The position numbers and the translations under genes are program-made. From positions 3,317,501 through 3,381,500 of the forward strand of contig NZ_CP014143.1 in the NCBI RefSeq assembly GCF_001750105.1: a DNA stretch of 64,000 nucleotides, written 5' to 3'. Each line of letters opens with the position of its first letter. Positions within the stretch are counted from its first letter, which is position 1. The notes under the pieces were generated by a model. The model did no database searches. It had not been told where the DNA came from and was given only the letters and a program-made list of their open reading frames with translations. The stretch is from Microbulbifer aggregans (GTDB taxonomy: Bacteria; Pseudomonadota; Gammaproteobacteria; Pseudomonadales; Cellvibrionaceae). Shown here in pieces: positions 1 to 64,000 of the stretch.

Positions 1-2380
1 AGGCATTGTTGCCACGGTCGAGATAGCGCTTGGACTCATAGTTACCCAACAGCTCGGTGAAATACCCGACACCATTGGCAAACTCGCCGTCATACCGCAT
101 GGACAACATGGATGCGTGTTTGGCGGAATTCAGAAACTGCATGCCGGAGTAGTCGCCTTCGGCGGTGCCGGTCCACAGTTTGTCCAGCGTACCCGGCCTT
201 CCCACATCGGCAATGGTGTAATCTTTCACTTCCGTGTCGCTCAGCACATAGCTGGCGAGGAAGGTCCAGTTCACCGTCGGGCGATAAATGGCACTCAGCT
301 CGAGGCCCTGCAATTCACTTTTACCCGCATTGGTTACGACAGCATTCTGGGTGCCGGTATTTGGGTCGAATACGAAGTGAGAAATCTGCTGGTTGGTATA
401 GTCATACAGGTAAATGGCGCCATTGACCTGCAGTCGGTTATCCAGCACATTGCTCTTGAAACCCGCCTCATAGACGGACAGCTCTTCGGGCTTGTACTCC
501 CCGGTGGTGATAATGCCGTCACCGTCTGCCGTGGACATTCCGCCGGGCTTGAACCCTTCCGAGTAGGAGGTGTAAAGCATCAGGTTATCCAGTGCCTGCC
601 AGTCCAAACTCACCCGTGGAACAAACGCGCGGTCAGTGCGGGAATAGGTCTGCTCACCGGGATCGGCCGGCATGAAGGTCACCGGATCCAGAACCGGAAT
701 GCCCATCAAGCCATTGAACTGTGTGCTCAGCGGCACACTGCGGTAGTCGATATCTTCCTCGAGATAGCGGCCTTCCGCAGTCACACGCCAGTCCTCGGCG
801 AGGTTGTAGTTCAGCGAGAAAGCCACAGACACGTGATCGGTATCGCGCTTCATGGGAATCGGAAGCGGCACCGGTGACGTGCGATGATCCACCAGTCCAA
901 AGCCGCCCATCCACTGATCCAGGTAAGCATCCCAGAATGTCTTGTCCACGCCCTCACGCAGCCACCACTGCTGGTTCATCACCGTATCCATGGTTTCGGA
1001 CCAGTAGAGCGCGCTGGTTTGCCAGTCGAGTTTACCTGCGCTACCTGTCAGCCGGAATTCCTGACTGAACTGCGCGGATTCGAAAGTGGTGTCACTATTC
1101 GCATTTACCCCGTACTGGGTGTACTCACCGGGGAAGCCCGGCGGAATGAACATGCCGGATCCGGGACCCAGAGACTGGAGCGTAAAGTTCGTGCGGTCAA
1201 AGTCAGACTGTGTGCGGGAATCGTTGTAGTTGACCCCGGTGAGGGACAGGAACTCATAATTGTCCATCTCCAGCTTCAGCTCCAGCGAGGAGCGCGCACC
1301 GCGTACAGAGGTACCGGCAAAGTCGCGACCGGTCAGTGGATCGGGAGACAAGTCAATTTCGCTTTCTGAGGCACTGCTCAGTTCACCCACGATGACCGTG
1401 CCACATGCAGCCGGGCCCCCAACGAGATGGGCATAAGGGGAAGACATGGCACAGTCGGCGTCGGTGGTGCCGGTGCCGGCAATCGGCCGTATTTCCGCGT
1501 AAGGGCCAACGGAACCAAGGAGCGCAAAATCAAACGGAGAGGAACCGGTATGCACGACTGACTGGCGCTGCACGATGGGGCGCTGGGAATACTTGGCCTC
1601 ACTGTATTCTGCTCGCCAGTAGGTGGAGAACTTCTCATCCGGGGTCCAGTTCACCGCTGCGGCAATGCCATCAGACTCTACGGTGCCGAGGTTACCCCCC
1701 GTATTGGGGTTGTCGTAGTAGCCATCGAATTCGGTTTTTGCCACATTGAGTGACGCAGCCAGAACACCGGGCACGATGGGCAGATTACCGCTCGCCTGCA
1801 TCTTGCCATAGCCGTGCTCGGTGGCATCCACCGCAAAACGGGCTTCCGGCGCCTCGCCCGGGCGCTTGGTGATGTAATTGACTGCGCCGGAGAATGCAGA
1901 GCGGCCGTACACCGCGCTTTGCGGCCCCTTGACGACCTCCACCCGCTCCAGATCGAACAGGTCCAGGTTGGGCCCATTGCCACTGCCGCCAGTGGTCATG
2001 GATTCAGAGGAAACATCCACACCATCCACCAGCAACGCCACATTGGATCGACCACGGGAATTGGACAGCCCGCGCAGGGAAATTCGGGTGTCGTTGGGCA
2101 GCAGTCCGGTTTCGAAATCCAGTCCAGCCGTATAACGGGCAACCCCCTCCAGCGCAGAAATGCCTTTTTCCTGCATCTGCGCTCCGGTGAGCACGTCCAC
2201 TGCTACCGGTACCGTTTGCAAAGATTCTTCCCGCTTCCGCGCGGTTACCACCACTTCCTCAATGGCAAAGTCGTCCCCGCGTGCGGCTTTTACTTCCCGA
2301 GTATGTTCTGTTTGCGCCATTGCACCCTGCACCGCGATGCAGGTGGCAATAGCGAGAGAGAGTTGGTTCCTGTTAAACAT
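1..2380 (-). CDS. TonB-dependent outer-membrane receptor (C-terminus beyond window)
   Basis: Outer-membrane beta-barrel that would import a ligand using TonB energy. The frame reads open from an ATG at 2380 to the left edge, so at least 793 residues are present and the barrel end is missing. The N-terminus looks like a signal peptide (MFNRNQLSLAIATCIAVQGAMAQ), followed by a TonB-box-like segment EEVVVTARKREESLQ and a plug with the usual LRGLSN, LVDGVDV and ERVEVVKGPQSAVYGRSAFSGA motifs. The type is the broad siderophore/vitamin family common in marine heterotrophs; the ligand cannot be read from sequence. Being first in the catabolic region, it plausibly imports the substrate, perhaps a tetrapyrrole. 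An AT-rich palindrome lies about 110 bp upstream. Family certain, ligand unknown. Confidence 0.93.
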   Translation of the reverse strand, partial: MFNRNQLSLAIATCIAVQGAMAQTEHTREVKAARGDDFAIEEVVVTARKREESLQTVPVAVDVLTGAQMQEKGISALEGVARYTAGLDFETGLLPNDTRISLRGLSNSRGRSNVALLVDGVDVSSESMTTGGSGNGPNLDLFDLERVEVVKGPQSAVYGRSAFSGAVNYITKRPGEAPEARFAVDATEHGYGKMQASGNLPIVPGVLAASLNVAKTEFDGYYDNPNTGGNLGTVESDGIAAAVNWTPDEKFSTYWRAEYSEAKYSQRPIVQRQSVVHTGSSPFDFALLGSVGPYAEIRPIAGTGTTDADCAMSSPYAHLVGGPAACGTVIVGELSSASESEIDLSPDPLTGRDFAGTSVRGARSSLELKLEMDNYEFLSLTGVNYNDSRTQSDFDRTNFTLQSLGPGSGMFIPPGFPGEYTQYGVNANSDTTFESAQFSQEFRLTGSAGKLDWQTSALYWSETMDTVMNQQWWLREGVDKTFWDAYLDQWMGGFGLVDHRTSPVPLPIPMKRDTDHVSVAFSLNYNLAEDWRVTAEGRYLEEDIDYRSVPLSTQFNGLMGIPVLDPVTFMPADPGEQTYSRTDRAFVPRVSLDWQALDNLMLYTSYSEGFKPGGMSTADGDGIITTGEYKPEELSVYEAGFKSNVLDNRLQVNGAIYLYDYTNQQISHFVFDPNTGTQNAVVTNAGKSELQGLELSAIYRPTVNWTFLASYVLSDTEVKDYTIADVGRPGTLDKLWTGTAEGDYSGMQFLNSAKHASMLSMRYDGEFANGVGYFTELLGNYESKRYLDRGNNA

Positions 2381-2489
2381 GGCCCCTCCATTATTCTTGT
2401 TTAGTTACAGCTCTGCGTTGGCAAATAAACCTACTGCTGTATATCGGCCACACTTTGGAATCGCCTGCCGACGAAACCTATTGTTATTA

Positions 2490-2507
2490 TGTTATACTTT
2501 TATATCT
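2490..2507. promoter_or_regulatory. AT-rich palindromic promoter element, copy 1
   Basis: TGTTATACTTTTATATCT matches the TGTTATA-N4-TATA(A/T)CA element repeated at 13798, 17855, 22875 and 35358, with one mismatch at the last base. It lies upstream of the TonB receptor gene. It may be an operator, or an extended -10 element (TGTTATACT). This copy is the only one not between divergent genes. Confidence 0.45.
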
Positions 2508-2609
2508 TTTCAAAACTTTTTTCTGGTCAGGAAATCCAACTTTCATCTCCGGCGTACACACTGCCGCACACCCTGAGTTTACCTGGATAAGTAGCCAGGG
2601 GAAGACTGA

Positions 2610-3386
2610 TCAAAATTCTTCGAGTAAGCGCCCCTTCCCCGTAATCCGATCCTCGATGCCACAGGCACGCAGCGCGTGCCATACAGTCGCAACGTTAATT
2701 GGGATCAAGGGTTTCTGAAGCCAGTGCTCCAGTATCGGGAATACATCCATCGTTGACAGGTTGGTGCCGCACTGGATGATTGCATCGACATCATCCCCAT
2801 CGACCTCCCGAATGGCCTGCATGACCTCCTGAATGGAAGTTTCGGCAATGGCCGTGGCTGATGGCCTGTTCATGCCCTTGACCTTGACCACTTCAAAGCC
2901 GATATCGGAGAAGAAGCGCCTTACGTTGTCATCACCGACCGGCGGATAGGGAGTAATCACCGAAATCCGCTTGGCTCCAAAACAATTGAGTGCGTCTTTG
3001 GTGGCCCCGGCACCGGTGGTGAGTCCAAGCTCCCCGATCTGGTCACGGATTTCCCGCTCGAAGGCGATATTGCCCTCCAGCCCGCCCCAGAAAGTCTCGG
3101 CAGACATCCCCAACATGATGTGGGACACCTTGGCGGACAGGATATTGCGAATCGATACCGGGATTTCCCCGCGCATGATGTCAAGGAAACGCTCAAACAC
3201 CGTATTTTCGTCATCGCCGGTGCGGGAAACCTCATCGGACCAGTTGCGCAGCTCGATCCAGAATCGGGATGGGTGCCAGGTAACACCGTCCAACCTGATC
3301 TGCTGCAGGTCGTATTCGACCCCGGTGTTGGTGGAAGGAATGATGACGCCGATCTGGGCGCGTCGAGCGATCTGATAATTGTCCAT
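2610..3386 (-). CDS. Asp/Glu racemase superfamily protein A (maleate isomerase / arylmalonate decarboxylase-like)
   Basis: 258 residues, the usual size for maleate cis-trans isomerases and arylmalonate decarboxylases. The family start motif IGVIIPSTNTGVEYD is at residues 12-26. Racemases and maleate isomerase use two cysteines. Here the first site reads GMSAETFWGG (residues 93-102) without Cys, while the second keeps Cys206 in IIQCGTNLSTM. A single Cys in the second half is the arylmalonate decarboxylase arrangement. It is a paralogue of the protein at 4695-5528. An FNR-type box lies 53 bp upstream of the ATG with a TATAAC -10 at 22 bp spacing, so it has its own promoter inside the operon. 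Likely acts on a maleate- or malonate-like diacid; exact reaction unknown. Confidence 0.85.
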   Translation of the reverse strand: MDNYQIARRAQIGVIIPSTNTGVEYDLQQIRLDGVTWHPSRFWIELRNWSDEVSRTGDDENTVFERFLDIMRGEIPVSIRNILSAKVSHIMLGMSAETFWGGLEGNIAFEREIRDQIGELGLTTGAGATKDALNCFGAKRISVITPYPPVGDDNVRRFFSDIGFEVVKVKGMNRPSATAIAETSIQEVMQAIREVDGDDVDAIIQCGTNLSTMDVFPILEHWLQKPLIPINVATVWHALRACGIEDRITGKGRLLEEF

Positions 3387-3439
3387 AGCAACTCCCGGAA
3401 ATACTCAGGAAGTTATACCGGCCACCCTCGATGGCCGGG

Positions 3440-3453
3440 ATGACAATTATCAA
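3440..3453 (-). promoter_or_regulatory. FNR-type box upstream of racemase A
   Basis: On the plus strand this reads ATGACAATTATCAA, one mismatch from the palindrome TTGAC-AATT-ATCAA. On the minus strand it is followed after exactly 22 bp by TATAAC (3417-3412), the spacing of a class II FNR/CRP-activated promoter. It overlaps the stop codon of the MFS gene. Confidence 0.6.
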
Positions 3454-4661
3454 GAATTCCCGGTGGCGACTTCTGCGGCAACCGGGTCCACGAGCTGTGG
3501 CGTACGGAGGGTGAGTGCCAGTAACAGCAAGAGGGCCATCAACCCGGCACCAACATAGTAGGGAGCGTGAACGCCGACACCGGCAAAGACGGACCCCGTC
3601 AGGCCGGTACCCAGTGCCCTGCCCAGGGTACCGAGCGCGTTATAGATTCCCATTACGGCCCCGCGACTATGGGCTTCTGCTTCCTTGGAAGTCAGCGATT
3701 GCATGGATGTCAGCACCAGCGCGGCACCAATTGCCTGGCCCATCAGAGCCCCGGCTACCGCTGGCACACTGGCTGCAGAACCGGCGACCGAAACCAGCAG
3801 GGCCGAGATACCGAATATCACTGCACCGGCCCGCATCAGCCGCCGTTCCCCAAACCTTCTCGAAAGTGGCCCAATCAAGCCGCCCTGTACAATCACCATG
3901 GCAATCCCTGCGGCAAGCAGCACCGGAACCAGATCTTTGGGACCATGGGCGATATTGGTGGCGTCCGCCCAGATCGGAAACACTGACTCGACAAATCCTG
4001 CAGCCAGGTTGTAGACCGCCACAGCCGCCAACAACAGACACAGCGTCTGGCGGCCGGCGATCCAGGTCAGCATCTGCCTCGCTGACGGTGAGGCCCCTCC
4101 TGATTTCGCCGTATCCGGCAGACTTTCCTTGAGAAAGAAAACCACCACCATCAGAGCAGATAAAGTCAGCCCCGCAGACACCATCGCCGGCAACTGCAGG
4201 TTGGCATCGGCAAAACTGTCACCTGCGAGATACCCGCCCAGAGCCGGCCCGAGGATAAAGCTGATACCGAAAGCCGCACCCAGCATGCCCATCGCCTTGG
4301 CACGATCCTGATTGGTGGTGACATCAGCCACATAGGCCTGGGCCACCGAGAGATTCCCGGCCATGAGCCCGCTGAACAGGCGCGATAGCGCCACCATCCA
4401 TACCTCGGTAGCAAAACCGAGCAGAACATATCCGCAGATGGCCCCCGCCAGGCTCAGCACCAGGATTGGCTTGCGTCCAAAGCGATCACTCAGCTTTCCC
4501 CAAATCGGGGTCGCAAAAAACATACCGACGACATACAACGCCATGCAGAAAGTCGCCATACCCGGGGTCGCCCCCAGCTGCAGCGCATAGTAGGCGAGGA
4601 TAGGCAGCATGATCGCAAAACCAATCATATCCAGCAGGACGATAAACACGGCAATATACAT
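3450..4661 (-). CDS. MFS transporter (TetA-like, 12 TM)
   Basis: 403-residue major facilitator with about 12 hydrophobic segments. The family motif A between TM2 and TM3 reads GKLSDRFGRKPIL and the TM4-TM5 region reads GLMAGNLSVAQAYVADVTTNQDRAKAMGMLGAAFG, as in the TetA/drug-H+ antiporter branch. Located in the inner membrane. It sits between the two racemase paralogues in the same leftward operon, so it probably moves a pathway substrate or intermediate rather than a drug. Direction and substrate cannot be read from sequence. Confidence 0.88.
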   Translation of the reverse strand: MYIAVFIVLLDMIGFAIMLPILAYYALQLGATPGMATFCMALYVVGMFFATPIWGKLSDRFGRKPILVLSLAGAICGYVLLGFATEVWMVALSRLFSGLMAGNLSVAQAYVADVTTNQDRAKAMGMLGAAFGISFILGPALGGYLAGDSFADANLQLPAMVSAGLTLSALMVVVFFLKESLPDTAKSGGASPSARQMLTWIAGRQTLCLLLAAVAVYNLAAGFVESVFPIWADATNIAHGPKDLVPVLLAAGIAMVIVQGGLIGPLSRRFGERRLMRAGAVIFGISALLVSVAGSAASVPAVAGALMGQAIGAALVLTSMQSLTSKEAEAHSRGAVMGIYNALGTLGRALGTGLTGSVFAGVGVHAPYYVGAGLMALLLLLALTLRTPQLVDPVAAEVATGNS

Positions 4662-4694
4662 GGTCGCTTCGCCTCCGGGCGATCAGTGAATTGC

Positions 4695-5528
4695 TCAGTG
4701 CTCTTCCAGCAGCCAGCCCATATTGTCAAATTGATCGCGAACACCACAGCTGCGCAGCGCATGCCAACAGGTTGCCACATTGATGGGCAGCACAGGCTTC
4801 TGCAGCATTTTTTCCATGGCCGGAAAAACGCCCAGAGTCGAGAGATTGGTGCCCACCTGGACGATCGCATCCACATCGTCTCCATCGATTTCGCGTACGA
4901 TATCAAGCACTTGTGGCTCAGGTACGAGTGCGATCGCATCGTGGGCATTTGCACACCGCAGGCCCACCAGATGCTTGATGTTGTAACCGGCGTCCTCAAA
5001 GAAGAGACGCACATTTTTGTCCCCCACCGGCTGATATGGGGTGAGAATCGAGAGTGTCTTACCAGAGCCTTCCGGTACTCCCAGCGCCTCGAGGGCAGCG
5101 ATCACCGCATTGGCACCGGTAGTCAGGCCGGTATCTTCCCCCACCATCTGCTGGATCCGATCCACAAAACCGTCGTTACCCTGGATTCCACCCCAGAAGG
5201 TCTCGGCTGACATGCCCATCATCACGTGGTCGGGTTTGCAGGTCATCAGACTCTCGATCGAACCGCCGATAGTTTCACGCAGTCTCTCCAGGAATCGCAT
5301 GAAATTTGCATCATCGCTGAGATCCGGGTGATCGATCATGAAGCGAGTGGTGTGCCAGGTAACGCCTCGCGGTAGTATGCGCTGGCAGTCATATTCCACC
5401 GAGGTATTGGTCGAGGGGATCACGACACCGATCTTTGCACGGTGCCCGATATAGTTGTCTCGGTGACCATTGGTAACCTGTGAACGTTCACGGGTTTTGG
5501 AAAGGTCGATCTCAGTAGGAAAAGTCAT
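4695..5528 (-). CDS. Asp/Glu racemase superfamily protein B (both canonical Cys absent)
   Basis: 277 residues from the ATG at 5528, chosen because GGAGAG lies 7 nt upstream; an ATG 12 codons earlier lacks such a site. It has the family motif IGVVIPSTNTSVEYD and the same first-site block GMSAETFWGG as its neighbour at 2610. At the second site Val225 (IVQVGTNLSTL) replaces the cysteine, so neither canonical catalytic Cys is present. The conserved MSAETFWGG block suggests the pair uses a different chemistry, or that this copy is a partner subunit or a non-catalytic binder. It lies 72 bp after the monooxygenase gene in the same operon. Family secure, function open. Confidence 0.82.
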   Translation of the reverse strand: MTFPTEIDLSKTRERSQVTNGHRDNYIGHRAKIGVVIPSTNTSVEYDCQRILPRGVTWHTTRFMIDHPDLSDDANFMRFLERLRETIGGSIESLMTCKPDHVMMGMSAETFWGGIQGNDGFVDRIQQMVGEDTGLTTGANAVIAALEALGVPEGSGKTLSILTPYQPVGDKNVRLFFEDAGYNIKHLVGLRCANAHDAIALVPEPQVLDIVREIDGDDVDAIVQVGTNLSTLGVFPAMEKMLQKPVLPINVATCWHALRSCGVRDQFDNMGWLLEEH

Positions 5529-5600
5529 TGGTGTCTCTCCGGGCACGGCAGCATGACCGCGCAACTATTAATTCCATTTTCAACCAGAAGCTATCAGTAG

Positions 5601-6815
5601 CTACGGCACAGTCAGGCTCTCGCGCACACAGTTGATCATCGACCTCTCGAGCAGGAAGGCTCTTGCCAGCTCTGGATCCGCTGCAGTTTCCATCAACATC
5701 TGCTGCCGCTTGCGCTGCACATCCGGATCGCGCGCCTCCATCAGCTTCTTGTTCTCTATTGTGTGGCGTTGGACAAATTGCACAGCAAGTTCACGACGCT
5801 GGCGATCGTAGAGGGAAAATGAGGCCTCTGGATCTGCGCCTGCAAGAAGCACTCGCTGTAATTTTTCCGCGAGATTGAAGGCATCATGCAGACCACCATT
5901 CATTCCCATGCCCCCCAGGGGGTTGTTGATGTGGCAGGCATCCCCTACCAACAGTACCCGTCCGCGGTAATAGGTCTCTGCGACACGCTGGTTGACGGCA
6001 TAAATACTGCGGTGATGGATGTCGTAGTCGGTGTCACGTGGATAAAGACGCTTCAACCGCGACTGCACGAATTCGTCTGACAGGTAAAAAGCTTCCTCTT
6101 CCTCACTGGTGGGGAATACAGGAACCAGAACCCGCCAGAGTTTGTCGGTACGCAGGATCACGCACCACTCTTCGGGGTCTGACACATAATTCACATAGGA
6201 GAAGTCTTCGAATACTTCTTCGAAGGGAAAGCTGGTGCTGACCACCAGGAATTTCTCATCGTAGGTGAAACCCATGTAGCCGATATCGGATTGTTTTCGC
6301 ACCACGCTACGGGCACCTTCGGCGCCAACAAGATAAGATCCCTGCAGGCGCTCCGTGCCGGAATCGCTCCCAACAATCGCGGTAACGCCAGTCTCGCCCT
6401 GCTCATAGGAGAGCAGCTCGCAACCGAAGCGCACCTCCGCACAATCGTATTTACTCAGGGCTTCACAGATAAAGTGGGTGAGCTCGTACTGCTCCAGCTG
6501 CAAACGGAAAGGAAAACGTGTTTGGTCCGCGATCAACGACATGTCGAAGGTAGCCACTTCCCCTGTGCCGCGGTCACGGTATTGATAGCGATCCGCCCGC
6601 AGGCCCCGCTCGAGCATTCTTGCAATAACGCCCTCATCCAGGTTTGCGATCATTTCCAGCGACGGCGGATGAAAAGTGGACGCACGCAGATCAATAGGGA
6701 GACTGTCACATTTTTCTAGCAGTCGCACAGGAATTCCCTGCTTTGCCAGGGACAATGCCAACACACAGCCGCTGGGGCCTGCACCGGCAATAATTACGGG
6801 ATGCTCAATAGACAT
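5601..6815 (-). CDS. FAD-dependent monooxygenase (group A, PHBH/UbiH-like)
   Basis: Single-component flavoprotein hydroxylase of about 404 residues. It carries the N-terminal dinucleotide motif GAGPSG, an interior YLVGAEGARSVVRK segment (DG-type motif, aspartate replaced by Glu) and the second FAD motif LLVGDACHINNPLGGMGMNGG. Such enzymes insert one oxygen atom into an aromatic or conjugated ring using NAD(P)H. I prefer the ATG at 6815; a GTG two codons earlier is also possible. It lies in the operon 11890-2610, between the amidohydrolase and racemase B, and could oxygenate a pyrrole or bilin ring; that role is inference. Confidence 0.9.
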   Translation of the reverse strand: MSIEHPVIIAGAGPSGCVLALSLAKQGIPVRLLEKCDSLPIDLRASTFHPPSLEMIANLDEGVIARMLERGLRADRYQYRDRGTGEVATFDMSLIADQTRFPFRLQLEQYELTHFICEALSKYDCAEVRFGCELLSYEQGETGVTAIVGSDSGTERLQGSYLVGAEGARSVVRKQSDIGYMGFTYDEKFLVVSTSFPFEEVFEDFSYVNYVSDPEEWCVILRTDKLWRVLVPVFPTSEEEEAFYLSDEFVQSRLKRLYPRDTDYDIHHRSIYAVNQRVAETYYRGRVLLVGDACHINNPLGGMGMNGGLHDAFNLAEKLQRVLLAGADPEASFSLYDRQRRELAVQFVQRHTIENKKLMEARDPDVQRKRQQMLMETAADPELARAFLLERSMINCVRESLTVP

Positions 6816-6880
6816 AACCACTCGCCAATCTTTATTGTTTGTTTTCTAGCACCGGGCTCAACAGCCAGACATGGCCCTGA

Positions 6881-7483
6881 TCATGCCGTCTGGCATGAGG
6901 GCAAAAGGTCCATTGTTTCTGTCAACGACATAACATCGGCATACTTCGCATGCATATCGAACAAGTTGGCCTTGTGCGCCTCAGGGTTGCGATCACCCAC
7001 AGCTTCCCGAGGTACAACTACCGGATAGTCGTACTGCAGGCCGTCGACCACAGTTGCCCGAACACAGCCACTGGTCGTCAGTCCGGTGACGACGAGCGAA
7101 TCCACACCCTGCTCTTTCAGCCAGTCATCCAGGTTCGTCCGATGAAAACTGCTCGCCCACTGTTTGCCGATCACTGGTTCGCCCTGTCGCGGCGATAACC
7201 GCGGGTCCACCTGTACCCATTCAGAGTCTGGCGTGAGCAGGTTCAGGTGCTTGATGCGGTTGCGGAACACCGGGGCTTCACTTTCGTGGTGATACACCAC
7301 TGTGGTAAACACCACTGGCAGGGCCAGAGAACGAAAGCGATCGAGTAACACGCGATTGGCTTTCACAACATCGGGGCAGTCGGTACCGAGTGGGCAGCGG
7401 CTGCTGGTAAAGCCAACGATCATATCCACCAGTAGCAACGCGGGCCGATTGCCGAGTCCCAGGCTGTTCCTCTGCAGATCCAC
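6881..7483 (-). CDS. Isochorismatase-family cysteine amidohydrolase (maleamate / N-carbamoylsarcosine amidase-like)
   Basis: 200 residues. The catalytic triad of the family is visible: Asp20 (LLLVDMIVGF), Lys107 (VIGKQWASSF) and nucleophile Cys140 (TGLTTSGCVRATV). This form resembles N-carbamoylsarcosine amidase and maleamate amidohydrolase (NicF-type) more than true isochorismatase. NicF-type enzymes give maleate plus ammonia, and the neighbouring genes encode maleate-isomerase-like proteins, so cleavage of an alkyl-maleamate is an attractive guess. It is followed after 65 bp by the monooxygenase gene. Confidence 0.88.
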   Translation of the reverse strand: MDLQRNSLGLGNRPALLLVDMIVGFTSSRCPLGTDCPDVVKANRVLLDRFRSLALPVVFTTVVYHHESEAPVFRNRIKHLNLLTPDSEWVQVDPRLSPRQGEPVIGKQWASSFHRTNLDDWLKEQGVDSLVVTGLTTSGCVRATVVDGLQYDYPVVVPREAVGDRNPEAHKANLFDMHAKYADVMSLTETMDLLPSCQTA

Positions 7484-7530
7484 GGATTAATCCCCCTTTT
7501 GAGAGTTCGGACAATGTCCAGATCGACTGA

Positions 7531-8385
7531 TCAGCCAGCCTCGACAATTTCGAGAAAAAATTGCCGCAGAAGATCGGCTACCGCATCGGGCTGACGATCG
7601 CATACGTAGGTTCCCGCCTCTTCCGGCAACGCCGCCTCCCGGCCCTGCGGGAGCAAGCGCACAGAGGGAACCACAGCCGATCGCAATAAATCCCGACCGC
7701 CGGCAAATACCAACGTCGGACACTGGATGGTCGCCATCTGCCGGGCAACATCCTGCTCCGCCACCGCCCGGTAGGAGGCCTCGTAATAGTCACCGCAGGT
7801 AAATGCCAGCAGTGTCTCTCGCAGGGTCAGCGCCAGGTCCGCCTCCGGATCTTTGGCTCTCAAGCGCTGCCACATCTCCTGCCAGTGTGACCCTTTCTCA
7901 TCGAGGCTTACTGCCTGCGCAGCGGATGGCAGAGCCTCCTTTTGGGCCTCAGTCAGCAGCGTAGGGCCGCTCAGCGCCAGGGCACGCACAAACTCCGGTT
8001 GGTCAAACGCCAACTGGACTGCGATAGCAGCTCCGGTGTGATGACCAAACACCAGCACAGGGCGATCGAACGTTCGGCTTACCGCCTTGAAAATAACCTC
8101 GGCGAAGGTGGCAATAGAGACATCCGCTGGTAGCGGATCACTGTTGCCAAATCCAGGTGTGTCCACCGCCAACACAAAAAAGTGTGGCGCCAGTAATGGC
8201 ATCAGGCGCAGATACATGGCGGAGGAACTGGGGGTCTGATGTAACAAGATCAGCAACGGCAGGCTCTCGTCTCCACAACAGCGGTAATGCAGTTGACCGC
8301 TGTCGTGGGTCAGGTAACCCTTGCGGATAACTCCCGGCTTACCGTCCGTCAACGTGGCAAGCTCCCCACATCGACACTGATCCAT
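7531..8385 (-). CDS. Alpha/beta-hydrolase-fold protein with altered nucleophile elbow
   Basis: 284 residues with the alpha/beta-hydrolase layout: oxyanion-side LLHQTPSSSAMY and DTPGFGNSD, elbow, then TLVFAGGRDLL for the acid. The elbow reads GHHTG (114-118), with His where the Ser of GxSxG should be, and the usual C-terminal GH is absent (EEAGTYVCDRQPDA). Either the protein is catalytically unusual or it is a binding or cofactor-independent enzyme. The first 37 bp overlap the end of the aldehyde dehydrogenase gene, so translation is probably coupled. Confidence 0.8.
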   Translation of the reverse strand: MDQCRCGELATLTDGKPGVIRKGYLTHDSGQLHYRCCGDESLPLLILLHQTPSSSAMYLRLMPLLAPHFFVLAVDTPGFGNSDPLPADVSIATFAEVIFKAVSRTFDRPVLVFGHHTGAAIAVQLAFDQPEFVRALALSGPTLLTEAQKEALPSAAQAVSLDEKGSHWQEMWQRLRAKDPEADLALTLRETLLAFTCGDYYEASYRAVAEQDVARQMATIQCPTLVFAGGRDLLRSAVVPSVRLLPQGREAALPEEAGTYVCDRQPDAVADLLRQFFLEIVEAG

Positions 8386-9791
8386 TTCACCTCAGTGAAT
8401 TCCTCAGTGCTGTAATGCCCTCCGCTGCGCCCCATTCCCGAGAGCCCTACGCCACCAATGGGGGCCAGCGCATTGCTCTGGAAGGTATGCATACCGATAT
8501 GCACCGCGCCGGAGGCGATCCTGCGTGCGGCATGCAGACCCCACTGGATATTATTGGTCATGACTGCCGCTGATAGTCCGTAATCACTGTCGTTGGCAAC
8601 AGCGATTGCCTCTTCGAGGTCATCTACAGCGACCACGCTGGCGACCGGACCAAAACTCTCCTCTCGCCAGGCGAGGCTATCGCGAGGCGGATCCAGCAAA
8701 ATGGTCGGCTTGACGACCAATCCGTTCAGGACTTCACCCCCAGTCAGAATTTCCGCACCGGCCGCGACAGCCTCGCGAACATGCTCGAGCACTTTCTCTA
8801 CTGCGCGGCTGTTGATCAGGGGGCCATATACGGTTCGCTCATCCCGCAGATCTCCAAGATAAAGGCCCTCAGCCTCTGCCTTGAGCGCATCGATAAACGA
8901 TGGATAAATATCCCGCTCTACCACGATGCGGGAATTGGCCATACAGATTTGCCCGCTGTGGGTGAATATTCCCTGCGCTGCGATTTTGGCAGCCTGCTTG
9001 GGATCTGCATCCTTCAGGACCAGCAGTGCACTCTTGCCGCCGAGCTCCAACTGCATGCGCCGCATCCTGCTCAGACCAGCCTGCCCTACTGCGATTCCGG
9101 TATTGGTAGAGCCGGTCAGTGCAATGCAGCGTACAGCGGGGTGATTGATCAATTCCGCACCACATTCGGAGCCATACCCCGTCACTACATTGATCGCCTC
9201 TGACGGGACGCCCGCGTCCAGCAACAGGCGGCCGAAAGCCAGTGCCGTCAGGGGAGTTTCCTCTGACGGCTTGATCACCAGGCTGTTGCCCGCGGCCAAC
9301 GGGAAAGCACACATCTTGGTCAGCAAGGACAGAGGCGCGTTATAGGGTGATACCACGCCCACCACACCCAGTGGTTCACGGATGACCATGGACATACGGT
9401 GGGGATCGTCGTTCGGGAATGTCTCACCATATAGCCGTCGCGCTTCGCCGGCGGCGGTGCGCAGCAGGTCTACGGTGTAAGCAATTTCTCCCCGTGCCTT
9501 GGTGATTGTGGAGCCGCTCTCGTCAATCAGCGTATCCAGAAAGCGCGTCTGTCCCTCGTTAGCCACAAGCTCCGCAGCGCGTAACAGCACAGCTTCACGC
9601 TCGGCGGGACGCAAACGGTACCAGGCGTCGAAGCCAATGGAAGCTGCCCGCACCGCATGATCAACGTCTGTGGCGCCAGCGCGGGGGACTTGCGCCAGAA
9701 GACTACCGGTGGCCGGAGCCGTTACTTCGAAGTAGCTCCCACTGGCTGCGGGCACAGCCTCTCCACCGATGAGCATATTGCGGTTCTGCAT
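8349..9791 (-). CDS. NAD(P)-dependent aldehyde dehydrogenase
   Basis: 480 residues, standard ALDH length. It has the cofactor and catalytic landmarks: PYNAP (Asn151), IKPSEETPLTA, TGSTNTG, catalytic Glu249 in LELGGKS and nucleophile Cys283 in HSGQICMANSRI. It oxidises an aldehyde to the carboxylate. The aromatic/semialdehyde dehydrogenase branch (benzaldehyde, vanillin) is the nearest type I can suggest. In this operon it would take an aldehyde released from a side chain or ring fragment, for example a formyl group. It ends inside the downstream hydrolase gene. Confidence 0.92.
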   Translation of the reverse strand: MQNRNMLIGGEAVPAASGSYFEVTAPATGSLLAQVPRAGATDVDHAVRAASIGFDAWYRLRPAEREAVLLRAAELVANEGQTRFLDTLIDESGSTITKARGEIAYTVDLLRTAAGEARRLYGETFPNDDPHRMSMVIREPLGVVGVVSPYNAPLSLLTKMCAFPLAAGNSLVIKPSEETPLTALAFGRLLLDAGVPSEAINVVTGYGSECGAELINHPAVRCIALTGSTNTGIAVGQAGLSRMRRMQLELGGKSALLVLKDADPKQAAKIAAQGIFTHSGQICMANSRIVVERDIYPSFIDALKAEAEGLYLGDLRDERTVYGPLINSRAVEKVLEHVREAVAAGAEILTGGEVLNGLVVKPTILLDPPRDSLAWREESFGPVASVVAVDDLEEAIAVANDSDYGLSAAVMTNNIQWGLHAARRIASGAVHIGMHTFQSNALAPIGGVGLSGMGRSGGHYSTEEFTEVKWISVDVGSLPR

Positions 9792-9802
9792 TCCAGTCTC
9801 AC

Positions 9803-11086
9803 TCAGGTCTGTTGTTCCGCTGCCTTTTCCCCGACACCGAACAGGCTCTGCTCGGCGCCCTCAACCTCCATCTGCGCAGCCATTAACCGACCGCGCTCGG
9901 CCGGGAAGGCCTGAACGATGCCCATGGTCAGCTCACGCAGATAGCGCGCCGGATCACCCATGGTGCCTGAGGTGCCGCTGGCCTTGAGGGCATTGGCGGC
10001 AATACTGAAACCACACTCGGCCACAACGCCCTTGCACAACCGCCACTGTTTGACCACTTCGTGCTTGGAGGCAATCGGAGGCTCACTGGTTTCCAGCTGC
10101 AGCTGCCTCCGCAGCCACAAAATCGACGTCTGCAAGTCGACCATCATCTTGCCGATGAGCTCCTGCTGATAAGGAGCTGTGCCAATGGGTTTCCCGGTGT
10201 CCGCAAACTTTTTCTCTGTGAGGTGTTTCAGGACATTCTGGTAGGCAGTGTGTGCGGCACCGGCGTAGCCACATACTGCAGCCATCTGATTGCCGACAAA
10301 GCTGCCTCGGCTCATCTGCATGCAACGGGTGAACGCGCCAGGGATCGCGAGGGACATTTCGTCCGGAACAAAGTAATTCTCCAGCACGATGCCACCGGAG
10401 CTGGTACCGCGCATACCGATGGCATCCCACGGTGCCCGCGGGCGCACGCCATCGCCATCGCGATCGACGAAGAAGGTGCATAGCCCTTCCGCAGTGTCAT
10501 ATCCATCGAGGCTGGCGGTCACCAAATACTTGTCCGCAACCCCTGTGCCAGTGCCGAACGACTTGACGCCATTCAGAAGGTAACCGCCATCGACCTTGCG
10601 AGCCTCGGTACTGATGGTGACGGCGGCTTTTTCCGATTTCACCGATTCACTGGCAAAGTTCGCGAACCAGAAACCATCACGTCCCATGCCGTAAAGCACC
10701 CGCTCGGCAAATTGCCGCACTTGCCGGGCCTCCTCCTCAGAAAAGAGTCCTGCCTCAAGCGCCTCCATCGCCAGCAACCCGCGCGAGGCGGCACTGCAAT
10801 GGAAAAAGAACGCGAGCGAGGTCGAGGGACAGGCGGAGCCCAAAGCGAAGCAGGCCGCCGCCAGATCTCTGAGACCACCACCGAGACCACCGTATTCCGT
10901 GGGTATGATCAGCCCGAGCAAGCCGGCCTCACTGAACTGGCGCACATGGGGCATATGAAACTGGGCGCTGGCATCCACCTCGCGCGCAGCTTCCCGCACC
11001 GCCGGCAGAACCGACTCCACAACTTCCGCGCGGGCGCGCTCGGCCTGGTTCATATCCTCGAGCAGTATTTCACCGGTGAGCTTCAT
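9803..11086 (-). CDS. Acyl-CoA-dehydrogenase-fold flavoprotein (possible FMNH2-dependent monooxygenase)
   Basis: 427 residues with the N-terminal helical, middle beta (GVKSFGTGTGVADKYLV) and C-terminal helical domains of the ACAD superfamily. The C-terminal region where dehydrogenases carry a YEGT catalytic Glu reads MGIVQAFPAERGRL, with no obvious equivalent. That pattern fits DszC/HpaB/SfnC-type monooxygenases that use reduced flavin from a separate reductase, and a flavin reductase is encoded at 21206. A true dehydrogenase acting on an acyl-CoA remains possible. It lies between the ALDH and RCCR-like genes in one operon. Confidence 0.82.
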   Translation of the reverse strand: MKLTGEILLEDMNQAERARAEVVESVLPAVREAAREVDASAQFHMPHVRQFSEAGLLGLIIPTEYGGLGGGLRDLAAACFALGSACPSTSLAFFFHCSAASRGLLAMEALEAGLFSEEEARQVRQFAERVLYGMGRDGFWFANFASESVKSEKAAVTISTEARKVDGGYLLNGVKSFGTGTGVADKYLVTASLDGYDTAEGLCTFFVDRDGDGVRPRAPWDAIGMRGTSSGGIVLENYFVPDEMSLAIPGAFTRCMQMSRGSFVGNQMAAVCGYAGAAHTAYQNVLKHLTEKKFADTGKPIGTAPYQQELIGKMMVDLQTSILWLRRQLQLETSEPPIASKHEVVKQWRLCKGVVAECGFSIAANALKASGTSGTMGDPARYLRELTMGIVQAFPAERGRLMAAQMEVEGAEQSLFGVGEKAAEQQT

Positions 11087-11143
11087 TTTTATTCCCTACC
11101 CGTTTTCATCCTGTTTAATCAATCTGGCAAAGCCAGAAATTTC

Positions 11144-11890
11144 TTAGGTATTGTTTTTCAGCAGGGCACGCAGTGCTTCACTACTCTCGCTACCAATCAG
11201 CCCACCGATCTGATTCCAGACCTTGTCGACATCCGGGTCAAAAATAATCTCGCGATTGCGGCGATCTCGCTCTGCCAGCGCAGCACTGTCGACCGCCTCA
11301 AGTGCCTTGTCACTTACCCCTTTTTCCAGCACGGAAAACCAGTGTTCCAGGTATGCGTTGACAGTCCCATCGAGTGCCTTGAACGCATCCATGGTGGTGC
11401 GATGTACAAGCATCCATGGCGACATCACCGCCAACTGGCGAATATCCAGTTGTGCCTCGCTTAATCCTTCCATTGCACGTCCAGCTTTGCAGGCGTCTGT
11501 CAGGGGCGTATAGACCTCATCCATGTAGGCCAGGTTGGCCCCGAGGTCGAGACGGGGAACCAGATCGAGGTGGAATGCGCAGTGGCCGCCGGCACCAACC
11601 GAATCCAACGTGAAGTGTGGCACTGCGCTCTCGTCAGGAGTGAACGCAAATAACATATGGGAATCGAGGCCAATCTGCGGCACCACGATCGCACAGGTGA
11701 CCAGCTGCTGCAGTGCCCCACCGGAAAAGACACGAACTTCACCAACTTTCCCCTGCGCCATCGGCACATGACTTTCGAGCGTCATGTACGGACCGCCATC
11801 GTCACCGGGGATTTCCGTGAGCCCGAGAGTTGCAATGATTCGGTCGCGGGTTTTCTGTGCCAGGGCCTCAGGAAGTGAAGCTGCGCTCAT
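11144..11890 (-). CDS. RCCR-like protein A, ferredoxin-dependent bilin reductase superfamily
   Basis: 248 residues. I recognise the core pattern of plant red chlorophyll catabolite reductase (PHFLME, then LLDLLPRKDL, then YIEKFY) as VPHFTLD (90-96), LDLVPRLDL (108-116) and YMDEVYTPL (122-130). A later acidic motif, FDPDVDKVW (217-225), lines up with the conserved C-terminal Asp of RCCR; the Glu after PHFxM is Asp96 here. RCCR reduces an open-chain chlorophyll product using ferredoxin. A second, diverged homologue is at 38275. First gene of the leftward operon, with an FNR-type box 67 bp upstream. The family is inferred from motif recall, not from a search; substrate unknown. Confidence 0.68.
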   Translation of the reverse strand: MSAASLPEALAQKTRDRIIATLGLTEIPGDDGGPYMTLESHVPMAQGKVGEVRVFSGGALQQLVTCAIVVPQIGLDSHMLFAFTPDESAVPHFTLDSVGAGGHCAFHLDLVPRLDLGANLAYMDEVYTPLTDACKAGRAMEGLSEAQLDIRQLAVMSPWMLVHRTTMDAFKALDGTVNAYLEHWFSVLEKGVSDKALEAVDSAALAERDRRNREIIFDPDVDKVWNQIGGLIGSESSEALRALLKNNT

Positions 11891-11957
11891 AGGTGACTCC
11901 GGGCTTCTTTTCGATGTTGTTGGTTAAGGATTGTGGGCAAGTCACCGCGGTGCCACA

Positions 11958-11971
11958 TTGATAATTCTCAA
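11958..11971 (-). promoter_or_regulatory. FNR-type box upstream of RCCR-like A operon
   Basis: TTGATAATTCTCAA on the plus strand, a near-perfect TTGAn-N4-nTCAA palindrome. On the minus strand a weak -10 (CACAAT, 11935-11930) follows after 22 bp, as in the other copies. Confidence 0.6.
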
Positions 11972-11998
11972 TAAGGCACCGCGCATTTTACCCCGCAC

Positions 11999-13711
11999 TT
12001 ATTGGCTGGTAATTGCGCCACACAACTTCCAGGGGCGACTGGCAACCAGGTCGGTGTTTCGGGAGACTTCCTTATTTCCGGCAGCCGCCGGGTGAATGGT
12101 GACGGCGAGCGATTGTGTGCCTGCCACCAGTCGATAAAGCTCGGGCTGACTGAGGAGGCCGTCGAAGGGGCGCTCTTTCCATGGTGTCATTACGGTGAAA
12201 TCCCGCTGCAGGGCGGTCGCAAAACCCTGCCCCAGTGGCGAACTGATAGCGGCTGCCAGCAGGTTAATGCGGTTTTCCGCCGAGCGCTCCAGAAGCCCGG
12301 TTCGCAGCTCCCAGGCCTCCTGCGGCTCCAGAGGTACCACCGCGGTATCCACACCAGCCAGCGCCAGCAAACGGAAAGTTTCCGGATAGATACTGTCATC
12401 CGACGTGATCGCCGCGATACGGCCGAAGGGCAATTCCAGGGACTCGAACCCCACTGCCGGTATCGACCAGGCAAAGCGCTCACTGGGGTGCACCTGTCCC
12501 TGGCAGAACAAGACACCGGTCTCCCCCACCACCACCGCGCAATAGCGGAGCTGCCCGTCATCGCAGCGCATTGGCAGCGCCGTGGTAACGACTCCATCGC
12601 CGGCACAACACTGACGCAGTGACTCCACTATCTCACCCGAGAAGTCGAGTGCTGCGGGCAGATCCGCAGCAATGGCTTCTGCACTGAGAAGCGGCGGCAC
12701 GGCTACCAGCTGGGCGCCAGCGACTACTGCTTCCCGCACCAGAGAAACCGCAGCGCGCAACCCATCCCGACCGTGCGTCAACGGATCGACAACAGTGGCA
12801 GCCACACTTTCAGCACCACACCATTGCGGATATGACTGTGTCGCCGGATCTGCGGCTATTGGCTGGTAAAGTTCCGGGCGGCGACTGGCAAAGATATCGG
12901 TACCATCGCCGCGGCGCTTGTCGTTCGCCAGCCCTGGCTGGATGTCGGCGTAGACTACCTCCTCTCGATCGGTAGACGCGCAGGCCAGCACAGTGCCATC
13001 CGGTGCAACGACCTGGCTCTCGCCCGCCCCACAGAGGAATTTCTGCGGTATGCCAGTGGCTTCACTCACAGGTACCAGCAGGGCTTCCGGCACCAGGGGC
13101 CCGACCTTATTGGCGGCAACAATAAACACATGATTTTCAGGCGCACGCACCGGCACATGAAGCGATCCTTCATCGCCAGCAAAAGAGTTGAGACTGTTGC
13201 ATAGCAGCTCGGCGCCACGAAGTGCCAAAGTGCGCGGCGGCTCGTTGATCACACCGTCCATACAGGCATAGAGCCCGATGCGGCCCAGAGGTGTGTCCAC
13301 TACCGGCCCCGGCTCTCGCGCCGACTCGAGAAAGTCATTTTCGTGACCGATATAGATCTGCTTGGTGTTGTCGGCAATCAGCTGCCCCTCGGGCGAGTAC
13401 ATCAAGCTTGAGCCGGTGATGGTGCCGTCATCTCGACGCACCGTGCAATTGACGACAACATGGATTCCCAGCGCACGTGCTTTCTCTGCTACTGCCTGCA
13501 GGAAGGCGCCATCGAGGGTGACTGATACCTCGGCGCAGTGCTCCTGGCTGTCGTACCAGGACAGGTGATTACAGAACTCCGGCAGCACCACCAGATCAGG
13601 CCGCACCTCGGCGGCCTGGTCCAGCATGCGCAACACCGTGCCCAGATTTTCCTCCACGTCGGTGCCCACATGGAATTGTGCCGCCGCCACTCGGATGGTT
13701 TTATTGTTCAT
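11999..13711 (-). CDS. Tandem carbon-nitrogen hydrolase (nitrilase superfamily), active half plus degenerate half
   Basis: 570 residues, about twice the length of a single nitrilase domain. The first half has the full triad: Glu45 (LVVLPEFCN), Lys117 (NTKQIYIGHE) and Cys150 (GLYACMDGV). The second half (about 300-570) keeps the fold pattern (AVSLVREAVVAGAQLVAV, then GRIAAITSDDSIYPE), but the three positions read Pro340, a QVHPSE segment and Ser437, so it is probably non-catalytic. The family hydrolyses nitriles, amides and N-carbamoyl compounds. Monocistronic, transcribed divergently from the MFS gene at 13923, with the shared AT-rich palindrome between them. A role in opening an imide or amide of a pyrrole fragment is inference. 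Confidence 0.87.
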   Translation of the reverse strand: MNNKTIRVAAAQFHVGTDVEENLGTVLRMLDQAAEVRPDLVVLPEFCNHLSWYDSQEHCAEVSVTLDGAFLQAVAEKARALGIHVVVNCTVRRDDGTITGSSLMYSPEGQLIADNTKQIYIGHENDFLESAREPGPVVDTPLGRIGLYACMDGVINEPPRTLALRGAELLCNSLNSFAGDEGSLHVPVRAPENHVFIVAANKVGPLVPEALLVPVSEATGIPQKFLCGAGESQVVAPDGTVLACASTDREEVVYADIQPGLANDKRRGDGTDIFASRRPELYQPIAADPATQSYPQWCGAESVAATVVDPLTHGRDGLRAAVSLVREAVVAGAQLVAVPPLLSAEAIAADLPAALDFSGEIVESLRQCCAGDGVVTTALPMRCDDGQLRYCAVVVGETGVLFCQGQVHPSERFAWSIPAVGFESLELPFGRIAAITSDDSIYPETFRLLALAGVDTAVVPLEPQEAWELRTGLLERSAENRINLLAAAISSPLGQGFATALQRDFTVMTPWKERPFDGLLSQPELYRLVAGTQSLAVTIHPAAAGNKEVSRNTDLVASRPWKLCGAITSQ

Positions 13712-13797
13712 GGGTGATCTGCCTCCCGGACAGCAAGGTCCCCGCCGGTCGGGGGAAAGCCAGTGAAAGCCACAGTTACGACTGGGCCACTACGATT

Positions 13798-13815
13798 TGT
13801 TATAAACTACTATCA
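13798..13815. promoter_or_regulatory. AT-rich palindromic promoter element, copy 2
   Basis: TGTTATAAACTACTATCA, between the divergent nitrilase gene (ATG at 13711) and MFS gene (ATG at 13923). Same 18-bp layout as the copies at 2490, 22875 and 35358. Confidence 0.5.
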
Positions 13816-13922
13816 TTATATCTTTTTAACAATAATCCAAATATGATGCTGGGGCGTAAGGGGAAATAGGACCCCGACAGTACAAGTCAGCCACCTTTAT
13901 ACCCCATCAGAGAGGCGTCACT

Positions 13923-15251
13923 ATGGCCAATCAACAGGCACGCCGGATTCTCGGCCTGCGTCTTGCGGATGACGTATCCGGCACCAACGTTCTGACCTTC
14001 TATTTCGCCTGTCTGGCGACCATCATGTTCGCCTCCTTCATTCCTCAGAGCCAACCCTTCCTGCTTACAGAATTTCTCGGCATCGCCCCGGAGCGGCATG
14101 GGATGGTCAGCGGACTGCTGAACTTCTGGGCGGAAATCGCCATCATCATCGCCGTGGCCATATTTGGCCCACTCTCGGATCGTTTTGGCCGCCGCCCTAT
14201 TACCGGCTTCGGCTTCCTGGTGATGTCTGCCGGGATCGCGCTCTACCCCCATGCCCGGGACATCACGGAATTACTGATGGTGCGTCTTGCCTATGCTGTT
14301 GGCCTCGCGGCGGTTACCACCACCATCGTGGCGCTGATTGCCGACTATGTGCAGGATGAGAGCCGCGGGCGTGCCACCGGGCTGCAGGGCGTGATGAACG
14401 GCATCGGCGCCATGATCTGTGTTTTCCTGCTACTGCAACTTCCAGCCATCCTGCAAAAGGGCGGCGCCACAGCCCACGAAGCCGGCATCCAGACCTACAG
14501 TCTCGTCGCCGCCATCTCCTTCATCACCGGCGTTCTGATGCTGATTGGGCTGAAGCCCGGTGCGCGTACAAAAGGGGAACACAGCGAAAGCCTGCTGAGC
14601 ATCACTAGAAATGGCCTTCACGCAGCGCGGGACCCCCTCATAGCGCTGGCCTATGGAGCCTCCTTTGTGGCACGCGGCAACCTGATGATTGTGGGGACCT
14701 TCTTTACCCTCTGGGTAACCAATTACGGCACCACGGAAATGGGGATGAGCCGTGCGGACGCACTGGCGCGGGCCGGCATGATCGTCGGTATCGCGCAGGG
14801 TTGCGCACTGCTAGCCGCACCGCTGTTTGGCATCCTGGCTGACAAAATCACCCGTGTGCGCGCCCTCAGCATCGCCCTGCTCGTCTCAGCGGTCGGCTAC
14901 GGTTCGACGTTTTTTATTCATGACCCGTTCGCTACCGGGATGATCATTTGCGCAGCGCTGATTGGTCTCGGTGAGATCGGCTGTATCATCACCAGCGGTG
15001 TACTGGTCGCCCAGCAAGCTCCGCCATCTCATCGCGGTGCCGTCATCGGCTTCTTCACCCTGTCCGGTGCGGTCGGCATTCTGGTGGCCAGTGTGATCGG
15101 GGGATATCTATTCGATGCATGGCGGGCCTCCGGACCGTTTGTATTCTTCAGTGGAGTCGCGCTGTTAGTGCTGATTTGGGCCATCGTCCTTGAAAGACGT
15201 ACAACACGAACCAGTTCGCAGAGCCAGTTGGTTGGTGACGTAGCGGCGTAA
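13923..15251 (+). CDS. MFS transporter
   Basis: 442 residues with about 12 membrane segments and the loop motif GPLSDRFGRRPITG after TM2. A ribosome site (GAGG) precedes the ATG by 7 nt. Transporter of the inner membrane, substrate unknown. Sequence type differs from the MFS at 3450 and it is not a close paralogue. It is divergent from the nitrilase gene and shares its promoter region, so it probably belongs to the same regulon. A strong terminator follows. Confidence 0.88.
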   Translation: MANQQARRILGLRLADDVSGTNVLTFYFACLATIMFASFIPQSQPFLLTEFLGIAPERHGMVSGLLNFWAEIAIIIAVAIFGPLSDRFGRRPITGFGFLVMSAGIALYPHARDITELLMVRLAYAVGLAAVTTTIVALIADYVQDESRGRATGLQGVMNGIGAMICVFLLLQLPAILQKGGATAHEAGIQTYSLVAAISFITGVLMLIGLKPGARTKGEHSESLLSITRNGLHAARDPLIALAYGASFVARGNLMIVGTFFTLWVTNYGTTEMGMSRADALARAGMIVGIAQGCALLAAPLFGILADKITRVRALSIALLVSAVGYGSTFFIHDPFATGMIICAALIGLGEIGCIITSGVLVAQQAPPSHRGAVIGFFTLSGAVGILVASVIGGYLFDAWRASGPFVFFSGVALLVLIWAIVLERRTTRTSSQSQLVGDVAA

Positions 15252-15273
15252 GAGAGACCTGCTCAGCAAAATA

Positions 15274-15303
15274 AAAAAAGCCCGCTGAAGCGGGCTTTTT
15301 TTG
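15274..15303. terminator. Bidirectional intrinsic terminator
   Basis: Stem AAGCCCGC/GCGGGCTT with loop TGAA, flanked by A-run and T-run, so it works in both directions. It separates the rightward MFS gene from the leftward genes that end at 15350. Confidence 0.9.
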
Positions 15304-15349
15304 TAGCCTAAATTGAATCCAGAACTGCCCTGCTTACAGTCACCGGACC

Positions 15350-16030
15350 TTAGGACAATTGAAAAGCAGCCCGCTCCCCGGCCAGTGCGGCATTCCTCGC
15401 CTGGATGGCAGCTCTAAGGGTAGCGAAGAGGCTGATCACAAAGAGAAGCTCCGCTGTATTACCCGCAATGAAGCTCCAGTCGCGGCCGGCAGTAGCGCCA
15501 TTGACTAAAAATATCTGCAAGGCACCAGCAAAAAGCCAGGGCCAGTTTGCCCTGCGCCACAACCAACCGCCGGCAACCACCACAACCAGGTTGACCAGGA
15601 TAGTGGCAATAGGAGGCTGGCTGTCCGCAGCCACAAGGCGGGGGTAGTAATCTGCCGCTACCAGCTCCAGGGTAGCCAGGTCATAGAGGTAACCGTAGAC
15701 CACAGCGAGCAACGCAAGAATCCATGCCGTGCCGAATAACCACGAGCGCGTCTGCGCACGCCTAATATAAAGACCCAGAACACTGGCAACAAAGACCAGT
15801 AAAAAAGGTAATAACATGGCATGCACCCAGAAACGCAGTGTGCTCATTGGCCAATAGATCGCGGATGTGTGCAGTGATGGACCCAGAGCAACCACCAGGT
15901 TGTCAAAAGCCAATGCCAGTACCAGGCAACGCAAGAACAGGAGAGGAAAGCCGGACGGCGGCAGCCGCAGGCTCCACAGGAACAGTCCGAGATGACAAAG
16001 TGCCAGCGCGGCAAAAATAGGGCTGAGCAT
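15350..16030 (-). CDS. Integral membrane protein, unknown function (about 7 TM)
   Basis: 226 residues, almost entirely hydrophobic, with about seven predicted membrane spans (roughly 1-20, 28-50, 67-90, 98-118, 140-160, 165-180 and 190-208). I do not recognise a family. Last gene of the leftward set 17774-15350 after the exported hydrolase and the NOL-like SDR, which suggests a linked role such as membrane handling of a hydrophobic substrate. No motif supports a specific function. Confidence 0.7.
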   Translation of the reverse strand: MLSPIFAALALCHLGLFLWSLRLPPSGFPLLFLRCLVLALAFDNLVVALGPSLHTSAIYWPMSTLRFWVHAMLLPFLLVFVASVLGLYIRRAQTRSWLFGTAWILALLAVVYGYLYDLATLELVAADYYPRLVAADSQPPIATILVNLVVVVAGGWLWRRANWPWLFAGALQIFLVNGATAGRDWSFIAGNTAELLFVISLFATLRAAIQARNAALAGERAAFQLS

Positions 16031-16102
16031 GTGCTTGCCTCATAAAAAATAAGCGCCCTGCGACCCGATCAGAGTCCGCAAGGCGCCGATATGGCAGTGA
16101 TC

Positions 16103-16852
16103 TCAGTTGAGCAGCACCCCGATTTCCTGCTCAACAATAGCCTGTTGCTGATCCCGGGAAATCTGTGCCGGGTTGTCACCATCCTGCAGGGTGTCCGTGT
16201 AGTAAAACTGAGTGTGGTTACCACCCTCGATACGGACGTATTTTGTATGGGACGGTAGTCGCGCCTTGCTGTCCTCAATATCCTGCTCGGTGGTTAAACC
16301 ATCGACACCTCCCCAGATGGAGACCACAGGAATATCAAGCGTCGTCAGGTACGTCAGGTCATTGGAATAGGCTGCCAGAAGGAAGAGTGCATCGACCCGA
16401 TCCCAGGAAGCGCGGTTGACGTTGACATAGTCAGCCGCAACGACACCACCCAATGAGTGGCCACCAATCACCCAGCCGTTTACCTCATCCCTCCAGTAGT
16501 GCTTCACATAATCAGCGTAGTGAGTGCCGAGGATTCCCAGATTAAAGGGCGGCGTTACCACAGCGGCATAGTACCCGAGATCGGCAAAGTGACGGGCGAG
16601 CGGGGCATAAGCGCGAGGATCCACAAATCCGCCCGGATAAATAATCAGCCCCCGGGAAGAGACCGGCTGGGCTGGCTCGAAACCGAAAAACAGGGAAACC
16701 CCGGTCCAGTCGCGCTTCTGGAACACTTTGACCGTGGATGAAGAGGTCATTGCGGCGTCCACTTCGGACTGGGCATCGGCAAAAGCGAGCGCGTGGAAAC
16801 AAAAGATGAAAGCGAGAAGGCCTATATTCCGCGCAAAGTTGGTTTTGAACAT
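16103..16852 (-). CDS. Exported alpha/beta hydrolase (dienelactone hydrolase/chlorophyllase-like fold)
   Basis: 249 residues with a signal peptide ending near ALAFA-DA (residue 25), so probably periplasmic. Nucleophile Ser133 in GGHSLGG, acid Asp184 in SIWGGVDGL and His213 in GGNHTQFYY give a complete triad. The opening strand GLIIYPGGFVDPRAYAPLARHFADLGYYAAVV is the pattern of the broad alpha/beta hydrolase family that includes chlorophyllases. It may cleave an ester (phytyl or methyl) before import; this is inference from neighbours. It lies 115 bp downstream of the NOL-like SDR gene. Confidence 0.82.
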   Translation of the reverse strand: MFKTNFARNIGLLAFIFCFHALAFADAQSEVDAAMTSSSTVKVFQKRDWTGVSLFFGFEPAQPVSSRGLIIYPGGFVDPRAYAPLARHFADLGYYAAVVTPPFNLGILGTHYADYVKHYWRDEVNGWVIGGHSLGGVVAADYVNVNRASWDRVDALFLLAAYSNDLTYLTTLDIPVVSIWGGVDGLTTEQDIEDSKARLPSHTKYVRIEGGNHTQFYYTDTLQDGDNPAQISRDQQQAIVEQEIGVLLN

Positions 16853-16967
16853 GTCTCTCTCCCTGGTGAGTTTTTGTAGACAAAGCCTATGACTTTAAAA
16901 GCCCTAAACGCACAGCAATTTCGCCCCACAAACAGACCCCGGGACACAAACAGCCTGAAGGGACCAT

Positions 16968-17774
16968 TCAGGCAGTACGGGATTCATAGTTCGAAAATAA
17001 ATCCCGTTTGTTGAAGCCGGCCGTAAGGAAGCGCCAAAAGGCCTTGCGCCCGGTAAGCCATGCCACCCTGGTGCCTGATTTTTTTGCACTCAGCATTCCC
17101 TGCACCAGATATGGGGTGACCGTCTCGACGGTGTCGCCGAGGATATTGAGAATTTTTCGGGTTTTCTGCCATTCAGGCGATGAAAAATCGTAGTCGCCCA
17201 CCAGCAGGTCCGTCACCACGATCCCGGGGCTCAGCGTATTGACCTGCACAGCGGTCCCTTTCACTTCCTTCTGTAACGCGGCGGTTAGGTAATTGAGCGC
17301 ACGCTTGGTCGCGCCATAGGCGGCCATGCCGGCATTGGTCTGGCCGGTGCTGCCAAACCCCTCCATGTTCCAGATTTGCCCAGCCCCCTGTTTTTGCATG
17401 CCGGCCAACGCGACCTTGCAGGCCAAAAGCAGGCCGGTGAGATTGGTATCCACGATACGGCGCAGGTCTGCGGCGAATTGCTCGGCAAGGGGCTTGCGGA
17501 CAATGCTCATGCCGGCGTTGTTGATCCAGATATCCACCGGACCGGCACTGCTAGCAAATGCCCACAGGCCCTCGAGGTCCTGCTCAGATGTGATGTCGCA
17601 GGCAATCCCTGCCACCGCATTGTCGCCGTGAATTGATCGCAGCTCCCGAACCGCCTCATCAACCTTGCTTTGGGACCGGGCACTGATAATCACCCGACAC
17701 CCGCTCGCCAGGAAGTTTTCCGCAAGTCCTCGCCCTATACCGCGCGTACTGCCTGTTATCACTACCGTCTTCAT
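16968..17774 (-). CDS. SDR resembling chlorophyll b reductase (NOL/NYC1-like)
   Basis: 268 residues from the ATG at 17774 (GGGGG 7 nt upstream); an earlier in-frame start at 17801 lacks a site. Classical SDR landmarks: ITGSTRGIGRG, Arg in IISARS (NADPH preference), WINNAGMS and YGATK. Plant chlorophyll b reductases read NMDGAGSGG before the catalytic YxxxK; here the same place reads NMEGFGSTG, and the stretch VGIACD/DIWINNAG also matches NOL. Those enzymes reduce the C7 formyl of chlorophyll b. The C-terminal extension (about 40 residues after the fold) also fits. Substrate assignment is inference; a generic SDR is the alternative. Confidence 0.75.
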   Translation of the reverse strand: MKTVVITGSTRGIGRGLAENFLASGCRVIISARSQSKVDEAVRELRSIHGDNAVAGIACDITSEQDLEGLWAFASSAGPVDIWINNAGMSIVRKPLAEQFAADLRRIVDTNLTGLLLACKVALAGMQKQGAGQIWNMEGFGSTGQTNAGMAAYGATKRALNYLTAALQKEVKGTAVQVNTLSPGIVVTDLLVGDYDFSSPEWQKTRKILNILGDTVETVTPYLVQGMLSAKKSGTRVAWLTGRKAFWRFLTAGFNKRDLFSNYESRTA

Positions 17775-17854
17775 GGATCCACCCCCGCTTTTTACACGCA
17801 CCCTGTTTCAACGCACCGGTAACAGCTCTGGTCGCCGCCAACATTTTGAGCTAT

Positions 17855-17872
17855 TGTTATATCAATAACATA
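17855..17872. promoter_or_regulatory. AT-rich palindromic promoter element, copy 3
   Basis: TGTTATATCAATAACATA, containing the perfect half-site pair TGTTAT/ATAACA with a shorter spacer than the other copies. It lies between the divergent SDR (17774) and lipocalin-like (17895) genes. Confidence 0.45.
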
Positions 17873-17894
17873 TTTAATTCAAGATCGTCACGAT

Positions 17895-18527
17895 ATGTCA
17901 AAGAGTTTGCCCGACATCAACACTCCCGCAGAAACCAGCTACCCCACCTTCCCGATCGGCTCGGTGGGTTACAACCTGATGCTGATGCGCGGTACCTGGC
18001 ACGATCAGGTGGAGCTGTTTCACCTGGACGGCCGGCCGCTGGAAGACGATACCGCCGCAGGCAGTGGAACGCCTGGCCCCAGCCCTTTTGACAACCTGGT
18101 CTATCTGGACTTTGACGGCCACAGGCTGCAACTCACCAACGTCCACTTTCGCGGCCGCACACCAACCGCCAAAACCTTTACCGGCCAGTTGCGCGATAAT
18201 CTGCTGGTGTTTGACCCGCTGGGCCCTGGGGCCTATGAAAATATCGGTGTGTCTGGAGGGGTAGGCATTCTGACTTTCAACGCCCTGCGCCTGAATACGG
18301 CCTGCAAGGTGTATATGGAGCCCGACTTCATCATGCTGACAGCACCCGGGCAGCGGGTGCGGCATACGGTTCTCTACCGGGATGGGGTCGCCACCCGTAC
18401 GCTGACCGCTCGCGGCGTGCGCCTCTCCCCGACCTGTGACCGGCGCCACGAACTCGATCCACGTGGCAGCGACGGGCCTGTTCACGAAACCCCGTTCCGT
18501 TCCTCTATCTGGGCTCACCTCGGGTAA
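17895..18527 (+). CDS. Beta-rich protein of unknown function, possibly lipocalin-like
   Basis: 210 residues, no signal peptide and no membrane segment. Alternating hydrophobic strands (NLMLMRGTWHDQVELFHLDG, NLVYLDFDGHRLQLTNVHF, then ACKVYMEPDFIMLTAPGQ) suggest an antiparallel barrel of the lipocalin/DUF3598 type seen near phycobilin genes, but I cannot prove the family. Similar strand patterns appear in the protein at 20245. A small barrel that carries a hydrophobic tetrapyrrole would fit the neighbourhood. Divergent from the NOL-like SDR gene and first of a rightward set ending at 21736. Confidence 0.7.
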   Translation: MSKSLPDINTPAETSYPTFPIGSVGYNLMLMRGTWHDQVELFHLDGRPLEDDTAAGSGTPGPSPFDNLVYLDFDGHRLQLTNVHFRGRTPTAKTFTGQLRDNLLVFDPLGPGAYENIGVSGGVGILTFNALRLNTACKVYMEPDFIMLTAPGQRVRHTVLYRDGVATRTLTARGVRLSPTCDRRHELDPRGSDGPVHETPFRSSIWAHLG

Positions 18528-18574
18528 CCATCAGGTTACCCGCCCCCTCTCTTCGCCAGCTTTTCCTTCATCGC

Positions 18575-18588
18575 TTGACAATTATCAT
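18575..18588 (+). promoter_or_regulatory. FNR-type box upstream of the rubredoxin reductase
   Basis: TTGACAATTATCAT, one mismatch from the palindrome. A -10-like TATGCT starts exactly 22 bp downstream (18611-18616). This gives the downstream genes a promoter separate from the lipocalin-like gene. Confidence 0.65.
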
Positions 18589-18683
18589 CCACTGAGGAAA
18601 AACACCTTCTTATGCTGCGGACATAGTCCGTGGCGGTAGGCCTCTGTTGGCCGACAAAAACAATAACGATTGGGAAGTTACGA

Positions 18684-20132
18684 ATGCAGGAGTATCGAGT
18701 CTGGGAGTGCCTGGTTTGCGGCTGGGTGTACGACGAATCCAAGGGTGCACCCGAAGACGGCATTGCCCCAGGGACTCGCTGGGAAGATATTCCCAGTGAC
18801 TGGCAGTGCCCGGAATGCGGTGTGGGCAAAGAAGATTTCGAGATGATCCGGGTTTGCCATGCTGCGGCGGATGCAGCGGGCTCGGGCGAGCAGGAGAAAA
18901 TTGCAAGCAGCCCCACCCCTGAAGCTCCTGCCGAAGCGGAAGCCGCTTTCGAGCACATCGACCACACTCGCGACCCGGTGGTGATTGTCGGTACCGGCCT
19001 GGCCGGCTACCACCTGGCAAAAGAACTGCGCAAGCTCGACCAGCGCACCCCGCTGGTGATCATCTCTGCCGACAATGGCGATAGTTACCACAAACCCCAG
19101 CTTAGTATGGCGTTTCACAAGGTACGGACCCCCGAGCAGCTCGTCAGTAACAGTGCGCGGGAAATGGCATTGAGTCTCCGGGCACAGATACTGACCTTTA
19201 CCCAGGTCACGGCCATCGATTCAGCAAGCCGTTGCCTGACCCTCAAGGCCGGCCTACAGAGCCAGCGCCTGCATTACGACAAGCTGGTACTGGCACTGGG
19301 CGCGGAACCAGTGGAAGTGGCAGTTGGGGGCGATGCTGCGGGATGCGCTTTCCGTATCAATGATCTTCAGGACTTTCAGCGATTTTACACGGCCGCCGCC
19401 GGGACCAAGTCTGTACTGGTGATTGGCGGAGGACTGATCGGCTGCGAGTATGCCAATGACCTGATTCAGTCTGGATTCCAGGTGCATGTAATAGACCCCC
19501 AGACACACGCACTGGGCAGTCTCCTGCCGGACAATGCCTCCAGACTGGTCGAGAAATCGCTCAGCGAAGCCGGCGTGCAGTTCCATCTTGGTACGACGGT
19601 CATCTCCCTCGATTACTGTAGCGGCGGTATTCAGGCCGTTCTGGACAACGGCACACAACTTCAGGTTGACCGGGTAATCAGCGCTATCGGGGTGCGTCCA
19701 CGGATCACGCTTGCACAGACGAACGGAATCCCGGTAAACCGGGGGATAGTCACCGATCGCTATCTTGCCACCGGAAGCGAGCACATCTACGCCCTGGGAG
19801 ACTGCGCTGAAGTCGACGGCCACAATCTGTGCTATGTCGCACCCCTGCTGGCCGGCGCCCGCGCCCTGGCGCTTACCCTCACCGGAACACCGACACAGGT
19901 GACTTACGACAATATGCCTGTCAGCATCAAAACAACACTGTGCCCGGTCACCGTATCCGCACCGCCGCCCGGCACGGAAGGGCAATGGCAATATGATCGC
20001 GATGACGACAAAGGTGTGGCGGCCCGTTTTACTGACGGCGACCGGCAGTTGCTTGGCTTCGCTCTGGTCGGTGATGCCTGCAGCCAGTCGGCTGAGCTCA
20101 GCGAACAGGCGCCACCAATCATGCAGAATTGA
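18684..20132 (+). CDS. Rubredoxin fused to NAD(P)H-rubredoxin reductase
   Basis: 482 residues from the ATG at 18684 (GGGAAG upstream). N-terminal rubredoxin with iron ligands Cys9 and Cys12 ([10 protein letters not shown]) and Cys42 and Cys45 (CPECG), a Glu/Ala-rich linker, then a two-dinucleotide-domain FAD reductase ([17 protein letters not shown], later [16 protein letters not shown], and the FAD-binding YALGDCAEV). It passes electrons from NAD(P)H to the rubredoxin centre and on to an acceptor. Bilin reductases and many oxygenases need such a donor, and no ferredoxin gene is visible in the region, so it may serve the RCCR-like proteins. An FNR-type promoter precedes it. Confidence 0.93.
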
Positions 20133-20244
20133 TTTTTGCCAAGGCGCAACCCCACACGTAGATTAGGATGACCCGAAGAGTGACCGAACCAGGCCCGAAC
20201 CCGGCCATGGTGCGTCGCAGTCACGCAGAACCGGTAGCAGAAAT

Positions 20245-21216
20245 ATGAGCAACGACAAGAAACCCAGTAACTGGCAACAAGCCATCGAAGGTGAGTGGCA
20301 CGGCCTGCCCTCACTGTTCGAAGCCGATGGCACGCACGTGGGCTACAACAAAGTCAGCCGCGCCAGCGAGTTTGAAAACGGTCGCACCACTTACTGGATG
20401 AATACCCGCTTTGATGCGACAGGTCCACTGAATGATCGCTTCGAAATTGGCTCGCCCTTCCGCTTTGGTGTAATCGACTCCGACATGGACCGGATTTATA
20501 CCGGCCCTGACTTTTTCGGCAGTGGCCGCCCATATGGCCTGCTGGTGGATTCCAACTACTTTTCTCCCGGCTGGAACGTCAACCTGCGGACCATGAACCA
20601 TGTGGTGCCCGAACTGGGAATCCAGGTCTACTCGTCTCAGCTATTTGAGGCCGATACGCTGGTGGGGGTTTTCAATGGGCTCTACGTCGTCACCCATGAC
20701 CACCAAACCAATTCCACCACCCAGAAGCGCGTTGATGCATTTCTGGAGAAAGAAAAATCAGATGGTAAACGCCCGTTCAACCTACCGGTAAAACATGCTG
20801 GCAGATTCTCCGGGCGCTTTGAGGTGTATAACGACCAGCAGGAACTGGTGGGCCATAACGATGTTGTCATTCACCACAACCCCCTCAACCTGCTGCACTC
20901 GGAACAGACCATCGAAGTGAGCGGCGTAGTGAATGCCAGCTGGAAAGCCATGCGTACCCGCAATGGCAACCACCATCAATACCATGGCCCGGATATGTAC
21001 GGCAATGGCATGTCATACGGACGCTATCTCTATTCCGTACGACATGTATACGGCGAGGCTTTCAAGCTGTGGTCGCGGGAAACGCAGGTGGATGAGGACT
21101 ACACCCTGGTCTGCGCCTGGCAGTTTATGCAGTCACAGAAAGAAAAATATACCACCTTCGGCGTACTGCGCTGGGAACAGGGTGACCTGAAACTGGGAGC
21201 AAACCATGTCGATTGA
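20245..21216 (+). CDS. Protein of unknown function with two-fold internal repeat (beta-barrel-like)
   Basis: 323 residues, soluble, no signal peptide. The two halves repeat one another: GPDFFGSGRPYG (87-98) matches GPDMYGNGMSYG (248-259), and HVGYNKV near 31 matches LVGHNDV near 201. The composition (aromatic, beta-prone, many Asn and His) suggests paired barrel domains of lipocalin/DUF3598 type, which would suit binding of a planar hydrophobic ligand. I do not recognise a characterised member. Its last 11 bp overlap the start of the flavin reductase gene, so the two are translated together. Confidence 0.75.
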   Translation: MSNDKKPSNWQQAIEGEWHGLPSLFEADGTHVGYNKVSRASEFENGRTTYWMNTRFDATGPLNDRFEIGSPFRFGVIDSDMDRIYTGPDFFGSGRPYGLLVDSNYFSPGWNVNLRTMNHVVPELGIQVYSSQLFEADTLVGVFNGLYVVTHDHQTNSTTQKRVDAFLEKEKSDGKRPFNLPVKHAGRFSGRFEVYNDQQELVGHNDVVIHHNPLNLLHSEQTIEVSGVVNASWKAMRTRNGNHHQYHGPDMYGNGMSYGRYLYSVRHVYGEAFKLWSRETQVDEDYTLVCAWQFMQSQKEKYTTFGVLRWEQGDLKLGANHVD

Positions 21217-21736
21217 AGCAGGACTACTGGCTCCGGCCATTCCCCATATTGCAGAACACCAGCATACTGTCGAACCCCTGCAATTGCGTCAGGTGTTCGG
21301 TCAATTCGCAACCGGAGTCACCATTGTCACCACCGGCAGTGAGACCGGTGAGGCTGTGGGGATGACAGTAAGCAGCTTTAACACCGTTTCTCTTGAACCA
21401 CCCCTGATTCTCTGGTGTATCGACAAGAAAACGGGTTGCTTCGAGGCATTCAACCACTGCGAACATTTCGCCATTCATGTGCTGAGCCAGGAACAGGAGG
21501 CGCTCTCCAGCCTGTTCGCCCGCCGCGGTGTAGAAAAGTTTTCCAGCCTGGATCATCACTTCAGTGAACATGGGGTGCCGCTGCTGCATGAATACTGTGC
21601 CCGCCTCCAGTGCACACTGACAGCCCGCCATGAGGGTGGTGATCACCTCATCATGGTCGGCCGCGTAGACACCATGCACACCCAGGATCGCTCACCATTG
21701 ATATTCCACCGCGGTCATTACGCCCGTATTGCCTGA
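21206..21736 (+). CDS. Flavin reductase (FMN-binding split-barrel)
   Basis: 176 residues. It has the flavin-reductase-like pattern RQVFGQFATGVTIVTTG, then GMTVSSFNTVSLEPPLILWCIDKKTG, and the terminal PLIFHRGHYARI. Members reduce free FMN or FAD with NAD(P)H for a partner monooxygenase. The best candidate partner in the window is the acyl-CoA-dehydrogenase-fold protein at 9803. ATG overlaps the previous gene by 11 bp with GGGAG upstream. Confidence 0.9.
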   Translation: MSIEAGLLAPAIPHIAEHQHTVEPLQLRQVFGQFATGVTIVTTGSETGEAVGMTVSSFNTVSLEPPLILWCIDKKTGCFEAFNHCEHFAIHVLSQEQEALSSLFARRGVEKFSSLDHHFSEHGVPLLHEYCARLQCTLTARHEGGDHLIMVGRVDTMHTQDRSPLIFHRGHYARIA

Positions 21737-21764
21737 ATTCCACATCCCAACTCTGTCATACTTC

Positions 21765-21791
21765 GCCGGCAGTGATCCTGCCGGCCTTTTT
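21765..21791 (+). terminator. Intrinsic terminator after flavin reductase
   Basis: Stem GCCGGCAG/CTGCCGGC with a 5-nt loop followed by CTTTTTATT. Confidence 0.88.
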
Positions 21792-21804
21792 ATTACCCGC
21801 ATAC

Positions 21805-21831
21805 AAAAAAGGGAGCCCTTGTCAGGCTCCC
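21805..21831 (-). terminator. Intrinsic terminator after HMG-CoA-lyase-like gene
   Basis: Stem GGGAGCC/GGCTCCC preceded on the plus strand by six A residues, which become the U-run for the leftward transcript ending at 21852. Confidence 0.88.
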
Positions 21832-21851
21832 TTGCGAAACAGTTTTCTCGC

Positions 21852-22805
21852 TCAGGCCAGTGCCCGGCGTTCGCTCGTCGCGTACTGGAACCCTTTCGGT
21901 AGCCCAGCATCGGGTATAAAACCGTAAAGCGGTTCCTCAGGCAGTGCATTGGAAAGGATTTCACGGGCTTGCATCAGCCGAGGGAAATTTATACCGGTTG
22001 GATATCCCATCGCCTCGAGCAGGAAGACCAGGTCCTCGGTGACGATATTGCCACTCGCCCCGGGAGCAAAAGGACAACCACCAATCCCGCCCATGGACGA
22101 GTCTACGGTAGTAATCCCCTCTTCTATCGCGGCGAGCACATTCGCCAATCCCTGGCCACGAGTGTTGTGTAAATGGACTCCGTGTAGCGCATCGCGTCCC
22201 AGATTTTCCCAGACACGACGAATCAGCCTGCGGACCTGTACCGGGTTCGCATAACCAGTGGTATCAGACAGTCCCACTTCATCACACCCTGCCGCAAGCA
22301 GGGCTTCCCCCAGACGCAATACAGCGTCTTCAGAGACCGGGCCCTCGAGTGTGCACCCGAAACATGTCGAGAGGCTCCCCTCGAAGCTTGGCCGCTGATC
22401 TGCGGGCATTTGTTCCAGCAAGGCGCGGATCCCGCGCACTTCTTCCAGAACCTGCGGGTGTGTCCTGCGCAGGTTCTTCAGGCTATGGGTCTCACTCACC
22501 GAGAGAGGAATGGTCAGCTTGTGCGCGCCCGCGGCCAATGCATCCTGTGCACCGCGCAGGTTGGGCACCAGCACCGCCACAGTCAGCCCCGGTATCGTTC
22601 TGGCATAGCGAACGATCTCGGCAGTATCGGCCAGTTGCGGCAAAATTTTGGCCGGGACAAAGGAGCCGACCTCGATTTCCCGGATACCCGCTGCAGCCAA
22701 AGCTGCAATCCAGCGCTTCTTGTCCTCTGTCGCCATGATGCTGGCAATACTCTGAAGGCCGTCACGCGGCCCTACTTCACTGATTTCAATTTGCTTATCG
22801 CTCAA
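21852..22805 (-). CDS. HMG-CoA-lyase-like enzyme (DRE-TIM metallolyase)
   Basis: About 317 residues. DRE-TIM start motif ISEVGPRDGLQS, metal-binding HLHNTRGQG and the HMG-CoA lyase signature GGIGGCPFAPGASGN with the catalytic Cys are all present. The family cleaves 3-hydroxy-3-methyl acyl-CoAs to acetyl-CoA (or a keto acid) plus a second product. In this cluster a citramalyl- or alkyl-malyl-type CoA ester is a plausible substrate; true HMG-CoA is the default. The start is uncertain: TTG at 22805 has GGGGG about 10 nt upstream, and an earlier TTG at 22823 overlaps that site. Divergent from the CoA transferase gene, with the AT-rich palindrome between them. Confidence 0.88.
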   Translation of the reverse strand: MSDKQIEISEVGPRDGLQSIASIMATEDKKRWIAALAAAGIREIEVGSFVPAKILPQLADTAEIVRYARTIPGLTVAVLVPNLRGAQDALAAGAHKLTIPLSVSETHSLKNLRRTHPQVLEEVRGIRALLEQMPADQRPSFEGSLSTCFGCTLEGPVSEDAVLRLGEALLAAGCDEVGLSDTTGYANPVQVRRLIRRVWENLGRDALHGVHLHNTRGQGLANVLAAIEEGITTVDSSMGGIGGCPFAPGASGNIVTEDLVFLLEAMGYPTGINFPRLMQAREILSNALPEEPLYGFIPDAGLPKGFQYATSERRALA

Positions 22806-22874
22806 TGTCTTGTCGCCCCCCAATTACACTTACCGCAACGCCACCTGCCATTTCCGGACAGACTCTTGATCTAT

Positions 22875-22892
22875 TGTTATATTATTATATCA
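22875..22892. promoter_or_regulatory. AT-rich palindromic promoter element, copy 4
   Basis: TGTTATATTATTATATCA. Reads as TGTTATA-TTAT-TATATCA, one mismatch from an inverted repeat. The minus strand contains a perfect extended -10 (TGATATAAT), the plus strand TGTTATATT, so it may be a symmetrical bidirectional promoter. Located between the lyase (22805) and CoA transferase (22941) genes. Confidence 0.55.
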
Positions 22893-22940
22893 TATTCTTC
22901 AGCAGCGACGTAAACCTACGCTGGAAACTGGAGAGCCTCC

Positions 22941-24152
22941 ATGGCGCATCAGGAAGTCTTGCCGCTAGCCGGTATCAAAGTGGTCGAATTTACCCACATG
23001 GTGATGGGGCCTGCAGCTGGGGGGATCCTCGCCGACCTGGGCGCGGACGTCACCAAGGTTGAGCCCTGCCAGGGTGACAACACCCGGCGTCTGCAGGGCT
23101 CCGGCGCGGGTTACTTTGCCATGTATAACCGCAACAAGCGCAGTCTGGCGCTGGACCTTAAATCTACCGAGGGCAAGGATGTCGCCCTGCGCCTGGTGGA
23201 CGACGCGGATGTGGTCATCGAGAATTTCCGCCACGGGGCAATGGATCGACTGGGGCTCGGTTATGGAGAGCTGAGCGCTCGCAACCCTCGTCTGATCTAC
23301 TGCTCACTAAAAGGGTTTCTCAGCGGTCCTTACGAGCATCGCACGGCGTTGGACGAAGTCACCCAAATGATGGGGGGACTTGCCTATATGACCGGCCTCC
23401 CCGATCGCCCCTTGCGCGCAGGAACTTCAGTGGTGGACATCACCGGCGGCATGTTCGGCGTCATCGCCATTCTCGCCGCCCTGCAGCAGCGCCACTCCAC
23501 TGGGCACGGCCAGCAAGTGACCAGTTCCCTGTTTGAAACCACGGCCTACCTGGTGGGACAGCATATGGCGCAGCAGGCGGTTTCCGGCGAGGAGCCGCCC
23601 CCCATGTCGGTACGACGCAGCGCCTGGTCGGTATACGATATCTTCCATAGTGCCGAGGGTGAGCGGGTTTTTGTTGGTGTTGTGAGTGATACCCTCTGGC
23701 GCGCCTTCTGCAGCGAATTTAATCTCGATGATCTGGCCGCAGACCCCGCTTTGGCCAGTAACGCCGGGCGAGTGGCCGCTCGGGACCGCCTGTTGCCGCG
23801 TATCAAAGCACTGTTTGCCAGCTTGCCGAAAGCCGAGATGATGGCGCGGCTCGACCGTGCCGGCATCCCCTTTGCCCCCATCAACAAGCCCGCCGACCTC
23901 TTCGATGATCCACACCTGAACGCCGCTGGTGGTTTGGTGAAGGTCACCCTTGAAGATGGCCAGCGCATCAGCCTGCCTGCATTGCCTGTGGAATTCGATG
24001 GCCAGCGTCCCGGTGTTCGCCGCGATCTGCCCGCAGCAGGTGAGCATAGCGTGGAAGTGGCGCAGTCACTGGGATTGAGTGAGGCGCGGATCGATGCCCT
24101 CATTGAGCACGGGGTACTGAAGGGCAGCCGGCAGCCGGAGTCCACTAGCTGA
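22941..24152 (+). CDS. CaiB/BaiF class III CoA transferase
   Basis: 403 residues, usual family length. N-terminal PLAGIKVVEFTHMVMGPAAG and GADVTKVEP, the NKRSLALDLKS motif and the segment GTSVVDITGGMFG with the active-site Asp are typical. It moves CoA from one acyl-CoA to a free acid, here probably a dicarboxylic acid from the lower pathway, giving the substrate for the divergent HMG-CoA-lyase-like enzyme (compare citramalate CoA transferase plus lyase). The pairing is inferred from gene order. Confidence 0.92.
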   Translation: MAHQEVLPLAGIKVVEFTHMVMGPAAGGILADLGADVTKVEPCQGDNTRRLQGSGAGYFAMYNRNKRSLALDLKSTEGKDVALRLVDDADVVIENFRHGAMDRLGLGYGELSARNPRLIYCSLKGFLSGPYEHRTALDEVTQMMGGLAYMTGLPDRPLRAGTSVVDITGGMFGVIAILAALQQRHSTGHGQQVTSSLFETTAYLVGQHMAQQAVSGEEPPPMSVRRSAWSVYDIFHSAEGERVFVGVVSDTLWRAFCSEFNLDDLAADPALASNAGRVAARDRLLPRIKALFASLPKAEMMARLDRAGIPFAPINKPADLFDDPHLNAAGGLVKVTLEDGQRISLPALPVEFDGQRPGVRRDLPAAGEHSVEVAQSLGLSEARIDALIEHGVLKGSRQPESTS

Positions 24153-24224
24153 CTTTCCGCAACGTAGACAGGACAGAACTTTGCGTTTAGGCTGCTGGAA
24201 GATCAATTCTGAGGGCAGAGGACT

Positions 24225-24914
24225 GTGAACAGCCCCGTGCTGAAACCACCGGAGACATTTTTCCACTCCAAGCTATTTCGCGGCCTTGGCAATGAGGAAC
24301 TGGCGGAACTGACGGCCATTTGTCAGCGCAAACGCTTGTCCGCAGGCGACAAACTGATCGAGCAGCATAGTGCTGCGCAAAATGTGTACGTGGTCGTTTC
24401 CGGAACCCTGATGATTGAGCGGCTGTCCCGCTCAGGCCGCCGCCAGGTTATCGCGTTCTCTTATTCCGGTGACTACATCGGATTTACCAACACCGAAGAA
24501 TATGAATACAGCGTCGTGGCCCTGCGTGAGACTGAACTGCAGGTTTTCCCCCGTCGCGATTTCCTCACCCTGGTGGACCGCTTCTCCACGCTGAAGACGA
24601 ATGCTCGTCAGATCGGCGGCAATGTACTGGCACAGACTCTCGACCAACTCTTCGCACTGGGACAGAAAAAGGCCCACGAGCGCCTGTGCTTCCTGCTCGC
24701 CCAGATCAGCCGCCGTCAATGCGGCACGCAAAATGCCGATATTGAACTGATTATGAGCCGTCAGGATATTGCCGATTATCTGGGCCTCACGATCGAAACT
24801 GTCAGCCGCGCCTTTGCCCGCCTTAAAACCATGCAGCTGATCGAAATCGTAAGCGCTCACCGCATTCGCGTTCTCGACCGCAGTGTGCTGGAAGAGCTGG
24901 CCAGCGTGAACTGA
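24225..24914 (+). CDS. Crp/Fnr-family transcription regulator without Fe-S cysteines
   Basis: 229 residues: N-terminal cyclic-nucleotide-like sensor fold (about 15-130), dimer helix, and C-terminal winged helix. The recognition helix reads GLTIETVSRAFARL, keeping the E-x-x-S-R of FNR that reads TTGA half-sites. FNR's N-terminal cysteine cluster is absent (only Cys33 lies in the N-terminal part), so it is not an oxygen-sensing Fe-S protein; the Dnr/NNR or CooA type, which bind heme or gas, are closer models. Six FNR-type boxes occur in this region, making it the likely regulator. GTG start with AGAGG upstream. Ligand unknown. Confidence 0.9.
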   Translation: MNSPVLKPPETFFHSKLFRGLGNEELAELTAICQRKRLSAGDKLIEQHSAAQNVYVVVSGTLMIERLSRSGRRQVIAFSYSGDYIGFTNTEEYEYSVVALRETELQVFPRRDFLTLVDRFSTLKTNARQIGGNVLAQTLDQLFALGQKKAHERLCFLLAQISRRQCGTQNADIELIMSRQDIADYLGLTIETVSRAFARLKTMQLIEIVSAHRIRVLDRSVLEELASVN

Positions 24915-24974
24915 CACCGGAATTCCTCCCGGCCAAGCTGCCATCTGCAGAGCTGGCCATGCGACCCGCCCAAG

Positions 24975-24988
24975 TTGACAATTGTCAT
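24975..24988 (+). promoter_or_regulatory. FNR-type box upstream of the methyltransferase
   Basis: TTGACAATTGTCAT, followed after 21 bp by a -10-like TAGACT (25010-25015). It is about 60 bp before the methyltransferase ATG. Confidence 0.62.
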
Positions 24989-25048
24989 GGGCAACCTCAA
25001 GCACATCGCTAGACTACGGGAAAATCCTCGCAAGTTGCGGAGTTTCCC

Positions 25049-26236
25049 ATGGCAGATGCAGATCGGCAGGTGCCGCCCTCCTGGAACGTAGTCGGGCGTC
25101 ACGGCGTCTTTCCAGAAGCCCGCCATGACGACGTGGCACGTTTCAACTTCCTGACCAATCTCAATATTCACCTGGCTTCCCAGGTGCTACCCGGTGTGCG
25201 CAAGGCTTATGATTATCGTGTTGAACGCGGTGCTACGCCAACAAACCGGCGCGAAGTGGGTGAATTACTCAAGCGCGAACCCATGTATCAGTTTTGGAGT
25301 AGCATGCGCCGCAACACCATGGAGATGCGACAGCAAAATAGTCGCGCCATGGTCTTCCGGCAACTACCCGAACTGGTAGAAAAAGCCCGCCAACTGAATC
25401 AGGACAGTGAGACTTTGCAGCTGGATAGCGCTGTGGAAATTCCCCGCTATATCAGCGCTGTGGATATTCACTGTATGCCCGGGGGCTATCACACCGAATA
25501 CTGTGAAGACGATATCGCGGCGGGAGCCAATTACGACAGCGGGATTTTTGTCACCACTGCCGGCATGCTTGGCCGCTACAGTGATGGTGGCGGCCAGGCA
25601 CTTGCCAAGTGGCTGCGTGACGAGGCGGAATCCGGTTTCCGGCCACGCCGCATTCTCGACATCGGCTGTACCGTTGGGCACAACATCGTGCCGCTGGCAC
25701 AGGCTTTCCCCGATACCGAAATCCTTGCCATTGACGTCGCCCCGCCAGTGCTGCGTTATGCCAATGCCCGAGCAAAATCACTGGGCGTGGATAACATCAC
25801 TTTCCGACAGGAAAACGCTGAGTCTATTAATGCCGAGGACGGCAGTTTTGATTTGATCATTACCTGTATGTTTCTGCACGAAACATCCAGTCGCGCCCTG
25901 CCGCGCATCCTTGCGGAAACCCACCGCTTGCTGGCTGATGGTGGCAAGGTGGTGCATATCGAACAGCCACAATTCAGCCCTGACATGCCGCTCTACGAAC
26001 AATTCATGCGTGACTGGGATACCCGCAACAACAACGAACCCTTCTGGGGCACCCTGCACGACCTGGATCTGTTCGAGGCCATGGAGCAGGCCGGCTTCGA
26101 GCGGGAAAAAATCACTACCCAGGGGCTGTTTGCCGTGGTCGATGAGACGCTGTTTCCCAGCGCCGCCAAAGCGGCGACAGACAATGAGGACTACGGGCGT
26201 AAACCGGCCTGGCACGCTTATATTGCCAGCAAGTGA
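25049..26236 (+). CDS. Class I SAM-dependent methyltransferase with N-terminal extension
   Basis: 395 residues. The C-terminal half is a class I fold: SAM motif ILDIGCTVGHNI, acidic AIDVAPPVLRYA, then FDLIITCMFLHE. The first 190 residues form an extra domain of no family I recognise, rich in Arg and aromatic residues, which could hold the substrate or a cofactor. The reaction is unknown; methylation of a pigment intermediate carboxyl is one possibility. It has its own FNR-type promoter and is followed by a small coiled-coil protein gene. Confidence 0.85.
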   Translation: MADADRQVPPSWNVVGRHGVFPEARHDDVARFNFLTNLNIHLASQVLPGVRKAYDYRVERGATPTNRREVGELLKREPMYQFWSSMRRNTMEMRQQNSRAMVFRQLPELVEKARQLNQDSETLQLDSAVEIPRYISAVDIHCMPGGYHTEYCEDDIAAGANYDSGIFVTTAGMLGRYSDGGGQALAKWLRDEAESGFRPRRILDIGCTVGHNIVPLAQAFPDTEILAIDVAPPVLRYANARAKSLGVDNITFRQENAESINAEDGSFDLIITCMFLHETSSRALPRILAETHRLLADGGKVVHIEQPQFSPDMPLYEQFMRDWDTRNNNEPFWGTLHDLDLFEAMEQAGFEREKITTQGLFAVVDETLFPSAAKAATDNEDYGRKPAWHAYIASK

Positions 26237-26274
26237 CCTGAAACCGCGATCAACCAGTTATTCGGAGCGAGATC

Positions 26275-26670
26275 ATGACGCTGGACCCGATCACCATGGC
26301 GGGCAACAAAGCCCGCGGCAAGCGCCCCTCCTATTTCAAGGAGGCTGACACAGACCGCCTGATGGCGATTCTAATGGCCTTGGCCGGAGAACTGGCTGTC
26401 ACCCGCGAGCGGGTAGACACTCTCGAGCGATTATTGGCGGCGCGAGGCCTGCTAGAGCGGGAAGCAATAGAAAACTACGAACCGGACAGCGATGCGGCCC
26501 GGGAACGGGGACTCTGGCATCAGGACTTTATCGCCCGGATTCTGCGCGTTGTCCAACAGGAGATCGAACAGTTTGATGAAGACCGCCAGGCACGGCGGCA
26601 AGCGCGGGAAGAAAATGTCAGCGCCACGACTGAGCTCGAAGAGCTTATTGACGAGCTGGCAAGCACTTGA
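26275..26670 (+). CDS. Small coiled-coil protein of unknown function
   Basis: 131 residues with long charged helical stretches (for example MAILMALAGELAVTRERVDTLERLL, continuing from about residue 25, and a second one rich in Glu and Arg near the C-terminus). No membrane or signal segment, no recognised domain. GGAG lies 7 nt before the ATG. It follows the methyltransferase gene by 38 bp, so the two are probably cotranscribed; a partner or oligomerising subunit is possible. Confidence 0.75.
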   Translation: MTLDPITMAGNKARGKRPSYFKEADTDRLMAILMALAGELAVTRERVDTLERLLAARGLLEREAIENYEPDSDAARERGLWHQDFIARILRVVQQEIEQFDEDRQARRQAREENVSATTELEELIDELAST

Positions 26671-26729
26671 CCTGAAAAAGGCGGGGCCATACTGCCCTCT
26701 TCTTTCCCTTCACAGCAACTTCCGCCAGT

Positions 26730-27605
26730 CTAGTCTTCTCCATCCTCAGGCCAGCGGAAGAAAGGCTTGCGGCGCTCACGGAAGGCCGAGCTGCCTTCGC
26801 GAAAATCACGCCCATCGAACGCTTCGTCGAACGCTTGCAGCAGTGCATTTTCCGCTGCCTTTCCATCCTCTCCTGTTGCACATTCAACGCCAGCAAGGAA
26901 TTCCACAGTCGCTTTGCTCCAGCGCAGAGAGTACTGGGAGTTGTTCACCAGGCTCTCGACCAACTCTTGCTCCTTCTGCTGCAGTAGCGGCGTATCTGCC
27001 AGATGTTGAATCAATCCGATCTGCTGCGCGCGAGCTGCGGTCACGGGCAGCCCGGTCAACAACATATCTCTCGCATTGGCCGCCCCAACCGCATTTATCA
27101 ACCGTTTGGTATCGGGCAGGCTGTACAGAATGCCCAGCTTTGCCGGGGTGATGGCAAAAGTCGCCGAAGTTTCCGCCAGCCGGATATCACAGGCCAGTGC
27201 CAGACCGCAACCGCCGCCATAACAGGCACCGCGAACGACAGCCAGTGTCGGGCGCGGCAACCGTTGCAGCTTCATTTGAACATCGCGTATCAGGGCGTTC
27301 TGTCGACGCATCTCCGCCGGATCATCCATTGCCACAGTCAGGTCATCGATACTTGCCCCTGCGCAGAACGCCCGATCGCCAGCACCCGTGACTACCAACG
27401 CCCTGATATCGCTATCAGCCGCAATACGATCGAGGAGCTCGGACAAGCTCTCCCACATGCTCACTGTCATGGCATTACGTTGAGAGGGATTATCGATGGT
27501 GACACGTGCCAGCGGCCCATCAGTTTGCAAGCGCACGGCCGCATCGTCAGAACCAGAGCCAGACTGTTCTTTCACAGGTTTTTTCTCGCGTAGCTCGGTT
27601 GTCAC
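26730..27605 (-). CDS. Enoyl-CoA hydratase/isomerase family (crotonase fold)
   Basis: 291 residues. Crotonase landmarks: oxyanion-hole strand ALVVTGAGDRAFCAGASIDDL and the second loop VVRGACYGGGCGLALACDIRLAE. Members hydrate, isomerise or hydrolyse acyl-CoAs. At the second position where many hydratases have a catalytic Glu, the sequence reads PAKLGILYSLPDTK, so the exact reaction is uncertain. Last gene of the leftward operon 35303-26730. Confidence 0.88.
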   Translation of the reverse strand: MTTELREKKPVKEQSGSGSDDAAVRLQTDGPLARVTIDNPSQRNAMTVSMWESLSELLDRIAADSDIRALVVTGAGDRAFCAGASIDDLTVAMDDPAEMRRQNALIRDVQMKLQRLPRPTLAVVRGACYGGGCGLALACDIRLAETSATFAITPAKLGILYSLPDTKRLINAVGAANARDMLLTGLPVTAARAQQIGLIQHLADTPLLQQKEQELVESLVNNSQYSLRWSKATVEFLAGVECATGEDGKAAENALLQAFDEAFDGRDFREGSSAFRERRKPFFRWPEDGED

Positions 27606-27633
27606 ACCCAGTCTCCACCAATTAGTGAATTGA

Positions 27634-29019
27634 TCACACCGTCACAAGAGCAACATTACTGTGAATCCATTCCTCGAGCGCGACACAGGTACTCAGCAGT
27701 CGCTCTTCGTCACCGGCCCGGGCGATGATCTGCAGTCCAAATGGCAGGCCATCATCCGCGACTCCAAGCGGAATACTGGCGGCAGCCAGCCCTGCCATAT
27801 TGACACAACTGGTCAAGTTGGCCTGGTTGACAGGCACCTTGTCAGCGAAAGGAAACGCCGTTTGCAATGTGGTGGGCGTGAGCAGGAAGTCGACATCCTC
27901 AAGCTGAAGCTTCAACCAGGATCCGGCCTGCTCCACAATGTCCATTGCGCGTACCAGATCCGGTGCAGTGCGCTCAGCCCCCCACTGCAGCAAACGGCGT
28001 AGCTCGGGTGAAAACAGATCCGGCTGTGCCCGCAGCTCGCTCACGAAGGTGACATTGGCCTCGGCCTCACAAAGAAGCAGGCCGGCCCGACGCACCGTAG
28101 AAAAATCAACAATGGAGAAATCCCGACGCGCCTTGATTGCCCCAGGCAGGGACTCGGTAAAGTTCCGGAAAAAAAACGCAATTTCCTGATCAGCACCGAC
28201 TTCATCGCAGCGATCAATCAGCCCCCAACGAATGGACGCCAATGACGGTGCGGGCATATTGCACTCAGTAAGAGGCTCTGTAGTTTCGGTCACCTCGTTG
28301 CCGCGAAGCATTGGCCACAGATCCCTGAGATCCCGGCTCGAACGCGCCAGTGGGCCCACAGTGTCGAGCTGTCGGCACAGGCGGGTGACGCCTGCAGCGT
28401 TGACTTGGTTTCGGCCCGGTTTCAGTCCGGAGACACCGCAATAGCTGGCAGGAATTCGCACGGAACCCATCGTGTCGGTGCCAAGAGCCAGTGCGCAGAG
28501 CCCGGCCGCCACGGCCGCAGCGGATCCTCCGCTGGAGCCTCCTGGCGTATAGCCCACACGCAATGGGTTCTCGCAACGCCCCCAGTGGGGATTATCATTG
28601 GTCGCCCCAAGAGCAATCTCATGCATATTCAGTTTGCCCAGAATAACCAGGCCGGCACTGCGCAACCTGGCGACAACAGGCGCATCCGCATCAGGGGTGG
28701 GAATGTCATCGTGGTACCCGAGTCCATTAGAGGTCGGCATGGCAGCGACATCGATATTGTCTTTTACCGCGATGGTCAGCCCATCCAGTTTTGACAGCGG
28801 CCGCCCTTCCCGGCGGCGCCTGTCCGAGGCGCGGGCCGCCGCCAGAGCTCCTGCCACATCGACAAAGGTATAGGCATTGATTGTGCTATTGGTGTCCTCG
28901 ATTGCCGCCAGGGTTGTCGCCGTCAGTTTTTCACTGGTCAATTCCCCCCGCCGAAGTCGCGCTGCTAACGCATTAGCATCTTCCTGTAAAAGTGCACTGG
29001 GTAGTGATTTATGCAGCAT
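27634..29019 (-). CDS. Amidase (amidase-signature family)
   Basis: 461 residues. The Ser-cisSer-Lys triad is visible: Lys86 (LTIAVKDNID), Ser162 (GGSSGGS) and Ser186 (TDTMGSVRIPASYCG). The usual TGGS reads TMGS, a mild departure. It hydrolyses an amide, possibly an alkyl-maleamate or the side-chain amide from a pyrrole fragment; the operon contains CoA-activation and hydratase genes, fitting a lower pathway for dicarboxylic acids. Confidence 0.92.
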   Translation of the reverse strand: MLHKSLPSALLQEDANALAARLRRGELTSEKLTATTLAAIEDTNSTINAYTFVDVAGALAAARASDRRRREGRPLSKLDGLTIAVKDNIDVAAMPTSNGLGYHDDIPTPDADAPVVARLRSAGLVILGKLNMHEIALGATNDNPHWGRCENPLRVGYTPGGSSGGSAAAVAAGLCALALGTDTMGSVRIPASYCGVSGLKPGRNQVNAAGVTRLCRQLDTVGPLARSSRDLRDLWPMLRGNEVTETTEPLTECNMPAPSLASIRWGLIDRCDEVGADQEIAFFFRNFTESLPGAIKARRDFSIVDFSTVRRAGLLLCEAEANVTFVSELRAQPDLFSPELRRLLQWGAERTAPDLVRAMDIVEQAGSWLKLQLEDVDFLLTPTTLQTAFPFADKVPVNQANLTSCVNMAGLAAASIPLGVADDGLPFGLQIIARAGDEERLLSTCVALEEWIHSNVALVTV

Positions 29020-29056
29020 TGTCAGCTCCCTGGCCCGGTCCGGGACTTCCGCAGTC

Positions 29057-30457
29057 TTAGCCGAAACGCCGATCGATCAGACGCAATGGCTTCTGGCGCC
29101 GTTCCAGCTCCGTCCACTGAGCGGTTTCGCCGGGCCAGACAAGTTCCACTCCCACCTCCAGCCCCAGCTTGCGTTTCAGTAGAGCACAGCTCTGCGCTGT
29201 GATCTGCGGATGTTCCGCCACCGGAGCGGTCACCTCGACCATGATCGTGAGCGTCTCTCGGCCAGTGTCATCGCGCTCGGCAATACAGACATATTCGCCG
29301 GTAAAACAGTCCATTTCTGCCAGCATCCCGCCTATCCCATGGGGATAAACGTTGATGCCGCGCAGCTTGACCATATTATCCGAGCGCCCCAGAAAGCCGC
29401 GAATACGCCGGAACGGTAAATGGAATGGATTTGCTCCCGGAATCTCCGCAGTGATATCACAGGTATTGAAGCGGATTACCGGATAAATGTCGTCCTTGTA
29501 CAGGCAGGTGACGACCATATTGCCCGTCTCTCCGCTACTCACCGGCTTGCCGCTGTCCACGTCCAGCAACTCCAGGTAGTGAGCGTCCTCCCACACATAG
29601 AGCCCTTCCTGATCCGGCCCCTCGGCAGCTATGCAGCCGGTATCCGCGACGCCATACCAGTCGTACAGGGCGGCGCCGCCCCAGGCATCACTGAGTGCCG
29701 CGCGCGTTTCCTGCCCCAGATGGCCGATGATCATGTCGACCCGTAAATCCTCTCCCGGGACCAAACCACATTCTTCAGCCACACTGGCAAGTTTTTTAAT
29801 GTAATCGGCAAACCCCACCAGGACATTGACGCCAAAGTCGTGCATCAGCTGCACTTGCTGGGCAGATCGTGTCTCGAGCCCTGTGCCTGCCGACAGAAAC
29901 ATTGCATTGGTATAACGAGTCACTGCCTCGCGAATGTAATGTCCTCCATTGATCATGCCATGCCCATAGGTGGACTGGACCGTCGCCCCGGGTTTGAGTC
30001 CCATAAAGCGGTAAGCCCGCGCCACCAGCATGGCCTGGATCTCTCGCCCGCGCGGTCCGAAGATGATTGGCTGTGGTCTGCCCGTAGTACCGCTCGTAGT
30101 GTGAAAGACCACCGGAGGCCGCTCTTCAGGGGCGAGCCCCTCCAGTCCGCTGAAGTCACCAATCGGTGGACATTGCTCCACACTCTCCATGATGTCGGAC
30201 TTGGAAAACACCGGTAGTTTCTCGATGTCATCCAGACTCCTGATATCCCCGGGCTCGATTCCCGCTGCGCCCCACAGGCGCTGGTAAAACGGGATTTGCC
30301 AGCCGCGGACCATCAACTTGAGAAAGCGCTGATTTTGCAGCTCGCGCAATGCATCCCGGGACATGCCCGCATAAGCCTCCAGAAAACCATCGCCAAGCGG
30401 GTAGTCCGCCAGGGCCTGGTGCACATCAAAACTCTCGAAATAGCTTGGGTATGGCAT
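29057..30457 (-). CDS. PaaK-like acyl/aryl-CoA ligase (adenylate-forming)
   Basis: 466 residues. The nucleotide-binding loop reads HTTSGTTGRPQPIIFG and the later adenylation motifs YDWYGVADTG and FLGRSDNMVKLRGINVYP match phenylacetate-CoA ligases. It activates a carboxylic acid as an acyl-CoA with ATP. The natural substrate in this operon is more likely a fragment acid than phenylacetate, since no paa genes are nearby. Confidence 0.9.
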   Translation of the reverse strand: MPYPSYFESFDVHQALADYPLGDGFLEAYAGMSRDALRELQNQRFLKLMVRGWQIPFYQRLWGAAGIEPGDIRSLDDIEKLPVFSKSDIMESVEQCPPIGDFSGLEGLAPEERPPVVFHTTSGTTGRPQPIIFGPRGREIQAMLVARAYRFMGLKPGATVQSTYGHGMINGGHYIREAVTRYTNAMFLSAGTGLETRSAQQVQLMHDFGVNVLVGFADYIKKLASVAEECGLVPGEDLRVDMIIGHLGQETRAALSDAWGGAALYDWYGVADTGCIAAEGPDQEGLYVWEDAHYLELLDVDSGKPVSSGETGNMVVTCLYKDDIYPVIRFNTCDITAEIPGANPFHLPFRRIRGFLGRSDNMVKLRGINVYPHGIGGMLAEMDCFTGEYVCIAERDDTGRETLTIMVEVTAPVAEHPQITAQSCALLKRKLGLEVGVELVWPGETAQWTELERRQKPLRLIDRRFG

Positions 30458-30474
30458 GGAAACCGCACTCTTAT

Positions 30475-31869
30475 TCAGCAGGTGGCATGGACGGACCGCG
30501 GCTCGGGCATGAGCAACTCAGTCAATTGGGTAACGGATGCCAGCTGATCCAGCTGGTCTATCTGCGTAATGATCTCGTGCGCCGCATCCGAGCCTATCGG
30601 CATGCGCGCCGACGCGAGACAACGGTAAAACTTTTCAAGCTGGCGTTCGCGGCACAAAGGGCTATCGGGGTGACCCAAAATCGATTTCAGCTCCTTGCGG
30701 TACTCAGCACCGCTGGCCAACTGTACGGTCACCACCTGGGGCGCCAGGGCATTGGGATCCTCGCAGTCCGAGGGGTGCATACTGATTCTGCGCGCTAGCG
30801 CCCCGCGCGCTGGGTCGGACAGAGCCGCGGCATCAAAGTCTGTCACCCCCACGTCGCCGGTTAATAACAGCGTCGCGGCTACGTAGCCAATACACAGCTT
30901 GGCATAGTTCGCACTCATCTCCTGTGTAGCCGGCCTATCCACCAGGCGTCGCACCAATGGCGGTGCCTCGATGCGGATACTCTCGATTTCCCGAACGCTA
31001 AACCCGTGCTCCACGCGTAGTTGCATCAGGGCATCCAGGGTGCCATGGGCAGCGCGTCCCGTTGGAAAAGGCTTATGGCTGACCCTGCTGATCTGCCATT
31101 CCCGTCCCAGCAGAGCGAAAGCCTCAGGCGCATTGCCGCAGGACTCCATAATGGAAAAATATCCGAAGTCGCCACTCAGGAACTGCTTGGGCCCCTCGAG
31201 TCCGAACCCTGCCATATCCACGGCGGTAACTGCATTGCGCGCATTGAATGCCACCTGCATTGGCAACACCGGTACACCCTCGCTATGCGCCTGCATGGTG
31301 CCGCCGGTCTGGCTGTAGGCAATCGACATGGCCTGTAAGATTTTTTCACGGCTGTAGCCGCGCAGATGCGCAAGACCCGCGGCTGCGCCGATACAGCCTG
31401 CGGTGCCCGGGCGGAAAAAGCGCATGGGACTGCTGGCACTCATCCCGAGCACAGTGGCGACATCCACTGCGAGAGCGACGGCCAGAAGCAACGCGCGACC
31501 GTCCACCTCGCGAGCCTCCGCATCGGCCAGTATTGCTGACAGGATGACGGCCATGGGGTGCACGACGGCCCGTTCATGCACGCAGTCGAATTCCTGGTTG
31601 TGGATCTGGTAGGCATTCACCATCGCCGCATTGGCCACGGGAAGCGAAACACCCGTGCCCCAGACGCTCGCCACGGAACCCTTTACTGCAGCACCCCAGC
31701 TATGTGCGGTCACCAGTAATTGGGCCGCCAGTGGTAAACGTGAGCCGCTAATGCCGACACCGATGGAGTCGAGAATAAAGGTCTTACAAGCGTCGACTGC
31801 GACTCTATCAAGGTCCTGGAATTGAGCCCCTGCCACATGATCCAGTAGCTTTTGCTCATAGCCGCCCAC
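30475..31869 (-). CDS. MmgE/PrpD family protein 1 (2-methylcitrate dehydratase-like)
   Basis: 464 residues. The MmgE/PrpD pattern is visible in CKTFILDSIGVGISGSRLPLA, the NAAMVNAYQIHNQEFDCVHERAVVHPM segment and KPFPTGRAAHGTLDALM. The family includes 2-methylcitrate dehydratase, cis-aconitate decarboxylase and iminodisuccinate epimerase; all act on branched or unsaturated polycarboxylates. Its ATG overlaps the end of the second PrpD-like gene by 14 bp, so a heteromer or two-step reaction is possible. Confidence 0.9.
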   Translation of the reverse strand: MGGYEQKLLDHVAGAQFQDLDRVAVDACKTFILDSIGVGISGSRLPLAAQLLVTAHSWGAAVKGSVASVWGTGVSLPVANAAMVNAYQIHNQEFDCVHERAVVHPMAVILSAILADAEAREVDGRALLLAVALAVDVATVLGMSASSPMRFFRPGTAGCIGAAAGLAHLRGYSREKILQAMSIAYSQTGGTMQAHSEGVPVLPMQVAFNARNAVTAVDMAGFGLEGPKQFLSGDFGYFSIMESCGNAPEAFALLGREWQISRVSHKPFPTGRAAHGTLDALMQLRVEHGFSVREIESIRIEAPPLVRRLVDRPATQEMSANYAKLCIGYVAATLLLTGDVGVTDFDAAALSDPARGALARRISMHPSDCEDPNALAPQVVTVQLASGAEYRKELKSILGHPDSPLCRERQLEKFYRCLASARMPIGSDAAHEIITQIDQLDQLASVTQLTELLMPEPRSVHATC

Positions 31870-33223
31870 GATGATCTCCCAGAGTACGCACCAGGCTGAA
31901 GAGGCCGCTAAGATCGTCCTGTCGACATAGATTCAGCACTACTTCGACCACATCCCCGGCGGGTTTCTCTGGGATCGCTGCCGCGGCGAAAAGTGTCTGC
32001 GCCTTGTGGATGATGTCGCTCATTGAAAGGGGCCACTCCGGGTCACCCCATGCATCATTCAGGACGGTTTCCCGCGTACTGCCATCCCTAAGTGTCACCC
32101 GGGCCCTGGCCCCAAAGTGACCGGGGTAAGCCAGCTCGAACTCTTCACCGACCCGCAGCTCCACCCTGGACCTGAGCGCAATGACCTCTTCCCGCTGTAG
32201 ATAATCCCGCTCAAAGTGACCGATGCCCGGCTCTCCATACAGCAAAGCCACCGCAGCGCAGTGCTGCAAACTGAAACGGGCCTCTGCGGGCGAAAGTGGC
32301 TGCAGACGATCGCAAAACTGCAGGGCGTCTGCATAAGTGCAGATTTGCAGCAGACTAACTTCGTCACTCGGCAAATCACCCAGTGCCCTCACTGCATCGA
32401 TGGCCGGGTGGGTATGGCGACAGGCCGGCCAAGGCTTGAAGCTGCACTGGAAGAGCAACCAGTTATCGCTTGCGTTTTCGATGACGGCCAGAGGTAATGC
32501 CCGCGAAGAAGTCGCGGCAAAGAATCCCTGTGTCCCCTCCAGCAGGCTTGCGGGACCGCGCAACTGTTCGGAAGCCAGCAAAGCGGCCTGCACCCCTGCA
32601 TGTGCCGCGGCAGCATTGTGCAGGTGCTTGGTCTCCACTGCTTCATGGCGCATTTGCCAGAAACCACCGGTACGGCTACCGGCATTGGCCAGCGCCCAGA
32701 CGGTTTCCTCTGGACCGAGCGCAAGCATGTATGCCGCTGCTGCCGCCGCACCAAAACTGCCGCAAGTCGATGTGCTGTGGTACAGAGCATAGTGATCCCG
32801 GCCCAGGGCCCGACCGATGCGGATCATCGCCTCGTAGCCCACGACTATCGCTCCAAGTAACTTGCTGGGCTTCGCCCTGACCATCTCTGCGACCGCAAGG
32901 GCCGCGGGAATGATCACCGGCCCCGGGTGCAGGGTGGAGTTTCGATGGAGATCATCCATTTCGGATACACTGCCAAGAGCACCGTGGTACTGAAGCGCAT
33001 CCTGCCAGCCCGTATCCTTCCCGCCCAGATTCCAGTTCTCACCGGCTGTCCCCCACTGTGCGAGATAACTTTGCAGTTTTCCAGCCATCTCACTGGTCGT
33101 CCCGTACACAGCACAGCCAAGCCAATCCAGCAGATGCAGCTGGGCCCTGGCCAGGGTCGACTCATCTATTTCACGAGAAAGTAGCGGAACCAGCTGTTGC
33201 AGAAGGGTTTCTGGTAACTTCAT
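31856..33223 (-). CDS. MmgE/PrpD family protein 2
   Basis: 455 residues from the ATG at 33223, which sits in an ATGA overlap with the stop of the small hydratase subunit and has GGAGGGG 8 nt upstream; a start 7 codons earlier is less likely. Family signs include LLDWLGCAVYGTTSEMAG, the GALGSVSEMDDLHRNSTLHPGPVIIPAALA block and KPWPACRHTHPAIDA. It is a distant paralogue of the protein at 30475. Substrate unknown, presumably the same kind of alkyl-di- or tricarboxylate. Confidence 0.9.
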   Translation of the reverse strand: MKLPETLLQQLVPLLSREIDESTLARAQLHLLDWLGCAVYGTTSEMAGKLQSYLAQWGTAGENWNLGGKDTGWQDALQYHGALGSVSEMDDLHRNSTLHPGPVIIPAALAVAEMVRAKPSKLLGAIVVGYEAMIRIGRALGRDHYALYHSTSTCGSFGAAAAAAYMLALGPEETVWALANAGSRTGGFWQMRHEAVETKHLHNAAAAHAGVQAALLASEQLRGPASLLEGTQGFFAATSSRALPLAVIENASDNWLLFQCSFKPWPACRHTHPAIDAVRALGDLPSDEVSLLQICTYADALQFCDRLQPLSPAEARFSLQHCAAVALLYGEPGIGHFERDYLQREEVIALRSRVELRVGEEFELAYPGHFGARARVTLRDGSTRETVLNDAWGDPEWPLSMSDIIHKAQTLFAAAAIPEKPAGDVVEVVLNLCRQDDLSGLFSLVRTLGDHRGRL

Positions 33224-33870
33224 GACAGCATCCCCTCCACACAATCCTCCAACGGCGCATAAGCCCAGCGATGCGCCCTGCGACGCGCTTGTTCGAAACT
33301 ATCGATCTTTATGTGGTGCTGCTGTGTCAAGGCTATGGGGTCGAGACCATTTAACAGCATGTGGCGAGCGGCCTCGTCGAGCACGAAATGCCACTCCCTT
33401 TCACCGCACCGGATCAAACACTGTTGGAGGTCGATGGTCACCAGATTCCCTTGTGGATCCCCACCCACCTGCTCTGCCAATTCATTGATGGTCCTTTCTT
33501 GCAGGCATACGGGCAACAGACCATTGCGAATGCAGTTGGTATGGAAAATCGCACCAAAACCACTGGCAAGCACCACGCGGATACCGTATTCCATTAACGC
33601 CCAGACAGCGTGCTCCCGGGATGAGCCACAACCGAAATTGTCGCCAGCAAGAATAATGGAAGCCCCCTCATATTCAGTTCGATTCAGCACGAATGACGGG
33701 TTGACCTCGCGGCTGCCTGGCAAGGTGTAGCGCCAGCCAGCGAACAACCCTTCACCCAGCCCGCGCTTGGAGACCTGCTTCATCTCCCGTGAGGGGATGA
33801 TGGCGTCCGTATCGATATTCCGCTGCAGCAGAGGCACTGCGACGCCGGTATGAGAAAGAAACGGTTTCAT
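33220..33870 (-). CDS. Aconitase-type hydratase, small subunit (LeuD/DmdB-like)
   Basis: 216 residues. The swivel-domain pattern IDTDAIIPSREMKQVSKRG, NFGCGSSREHAVWALMEYGIRVVLASGFGAIFHTNC is diagnostic of LeuD-like subunits. It forms a heterodimer with the large subunit, overlapping it by 4 bp (ATGA). Known relatives are 3-isopropylmalate dehydratase, homoaconitase, methylmalate (citraconate) hydratase and dimethylmalate dehydratase; with maleate-type genes nearby the last two are attractive, but leuCD itself cannot be excluded. Confidence 0.93.
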   Translation of the reverse strand: MKPFLSHTGVAVPLLQRNIDTDAIIPSREMKQVSKRGLGEGLFAGWRYTLPGSREVNPSFVLNRTEYEGASIILAGDNFGCGSSREHAVWALMEYGIRVVLASGFGAIFHTNCIRNGLLPVCLQERTINELAEQVGGDPQGNLVTIDLQQCLIRCGEREWHFVLDEAARHMLLNGLDPIALTQQHHIKIDSFEQARRRAHRWAYAPLEDCVEGMLS

Positions 33871-35303
33871 GCAATCAATGACTCGCTATTTGCCAGCATC
33901 TCCGCTGAAGTGAATGACCCGGCAATCGCCGTCGCGGCCACCGTTTCGGGGCTGGCAAGGTGGGTGCGCGTATTGGGCCCCTGACGCCCCTCGAAATTGC
34001 GGTTGGTTGTGGAAATTACACGCTGGAATTCACCAAAAGTTTCACCCCCAGCGTAAAAGCACATCGAACATCCGGAGTCGCGCCACTCAAAGCCCGCTTC
34101 GGTAAAAATGCGGTCCAGCCCCTCCTGTTCCGCTGCCCTCTTCACCCGCCGGGATCCAGGCACGACAACGCCGCGTACACCGGGAGCGATGCGACGCCCG
34201 TTCACGATGGCTGCCGCCGCGCGCAGGTCGCTCAGGCGGCTGTTGGTACAGGAGCCGATAAAAGCCGCGTTGACTGCGATATCCACCATCGTCTGTCCGG
34301 CCTGCAAGCCCTGGTACTGCAACGCCTTAGCGGCCGCCTCCCGACGGTGAGGCTCAAGATGCTCGTCGGGGCCGGGAATGCGAGCGCTAATGCCAACAGC
34401 CTGCTCGGGGCTGGTCCCCCAGGTCACCACGGGCTCGATTTCCCCTGCATCGACAACCAACTCACGTTCAAAGGCCGCATTGTCATCGCTGCGCAAGGTT
34501 CGCCAGTATTCAACCGCATCGCGCCAGTGTTCACCCTTGGGAGCGAAATCCCGTCCGTCGAGGTAGGCCTCAACTTTTTCATCGGGCGCAATCAATGCGG
34601 TAAACGCGGAGAACTCCACTGCCATGTTGCACAGGGTGAAGCGGGCCTCCACTTCCAGCTGTCGTATCGCTGAGCCGGAAAACTCCACTGCATAGCCGGC
34701 AGCGCCATTCGCTCCAAAGCGTGCAATGAGGTGCAGTATCAAGTCCTTGGCGGTCACACCGGGGCGCAACGCCCCGTCCACGATCACCCGCATATTTTTT
34801 GGTTTGCGTACCCGCAAGGTACCGGTTGCCAGTGCGTGCTCTGCCTCACTTGAACCGATCCCCCACGCCAGAGCACCAATGGCTCCCTGAGTACACGTAT
34901 GACTATCGGGGCAAACCAGGGTCAGGCCTGGCAATACCAGACCCTGTTCCGGGGATATCACGTGTACGATCCCCTGGTCAGCGTCATCGACATCGAAAAG
35001 CCGGATATTGGCTGTGCGGGTTTCACTGCGTGTCGCCCTGATAAAGTCAGCACCCGAGGGCATCAGTGTTTTATCACCGCGACCGGGGAAGGTATCGACA
35101 ATATGGTCCATGGTGCAGAAGACGCGGCGGGCATCTCGCACGTCATAACCCGCTGAACGCAGACTCTGCAGCGCAACCGCCCCCGTGCGCTCATGGAGAA
35201 ATACCCGATCCACGTACAGCAGAGTCTCCCCGTTTTCCAGATCGCAGACGGCGTGATCCGACCACAACTTGTCGAACAGGGTGCTCGCTCCCGATATCGC
35301 CAT
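33867..35303 (-). CDS. Aconitase-type hydratase, large subunit (LeuC/DmdA-like)
   Basis: 478 residues. [4Fe-4S] ligands are Cys352 (GSCTNSRLSDL) and Cys412 and Cys415 (GCSMCFYAGG). The substrate region CPDSHTCTQGAIGALAWGIGSSE is typical of the family. First gene of the leftward operon; it reversibly adds water to an unsaturated dicarboxylate. No leuA, leuB or leuD-biosynthetic neighbours are present, which argues for a catabolic role. Confidence 0.93.
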   Translation of the reverse strand: MAISGASTLFDKLWSDHAVCDLENGETLLYVDRVFLHERTGAVALQSLRSAGYDVRDARRVFCTMDHIVDTFPGRGDKTLMPSGADFIRATRSETRTANIRLFDVDDADQGIVHVISPEQGLVLPGLTLVCPDSHTCTQGAIGALAWGIGSSEAEHALATGTLRVRKPKNMRVIVDGALRPGVTAKDLILHLIARFGANGAAGYAVEFSGSAIRQLEVEARFTLCNMAVEFSAFTALIAPDEKVEAYLDGRDFAPKGEHWRDAVEYWRTLRSDDNAAFERELVVDAGEIEPVVTWGTSPEQAVGISARIPGPDEHLEPHRREAAAKALQYQGLQAGQTMVDIAVNAAFIGSCTNSRLSDLRAAAAIVNGRRIAPGVRGVVVPGSRRVKRAAEQEGLDRIFTEAGFEWRDSGCSMCFYAGGETFGEFQRVISTTNRNFEGRQGPNTRTHLASPETVAATAIAGSFTSAEMLANSESLIA

Positions 35304-35357
35304 ATTTAGCGCCCTCCTGTACCCTCAGAATCAGGTCAGATCTTTTATCTCATAATT

Positions 35358-35375
35358 TGATATATTATTATAACA
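35358..35375. promoter_or_regulatory. AT-rich palindromic promoter element, copy 5
   Basis: TGATATATTATTATAACA, the mirror image of copy 4 in form. The minus strand contains TGTTATAAT, a perfect extended -10 for the leftward operon starting at 35303. Between the hydratase and VOC genes. Confidence 0.55.
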
Positions 35376-35405
35376 TTATAGCTTTGAGAACCGTAATTTA
35401 TCCCG

Positions 35406-36290
35406 ATGAGCACAAGCGAATCCCGCCCCGCCCTCGGCCCCTGCTCGGTGGCCACCCTCGCAAGCCCGGACGCACCGCGGCTGGTCGATGACTATTGCAG
35501 CCACCTGCACTGCCAGGTCCTTACCTGTGAAACTCTCACGGCGTCCATGACCCGCCAGTGGGGCTGCCCTGGACTCACTGGCAACCAGTATTGGCTGCTT
35601 GGAAATGCTCTCGGGCGCCCCTGGTTGCGCATCGTCGAAGATGCCTCTGCTGAGCCTGTCACCCCCCTATCTCGTGCGGGTTGGATGGCACTGGAAATAC
35701 TGGTTGAGGACGTCGATGACCTCGCCGCCACACTGGAGGCCTCTCCGTTTCAGCTATTGCGACCCGCCGCCAACCTGGAACTCAGCGATAAGATCCGTGC
35801 CGCACAGGTTCAGGGCCCTGCGGGCGAGCTGTTGTACCTCACCCGCATCGCCGGTGAAGTCCCGCCTTTCCAGCTTCCCAAGGCTCGCTGCGCCGTCGAC
35901 CACCTTTTTATTCCGGTGCTGGCCAGCACGGGTCGCGCAGCATCCCTGGCGCAATATGAAGCCTTGGCTCAGTACGATGGCTTGAGTTTTGACACCAGAG
36001 TTACAGTCATTAACCAGTTGCGCGGGCTACCAATGGAACAGCGACATCCGCTCGCGACTCTGCAGTTGGCAGACAATTCCCTGATAGAGATCGATCAGCT
36101 CGAAAATCTTGACGTTGCCCAGCAGCAAGGTGGCACTCTCGGCGGCGGCGTTGCCATGGTGACCTTTTTCATCGACTGCCTGCCTGCTGGCGTGGAGGCC
36201 TATCACCACAGCGCTGCTCCGTATGAAGGGCGCCGAAGTTGTACGCTCTACGGAAACGATGGCGAACGGATCGAGCTGATAGAGCGATAG
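35406..36290 (+). CDS. VOC-superfamily protein (two-module, glyoxalase/extradiol-dioxygenase fold)
   Basis: 294 residues with two VOC halves: the first from about residue 10 (ATLASPDAPRLVDDYCSHL; later GWMALEILVEDVDDLAATL) and the second starting at CAVDHLFIPVLA. Members include extradiol dioxygenases, glyoxalases and binding proteins. I cannot identify a complete metal triad by eye, so enzyme activity is uncertain. Divergent from the hydratase operon and first in a rightward set; a ring-cleaving or isomerising role is possible. Confidence 0.75.
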   Translation: MSTSESRPALGPCSVATLASPDAPRLVDDYCSHLHCQVLTCETLTASMTRQWGCPGLTGNQYWLLGNALGRPWLRIVEDASAEPVTPLSRAGWMALEILVEDVDDLAATLEASPFQLLRPAANLELSDKIRAAQVQGPAGELLYLTRIAGEVPPFQLPKARCAVDHLFIPVLASTGRAASLAQYEALAQYDGLSFDTRVTVINQLRGLPMEQRHPLATLQLADNSLIEIDQLENLDVAQQQGGTLGGGVAMVTFFIDCLPAGVEAYHHSAAPYEGRRSCTLYGNDGERIELIER

Positions 36291-36353
36291 CAATCGATAT
36301 CAATACGCTCATCACTTCAGGAAGAACCAAAAAGCAATAACAAAGGAAAACCC

Positions 36354-37127
36354 ATGCCTTACCGCAGTATTCGAGGACACATCCGTTACACCAGCCGCAA
36401 GCCTGACCGGCTCGGCCACGAGCGGGGTCGGGAGTTTTTCAGCATTTCCCAGCAAACGGATGGCGTCGACGTATTGCAGGCACATTGTGAAATCGATGAT
36501 GCCCCCAGTGTTACCCGGGACATTGTGCAGGCCATGCGCCACTCTGACTCGGCACCGCTGGATTGCTCCGTGCGCCTGACTGTGGGAGACGAATTTGAAG
36601 GCAGCGGCTGGTTTCGCTTTACCGACAAACTGGCCGAATGCGAAACCTTCAACCAGCGCGACGGTCGCATCAGCCAGTGCATTGAGCTGGCCGCACCTGT
36701 GCAGTGGATGCAGTGCCACCCGATCGCGGGCGACGGCCTGCTGATGCGGCTTTATGACCTTTCCAAAGGCCCCGGTAAACAACACTTCCCCCACATGATG
36801 CTGTCCTCACCAGATCATCGCGGTGCAACCGGTCCCCTGCTGTTTAAAATGGGCTTCTCACTGGTTTACCTTGGGGAAACGGATATTACCGTTGAGGCTG
36901 GAACCTTCCGTGCACGACACTTCCAGGTGACCGACACCGCCGCAGACCTGCCCGAAGAGCACCCGCCCTACAATGTCTGGTGCACGGCTGACGATGACTA
37001 TCTGCTCCTGCGAGCCGAAGTGGAGGGGTATATGCAAACCCGTTACGAGCTGGCAGAACTGCAATACTTTGAAACCACAGCCGGCATCACCAAGGCCCGG
37101 CAACCAGTGGCAGAACCGCTGGTTTAA
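36354..37127 (+). CDS. Protein of unknown function, beta-rich (DUF3108-like pattern)
   Basis: 257 residues, soluble, no signal peptide. Alternating strands in SVRLTVGDEFEGSGWFRF and LVYLGETDITVEAGTFRARHF, followed by a YLLLRAEVEGYMQTRYELAEL ending, recall the DUF3108/lipocalin-like beta proteins, but I do not recognise a characterised member. It follows the VOC gene by 63 bp and precedes the SDR promoter. A ligand-binding role for a hydrophobic intermediate is a guess. Confidence 0.72.
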   Translation: MPYRSIRGHIRYTSRKPDRLGHERGREFFSISQQTDGVDVLQAHCEIDDAPSVTRDIVQAMRHSDSAPLDCSVRLTVGDEFEGSGWFRFTDKLAECETFNQRDGRISQCIELAAPVQWMQCHPIAGDGLLMRLYDLSKGPGKQHFPHMMLSSPDHRGATGPLLFKMGFSLVYLGETDITVEAGTFRARHFQVTDTAADLPEEHPPYNVWCTADDDYLLLRAEVEGYMQTRYELAELQYFETTAGITKARQPVAEPLV

Positions 37128-37245
37128 CCCGCTTCTTTTCATTCCATTTCAGTCCTCGGGTGGCGACTCTACGCGACCCGAGTTCTGCACTCGCATCCTC
37201 CCCCAATCCTGCAGCTCACTCTGCTTCTCTGCCTCACCGAATAAA

Positions 37246-37259
37246 TTGACAATCATCAA
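37246..37259 (+). promoter_or_regulatory. FNR-type box upstream of the SDR/RCCR-like B genes
   Basis: TTGACAATCATCAA, a palindrome with one off-centre change. A weak -10 (TAACAA, 37283-37288) lies 23 bp downstream. About 60 bp before the SDR start. Confidence 0.6.
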
Positions 37260-37321
37260 TGCAGCCCGACCCTGCCGCAAAATAACAATAGAGGGTTAAA
37301 CAACATACTGCGGAGACAAGA

Positions 37322-38188
37322 ATGAAAATACTGATACTGGGAATGGGGCATGTGGGGAAGGCCCTGGGCAGCAGGCTCCGCAGCAAGGGTCACCAGGTGG
37401 TCGGGAGCACGACCACCCCAGAAAAGGCACAGGGTCTGAGAGCGTTTGCAGACGAAGTAGTGGTACTCAAGGGGCACGAATCCGAGAAGGTCGCTGCGGC
37501 AGCCAGCGGCGTGGACCTGATCATCGTTACCGTTGCGCCAAACGTAAAAAATACCCGCACCCCGGAAGAGCGGCACCGGCACTACCGCCAGACTCTGGTT
37601 GAAACCTGCTCCAGCGCAGCTGCGAGTTGCGACCGCCTGATATTCCTGTCCTCGTTCTCCGTGTACGGCGACGGCGGTGAAGGTAGCAGTGCCATTACCG
37701 AGGAAACGCCTACCAGTAACCACGAGGAACCCTCCTCGCTGTATTACCAGAAGGCAGAACAGAAAATCCTCTCCCAGGCAGGGGGATGTGTCCTGCGCTT
37801 CCCGGATATGTATGGTGCGCCCGGGGATATGAGCTTCCCTGAACGGGTGAAGCTGGCACATTCCTATTTCGGTGGTAAAGCCTTGTTTGGTGCCGACGCC
37901 CTGCTGTACGCGATTCATTTTGAAGATGTGGTCAGCGCGGTCGTTCATGCCATCGACCACAAACTGCAAGGTATCTTCAATGTATGTGATAACGAGCGTA
38001 TACCCGCCACGAACGCCAGGGTATTCGATGCCATCTGTGATCACGAAGGATTGTCACGACTCGAATTTCTGAATCAGATCAAGGCACCGAATCGAAGGAT
38101 TTCGGCTGCCAAAATCTACCAAACAGGCTATCGCGTAGCGCACGGGGACCCGAATGCAAGCTACCTGACGGAAGCTGAGACCCACTGA
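37322..38188 (+). CDS. Extended-type SDR (NAD-dependent epimerase/dehydratase fold)
   Basis: 288 residues. The N-terminal motif ILILGMGHVGKALGSRL is a Rossmann loop, and the catalytic Ser-Tyr-Lys region reads FLSSFSVYGDGG with YYQKAEQ further on. The substrate is not evident; proteins of this kind (GMGHVG start) are common in cyanobacteria and plants, with ill-defined roles. Located in front of the RCCR-like B gene under an FNR-type promoter, so a reductive step on a pigment derivative is possible. Confidence 0.8.
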   Translation: MKILILGMGHVGKALGSRLRSKGHQVVGSTTTPEKAQGLRAFADEVVVLKGHESEKVAAAASGVDLIIVTVAPNVKNTRTPEERHRHYRQTLVETCSSAAASCDRLIFLSSFSVYGDGGEGSSAITEETPTSNHEEPSSLYYQKAEQKILSQAGGCVLRFPDMYGAPGDMSFPERVKLAHSYFGGKALFGADALLYAIHFEDVVSAVVHAIDHKLQGIFNVCDNERIPATNARVFDAICDHEGLSRLEFLNQIKAPNRRISAAKIYQTGYRVAHGDPNASYLTEAETH

Positions 38189-38274
38189 GGTCTATCCCGG
38201 GACACATGGTTATGAGTAGCGCCTAGTGCCCGCCTAAACACTTTTCACCAATTGAGTACTCAATGAGGCAAGTT

Positions 38275-39084
38275 ATGCATTCGGATACAAAAACCATCGA
38301 CCAGTTCCTGGCAGAAAGCCCAGACGTGGATGTAAGCAAAGCCTGGGAACGTTGCTGGGGCATCCTAACCGACATCAAGGGAACCATTGCCAGCCGTTTT
38401 ACCGGTCTACAGCTGGACCCGAACTGCAAAGACAGGGAGTACTACACCTCCCCCAACGGCGAGTTCGAAGGATCATTTCAGGCCTGGAGTGGCGGCGACT
38501 GCGAGTGGCTGGTGAATTCCTGGCTTGGCAACCGCAAAGCCAGCATTCTCGACATGAATGCCACTGCCTACCTGGGACAGAACACCGATGTACCCCACTT
38601 CGTCATGGTATTCGGCACCATCCCTAAACTCTTCTTCTACTTTGATTTTATGCCGCGGCGGAATCTATTAGTGGACAGTGACTATCTCGACAAGTACTAC
38701 GCTCCCATCAACGAGGAGTACCTGGCCCTGCGTGGACACAGCAATTTCCAGTGGTCGGTCAGCCATGGCCCCTATATGAGAGCGCTGATCAATCCCTCCA
38801 CCCAGAGCCTGATGGCAGACCTGAACAACGAGAACATCGACATTCTGGAAGCCTATGCCCGCAAGATGCTCGATCACTGGCTGGGCTGGTATGACAATGC
38901 AGAGCCATTACCAGAGAGCGAACGCACAGCATTGCGCCATGACGATCATCAATTGCGGCGCTTGTGCTACGAGCGCGACCCGATGAACAAGCTGGCCACC
39001 CGGGTGTTCGGAGAAGAGGGGGTTCAGGAGATGTTAACGCTGCGGATGGGCGCGGAGCAGATGCGCCGCGCTGTCAGTGCCTGA
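38275..39084 (+). CDS. RCCR-like protein B, ferredoxin-dependent bilin reductase superfamily
   Basis: 269 residues from the ATG at 38275, preferred because GAGG lies just upstream; an ATG four codons earlier is possible. It keeps the RCCR block order better than protein A: VPHFVMV (106-112), FDFMPRRNL (123-131), YLDKYYAPI (137-145), against plant PHFLME, LLDLLPRKDL, YIEKFY. The C-terminal ERDPMNKLATRVFG (233-246) matches the plant LDLTANLPRMFG, keeping its Asp. The Glu after PHFxM is Val112. So one of the two acidic substrate-contacting residues described for RCCR is lost. Probably ferredoxin/rubredoxin-dependent reductase of an open-chain tetrapyrrole; exact substrate unknown. Confidence 0.75.
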   Translation: MHSDTKTIDQFLAESPDVDVSKAWERCWGILTDIKGTIASRFTGLQLDPNCKDREYYTSPNGEFEGSFQAWSGGDCEWLVNSWLGNRKASILDMNATAYLGQNTDVPHFVMVFGTIPKLFFYFDFMPRRNLLVDSDYLDKYYAPINEEYLALRGHSNFQWSVSHGPYMRALINPSTQSLMADLNNENIDILEAYARKMLDHWLGWYDNAEPLPESERTALRHDDHQLRRLCYERDPMNKLATRVFGEEGVQEMLTLRMGAEQMRRAVSA

Positions 39085-39093
39085 AGCAGAACC

Positions 39094-39801
39094 TCAGTCC
39101 ATCAGGGGTGGGGCCTCGACCTCACCCCGCAATAGCTGCGCCAGGTATTCTGGTGCAATCATTGTGCAGTAGTGGGTACCCATGAAACTATTCGGCACTG
39201 GCATCAGGCGCCGGTATTCCACATGCAGGGCCTTGCTGCGTAAATTCAGGGTATCCCCCTCGCGATAGGCAACCTGGTACAGCTCCGGACGCAACCAGAA
39301 AGGTCCGATATACACATTGTTCTCGTCATCCAACGAGACTCGCTCCCGGGGCAGCAAGTCAGTATCGCCCTGCTCTTCCAGCGCCCGGTAGATATCTGTC
39401 AGCATCACGTCCAGCCATTGCTGGCACTGTCGATCCTGATCAGCGACTGTCAGCTCACCTGCCGATCCATGGGCGGTGCGAATACGCTCCGCGGTTTTCA
39501 TCTTGCAGGCGACAGTGACCGGAAACTCCACGCGCTGGCCATCGGAAAATTGATAGCCCACATACTGGTGGCTCGTCAGCGGCTTAGCTGTGGGCTTCGA
39601 CTCCTTGAAGCTGGTCCAGTAACTGCCCCGCTCGTAAAGTACATTGTCCACGGCCAGATCGGTACCGGCGATGAACTGCTGCACCCGAGCACAGAAAGCA
39701 TCGTCTGACGAAAGCGGGTACGCGACGGTAGGCGCAGCAAGGAAACTGCCGGTCAATCCCAACAGGATAGGGAGAGCAGCAAGGCAACGGGATATCTTCA
39801 C
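39094..39801 (-). CDS. Secreted/periplasmic protein of unknown function
   Basis: 235 residues from a GTG at 39801 with AGG 8 nt upstream. A longer start at 39909 would overlap the FNR-type box and is unlikely. The N-terminus KISRCLAALPILLGLTGSFLAAPTVAYP is a signal peptide. The mature part has four or so Cys and the segment SFMGTHYCTMIAPEYLAQLL, with no family I know. It is convergent with the RCCR-like B gene and divergent from the hydrolase at 39973, so it may belong to the pathway as an exported factor. Confidence 0.72.
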   Translation of the reverse strand: MKISRCLAALPILLGLTGSFLAAPTVAYPLSSDDAFCARVQQFIAGTDLAVDNVLYERGSYWTSFKESKPTAKPLTSHQYVGYQFSDGQRVEFPVTVACKMKTAERIRTAHGSAGELTVADQDRQCQQWLDVMLTDIYRALEEQGDTDLLPRERVSLDDENNVYIGPFWLRPELYQVAYREGDTLNLRSKALHVEYRRLMPVPNSFMGTHYCTMIAPEYLAQLLRGEVEAPPLMD

Positions 39802-39902
39802 TTTATCAACCTCACGGGTTTGAATTTGAATTGATGCTACGAACCGATTACGCCAGAACCAGTAACACAGTTCATGGATACCCCACTTGATGTCGGCGCA
39901 AA

Positions 39903-39916
39903 TTGACAATTATCAA
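39903..39916 (+). promoter_or_regulatory. FNR-type box, perfect copy, upstream of the chlorophyllase-like gene
   Basis: TTGACAATTATCAA, with TTGA and TCAA half-sites both intact. A -10-like TAAGCT (39939-39944) starts exactly 22 bp after it, the class II FNR spacing. It lies 56 bp before the ATG. Confidence 0.7.
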
Positions 39917-39972
39917 TCTGTGACAATAGATAGCTACCTAAGCTCACCTTCAGGGACCAAGAGAGACTTTTA

Positions 39973-40953
39973 ATGTACCTGACACGCTGTATTTTCGATG
40001 CATTCAAAGTGGAAGCTCTCGCCCCTCCATACGATACGGGCATTGCCAGGATTTACTATCCGGCACGATACGGGGACTCTTTTGAAGAGCGGAATACTGG
40101 CGCCGTGCCCGTAGATGAGACACTGGCCCCCTGTCCGGTCCTCATTCTATTCCATGGTATCAATATCGATCCCAGTGGTTATCGCTGGCTGGCAGAAACG
40201 CTGGCCGCCGAGGGTATTGTTACCGTGTCTTACCAGCTCGTTGCAGAAGAAATGCCTGGACAGTTAGCCGCAACGCCGGGTATCGACCTGCAGGCGCTGA
40301 CGCCCGAGCACTTTGGCAAACGCACGTCCGCCCTCGCCATGCCGGCACTCCTGTCCATGCTCGAGCGCCTGAACAACAGGAGCGTGTTGGCGGGGAAACT
40401 CGATCTGAAGCGGCTGGCCTTCGGTGGCCACAGTGCCGGCGGGACGCTGGCCCTGCTCAACGCCAACCGTGACTGGTTCCCAGCACTGCGTGCCGTCTTT
40501 GCCTACGGCGCACATACCGGCGGCTCCACCGCCCTGGGGTGGCCAGAGGAAACGCTGCTTCCGATCAGCAATGGCGTGCCACTTCTCATGATTGGCGGCG
40601 AGCAGGACGGCTGCATTGCCAACAGTGCACACCGCTATGAGTCCAATTCAGCCAGCACAACCGCGCGTATCGAACAGACCTTCGACATGGCCGTCCCAGA
40701 CAATGGCGGCGACAATGTCCTGCTCCTGCTCAGGGACGCCAACCATTTTTCCGTGTGCACCCCTGCGGATGAAACCTGTGGCCGTGGCTTCATCGACCTT
40801 CCAGTAGAAACAGATGAGGCCCGTAACGTCGCCGGCCAGGCTGTCCGCCTGTTCTTGCGGGGATTCCTTTGCGACGACCCGGCAGCGCTCGGCGCGTACC
40901 GGGAAATGCAGGGCGTCGATCACAATATGATCAGCAAGCTGCTGCAAAAGTGA
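39973..40953 (+). CDS. Alpha/beta hydrolase resembling chlorophyllase
   Basis: 326 residues, no signal peptide, cytoplasmic. Triad: Ser154 (FGGHSAGGTLA), Asp212 (IGGEQDGC) and His258 (DANHFSV). The opening strands PCPVLILFHGINIDPSGYRWLAETLAAEGIVTVSYQL match the plan of plant chlorophyllase (YPVLLFLHGY...GFIVIAPQL), although the GHSRGG motif there is GHSAGG here. It may cleave the phytol ester or a methyl ester of a chlorophyll derivative. PET-hydrolase/cutinase-type esterases share the pattern, so the assignment is tentative. An FNR-type box drives it. Confidence 0.78.
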   Translation: MYLTRCIFDAFKVEALAPPYDTGIARIYYPARYGDSFEERNTGAVPVDETLAPCPVLILFHGINIDPSGYRWLAETLAAEGIVTVSYQLVAEEMPGQLAATPGIDLQALTPEHFGKRTSALAMPALLSMLERLNNRSVLAGKLDLKRLAFGGHSAGGTLALLNANRDWFPALRAVFAYGAHTGGSTALGWPEETLLPISNGVPLLMIGGEQDGCIANSAHRYESNSASTTARIEQTFDMAVPDNGGDNVLLLLRDANHFSVCTPADETCGRGFIDLPVETDEARNVAGQAVRLFLRGFLCDDPAALGAYREMQGVDHNMISKLLQK

Positions 40954-41057
40954 GCCTTCTTTGATCAACACACTCTGGAACCAGGCTAACCCTCTGATTC
41001 TCATAGAAAATCCAATTGCTCTCTTGACCTGAGCGGGCAACACCTCTATTGTTCGCC

Positions 41058-41141
<84 letters not shown>

Positions 41142-41147
41142 CTTACG

Positions 41148-41180
41148 AAGGGCCCGATCCGCAAGGATTGGGCCCTTTTT
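41148..41180 (+). terminator. Intrinsic terminator after tRNA-Arg
   Basis: Long stem AAGGGCCCGATCC/GGATTGGGCCCTT (one G-T pair) with loop GCAA, followed by TTTTT. Confidence 0.9.
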
Positions 41181-41564
41181 GTTTGTGGCTTGGACAGGAA
41201 GCCCCCGGACACAGTCAGCTCGCAATAGAGGGTGCTGCCCCCCATCTCCGGCAATCTACCCTCATGGCCCTCCCAGCAGAAGTAGCACCGAAGCACTTGG
41301 CGAGAGCCTTCCGAGAGCACCTGGCCCCTCCCTCATCATTCGGCATTTTCATCCTGACCGATTCCGGCCCGACTACCTCAGACGGCTTGTCCCGGCATGA
41401 CAGTTCGAGGATCAAGAGGTGCCAATGCTTGCCCCGGCCTTTCATTACTCGGACTGATGGCGCAATATAAAACCGAGAGCATTCACAATCGTAGATTAGA
41501 CTTCTATGTCACCTGAACAGTGCAACCTGTTCCATAGAAGCTTCCAGCACCACGCGAGGGTTGT
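41181..41564. other. Intergenic stretch without a recognised gene
   Basis: About 380 bp between the tRNA-Arg terminator and ppnN. The short frames here lack a credible ribosome site or family resemblance. It presumably holds the ppnN promoter; I see no clear -35/-10 pair or repeat that I would assert. Confidence 0.5.
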
Positions 41565-42938
41565 ATGTCCAATGATCTCGTCGATGCACAAGTCTCACCC
41601 ACCGGGCAGTTCGATATTCTGTCCAAGTACGAAATCCACAAACTCAGCGACGAAAGCCGAGGCCCCCAGTACCAGATTTTTCGTAACTGCTCCCTGGCCG
41701 TACTGAACAGCGGTGGCTATCTGGATGACGGCAAGGAGCTTCTGGAAAAATATTCTGACTTCAATATTTCCGTTATCCCCACCGAACGCAGTGTAAAGCT
41801 CCAGGTCAGAAACGCTCCCGCCAGCGCATTTGTCGATGGCAAAATGATCCGCGGTGTCGCCGAGCACCTGTTTTCTGTGCTCCGCGATATTATCTATGTG
41901 AATAGTGAAATTACCGGCGATCCTCGCTACGACCTGGTTTCCGCTCGGGGCGTCACCGATGCGGTATTTCATATCCTGCGTAATGCCGACACTTTTGACC
42001 GGTCCCGCTCACCAAGACTGGTGGTGTGCTGGGGGGGACACTCCATTTCATCGGAGGAGTACGATTACACCAAAAAGGTGGGGTATGAGTTGGCGTTGCG
42101 CCACCTTGATATCTGCACCGGCTGCGGCCCGGGCGCCATGAAAGGCCCAATGAAAGGTGCAACCATAGGCCATGCCAAGCAGAGGGACCGGCGCGGGCAA
42201 TACATCGGCATTTCCGAGCCGGGTATCATCGCGGCAGAGGCACCGAATCCGATCGTCAACCAGCTTGTCATCATGCCGGATATCGAGAAACGCCTGGAGG
42301 CATTTGTACGCACAGGGCATGGAATCATCGTATTCCCAGGTGGTGCCGGCACCGCCGAAGAAATCCTCTACCTGTTGGGCATTCTGCTGCACGAGGAAAA
42401 CCGGCAGCAGCCGTTTCCGGTGATTTTTACTGGCCCTGCCAGCGCTTCAGACTACTTCATCCGTATTGACCAGTTCATTGGCTCAACCCTGGGAGAGGCG
42501 GCCAGATCCCGATACCAGATCATTATCGACGACCCTGCGGAGGTGGCACGGCAAATGGCGGCCGGCATTGAGGCCGTGCGGCAATACCGCAAAGAATCCG
42601 GCGATGCTTATTACTTCAACTGGCAGCTAAAGGTATCGACCGAGTTCCAACGGCCATTTGTCCCCACCCACGCCAACATGCGCAGCCTCGCATTGCACAA
42701 GAACCAGGAGCCCTATTTGCTCGCCGCCAATCTTCGCCGGGCGTTTTCCGGCATTGTCTCCGGCAACGTAAAGGACGAGGGAATTCGCAACGTAGAGAAA
42801 AACGGTCCCTATGAGCTGCATGGCGACCCCACACTGATGCGTAGCATGGATACCCTGCTGGAGTCGTTCGCAAAGCAGCAGCGTATGAAACTGCCCGGCA
42901 AGCAGTACATCCCCTGCTACCGGATCAATGCTGAATAA
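41565..42938 (+). CDS. ppnN: Nucleotide 5'-monophosphate nucleosidase PpnN (YgdH)
   Basis: 457 residues, against 454 in Escherichia coli. The LOG/lysine-decarboxylase-like core shows the PGGAGTAEE nucleotide-binding motif (IIVFPGGAGTAEEILYLLG) and the upstream GCGPGAMKGPMKGA. It cleaves purine and pyrimidine 5'-nucleotides to base and ribose 5-phosphate and responds to (p)ppGpp in E. coli. Stand-alone gene, housekeeping. Confidence 0.95.
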   Translation: MSNDLVDAQVSPTGQFDILSKYEIHKLSDESRGPQYQIFRNCSLAVLNSGGYLDDGKELLEKYSDFNISVIPTERSVKLQVRNAPASAFVDGKMIRGVAEHLFSVLRDIIYVNSEITGDPRYDLVSARGVTDAVFHILRNADTFDRSRSPRLVVCWGGHSISSEEYDYTKKVGYELALRHLDICTGCGPGAMKGPMKGATIGHAKQRDRRGQYIGISEPGIIAAEAPNPIVNQLVIMPDIEKRLEAFVRTGHGIIVFPGGAGTAEEILYLLGILLHEENRQQPFPVIFTGPASASDYFIRIDQFIGSTLGEAARSRYQIIIDDPAEVARQMAAGIEAVRQYRKESGDAYYFNWQLKVSTEFQRPFVPTHANMRSLALHKNQEPYLLAANLRRAFSGIVSGNVKDEGIRNVEKNGPYELHGDPTLMRSMDTLLESFAKQQRMKLPGKQYIPCYRINAE

Positions 42939-43416
42939 AGGCTTCCGCCGGCTCGAACAAGTGACAGCGACATGCGCCATGGGTTGTCTTCCACCGGCTT
43001 CCATGCACAGCTGGCATTGTTAGATGGGAAGCCTGATGAGGCTGTGAGGATCCTCTTTTTCTCTGACACTCGGAATCACTCGAAGGGGCTACAATTCTTC
43101 TGGGTAAGAAGCTTCGCCTGAAGAGAGTGCTATGGAAATCGTCACGTCGCCGACCAATAAAGCAGCTCGGAAATCACCCAAAGAGGCGAAATAACAACCA
43201 CCCTTTACTTGCCACTAACGACGTGGATTACACGCTCCGCAGAGGAATTCCGTCGCTCGTATTCTAGAGTTTGTGGACATTCTTTCTATTTCGCGCCGGT
43301 CACTGTCGACTGACCGGTCAATAGCCAGAGCGGGTCATACAACCGTCCAAGAACTGGTATAGTGACGTAAGTCTCACTAGCCGGGTAAAGGTAACAATAA
43401 GAAGGAGAGCCTCCCG
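42939..43416. other. Intergenic stretch without a recognised gene
   Basis: About 480 bp between ppnN and the cyclase gene. It contains the 10-bp palindrome TGACCGGTCA (43311-43320) and a GGAG ribosome site just before the cyclase start. No ORF in it has convincing coding character. The palindrome could be an operator for the cyclase gene, but there is only one copy in the window. Confidence 0.45.
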
Positions 43417-44940
43417 TTGATCAACAAGGCCAAAGGCACTTTGCGGCGCACCGCCAGCGGTCTAAGGGTGCGCCTGATCCAGCTATTACCCCGCCGCATC
43501 CCAATCGCATTCAAACTGGCACTGGTCATGACCCTGCTGCTGGTGCTGGGGATGACGAGCCTGGGCTTGTTTATCAGCGATAACCAGAACCGCCTGATTC
43601 GGACTCAACTGCATGAGTTCGGTAACACCATGGCGTTGCAGCTGGCTAAACTGGCCGGTGAACCGATTTTGTCGGAAAACAGCCTGAACCTGCGGATGCT
43701 TACCACCAACCTTGGCCAGGATGAGAAAATCCTCGGCGCAGGTATCTACTCGCGCGACGGCGAACTGCTGTCGGCGACCGGTATCCAGCCAGACCTGACC
43801 GGTTCCCCTTTCCAGACTGGCGGAGTTATCTCCCGCCCCTGGTTCCGAAACGCGGCTGATGGTTCCCAGGAACGGTTGCTCAGCTTTATCGCCCCGGCCA
43901 CTTACCTCGACGTGCAGGTCGGCTCGGTAATAGTCACCCTGTCGGCATCGCAAATGGACCAGGCAGCAACCAGCGCCCGCGATGCCATTATCTACGCCAC
44001 CCTGGCCATGACGGTACTCGCTTCCCTTCTGGCCTATTGGTTGAGCCGGCGCCTGTCACTACCGATCCACCATTTGATGAAAGCCACCCAGGCCATCGAC
44101 CGTGGCGACCTGGCCACCCGGATCGACCAGCAGCGCAATGACGAAATCGGCTATCTGTTCGAAGGGTTCAACAATATGGCGGCGGGGCTGCTGAGGAAAT
44201 CACAGGTCGAGCAGGTGTTCTCCCGCTATGTATCAAAAAACGTCGCCGACAAGGTACTGGCCAACCTGGACGAGGTCCGGCTGGTCGACCGCCCGATCGA
44301 GGCAACGGTGCTGTTCGCTGATATCACCGGCTTTACCGCGATGTCAGAAAAGCTGCAGCCCAGCCAGGTTTCCGAGCTGTTAAATGAATATTTCTCGTAT
44401 ATCTCACAAGCCTGCTCAATGTATGGTGGGGTCGTCGACAAGTTTATCGGCGACTGCGCGATGCTGGCGTTTGGGGTACTGGAGGACGATACCGACCACG
44501 CGTTCCACGCAGTCAGCTGTGCGGTGCTGATCCAGCAACTTGCGGCGCGCTTAAACGAGCAACGCCGTGCCAACGGCCGGCCCGAAGTACATTTCCGCAT
44601 CGGCATCAATTGCGGTGCGATGCTGGCCGGCAACCTGGGCTCCGACGAGCGGATGGAATACACGGTGGTCGGTGATGCCGTCAACCTGGCATCCCGCTTG
44701 TGCAGCGAGGCTCAGTCGAATCAAATCATCATTCAAAAGAAAATGTTCACCATGCTCGAGCCCCGCATCATCGCCCGGTCCGAGCGGACACTGGCGGTCC
44801 GCGGCAAGTCAGCGCCGGTGGGGATCTATTCAGTGCAGGATATCCATCGCAATGATCAGGCACAGCTGCGTGCTAACCTGCAGAAAGTGCTCAACAGCCG
44901 GCCCCACCAACAGCGCCGGCAGGCAGTCGCCCATGTCTAG
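43417..44940 (+). CDS. Membrane-bound class III adenylate cyclase with HAMP domain
   Basis: 507 residues. TM1 (about 31-53), an extracytoplasmic segment, TM2 (about 188-208), a HAMP linker (SRRLSLPIHHLMKATQAID) and a C-terminal cyclase domain. Metal-binding aspartates lie in LFADITGFTAM and DKFIGDCAMLAFG (with the adenine-selecting Lys of DKFIGD), and EYTVVGDAVNLASRL carries the transition-state Asn/Arg. It makes cAMP in response to an external signal. The TTG start is preceded by GGAG. Its last 8 bp overlap the lipoprotein gene. Confidence 0.92.
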   Translation: MINKAKGTLRRTASGLRVRLIQLLPRRIPIAFKLALVMTLLLVLGMTSLGLFISDNQNRLIRTQLHEFGNTMALQLAKLAGEPILSENSLNLRMLTTNLGQDEKILGAGIYSRDGELLSATGIQPDLTGSPFQTGGVISRPWFRNAADGSQERLLSFIAPATYLDVQVGSVIVTLSASQMDQAATSARDAIIYATLAMTVLASLLAYWLSRRLSLPIHHLMKATQAIDRGDLATRIDQQRNDEIGYLFEGFNNMAAGLLRKSQVEQVFSRYVSKNVADKVLANLDEVRLVDRPIEATVLFADITGFTAMSEKLQPSQVSELLNEYFSYISQACSMYGGVVDKFIGDCAMLAFGVLEDDTDHAFHAVSCAVLIQQLAARLNEQRRANGRPEVHFRIGINCGAMLAGNLGSDERMEYTVVGDAVNLASRLCSEAQSNQIIIQKKMFTMLEPRIIARSERTLAVRGKSAPVGIYSVQDIHRNDQAQLRANLQKVLNSRPHQQRRQAVAHV

Positions 44941-46015
44941 ACACCGGTTAGCACTTTTATGGGTTTTGTTGGTATCACTGCTGCCGGCCTGCAGCCTGAT
45001 GCCGACACAGCAGCAGGCGCTGGAGGGGTTCCCATCGGATGCAGTAGAGAATGCTCGCCAACAGTCCGAGCAACTCGAACATCTGCAGACCTTGGGTGGT
45101 GCGACAACAGCCCAGCAACAACAGATCCGGCAATTGCAGAACAGCCTGCGACAGTTTGAACGCAACGCAATTCACACGGCGAGCCGTCTGGAAAAACAGG
45201 ACGACTGGCACGGCGCCGAGCGCGTTTTACAGGTTGCCACAGACGTACTGCCAGGCAGCCGGGCACTCAACACTGCACGGCAGCAGTTTTCAGAGCGGCG
45301 CCAGTTGCGTGAGGAACGGGTGCGTATGGAGCTGGCAATCCAGCGTGGCGAACAGCTGCTGAACGAGGCCGAGGCCTACCAGCGCCTGCAGCAGCTTAAA
45401 GGCCCCGACATGCTGACCTGGCTCGAGCTGAAGAACTTTCACCGCAAATGCCGTGGGACGGCACAGGCGCTGGAGGACCACGCACGACGGGCGCTGCAAC
45501 GGGAAGACTATGCACTGGCTACCCGCGGACTGAAGGTGGCACGGCAACTGTACGGCAACGACCTTCTCCACGAAGCTGACCAGCGCGAAAAGATCGATCA
45601 GCAGCTGGCCCTGGCCAACCGCCACCTTGGCCAGCCGAAGCGCCAAGTGGCCAGCAGCTCCCCGAAAAAAGATCACAGGGTTCCCGTGCAGGAACTACAA
45701 CAGGCACTGGACGCTGGCGACCTCCTCAGCGCGCGGCAGCACCTGAACCAGCTACAGCAAAAATCCCCGCAAGATCCGCAACTGTTACCCCTGCAATCGC
45801 AGTTTCGGACACAGCTCAACGCCCGCGTCGAAGCTGCCATCAAGCGGGGCAACGACCTGTACAGCGAGGGCAAAATCGAGCGAGCGGTGGAAATCTGGCG
45901 TGAAGCCAAAGTCCTGGATCCGGACAACAGCGAATTACTGACCAATATCGCCAGGGCCGAAAAAGTACTGGAGAACCTCAAGGCTCTGTCGGCATCGCCC
46001 GAAGGAGACCGTTAA
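44933..46015 (+). CDS. Lipoprotein with TPR-like helical repeats
   Basis: 360 residues from the ATG at 44933, inside the stop region of the cyclase gene. Signal peptide ending in the lipobox LLPACS, so lipid-anchored at Cys20. The rest is helical with several TPR-like units (for example RVEAAIKRGNDLYSEGKIERAVEIW and the following DPDNSELLTNIARAE). Function unknown; the overlap with the cyclase suggests it regulates or localises cAMP production. Confidence 0.88.
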   Translation: MSRHRLALLWVLLVSLLPACSLMPTQQQALEGFPSDAVENARQQSEQLEHLQTLGGATTAQQQQIRQLQNSLRQFERNAIHTASRLEKQDDWHGAERVLQVATDVLPGSRALNTARQQFSERRQLREERVRMELAIQRGEQLLNEAEAYQRLQQLKGPDMLTWLELKNFHRKCRGTAQALEDHARRALQREDYALATRGLKVARQLYGNDLLHEADQREKIDQQLALANRHLGQPKRQVASSSPKKDHRVPVQELQQALDAGDLLSARQHLNQLQQKSPQDPQLLPLQSQFRTQLNARVEAAIKRGNDLYSEGKIERAVEIWREAKVLDPDNSELLTNIARAEKVLENLKALSASPEGDR

Positions 46016-46142
46016 GGCGCATTCAGATTTCTGTGCCCCCTCTCGCAGAGCGAGAAGTGCAGGCCCATGAACCAACCTGCACATCCGCAAACTCAAAAAG
46101 ACTTTGAATCGCATTGATGGTCTTGGTTTTAAGTTTCGGACA

Positions 46143-46175
46143 TAAAAAAGCCCGCTTTTAAGCGGGCTTTTTTAA
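46143..46175. terminator. Bidirectional intrinsic terminator
   Basis: Stem AAAAAAGCCCGCTT/AAGCGGGCTTTTTT with a TT-centred loop, after the lipoprotein gene and also after tRNA-Pro on the minus strand. Confidence 0.9.
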
Positions 46176-46182
46176 TGAATAA

Positions 46183-46259
46183 TGGTCGGAGTGGCCGGAT
46201 TTGAACCGACGACCACCACACCCCCAGTGTGGTGCGCTACCAGGCTGCGCTACACTCCG
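46183..46259 (-). tRNA. tRNA-Pro (GGG)
   Basis: 77 nt on the minus strand: acceptor CGGAGTG/CACTCCG, encoded CCA (TGG at 46183-46185 in plus orientation), and an anticodon loop with GGG in CTGGGGG. Confidence 0.95.
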
Positions 46260-46387
46260 ACGAAGGGGAATCAAGCGCCTAAAACATTGCTAAGTGCTTG
46301 ATTTTTAAGGCATCGCATTGCGATGAGGCGCAAATCATACATCAGTGGGCGGGGAATGCAAGCCCGGATTTGTGCCGTTCTGAAACT

Positions 46388-46750
46388 TTAGTTGGGGGTC
46401 TCCAGCAGGGCCAGTACACCTTCCAGCTCGGCGATCATCTGTGGCAGAACCTGCTGCAACTGCACGCCCTGGACCTTCTCAGTACTGGACTCCATCTGCA
46501 GGCGGGCGCCACCGATGGTGTAGCCCTCCTCGTACAGGAGTGCGCGGATCTGGCGGATAAGGATGACATCCTGGTGCTGGTAGTAGCGGCGATTGCCGCG
46601 GCGCTTGACCGGACTTAGCTGGGGAAACTCCTGCTCCCAGTACCGCAGTACATGGGGCTTCACCGCACAGAGCTCGCTGACCTCGCCAATGGTGAAGTAG
46701 CGCTTGCCGGGGATCGTTGGCAGTTCGCTGTTATTGCTCGCTTCCAGCAT
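46388..46750 (-). CDS. MerR-family transcription regulator
   Basis: 120 residues. N-terminal winged helix [28 protein letters not shown] and a helical tail. This small MerR protein commonly follows ihfA in gammaproteobacteria. It overlaps the end of ihfA by 20 bp. Effector unknown; no metal-binding cysteines are apparent. Confidence 0.93.
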
Positions 46751-47036
46751 GCTCTTCTACTCGCGCCTTGAGTTTTTGTCCCGGTTTGAACGTCACTACG
46801 CGCCGGGCGGAGATCGGGATCTCTTCGCCGGTTTTGGGATTGCGGCCAGGCCTCTGGCTCTTATCCCTCAGGTCGAAATTGCCGAAACCGGAAAGCTTTA
46901 CCTGCTCGTTGTTTTCCAACGCGTTGCGGATTTCCTCGAAGAAAAATTCGACGATTTCCTTAGCTTCACGCTTGTTGAAGCCCAGCTCTTCGTACAGCTT
47001 TTCGGCGAGCCCGGCCTTGGTCAGTGCCTCTGTCAT
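46731..47036 (-). CDS. ihfA: Integration host factor subunit alpha
   Basis: 101 residues. HU/IHF pattern: [56 protein letters not shown] and [14 protein letters not shown]. The beta subunit is at the right edge of the window. Forms the IHF heterodimer that bends DNA. Located after pheT as usual. Confidence 0.97.
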
Positions 47037-47166
47037 TGGTTCCTACCAATAAATTCAGAGGCGTCGACTCCAGATCGGAAGCGGCCCAAACCGCGGCGGC
47101 TTTCAACCCGGTAGCAGACGCTCTCGGGGTGCCATGCAACCTGCACCCCGGAGCGTTATTGCCGGA

Positions 47167-49539
47167 TCAGCGCAAGCTGGCGTTGTATTTTTGTTCTAGT
47201 TGTTTGACTACCGCATCAACGGCGGCATTGATTTCGTCGTCGTTAAGGGTGCGCGACGGATGCTGAAAGGTCAAGCCCATCGCAACACTTTTTCTATTGA
47301 AATCAATGCCTTTGCCCTGATAGACGTCAAAAATCTTGAGGTCCGTCAAAGTTTCGCCGGCGGCCTCGGCCGCAGTTTCCACCATACTGGCGGCCGGTAC
47401 GTCGGCGTCGATCAGCAGGGCCAGGTCACGTCGCACTTCCGGGAAGCGTGATAACGGCTCGAATGCCGGCAGTGCGGCCTCGCCGAGGGCTTCCAGGCTG
47501 AGTTCGAACAGGTAAGCGGTCTTGGGCAGTTCCAACTTCTTCTGCAGCTGCGGGTGCAGCGCACCGACCACACCCAGGTCACGCCCATCGCGGGTGATAC
47601 GCGCAGTCTGGCCCGGGTGGAGGGCGCTGTGCTCACCGGCCTGGAACTGGAATTCCACCTCGCCGAAGTGGGCCAACAGAGCCTCAACGTCACCCTTGAT
47701 GTCGTAGAAGTCGACAACGTCCTTGCCGCCGGTCCAGCTTTCGCCCTGGCGGCCGCCATAGATCAGGCCGGCAATCATGGGCTCCTGGCGGAGCTCTTCG
47801 CCGGGAACGAATCGCAGGCCGGTTTCGAACAAGCGCACGCGGCTCTGCTGACGGTTGAGGTTGTACTGCAGGGCCTTGCACAAGCCAGGCATCAGGCTGG
47901 TACGCATCACCGCCAGATCGGCGCTGATGGGATTCTGCAGGGCTACTGGCTCTGCCTTCGGGTCGAAGAGTGCGGCGGAATCGCGGTCGATAAAGCTGAA
48001 GGTGATCGCTTCATGGTAACCGCGGGCCAGCAGCGTCTGCTCCAGGGCCTCCTGGTCTACCAGGGACTCCTTTTGCGGCACGATATCGAGCGCCGCTGTG
48101 AAGCTCACACTGGGAATGCGGTTGTAGCCGTATACGCGGGCCAGCTCCTCCAGCAGGTCAGCCTCGATGGCCAGGTCGAAACGGAAGCTGGGGACCAGGA
48201 AAGTCCAGCTTTCACCGTCTTCACCTATTTTCTGCAGACCGAGGCGGGTCAGGATATCGACGATCTCGTCATCGGCGATCTGTACGCCGAGGCCAGAGGC
48301 AACGCGGGCACTGCGCAACGTGATATGGCGCTCGGCCGGCATGGCCTCCTCCAGCTCACGCAGGTGCACCGGACCCGGTTCACCACCGACGATATCCAGC
48401 AGCAGCTGGGTAGCGCGCTCTACCGCCTGCTCCTGCAGGCGATAGTCGACACCGCGCTCGAAACGGTGAGAGGAATCGGTGTGCAGGCCATAGGAGCGCG
48501 CCTTACCGGCAATTGCCAGCGGATTGAAGAAAGCGCTCTCAAGGAAAATGTCACGGGTCTGATCTGAGACCGCAGACTCTTCACCGCCCATGATGCCCGC
48601 CATGGCGAGGGGCTTTTTCTCATCGGCGATCAGCAGGGTGCCCTCTTTCAGCTCCACTTCCTGGCCATCCAGGAGGGTCAGCTTTTCGCCGTTTTCAGCA
48701 AAGCGCACCTTGATGCCGCCGTCCAGCTTGGCCAGATCGAAAGCATGCATGGGCTGGCCCAGTTCCAGCAGAACATAGTTGGTGACGTCTACTACCGGAT
48801 CAATACTGCGCAGACCACTGCGACGCAGACGCTCCTGCATCCACAGGGGAGTTTCGGCCTTCACATCGATATTACGAATCACCCGGCCGACATAGCGCGG
48901 GCAGGCTTCGCCAGCCATCAGGGAGACCGGCACGCTGTCATCCAGCTTGGCCGCCACCGGCGCCATGTCCGGGCCCTGTACCGCACAGCGGTTCAGCACA
49001 CCCACTTCCCGTGCGATGCCGGCAATGCCCAGGCAGTCGGAACGGTTGGGGGTCAGGTCAACCTCGATGGCCTCGTCTTCGAGCCCCAGGTATTCCCTCA
49101 GATCCTGGCCGGTGGACGCATCGCTGGGCAGCTCCCAGATGCCATCGCTGTCTTCACCCAGTTCCAACTCGGTCTGGGCGCAGAGCATGCCGAAACTCTC
49201 GACACCGCGGAGCTTGGCTTTCTTGATCTTGAAGTCGCCGGGCAGCTTGGCACCGACCAGGGCAAACGGGATCTTGATACCGGCGCGGGCATTGGGCGCA
49301 CCGCACACCACCTGCATTTCGCCTTCCGGGTGGCCGGCAACCGTGCAGACGCGCAGCTTGTCAGCATCCGGGTGCTGCTCGCAGGCGAGGATCTCACCCA
49401 CTACCACGCCGGAGAAATCGCCGGCGACCTTTTCGATACCATCCACTTCCAGTCCGGCCATGGTGATCTGGTCGGCCAGTTCCTGTGCGGTCAGTTGCGG
49501 GCTGACCCATTCCCGCAGCCAGGCATTGCTGAATTTCAT
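47167..49539 (-). CDS. pheT: Phenylalanine-tRNA ligase beta subunit
   Basis: 790 residues, close to the usual 795. N-terminal tRNA-binding domain (about 40-150), B3/B4 editing region, B5 domain and the C-terminal anticodon-binding (FDX-ACB) domain near FPEVRRDLALLIDADVPAA. Forms the heterotetramer with PheS. A 109-bp gap separates it from pheS. Confidence 0.98.
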   Translation of the reverse strand: MKFSNAWLREWVSPQLTAQELADQITMAGLEVDGIEKVAGDFSGVVVGEILACEQHPDADKLRVCTVAGHPEGEMQVVCGAPNARAGIKIPFALVGAKLPGDFKIKKAKLRGVESFGMLCAQTELELGEDSDGIWELPSDASTGQDLREYLGLEDEAIEVDLTPNRSDCLGIAGIAREVGVLNRCAVQGPDMAPVAAKLDDSVPVSLMAGEACPRYVGRVIRNIDVKAETPLWMQERLRRSGLRSIDPVVDVTNYVLLELGQPMHAFDLAKLDGGIKVRFAENGEKLTLLDGQEVELKEGTLLIADEKKPLAMAGIMGGEESAVSDQTRDIFLESAFFNPLAIAGKARSYGLHTDSSHRFERGVDYRLQEQAVERATQLLLDIVGGEPGPVHLRELEEAMPAERHITLRSARVASGLGVQIADDEIVDILTRLGLQKIGEDGESWTFLVPSFRFDLAIEADLLEELARVYGYNRIPSVSFTAALDIVPQKESLVDQEALEQTLLARGYHEAITFSFIDRDSAALFDPKAEPVALQNPISADLAVMRTSLMPGLCKALQYNLNRQQSRVRLFETGLRFVPGEELRQEPMIAGLIYGGRQGESWTGGKDVVDFYDIKGDVEALLAHFGEVEFQFQAGEHSALHPGQTARITRDGRDLGVVGALHPQLQKKLELPKTAYLFELSLEALGEAALPAFEPLSRFPEVRRDLALLIDADVPAASMVETAAEAAGETLTDLKIFDVYQGKGIDFNRKSVAMGLTFQHPSRTLNDDEINAAVDAVVKQLEQKYNASLR

Positions 49540-49648
49540 AGTCTGTCTCTTTCTCTTCTTTCCTTGTGCGCCAGGGATTCAGTCTTCCGGCGCCGCGCGG
49601 CCTGCTTAGTTGGGGCTGCGCTTCAGCGTTCGTTTTGGTTTCCGGGTG

Positions 49649-50695
<1,047 letters not shown>

Positions 50696-50767
50696 TTAGT
50701 GAGTTGCGCCGGCTTCAGTGCCGGCAGCCTCGGGTACTGCTCATCACGAGCGGCACCGGGAATCCTA

Positions 50768-50808
50768 TAAAAAAATAGGGAAGGACTTTGCAGCCCTTCC
50801 CTATCTTT
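50768..50808 (-). terminator. Terminator/possible attenuator between rplT and pheS
   Basis: On the minus strand the stem ATAGGGAAGG/CCTTCCCTAT with a 10-nt loop is followed by seven T residues. It ends the rplT transcript and may act as a pheST attenuator; I do not see a Phe-rich leader peptide. Confidence 0.85.
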
Positions 50809-50840
50809 AATAGCGCTCAGTCTTTCAACTGAAAGACGAC

Positions 50841-51200
50841 TTAAGCTGCCAGGGCTGCCTTGGCTTTTTCCACTACGGCAGCAAAAGCGGCTTTGTCGTA
50901 TACAGCCAGATCGGCCAGGACACGACGGTCCAGAGCGATGTCGGCTTTCTTCAGACCGGCGATCAGGCGGCTGTAGCTCAGGCCTTCAGCGCGGGACTGT
51001 GCGTTGATGCGGGTGATCCACAGCGCACGGAAGTTACGCTTCTTGACACGACGGTCGCGGTAAGCGTACTGACCAGCCTTGATAACAGCTTGCTTGGCAA
51101 CGCGGAATACGCGCGAACGCGCACCGTAGTAGCCTTTGGCCTGCTTCAGAATCTTCTTGTGACGACGACGCGCCTCTACACCACGTTTTACACGGGCCAT
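50841..51200 (-). CDS. rplT: 50S ribosomal protein L20
   Basis: 119 residues with the diagnostic [25 protein letters not shown] start and [22 protein letters not shown]. In E. coli L20 represses its own operon. It follows rpmI directly. Confidence 0.99.
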
Positions 51201-51236
51201 AACTCTATCCTCTTAACTCTTTGCGAATGGAGCCAA

Positions 51237-51434
51237 TTACTTGGCGCGCAACATACGATCGACCAGGGTGGCATCAGACTTGTTCATGGTCTGTGTGCCG
51301 CGCAGCTGACGCTTACGCTTGGTGGTCATCTTGGTGAGGATGTGGCTCTTGTTAGCGTGCTTGTGCTTGTAGCCCGCAGCCGTCTTCTTGAAGCGCTTGG
51401 CGGCGCCACTGTGAGTCTTTGCTTTAGTCGGCAT
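51237..51434 (-). CDS. rpmI: 50S ribosomal protein L35
   Basis: 65 residues, start [21 protein letters not shown] and basic C-terminus [28 protein letters not shown]. Between infC and rplT as in other gammaproteobacteria. Confidence 0.99.
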
Positions 51435-51614
51435 TTTGTACTCCAGTTTTAATTAAGGTCACCTGTTGACAGGTGCCCGGTCGGTATTGGCCACTGGACA
51501 ATCCGGCGGCATTGCGGGAGTGAGGAGGCAGCCGTCGCCCAATCACTTCCCAGGCAGGTTGCCGGCACTGGGCCGGCCCCTGCGAAACGAGTCCCCGCGG
51601 TTACCCGCCGGAAC

Positions 51615-52154
51615 TCACTTCTTCTTCTTCGACGGCGCGATGACCATGATCATCTGGCGGCCTTCCATCTTCGGCCGCTGTTCCACCGTACCCAGCTCTT
51701 CGAGGTCTTTCTCGATGCGCTGCATCATTTCCATGCCCAGCTCCTGGTGGGCCATCTCGCGTCCGCGGAAGCGCAGGGAAATCTTGGCTTTGTCGCCCGC
51801 CTCCAGGAAGCGGGTCAGGTTGCGCAGCTTGATCTGATAGTCCCCGATATCGGTACCGGGACGGAACTTCATTTCCTTGATCTGCTGCTGCTTCTGCTTC
51901 TTCTTGGCAGCATTTTTGGCCTTCTTGGCTTCAAAAATGTGCTTTCCGTAGTCCATGATCTTACAGACTATCGGATCTGAATCCGGCGCGATTTCAACGA
52001 GATCCAGACTGGCCTGCTGAGCTAGCTCCAGCGCTTCATCCAGGGAAACAATCCCTACCTGTTCGCCGTCGGCGCCGATCAGGCGTACCTGCGATGCCTC
52101 AATCTGATCATTAATGCGGGCCTTCTTGGACCGTCCCTTGCTGTCTCGTTTAAT
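51615..52154 (-). CDS. infC: Translation initiation factor IF-3
   Basis: 179 residues when read from the ATT codon at 52154, the rare start used for infC in E. coli (180 residues); GGAG lies 10 nt upstream. A naive ATG start (51956) would remove the N-terminal domain. The C-terminal domain contains [24 protein letters not shown] and ends in a Lys-rich tail. The rare start allows autogenous control by IF-3. Confidence 0.96.
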
Positions 52155-52179
52155 AGCTATCGTCTCCAGTTACCAATAA

Positions 52180-54114
52180 TCAATTGCGAGAATCTTCAAT
52201 AGCAGTACGGCCGCGGCGGCTCACATCCTGCTCGAGGATCTCCAGGAACGACTCGAAAGTCATGGTTCCGAGGTCCTCTCCGCTGCGTGTCCGCACGGCG
52301 ACCGTCTGGTTCTCGACTTCCTTATCGCCGATGACCAGCAGATAAGGGACACGCTGAAGCGTGTGCTCGCGGATTTTAAAGCCGATCTTCTCGTTTCTCA
52401 AGTCGGCTGCAGCCCGATAGTTCAGGGCCCCCAGATGCTGTTCCAGATCGCGGCAGTAATCGGCCTGGCGATCAGTGATGTTCAGCACCGCCACCTGCTG
52501 GGGCGCCAGCCAGGTGGGGAAGGCCCCCTCGTAGTTCTCAATCAGGATGCCAATGAAGCGCTCGAAGGAACCCAGCGCCGCACGGTGTAGCATAACCGGG
52601 GTCTGGCGGGAGCCATCTTCCGCCACATACTGGGCATCCAGCCGGCCCGGCATGGAGAAGTCCACCTGGATAGTGCCGCACTGCCAGACACGACCCAGGC
52701 AGTCCTTCAGGGAGAACTCGATCTTGGGCCCGTAGAAGGCACCCTCGCCCGGCAGCTCTTCCCACGGCAGGCCAGCGGCATCCAGCGCATCGGCCAGGGC
52801 CTTCTCTGCCTTGTCCCAGCTCTCATCGGAGCCCACCCGCTGCTCCGGACGGGTGGAGAGGCGGTAGATCACCTCCTCAAAGCCGAAATCCTTGTAGACC
52901 GCGTGCAGCAGGTCCATGAAGTCGGATACTTCCGACTGGATCTGGTCCTCGGTACAGAAGATGTGGCCATCGTCCTGCACAAAACCACGCACGCGCATCA
53001 AGCCGTGCAGGGAGCCGGAGGGCTCACTGCGGTGGCAGGAACCGAACTCCGCCAGGCGTAGCGGCAGATCGCGGTAGCTTCGCAGCCCCTGATTGAACAC
53101 CTGCACATGGCAGGGACAGTTCATGGGCTTGATGGCGAACTGACGCTCCTCACTGGTGAGCGAGAACATGTCGTCACCAAACTTGTCCGCGTGTCCAGAC
53201 TTCTCCCACAGGGTGAAATCCACCAGCTGCGGCGTCTTGATCTCTTTGTAGCCGGCCTTGCGCTGGCGCTCGCGCATGTACTGCTCGATGGTGCTGTAAA
53301 TGGTCCAACCATTGGGGTGCCAGAACACCATGCCCGGCGCCTCTTCCTGAATATGGAACAGGTCGAACTTCTTGGCCAGCTTGCGGTGATCCCGCTTTTC
53401 CGCCTCTTCGATGCGGTGCAGGTAGGCCTTGAGGTCTTTCTTGTTGCCCCAGGCAGTTCCGTAGACACGGGTCAGCATTTCGTTGCTGGCATCACCGCGC
53501 CAGTAGGCACCGGCCACCTTGGTCAGCTTGAACGCCTTCAGGCGGCCGGTAGACGGTACGTGCGGGCCACGACAGAGATCCTCGAAGTCGCCCTGGCGGT
53601 AGAGGGAGATATCTTCGTCAGTGGGGATATCGGCAATAATCTGCGCCTTGTACTCCTCACCCATATCACGGAAGTACTGCACCGCTTCCTTACGCGGCAT
53701 CAGGCGACGACTGACCGGGATATCCTCCTTGGCCAGCTCCTCCATGCGCTTCTCGATCTTCTCCAGGTCTTCCGGCGTAAACTGGCGCTCATAGGCGAAA
53801 TCGTAATAGAAGCCATCTTCGATCACGGGGCCGATGGTGACCTGAGCACCGGGGTACAGCTGCTTGACCGCCTGGGCCAGCAGGTGTGCAGTCGAGTGAC
53901 GGATAATTTCCAGGCCTTCCGGCTGGCGATCGGTGATGATCGCCAGCTGCGCGTCCTTTTCAATCAGGAAGCTGGTGTCCACTTCTTTGCCATCCACAAC
54001 ACCGCCGAGGGCAGCCTTGGCCAGACCTGGACCGATATCAGCAGCCACATCATGAACGGTAACGGATTCAGAGAAGACGCGATGGGAACCATCAGGGAGA
54101 GTAACAACGGGCAT
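52180..54114 (-). CDS. thrS: Threonine-tRNA ligase
   Basis: 644 residues (642 in E. coli). TGS domain at about 1-60, editing domain, class II core with [10 protein letters not shown] (zinc Cys) and [17 protein letters not shown], and C-terminal anticodon-binding domain. It leads the infC-rpmI-rplT-pheST group. Confidence 0.99.
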
Positions 54115-54245
54115 TGCCTGTCCTTTATCAGTGGCGATCCCTACGAAAGACCGCGTGACTGCTGCCCGAAGAAATGTCTGCCTTGCGGGCAGTGGCCCAG
54201 CCTATGGGCCAGAAAAAACCCGGCGCGATGCGCCGGGCGAGAATC

Positions 54246-54322
54246 TGGTAGACCCGAGCAGATTTGAACTGCTGACCTCCACGATGTCAACGTGGCGCTC
54301 TAACCAACTGAGCTACGGGTCT
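54246..54322 (-). tRNA. tRNA-Val (GAC)
   Basis: 77 nt on the minus strand: acceptor AGACCCG/CGGGTCT, encoded CCA, anticodon stem CCACG/CGTGG and loop TTGACAT giving anticodon GAC. Confidence 0.95.
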
Positions 54323-54460
54323 AGAGGTTTGCAGCGGGAGCACCCTGCTGCAGAGGACGCGAACTTTAGCACCCGTTTTCAGTGTTTTCAACAACTTAGT
54401 GGACCCTGACGGCAAAAATTTTCCCGCCAGCAGAACCGAGCTGGCAGAGCGTGGCCATGC

Positions 54461-56473
54461 CTATTGAGGCCCCTCTTTCAGCCGCGTGATCTCATCGCGC
54501 AGCTTCGCCGCCTCTTCAAATTCCAGATTCTTGGCGTGGTTGTACATCTGCTCTTCCAGGGCCTCCACTTTTGCCCAACGCTCTTTATCAGACAGAGGCT
54601 CAGGTTGAACCTTGTAGGCACCCTGTCCTTCCGCCACCTTGCGTCGCCCCCTGGCCGGCACACCAGGCGCGATGGCGCCCTCCATGATGTCCGCCACACT
54701 TTTACGGATGCCCTTGGGTGTGATGCCGTGCTCTTCATTATGAGCGATCTGCTTGTCGCGACGGCGCTGGGTCTCATCCAGGGCGCGGCGCATGGAGTCG
54801 GTCTCCTTGTCGGCATACAGAATCGCGCGCCCCTCCAGATTCCGGGCTGCGCGGCCGATGGTCTGAATAAGGGAACGGTCAGAGCGCAGGAAGCCCTCTT
54901 TATCTGCATCAAAGATGGCCACGAGCGCCACCTCGGGCATATCCAGGCCCTCACGCAGCAGGTTGATCCCCACCAGCACATCAAACTCACCGATGCGCAG
55001 ATCACGGATAATTTCTACGCGCTCCACGGTATCGATATCCGAGTGCAGATAGCGAACCCGTACACCATTCTCACTCAGGTATTCAGTGAGATCCTCGGCC
55101 ATGCGCTTGGTGAGCACGGTGATCAGCACACGCTGTTCGGCCTCAACACACTGATGGATCTCCGACAGGCAATCATCCACCTGGGTAGAAGCCGGGCGCA
55201 CCTCCACCACCGGATCCACCAGCCCGGTCGGTCGCACCACCTGCTCGACCACAGCTCCAGCGTGCTCCTTCTCGTAGGGACCCGGGGTGGCGGAGACAAA
55301 GATGGTCTGGGGCGCAAGTTTCTCCCACTCTTCGAACTTCAGCGGCCGGTTGTCCAAGGCCGACGGTAGGCGGAAACCGTATTCCACCAGAGTCTCTTTG
55401 CGGGAGCGGTCGCCGCGGTACATGCCACCGATTTGCGGCACCGTGACGTGACTCTCGTCAATAAACAGCAGCGAATCATGGGGAAAGTAATCAAACAGGG
55501 TGGGCGGCGGCTGCCCCGCATCTCGCCCGGACAGGTAGCGGGAATAGTTCTCCACACCATTGCAGTAACCGAGCTCCTGCATCATCTCCAGATCGTACTT
55601 GGTGCGCTGCTCCAGGCGCTGGGCCTCGACCAGCCTGTCGTTATCACGCAACTGCTTCAGGCGTTCGCGCAACTCTTCTTTGATCTGGTCAATGGCGCTC
55701 ACTACGGTCTCTCGTGGCGTCACATAGTGAGACTTGGGGAAGATGGTGATGCGGGGCACCTTCCGCAGCACCTCACCGGTCAGTGGATCGAACAGGGTCA
55801 ACTCCTCGATTTCCTCATCGAAGAGGGATACCCGCACCGCCTCCAGATCCGAGTCCGCCGGGTAGATATCGATCACATCACCACGCACCCGGTAAGTGGC
55901 ACGGCGGAAATCGGTATCGTTGCGGGTGTACTGCAACTCAGCCAGGCGACGCAGGATAGTCCGCTGATCCACCAGATCACCGCGATCCAGGTGCAGGACC
56001 ATTTTGAGATACTTGTCCGGATCACCCAGGCCGTAGATGGCAGAGACCGTAGCCACTACGATGACATCACGGCGCTCAATCAGGGCCTTGGTGGCCGAGA
56101 GACGCATCTGCTCGATGTGCTCGTTTACCGAGGCGTCCTTTTCGATAAACGTGTCCGACGACGGGACGTAAGCCTCCGGCTGGTAGTAGTCGTAATAGGA
56201 GACGAAGTACTCGACCGCGTTCTTGGGGAAGAACTCCTTGAACTCACCGTAGAGCTGGGCGGCCAGGGTCTTGTTGTGGGCCATCACGATCGCCGGGCGC
56301 TGCACGCGCTCGACAATGTTGGCCATGGTGAAAGTCTTACCGGATCCGGTCACACCCAGCAGGGTCTGGTGACTGAGACCATCCTCCACTCCCTCTACCA
56401 GCGCTGCAATTGCGGCTGGCTGGTCTCCTGCCGGTTCGTACTTGCTGGCCACCTTGAACGGGCGTGACTCCAT
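54461..56473 (-). CDS. uvrB: UvrABC system protein B
   Basis: 670 residues (673 in E. coli). Walker [14 protein letters not shown], beta-hairpin region [23 protein letters not shown], helicase motifs and C-terminal UVR domain ([22 protein letters not shown]). Nucleotide excision repair. I see no LexA box in the immediate upstream sequence. Confidence 0.99.
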
Positions 56474-56530
56474 AAACTTTCACCCTTGTAGTCCTTAAAG
56501 CAATCGGGGATTGTAGGCCCTCCCCAAGGA

Positions 56531-56583
56531 CGCCACAAATCAACCCCGCCAATTTGACCGAGCGTCCAACGTTGATTTTGGCG
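56531..56583. repeat. Imperfect inverted repeat, possible stem-loop
   Basis: Arms CGCCACAAATCAAC (56531-56544) and GTTGATTTTGGCG (56571-56583) can pair over about 12 bp around a 26-nt loop, followed by CCTTTTTGGG. It lies upstream of uvrB. It could be a terminator-like hairpin or the leader of a small RNA; no function shown. Confidence 0.4.
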
Positions 56584-56652
56584 CCTTTTTGGGCAAGTCG
56601 CTCAAAAAAAGTAAAGCCTGACAAATCAATAAGTTAAAGTGCAAAAAAGGGG

Positions 56653-56679
56653 TTGACGCTCCCGGGGGGCGCCTATAAT
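56653..56679 (+). promoter_or_regulatory. Promoter of tRNA-Asn
   Basis: -35-like TTGACG (56653-56658) and perfect -10 TATAAT (56674-56679), spaced 15 bp with GC-rich sequence between, typical of stable-RNA promoters apart from the short spacer. Confidence 0.65.
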
Positions 56680-56727
56680 ATACGCGCCATCTGAACGGCA
56701 CGGCACACAAGCCAGCCGCTAAGAAAT

Positions 56728-56803
56728 TCCGCCTTAGCTCAGTTGGTAGAGCAAATGACTGTTAATCATTGGGTCGCTGGTTCGAGCCCAGCAGGCGGAG
56801 CCA
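56728..56803 (+). tRNA. tRNA-Asn (GTT)
   Basis: 76 nt: acceptor TCCGCCT/AGGCGGA, encoded CCA, anticodon GTT at 56761-56763 in the loop CTGTTAA. Confidence 0.97.
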
Positions 56804-56810
56804 AATAAAG

Positions 56811-56844
56811 AAAAGCCCCTTAGCGAAAGCTGAGGGGCTTTTTT
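56811..56844 (+). terminator. Intrinsic terminator after tRNA-Asn
   Basis: Stem AAAAGCCCCTTAGC/GCTGAGGGGCTTTT with loop GAAA, followed by T-run. Confidence 0.9.
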
Positions 56845-56945
56845 GTTTCAGCCCTAAAACTGCCGCGCCGCCGCCACAAAGCCAGAATAAGCCAGCAAAG
56901 GTGGCCCCGCACCTTGAGCGCCCGCCCCGTTAGCAACGCCAACAC

Positions 56946-56983
56946 AAAAAAGGCCCACCGTATCAACCGGCAGGCCTTTTTGT
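56946..56983 (-). terminator. Intrinsic terminator after the WbpM-like gene
   Basis: Minus strand: GCCTGCCGGTTGATACGGTGGGC region forming a GGCC/GGCC-based stem with flanking A- and T-runs (AAAAAGGCC ... GGCCTTTTTT). Confidence 0.6.
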
Positions 56984-57002
56984 GCCAGGAAAATTCGAGG
57001 GC

Positions 57003-58958
57003 TTATCCGACTTCACTCTCCCGGGTGATCGGCAGTCGTTCGACCTGCCCCGTTCGAGGCAGAGTTAGCGGCTGCTGCTGCTGCGCCCAGACTGCATCCA
57101 CCAGCTGCTGCTTGGGCGCATAGTCCTGCACTGCCTCCCGCAGAATCCGATGCACGCCTTCACAATCGTGCCGGGCACAGGCATCGCGCAGATCACCGAT
57201 CAACACCTGCAGGCGCTCAGTGGTAAGGCGCTCCTCTTCGGCCCGCATAATCATCGGGTGCTCGGTGCCAGCAACATTGTCACCAAGGAGCAGCTCCTCG
57301 TAGAGCTTCTCTCCGGGACGAAGCCCGGTAACCTGAATCTCGATATCTCCGTCGGGATTCTCTTCATCCCGGACAGTGTGCCCCATAATCTGGATCAAGC
57401 GACGGGCCAGGTCATAAATCCGCACCGGTTCACCCATATCGAGTACGAACACCTCCCCGTTGCGGCCCATACTCCCCGCCTGCAGTACCAGCTGAGCTGC
57501 CTCGGGAATGGTCATAAAGTAACGGGTGACCTTGGGATGCGTCACGGTAACCGGGCCACCGGCATTGATCTGGTCAGTAAACAGCGGAATCACCGAACCA
57601 GAAGAGCCCAGAACATTGCCGAATCGCACCATGCAGACCTTGGTCCGCCCAAAACGGCGCCCGAAGTCCTGGCAAATCAGCTCGGCAAACCGCTTGGTAG
57701 CCCCCATCACATTGGTTGGCCTGACAGCCTTGTCAGTGGAGATCAGCACAAATTGTTCCACCCCGAGGGCCTCTGCGGCCTCGAGTACCGAGAGCGTTCC
57801 AAGAACATTATTCTCCGCACCCAGCACCACATTCTGCTCAACGAGAGGGACATGCTTGTATGCGGCGGCGTGGTAGATTGTCTGAACGGCAAAGCTCTGG
57901 ATGATCTCCGCCATCCGGGCGCGGTCGCGAACGTCACCCAAAAGCGTCGAGACAGGAATCTGCAACCCCTCATCCTGCTGGATCTGGTATAGCTCCCGCT
58001 CAATCTGGTAGATGGCGTACTCCGAGGACTCCACCAAAATGAGCTGAGCCGGCCCCCAATGGACAATCTGACGGCACAACTCGGCACCAATGGAACCGCC
58101 GGCCCCGGTGACCAGAACGGCCTTGCCGCTGATAGAGGAGGCGATCAGCGATTTCTCCGGCTCAACCGGCGCACGACCAAGCACGTTTTCGTAGATCTGC
58201 GACACATCAGCGGATCCACGCCCTGCGCCATCAACCAGCTCCTCCAGACCCGGGATCACCTTGACCACCAAACCGCGATCACGCAGTCCCCGGGTGATCT
58301 CCCGACGCCGCCGCTTGGGAACACCAGGCATGGCCAGCAAGACCTCAGAAATATCCCGCTCCGCCACTACATCCAGAATATCGCTGGGGTTGTAGACGAG
58401 AACGCCATCGATGAGGGTATTCTGTTTTGAGGCATTGTCATCGAAGAAAGCCACCGGCTTATAAAGCTCACCGTGCACCAGCGCCTTGTAGAGCTGCAGT
58501 CCAGCGGTGCCAGCACCGTAAATCGCGACCCGAGTCTTGTGGATCTCGAGGGCCATCTGATAGTAGAGGCGCACCAGCCAGCGCGAGCCGCCAACCGCGA
58601 TCAGGGCGAAGCACCAGTAAATGACGGGTACCGAGCGGGGCACGCCGGCATAGGTAAGATAGGAGGCCACCGCCAAGACCACCGCAGAAGCGGTCACCCC
58701 TTGCAGTACTGCCACCAGAGCCTGTTGGCCCATATAGCGAATGACAGTGCGATAAAGGCCAAGGCGGAGAAATATGAAACTACTCGATGCCAGAGTGAAG
58801 CCGAGACAGAGCAACGTCTCCCTCTCGAACAACTGGGAAACCCCATTCCAACGAATGGTCATCGCAGCAGCGAACGCAACCGTCAGCATCAGCAGGTCAT
58901 ACCCCACCATCAGCGTCGGCTTGTAGTTTTTCTGTACAGTGCGCATCACTCGCTTCAC
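57003..58958 (-). CDS. WbpM/CapD-like NDP-sugar 4,6-dehydratase/epimerase
   Basis: 651 residues. Four N-terminal membrane segments (about 15-130) followed by a cytoplasmic SDR module (VLVTGAGGSIGAELCRQI; YHAAAYKHVPLVEQN; ISTDKAVRPTNVMGATKR). P. aeruginosa WbpM (about 665 residues) makes UDP-4-keto-6-deoxy-GlcNAc for O-antigen. The downstream gene order with a WbpL-like initiating transferase and an epimerase suggests an O-antigen or capsule start pathway. Confidence 0.93.
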   Translation of the reverse strand: MKRVMRTVQKNYKPTLMVGYDLLMLTVAFAAAMTIRWNGVSQLFERETLLCLGFTLASSSFIFLRLGLYRTVIRYMGQQALVAVLQGVTASAVVLAVASYLTYAGVPRSVPVIYWCFALIAVGGSRWLVRLYYQMALEIHKTRVAIYGAGTAGLQLYKALVHGELYKPVAFFDDNASKQNTLIDGVLVYNPSDILDVVAERDISEVLLAMPGVPKRRRREITRGLRDRGLVVKVIPGLEELVDGAGRGSADVSQIYENVLGRAPVEPEKSLIASSISGKAVLVTGAGGSIGAELCRQIVHWGPAQLILVESSEYAIYQIERELYQIQQDEGLQIPVSTLLGDVRDRARMAEIIQSFAVQTIYHAAAYKHVPLVEQNVVLGAENNVLGTLSVLEAAEALGVEQFVLISTDKAVRPTNVMGATKRFAELICQDFGRRFGRTKVCMVRFGNVLGSSGSVIPLFTDQINAGGPVTVTHPKVTRYFMTIPEAAQLVLQAGSMGRNGEVFVLDMGEPVRIYDLARRLIQIMGHTVRDEENPDGDIEIQVTGLRPGEKLYEELLLGDNVAGTEHPMIMRAEEERLTTERLQVLIGDLRDACARHDCEGVHRILREAVQDYAPKQQLVDAVWAQQQQPLTLPRTGQVERLPITRESEVG

Positions 58959-59026
58959 TGCAGTCCCCCGTTAGGTGTCCCTAACTTCGCCCCCAGTAGC
59001 GAAGTCACTCCATATTAAAAGCGCAT

Positions 59027-59929
59027 TTAAGCTACGCCGATTAGCGCAAGCAACAGCGCCATAGCCGATGCCAGCACCATTATGGCCAGCTCTGTCAGCA
59101 GCGCGCAACGAACTCCGACGAGTAGTGCTCGCCGCTGATACCAGTGCTCCCGGTGTGCCTCCCACCAGCGCTTCCCTGCCAACATCCTTTTCATCAGTGT
59201 CAGAGTCGCATCGAGCCAGAAAGGGGCAAAGACGACGAGCGGCAACAACAAACTGAAAGCGCCCTGCCGCCAACCGAACAAGCTGATGGCAACTGCCGCC
59301 AAGCCCAATACGGTGGACCCCACATCTCCAAGAAAAATCCGCGCGGGGGGCCAATTGTAACGCAGGAATACCAGAGTGCTGACCACCAGTAACCCGCAAA
59401 TCCCCGCCAATTCACCATAGCCCCGCCAGAAACTGACCAGGCCGAGCGTGGCAAAACCAAAAACGGTCATGCTCCCGGCAAAGCCATCCATCCCATCCAT
59501 AAAATTGTATAGATTTATCACCCAAACACCGCCAATTAGCAGGATGGGATACGACCACCAGGGCAACGTATCAGGGAGGGCCAGCAGAAGCAGCGATACC
59601 GAACCCATATGAACGGCAAAGCGCAGGCGAGCCGAAAGATCCCGCAGATCATCCAGGGCTGAAACCGCGATCAGCAGCAGAAAGGCCACTGAGACCATTG
59701 GCTGAACAGCCAGTGGGCTGATCGCCAAGGCCCCCGCCATACCGGCGACCAGCGCCCAGCCTCCCGTCCGGGGCACGGGAGCCGAATGAAGAGAACGGTG
59801 ATTGGGCACATCCAGGGCAAACTCAAACAGATTGGACAGGAGCAGCCACATCACGCCAAGACTGATTGATGCCGCCAATATCAGTGGCAGGCCCCACTCC
59901 CCCATCAGAAACAGCCCTGTATCGCTCAC
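59027..59929 (-). CDS. WbpL/WecA-like undecaprenyl-phosphate sugar-1-phosphate transferase
   Basis: 300 residues with about 9-10 hydrophobic segments. Family loops: DVPNHRSLH near the start, NLYNFMDGMDG, IFLGDVGSTVLG and HREHWYQR near the end. It starts a polysaccharide on the lipid carrier, probably with a FucNAc/QuiNAc-type sugar phosphate. Overlaps the upstream epimerase gene by 4 bp. Confidence 0.93.
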   Translation of the reverse strand: MSDTGLFLMGEWGLPLILAASISLGVMWLLLSNLFEFALDVPNHRSLHSAPVPRTGGWALVAGMAGALAISPLAVQPMVSVAFLLLIAVSALDDLRDLSARLRFAVHMGSVSLLLLALPDTLPWWSYPILLIGGVWVINLYNFMDGMDGFAGSMTVFGFATLGLVSFWRGYGELAGICGLLVVSTLVFLRYNWPPARIFLGDVGSTVLGLAAVAISLFGWRQGAFSLLLPLVVFAPFWLDATLTLMKRMLAGKRWWEAHREHWYQRRALLVGVRCALLTELAIMVLASAMALLLALIGVA

Positions 59930-60852
59930 ACCTCACCCCGCAAATAATCCCCATATCGACTACGGGCCCGCCAATTCAGCGCGGCGCGCAGACGCGCGGC
60001 ACTATAGAGCTCACAGCGCTCCACCTCAAGAAACCGACGCACCGAAGCCAAGCGAGCCAGGGGGCGTAACGGCGACAGCAACCAGCTCGTCAGGTGCCGA
60101 TTGCTGCGCACTCTGCGGCCGCTGACCACTGAAGCGATTCCAGCCAGATCGTAAAAACATGGCTCTGCAGCAATGAAGGTCTGGCGATCGCAACCCGATT
60201 CACAGGCCACACCCTCAATCGCGGACACCAGGTCTTTGATGTGCACTGTTGAGCGCCGACCACTGGCAGGCAGCAGGGGACAAATCCGACCAAGCAGTCG
60301 CAAAACGGACCGCAACTTCGTCGCGGCACTGCCCGACTGACGCGGGGCACCCAGCTCCCCGTAGACCGCCGCAGGCCGGATCACATTCACCCGGCAAGAG
60401 CCCCGTGTCGAGAGCAGACGCTGCTCGGCAAGCCACTTACTGTGTCCATAACTATCAGTTGCAGGTTGCCCGGTATTTTCGCAGGCAAGGTGATCGGGCG
60501 GGGGGATCATCGCTTTCACACTGGAAAGATAAGTGAAAGACTCAGCGCCAGCAGACTCCGCAGCGCGCAGTACAGCCAGGGGACACTCGCAATTGAGAAT
60601 TTTGGCCTGGTCAGGATTGCGCTCGCAGGCCTTGCGACTGGCAAGCCCCGCCGCGTAGACCACGCGATCACCGGGACGAAATAATTGTTCAAAGTCAGTG
60701 TCTTTGGTCAGATCAAGGGCAAGATGCTCACAACCATCAGGGCCATTGTCGGAACTAGAGATTGAAATGACCTCGCTACCTCGAGCGACGAGCTGCAGAC
60801 ACAGAGAGGCACCAATATAGCCGGTGCCACCGAAAACAACCCATCTCCCCAT
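59926..60852 (-). CDS. NAD-dependent epimerase/dehydratase (WbpV/GalE-like)
   Basis: 308 residues. N-terminal Rossmann motif VVFGGTGYIGASLCLQL and catalytic SYGHSKWLAEQ (YxxxK). In P. aeruginosa the related WbpV reduces or epimerises the 4-keto sugar made by WbpM. It is first of the three overlapping sugar genes. Confidence 0.87.
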   Translation of the reverse strand: MGRWVVFGGTGYIGASLCLQLVARGSEVISISSSDNGPDGCEHLALDLTKDTDFEQLFRPGDRVVYAAGLASRKACERNPDQAKILNCECPLAVLRAAESAGAESFTYLSSVKAMIPPPDHLACENTGQPATDSYGHSKWLAEQRLLSTRGSCRVNVIRPAAVYGELGAPRQSGSAATKLRSVLRLLGRICPLLPASGRRSTVHIKDLVSAIEGVACESGCDRQTFIAAEPCFYDLAGIASVVSGRRVRSNRHLTSWLLSPLRPLARLASVRRFLEVERCELYSAARLRAALNWRARSRYGDYLRGEV

Positions 60853-60937
60853 TTATTTTTTACACCGTGTTGAACAATTAACCCGGACACTAGCCGACCG
60901 CTCCACTGGATACTGTCGACTGTGCCCGGTTTGTAGA

Positions 60938-61249
60938 CTAGAGCTGGATACGGGCGCGATTCTTCTCCAGAGTCGCCATACCGATACCTTTCACCTCCAG
61001 CAGCTGCTCCACGGAGGTAAAGGGCCCGTTATCTTCGCGATATTTCACAATCCCCTGCGCGCGGACTTCGCCGACACCATCCAGCTTGTCAGCCAGCTCC
61101 TGGGCCGAGGCGCTATTCAGGTTGACCGTGATTGCCGCGATTTGCACATCTTGTTTTGTATCGGCGTCTTCGGCGAGAGCAGTCGCTCCGGACAAGACGA
61201 ATAAGAGTGCGGCGAAGATTGAAATCAGTGGTGAACGAAAGGCTTTCAT
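60938..61249 (-). CDS. ComEA-like helix-hairpin-helix protein
   Basis: 103 residues with a signal peptide (MKAFRSPLISIFAALLFVLSGATALA), then two HhH turns (LDGVGEVRAQGI and VKGIGMATLEKN). ComEA-type proteins bind DNA in the periplasm during uptake. The single short domain matches the small ComEA-like proteins of gammaproteobacteria. Confidence 0.9.
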   Translation of the reverse strand: MKAFRSPLISIFAALLFVLSGATALAEDADTKQDVQIAAITVNLNSASAQELADKLDGVGEVRAQGIVKYREDNGPFTSVEQLLEVKGIGMATLEKNRARIQL

Positions 61250-61376
61250 AGGCTTTTCCCCTTGACGTTATCGTTATTGAGACGTCGGGACTGCTTTTAC
61301 TTCCCCAAGCGCGGCCACTTTATCAGCTTAGAAAGGCCTTGGAAGCCATATCTCATTACACGCCATTACACGAACA

Positions 61377-62084
61377 TCAGCCATTCAGCTCCGCCAGTAT
61401 CTTTTTCAGCGCCTCCACCGGCTCAGGGGCGGCAGTAATCGGCCTGCCGATGACCAGATAGGTAGAGCCCCACTCCAGTGCCTGCACCGGCGTAACGATT
61501 CGCCGCTGATCATCCGCCGCCGCCCCTGCCGGGCGGATGCCAGGTGTCACCAGTGCAAAGTCCTCACCGCACTCGCGCCGCAATACCGCCGCTTCCTGGG
61601 CCGAACATACGACCCCATCCAGGCCACTCGTCTGGGCCAGGGAGGCCAGGGCCAGCACCTGATCCTGCAGGGGGCGACTCACGCCCACCTCCGCCAACTC
61701 CTCCGGTGCGGTGCTGGTCAGCACGGTCACACCAATAAGCAACGGCTTATCTTCCCCGTATGGTTCCAGAGCTTCTGCTGCAGCTTTCATCATCCGGGCG
61801 CCGCCAATGGCATGTACGTTCACCATCCAGACACCCAGCTCAGCCGCCGCCCGGACCGCCGCCGCAACGGTGTTCGGAATATCGTGAAACTTGAGATCGA
61901 GAAATACTTCGAAGCCTCTCTTCACCAGTTCCCGGACCACCTCAGGGCCAGCGATGGTAAACAGCTCCTTGCCTACCTTCACACGGCAAAGTGCAGGATC
62001 CAGCTGGTCCGCCATGGCCAGGGCGGCTTTGGCGTTATCGTAATCAAGAGCGACTACGACCGGAGAAGAAACATTCGATTGCAA
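61377..62084 (-). CDS. pyrF: Orotidine-5'-phosphate decarboxylase
   Basis: 235 residues from a TTG at 62084 (AGAGG 8 nt upstream), which gives the normal family N-terminus; an ATG at 62168 would overlap lapB and add 28 unconserved residues. Catalytic block [11 protein letters not shown], plus GVTVLTS and TPGIRP. Last step of UMP synthesis. Confidence 0.93.
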
Positions 62085-62154
62085 AGGGGATACCTCTCTG
62101 GGGTGCGAATCACACCAATTGGTTTCTATCTGTGACCGGGACTCCGGGGCTTTG

Positions 62155-63348
62155 TTACTCGCCTTCAACCCCTTTCACCGAGCGCACCGTGTCCCAGTGC
62201 TTGCAGCTGGGACAGAGCCAGTGCAGCTGGTTACCGGAAAATCCGCAATTATTGCAGCGGTAATGGGGACGGCTGGCGATCAACTGGTCGACCAGGGTTT
62301 TCAGAAGCGAGAGGTTCTCCCGCGCCCTACCCTGGGTACTGTCGATGTGCAGGTCGAGAAAGTGTCCCAGCCCACGTAGCGATGGACGCAAAGCCAACTG
62401 CTTGCCCATGAAGGCGGCGGCCTCAGCCTCGCTGCGCTGTTGTTGAATACGCTCCGTCAGCGCGATCAGCACACTGTTGGACGGATGCTCACGCAGCAAT
62501 GACTCCAGGTAGCTATCGAGCCCGGTCTCATCGCCCACCGCCTGATAACAGGTAATAAGTAGATCCAGGATCTCAGGAATGTAATCCGGGTTCTGCTTGG
62601 GGATACGCTGCAGGACCTTGATCGCCTCCTGCGGCCGCCCCAACTGATACTCCAACCTGCCCCACAACAGATTCGCCCGCACGGAACTGCGATCGTAGCC
62701 CAGTGCCGAGTCGATATGCTTTCGGGCACTCAGGTAGTCCTTTGCCGCGATCGCCTCTTCCGCCAGCTCGCAGCAAAAATGGGCCTGTATCGGCGCCCAC
62801 TCGGAGGAGAGCCGCTTGAAGCGCCGCCCGTGCAGCAGGTTGACTGCGTGAATAGCCTTGGCCCACTCGCGCTCATCCCGATACACCTCCACCAGGTGCT
62901 CCAGGCTGGTACTGCGTAACTCGGAGGATGTCTCCACCAGCTCCTGCAGCAGGCGCTCTGCCCGATCCAGCCATCCAGCGGCGATATAATCCCGCGCCAG
63001 CTCCAGCTGGGCTTTTTGCTGACTGTTTCGAGCGAGACTGGGGCGCGCCAGAAGATTCTGATGAACACGAATTGCCTGGTCGTGCTCACCTCGCTTGCGC
63101 AACAGGTTACCCAGCGCCAGATGCGTGTCGAAAGTGGCGCTGCTGACCTCTAGTGAATCGATAAACTTGTCAATGGCATCGCCGTGATGCTCGTTCAGGA
63201 GGTAGTTGAGCCCCTGAGCGTAAGAGCGGGCCAGCGACTGCTGCTGCTCGCTGCAGTCCGGCTTCTTTTTCTTGACACTCCTGCGCCCGAGCAGCCAGCC
63301 GATGGCAATGGCAGCGAGCAGGAAGAAGAAGAAAGTCAGATCGGCCAA
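62155..63348 (-). CDS. lapB: Lipopolysaccharide assembly protein B
   Basis: 397 residues (389 in E. coli YciM). N-terminal membrane anchor [24 protein letters not shown] repeats, and a C-terminal rubredoxin-type zinc site ([21 protein letters not shown]). It controls LpxC turnover via FtsH. Forms a unit with lapA and is followed by pyrF. Confidence 0.97.
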
Positions 63349-63349
63349 G

Positions 63350-63658
63350 TTAGTCTCCGGACACCTTACGACGCACCGTGTAAAGCTCCTGTTCAGTACG
63401 ATGCAACTGGCGTTCCAGCCCCCGGGCTCGCCGGCGCTCGGCGTAGAACGGCAACAGGCTGACGATAAAGCCCAGAATGACTCCGGACAGGAGCGCCCCG
63501 ATCAACCAGAAGCCGACACTGCCTTCCGGCATCGCATGACCGACAAAGCTCGGCGTAATCAACTGCGGATTATCAACCGCAAAATAGACACCAACGGCAA
63601 TACAGAGAAGGGCCAGTACGCCGTAGAAAAGACGCAATAACCAGCGTAAGAAAGACAA
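63350..63658 (-). CDS. lapA: Lipopolysaccharide assembly protein A
   Basis: 102 residues, two membrane segments (about 3-25 and 45-68) and a basic C-terminal helix (PFYAERRRARGLERQLHRTEQEL). Directly upstream of lapB, as in E. coli yciS-yciM. Confidence 0.93.
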   Translation of the reverse strand: MSFLRWLLRLFYGVLALLCIAVGVYFAVDNPQLITPSFVGHAMPEGSVGFWLIGALLSGVILGFIVSLLPFYAERRRARGLERQLHRTEQELYTVRRKVSGD

Positions 63659-63758
63659 GGTCGACCTCCACCAGCAGGAAGGAGTGATTCTCTCAGAACT
63701 TTAGTCTGCCCAAAACCTCTGACAGAGCTCCGGTGAGCGTGTGATCAGGGGTGACGCC

Positions 63759-64000
63759 CTATACCTCAGATACCGTCTCTTCATGCATGCTCTGGTTTAC
63801 CCGATCACGCAATTCCTTACCCGGCTTGAAATGCGGCACATATTTGCCCGCTAGCTGCACCGCATCCCCGGTCTTGGGATTGCGCCCGGTGCGCGGTGCC
63901 CGATAGTGCAGGGAGAAACTGCCAAAGCCGCGAATCTCGATGCGCTCCCCCTGAGAGAGAACATCGGACATCGAATCCAACATCACCTTGACCGCCAGCT
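63759..64000 (-). CDS. ihfB: Integration host factor subunit beta (5' end beyond window)
   Basis: The C-terminal 79 or so residues of IHF-beta: [32 protein letters not shown] and [17 protein letters not shown]. The start lies beyond the right edge. It precedes lapA-lapB on the same strand. Confidence 0.96.

Follow-up and report, generated by a model that had tools for sequence, protein, structure and literature searches.

A gene cluster shared by marine and soil bacteria encodes RCCR-fold reductases and a candidate pathway for tetrapyrrole catabolism

Plants break down chlorophyll through the PAO/phyllobilin pathway, which uses a hydrolase, the Rieske oxygenase PAO, the reductase RCCR, and NOL/NYC1, and which stops at phyllobilins. 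Nicotinate catabolism through dimethylmaleate employs a hydratase and 2,3-dimethylmalate lyase, and itaconate degradation employs RipABC. NCCs have been termed end products, and PMC7318184 gives 10^12 kg as the scale on which chlorophyll is made and destroyed in a year. According to PMC10151467, genes for heme oxygenase, V4R, and globin (BBAG) are typical of pre-PcyA/FDBR clusters. The literature that we searched, mostly without subscription papers, yielded no description of a bacterial chlorophyll or bilin assimilation pathway.

Here, we analyze a locus of Microbulbifer aggregans (genome G000). The window is a stretch of 64,000 nucleotides (contig NZ_CP014143.1, positions 3,317,501-3,381,500, forward strand); below, features are given by window position and strand. 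It carries a genuine cluster of catabolic gene families. The first-pass annotation placed this cluster at positions 1-40,953; that part does belong to it, but the window holds the right part only. The cluster continues leftward to at least G000:3,291,913, the site of a Rieske oxygenase gene, and possibly as far as G000:3,277,620. Sixteen clusters were compared, the M. aggregans cluster included and some only in part, together with a family set of 120 genomes, 12 of them RCCR-positive; the co-occurrence counts come from phylogenetically non-independent genomes. The cluster core is conserved between Pseudomonadota (marine Gammaproteobacteria) and Actinomycetota (soil). Because the clustering is kept within the family and across phyla, chance is excluded. 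The notion that we favor, at a probability of roughly 0.6, is that the cluster serves to take up a cyclic tetrapyrrole and degrade it completely under aerobic conditions as a source of carbon and nitrogen; the likeliest substrate is a chlorophyll derivative, for instance pheophorbide.

The cluster encodes three RCCR-fold paralogues, rather than the two RCCR-like reductases counted at first, both of which stand. RCCRa (38,263-39,084, +) matches Pfam RCC_reductase (PF06405; E 1.9e-14, 53.9 bits versus a cut-off of 24.9), and a profile search finds plant RCCR (E 3e-20). RCCRc scores 41.5 bits against the Pfam RCC_reductase model (cut-off 24.9), and both RCCRa and RCCRc resemble RCCR much more than FDBR. 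RCCRb (11,144-11,890, -), from a divergent clade of the RCCR/FDBR fold, has no Pfam match. It is a paralogue of RCCRa (E 9.8e-5; hhalign probability 97.9, E 5.5e-13, 220 columns), and its predicted model (pLDDT 81) adopts the alpha/beta/alpha fold common to the RCCR/FDBR superfamily, with RCCR and then bilin reductases as top PDB matches. Structural similarity to RCCR, the point on which the annotation had staked its reading beforehand, was found at 11,144 by fold and at 38,263 by sequence profile; the third protein that it had named, at 16,968, could be assigned to the SDRs only. In AtRCCR, Glu154 and Asp291 are the catalytic residues. At the position aligned with Asp291, all 14 RCCRa/c sequences have Asp. 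Glu154 falls in an alignment insertion and, placed by eye, seems to face Val/Ala in RCCRa/c, whose reaction may therefore differ from RCC reduction; in RCCRb the facing residue is an invariant Asp.

Whereas the plant pathway has one RCCR clade, the bacterial cluster has several, and these different clades are co-inherited. RCCRb is present in all 16 clusters, that of M. aggregans included, and a search for plasmid carriage gave no plasmid match for it. RCCRa is absent from two of the 12 family genomes (G468 and G476, with b and c only), lies more than 90 kb from the rest of the cluster in G448, and also occurs in bacteria without the cluster. Nineteen such solo-type neighborhoods, inspected by eye, contain a two-component system and housekeeping genes and show no catabolic theme. 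Adjoining RCCRa is an NAD-dependent epimerase/reductase-like gene (37,322-38,188, +; PF01370), which has a counterpart of at least 35% identity at 32 of the 80 RCCRa loci.

The enzyme classes of the plant pathway are near neighbors in the actinobacterial operon: an alpha/beta hydrolase, a Rieske oxygenase, a classical SDR, and a reductase of the RCCR family. The Rieske protein (PF00355) contains both the CxH..CxxH cluster and the DxxHxxxxH iron site. Unlike PAO, it falls outside the PaO Pfam type, which counts against chlorophyll: we rejected its identification as PAO because PF08417 is missing and only Rieske, VanA_C, and, weakly, KshA_C match. Its nearest PDB relatives are NdmA-type demethylases. 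A rubredoxin fused to rubredoxin reductase (18,630-20,132, +; PF00301, PF07992, PF18113) could supply electrons to the Rieske oxygenase, the RCCRs, or both; its gene is present in 8 of the 16 clusters and adjoins the Rieske gene in L089, L090, and L091. Further redox enzymes comprise an FAD-dependent monooxygenase of the class A flavoprotein type (5,601-6,821, -; PF01494, E 4e-57), with counterparts in each of the four actinobacterial clusters examined, a flavin reductase (21,206-21,736, +; PF01613, E 1e-41), an aldehyde dehydrogenase (8,349-9,791, -; PF00171), and an acyl-CoA-dehydrogenase-fold flavoprotein (9,803-11,086, -; PF02771/PF02770). The last, either a dehydrogenase or an FMN-dependent monooxygenase, occurs in 16 of 16 clusters, its own included, and its NCBIfam matches include DszC, HsaA, and SfnB, all below cut-off.

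The classical SDR (16,968-17,801, -; PF00106, E 2.5e-41), read at first as NOL/NYC1-like, has generic SDRs as its best PDB matches and no NOL among the 39 PDB matches listed; it shows 53-57% identity in four actinobacterial clusters. The supposed chlorophyllase-like protein (39,973-40,953, +) is indeed an alpha/beta hydrolase, but only weakly chlorophyllase-like, scoring 19.7 bits with the Chlorophyllase model PF07224 against a cut-off of 26. Its type sits between RCCR and Rieske genes in four actinobacterial clusters. Other alpha/beta hydrolases are encoded at 16,103-16,852 (-; Abhydrolase_5, PF12695, E 1e-41), in only 2 of 16 clusters, and at 7,531-8,385 (-; PF00561).

Where plants stop at phyllobilins, the bacterial cluster adds imide/amide hydrolases and dicarboxylate enzymes. 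The M. aggregans cluster has eight C-N hydrolases, among them a nitrilase-superfamily carbon-nitrogen hydrolase (11,999-13,711, -; PF00795, E 4e-44), an isochorismatase-type amidohydrolase with its D and Cys motifs present (6,881-7,483, -; PF00857, E 6e-38), for which a maleamate amidase-like role is proposed, an amidase-signature amidase (27,634-29,019, -; PF01425; AtzE-like, below cut-off), and a PuuE-like PdaA. Only the CN-hydrolase and one isochorismatase type of the eight were matched in actinobacterial clusters. An HMGL-type DRE-TIM lyase (21,852-22,823, -; PF00682; over the cut-off of an NCBIfam HMG-CoA-lyase subfamily) is accompanied by a family III CoA transferase (22,941-24,152, +; PF02515, E 3e-119), an enoyl-CoA hydratase (26,730-27,605, -; PF00378), a phenylacetate-CoA-ligase-like CoA ligase (29,057-30,457, -; PF14535; PaaK models below cut-off), two MmgE/PrpD-family dehydratases (30,475-31,869 and 31,856-33,244, -; PF03972, PF19305), and LeuD-type and LeuC-type subunits (33,220-33,870 and 33,867-35,303, -; PF00694, PF00330). 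The LeuCD-type pair, over cut-off for the LeuC/LeuD models and with Fe-S cysteines present, is proposed to be an alkylmaleate hydratase. Many lower-pathway genes were found in few of the 16 clusters, some of these compared in part (LeuCD-like pair, 4; CoA ligase, 3; amidase, 5; PdaA, 5). Family membership is confirmed for the rubredoxin-reductase fusion, FAD monooxygenase, flavin reductase, CN-hydrolase, isochorismatase-type protein, and amidase, as well as for the two Amdase-family proteins described below, the LeuCD-type hydratase, CoA ligase, CoA transferase, and HMGL lyase. Resemblance to the nicotinate and itaconate routes lies in the LeuCD/DmdAB-type hydratase, a dimethylmalate-lyase-like enzyme, a RipB/Ich-like hydratase, CoA transferases, and, by eye, a CitE-like lyase; here, however, such enzymes are the lower half of a far more extensive cluster, which also contains oxygenases and RCCRs. 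The eight C-N hydrolases and this alkyl-malate/itaconate toolbox fit pyrrole-derived imides.

The suggestion of a maleate-isomerase-like pair survives in part. AmdaseA (2,610-3,386, -; PF17645, E 3e-16), present in 16 of 16 clusters including its own, belongs to the arylmalonate decarboxylase/maleate isomerase superfamily, with maleate isomerase 4fq5 as its best PDB match, and AmdaseB (4,695-5,564, -; PF17645, E 1e-10) is a second member. Maleate isomerase has two catalytic cysteines. No Cys occurs in AmdaseA ahead of residue 135; of the catalytic two, it retains the later alone, within a QCGTNL stretch, where AmdaseB has Val. Neither has both cysteines, and maleate isomerase activity is doubtful.

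Regarding transport, the first gene of the window (1-2,380, -; ORF and sequence) encodes a TonB-dependent receptor, of which the window includes the N-terminal nine tenths (whole gene G000:C1:3,317,277-3,319,880); it is a candidate for outer-membrane uptake present in 8 of 16 clusters, this one included. Two MFS transporters (PF07690) are MFS3 (3,450-4,661, -) and MFS1 (13,923-15,251, +). In the actinobacterial clusters, inspection by eye finds an LIV-type ABC transporter, a hint that their substrate is smaller or more soluble. Like the PucC/LhaA/BCH2 transporters of phototrophs, two proteins of the M. aggregans genome exceed the PF03209 cut-off (152 bits each versus 21, E ~1e-44 each), a model that also matches unrelated MFS proteins weakly (9 of 14 controls). 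Their whole-genome scores (E 2e-64 and 3e-42) are far weaker than those in two other genomes (E ~1e-134). The pair occurs in 7 of the 12 RCCR-positive family genomes versus 0 of the 108 others; strong PucC is missing from 5 of these 12 genomes and, in a wider set, from 18 of the 19 that are of cluster type. Phototrophy was rejected as the reason for PucC: unlike phototrophs, Microbulbifer has no reaction centre in its genome.

We infer the substrate, the step order, and every reaction of the following pathway. TonB receptors and MFS transporters, joined in some strains by two PucC-family transporters, would import the tetrapyrrole, and alpha/beta hydrolases would cleave its ester. The Rieske oxygenase would then open the macrocycle, with electrons perhaps from the rubredoxin-reductase fusion. 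RCCR-fold reductases (a and b, together with either c or d) would reduce the bilin with help from SDRs, each perhaps acting at one methine bridge. Flavin-dependent oxygenases (the FAD monooxygenase, and the ACAD-fold protein with the flavin reductase) would cleave it to monopyrrolic lactams or imides, from which the PuuE-like, isochorismatase-like, amidase, and CN-hydrolase enzymes would release ammonia. Finally, the LeuCD-like hydratase, a dimethylmalate/methylisocitrate-lyase-like enzyme, and CoA-dependent lyases may convert alkyl-substituted maleates and itaconates to pyruvate, acetyl-CoA, and propionate-type acids.

Bilin or tetrapyrrole catabolism, as first suggested, is well supported; chlorophyll as the specific substrate is likely, given PucC in part of the genomes, the lack of a canonical heme oxygenase, and the Rieske protein as ring-opening candidate. 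Heme as a direct substrate via canonical heme oxygenase was rejected for this genome, as PF01126, a model that matched 3 of 14 controls, finds none in the M. aggregans genome. For a Staygreen-type dechelatase, the 120 genomes gave no match, and the positive controls were silent too. Several observations weigh against the favored reading: the demethylase kinship of the Rieske protein, the apparent replacement of Glu154, the patchy presence of RCCRa in the family and its solo occurrence elsewhere, the scarcity of strong PucC and of many lower-pathway genes, and the ABC transporter of the actinobacterial clusters. We put at even odds the fullest version of the idea: a complete bacterial chlorophyll assimilation, common to marine Gammaproteobacteria and soil Actinomycetota, in which Rieske opening is followed by three RCCR-type reductases saturating different bilin parts and four pyrrole-derived imides become central metabolites and ammonia; plant RCCR would then be a single offshoot of an older and larger family that is mainly bacterial.

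The substrate could instead be an already linear tetrapyrrole, namely a phycobilin, biliverdin, or bilirubin of algal, heme, or plant origin, which RCCR-fold reductases would saturate with the Rieske and flavin enzymes downstream. We regard this as unlikely, if well worth keeping in mind: it accounts poorly for the confinement of the PucC pair to RCCR-positive family genomes and for the closeness of RCCRa and RCCRc to RCCR rather than FDBR. A non-tetrapyrrole N-heterocycle or polycycle, such as an alkaloid or a lignin- or steroid-like compound, would mean that RCCR-fold reductases were co-opted for another conjugated substrate. This would suit the generic catabolic character of the Rieske, flavin monooxygenase, CoA-ligase, and lyase families, the demethylase kinship of the Rieske protein, and the solo RCCRa genes. 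Yet the RCCR clades are inherited together, named functions in the fold act on tetrapyrroles, and the number of C-N hydrolases in the M. aggregans cluster fits a compound with several nitrogens; we consider such a substrate improbable.

That the cluster makes a bilin chromophore or some other secondary metabolite, like the FDBR clusters of heterotrophs, has precedent, since PMC10151467 describes heterotroph bilin reductases from pre-PcyA clusters. The likeness is one of RCCR/FDBR-fold reductases in non-photosynthetic bacteria. In contrast to those clusters, the Microbulbifer genome combines the lack of a Pfam heme oxygenase with a catabolic gene set, and TonB and MFS transporters, many hydrolases, CoA transferases, and lyases are the content of a catabolic block, making this reading very improbable.

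If catabolism of a cyclic tetrapyrrole is correct, the cluster represents a bacterial route, undescribed in the literature that we searched, for feeding on chlorophyll or bilin relatives that recovers carbon and nitrogen. It would also supply new types of reductase to compare with RCCR and bilin reductases in their chemistry, and it would place the origin of plant RCCR in a bacterial setting. By co-occurrence, the best marker of the pathway is a 323-aa orphan protein (20,245-21,216, +). With the conserved gene set and this marker, the question can be tested directly in cultured strains, and occurrences can be counted in metagenomes. DUF3598_N matches weakly in 6 of 20 homologues of the marker (best E 4e-4), but neither in the window's own copy nor in two actinobacterial members. 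The protein shows a weak internal duplication (halves align at E 1e-4, probability 57), and its predicted model has pLDDT 34.7. Comparison gave no support for kinship with a 210-aa orphan (17,895-18,527, +; no Pfam match); the latter occurs in 10 of 16 clusters, all gammaproteobacterial. Remaining genes encode a 257-aa orphan (36,354-37,127, +; no significant Pfam match), a 294-aa protein that is glyoxalase-like by eye only (35,406-36,290, +; no Pfam match), a SAM methyltransferase (25,049-26,236, +; PF13649), and a Crp/Fnr-type regulator (24,225-24,914, +; PF13545, PF00027).

The reading best supported by the analysis is that this gene cluster of Microbulbifer aggregans carries out tetrapyrrole catabolism of some kind, bilins included. 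We infer the substrate, and put the probability of this reading at about 0.8. The narrower possibility, that the substrate is derived from chlorophyll, is moderately probable. The first-pass annotation had recognized a chlorophyll or bilin catabolic cluster at 1–40,953, its families identified by eye; that observation is now confirmed and extended by Pfam searches, by a left-hand extension of the cluster, and by conserved clusters elsewhere. When 40 ORFs from the leftmost 43 kb of the window were scanned with Pfam, the gene list held at the family level, with two exceptions: the protein at 16,968 is a classical SDR, its NOL/NYC1 relation being putative, and the hydrolase at 39,973–40,953 scores below the Chlorophyllase cut-off. 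Four of these ORFs, at the left edge, lie antisense to a TonB receptor gene that crosses that edge. We know of no described bacterial tetrapyrrole assimilation, and the literature searched yielded no description of one; thus, we rate the system as new in kind. Its single components belong to known families.

Pfam analysis of the left-hand stretches of the complete genome (3,864,326 bases) shows that the cluster extends left of the window. The enzymes encoded there are a Rieske oxygenase (contig positions 3,291,913–3,293,097), CoA transferases, a RipB/Ich-like MaoC protein, a CitE-like lyase (identified by eye), three polysaccharide-deacetylase-family proteins (PdaA among them PuuE-like), a PEP-mutase/methylisocitrate-lyase-type enzyme, an aldehyde dehydrogenase, and the RCCR-fold reductase RCCRc. 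Four families have their second member here: an isochorismatase, a CN-hydrolase, an HMGL, and an SDR related to that at 16,968. A further CoA transferase, an MFS paralogue, two TonB receptors, two PucC-family transporters (3,277,620–3,280,436), and a GntR regulator complete the set. Between the PucC and Rieske genes lie genes for a MetE-like protein, a PfkB kinase, SahH, and MetK (3,280,801–3,289,932). This set borders the cluster in our genome; in Aestuariicella (L048–L049) it sits, together with PucC, within the cluster. It perhaps recycles methyl groups used by the methyltransferase at 25,049.

RCCRa (38,263–39,084) was matched in 12 of 120 family-sample genomes, counts at this level being dominated by one genus. 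Ten of the 12 possess an RCCRa orthologue (68–100%), and the other two, G468 and G476, carry only RCCRb (11,144–11,890) and RCCRc. In the class sample, RCC_reductase occurs in 4 of 369 genomes, and RCCRb in the same 4. Tblastn with the cluster proteins showed gene order to be almost fully kept across the stretches compared in genomes G442, G476, G468, G448, and G392, with RCCRa of G448 located >90 kb from the remaining cluster. Rearranged clusters were found in G464, G486, G487, and G445 (Aestuariicella), the last with PucC, MetE, SahH, and MetK genes inside the block. The G392 cluster has another RCCR-like gene beside it (L051:3621–4373), the fourth, which is very divergent: it shows 24% to RCCRb and forms a long branch in the tree.

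A wider comparison kept 80 RCCRa loci out of 193 relatives: one subset has cluster genes nearby (cluster-type), and another has RCCRa alone (solo). Across the 16 clusters compared, our own and partial ones included, AmdaseA, the acyl-CoA-dehydrogenase-fold flavoprotein ACAD (9,803–11,086), ALDH2, and RCCRb are always present, and the 323-aa protein, SDR, ICL, and ALDH1 are present in 14. Clusters differ in their transporter and in a large part of the lower pathway: PdaB, PdaC, and the second isochorismatase occur in 6/16, the amidase and PdaA in 5/16, the LeuCD-like hydratase in 4/16, and the CoA ligase in 3/16. RCCRa homologues without the remaining cluster (L097–L137 except L102 and L120) are found in many gammaproteobacteria; by eye, solo-type RCCRa lies beside an OmpR/EnvZ-type two-component system at 11 of 19 loci examined.

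The 323-aa orphan (20,245–21,216) marks the pathway, its co-occurrence being perfect in the sets searched. Among the 120 family genomes, those that have it are the 12 with an RCCRa match; it is also present in 19/19 cluster-type genomes, a count that leaves out one further such genome (L089), versus 0/7 solo genomes. Types were assigned before the orphan was searched for. It is in two pieces in G504 and in two copies in G497. Some family members show weak DUF3598_N similarity, and the two halves are weakly related to each other.

The cluster also exists in actinobacteria (L205–L216; Nocardioides, Mumia). At least ten such loci are among the matches listed (L139, L142–L150), and the four genomes examined, three Nocardioides and one Mumia, share a collinear operon encoding a CN-hydrolase, flavin reductase, ACAD-fold protein, two aldehyde dehydrogenases, lyase, FAD monooxygenase, the further RCCR-clade protein RCCRd, hydrolase, Rieske protein, RCCRb, 323-aa protein, SDR, and Amdase. 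The Rieske assignment there rests on position, because the 35–41% identity of our Rieske protein to the actinobacterial genes equals that to other Rieske genes in solo genomes. RCCRa and an NAD-epimerase-like protein are encoded 10–17 kb from the operon; inspection of G503 by eye placed a LIV-type ABC transporter in the gap, and also showed surface-protein-like genes and a dihydropyrimidinase-like protein. A contig labelled as an Anaerolineaceae MAG (L102) has RCCRa together with genes resembling those for Amdase, Rieske, isochorismatase, and CoA-transferase proteins, and represents either one more lineage or faulty binning.

What chemistry could these enzymes perform? According to PMC7318184, chlorophyll a oxidized in vitro yields hematinic acid; senescent leaves and sediments have been reported to contain maleimides, but that study itself did not detect any. 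Opening and de-amidating four pyrrole-derived imides would require several imidases and amidases; our cluster encodes eight C–N hydrolases. Cyclic imide hydrolases are related to PuuE-type allantoinases, as PMC9304392 describes, and PdaA is PuuE-like, below the equivalog cut-off. The dihydropyrimidinase-like protein of one Nocardioides cluster (by eye) is a ring opener of another fold. Alkylated maleates would then pass to a LeuCD-type hydratase, a dimethylmalate/methylisocitrate-lyase-type enzyme, and itaconate-type CoA chemistry. The LeuCD-type models score over cut-off, and the lyase-type enzyme contains the KxCGH motif. Neither AmdaseA (2,610–3,386) nor AmdaseB (4,695–5,564) makes a convincing maleate isomerase. 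The reading has further weak points: the Rieske oxygenase is not PAO-type, and AtRCCR Glu154 is seemingly not kept in RCCRa/c.

The distribution of PucC speaks for a chlorophyll-type substrate, though only in part. Strong matches (E <1e-30, our own cut) occur in 7/12 RCCR-positive family genomes versus 0/108 others; the family model weakly matches many MFS proteins, in 31 further genomes, all without RCCR, and in 9/14 controls. In the wider set, 1 of 19 cluster-type genomes, Aestuariicella, has a strong match. Two solo genomes have very strong ones (E ~1e-134) and are perhaps phototrophs.

Finally, a tRNA-Arg (acg) gene (41,065–41,141) adjoins the right cluster end. Of the 24 genomes from the same genus among the matches listed, 14 have no RCCR match, so the tRNA gene could be the integration site of an accessory block.
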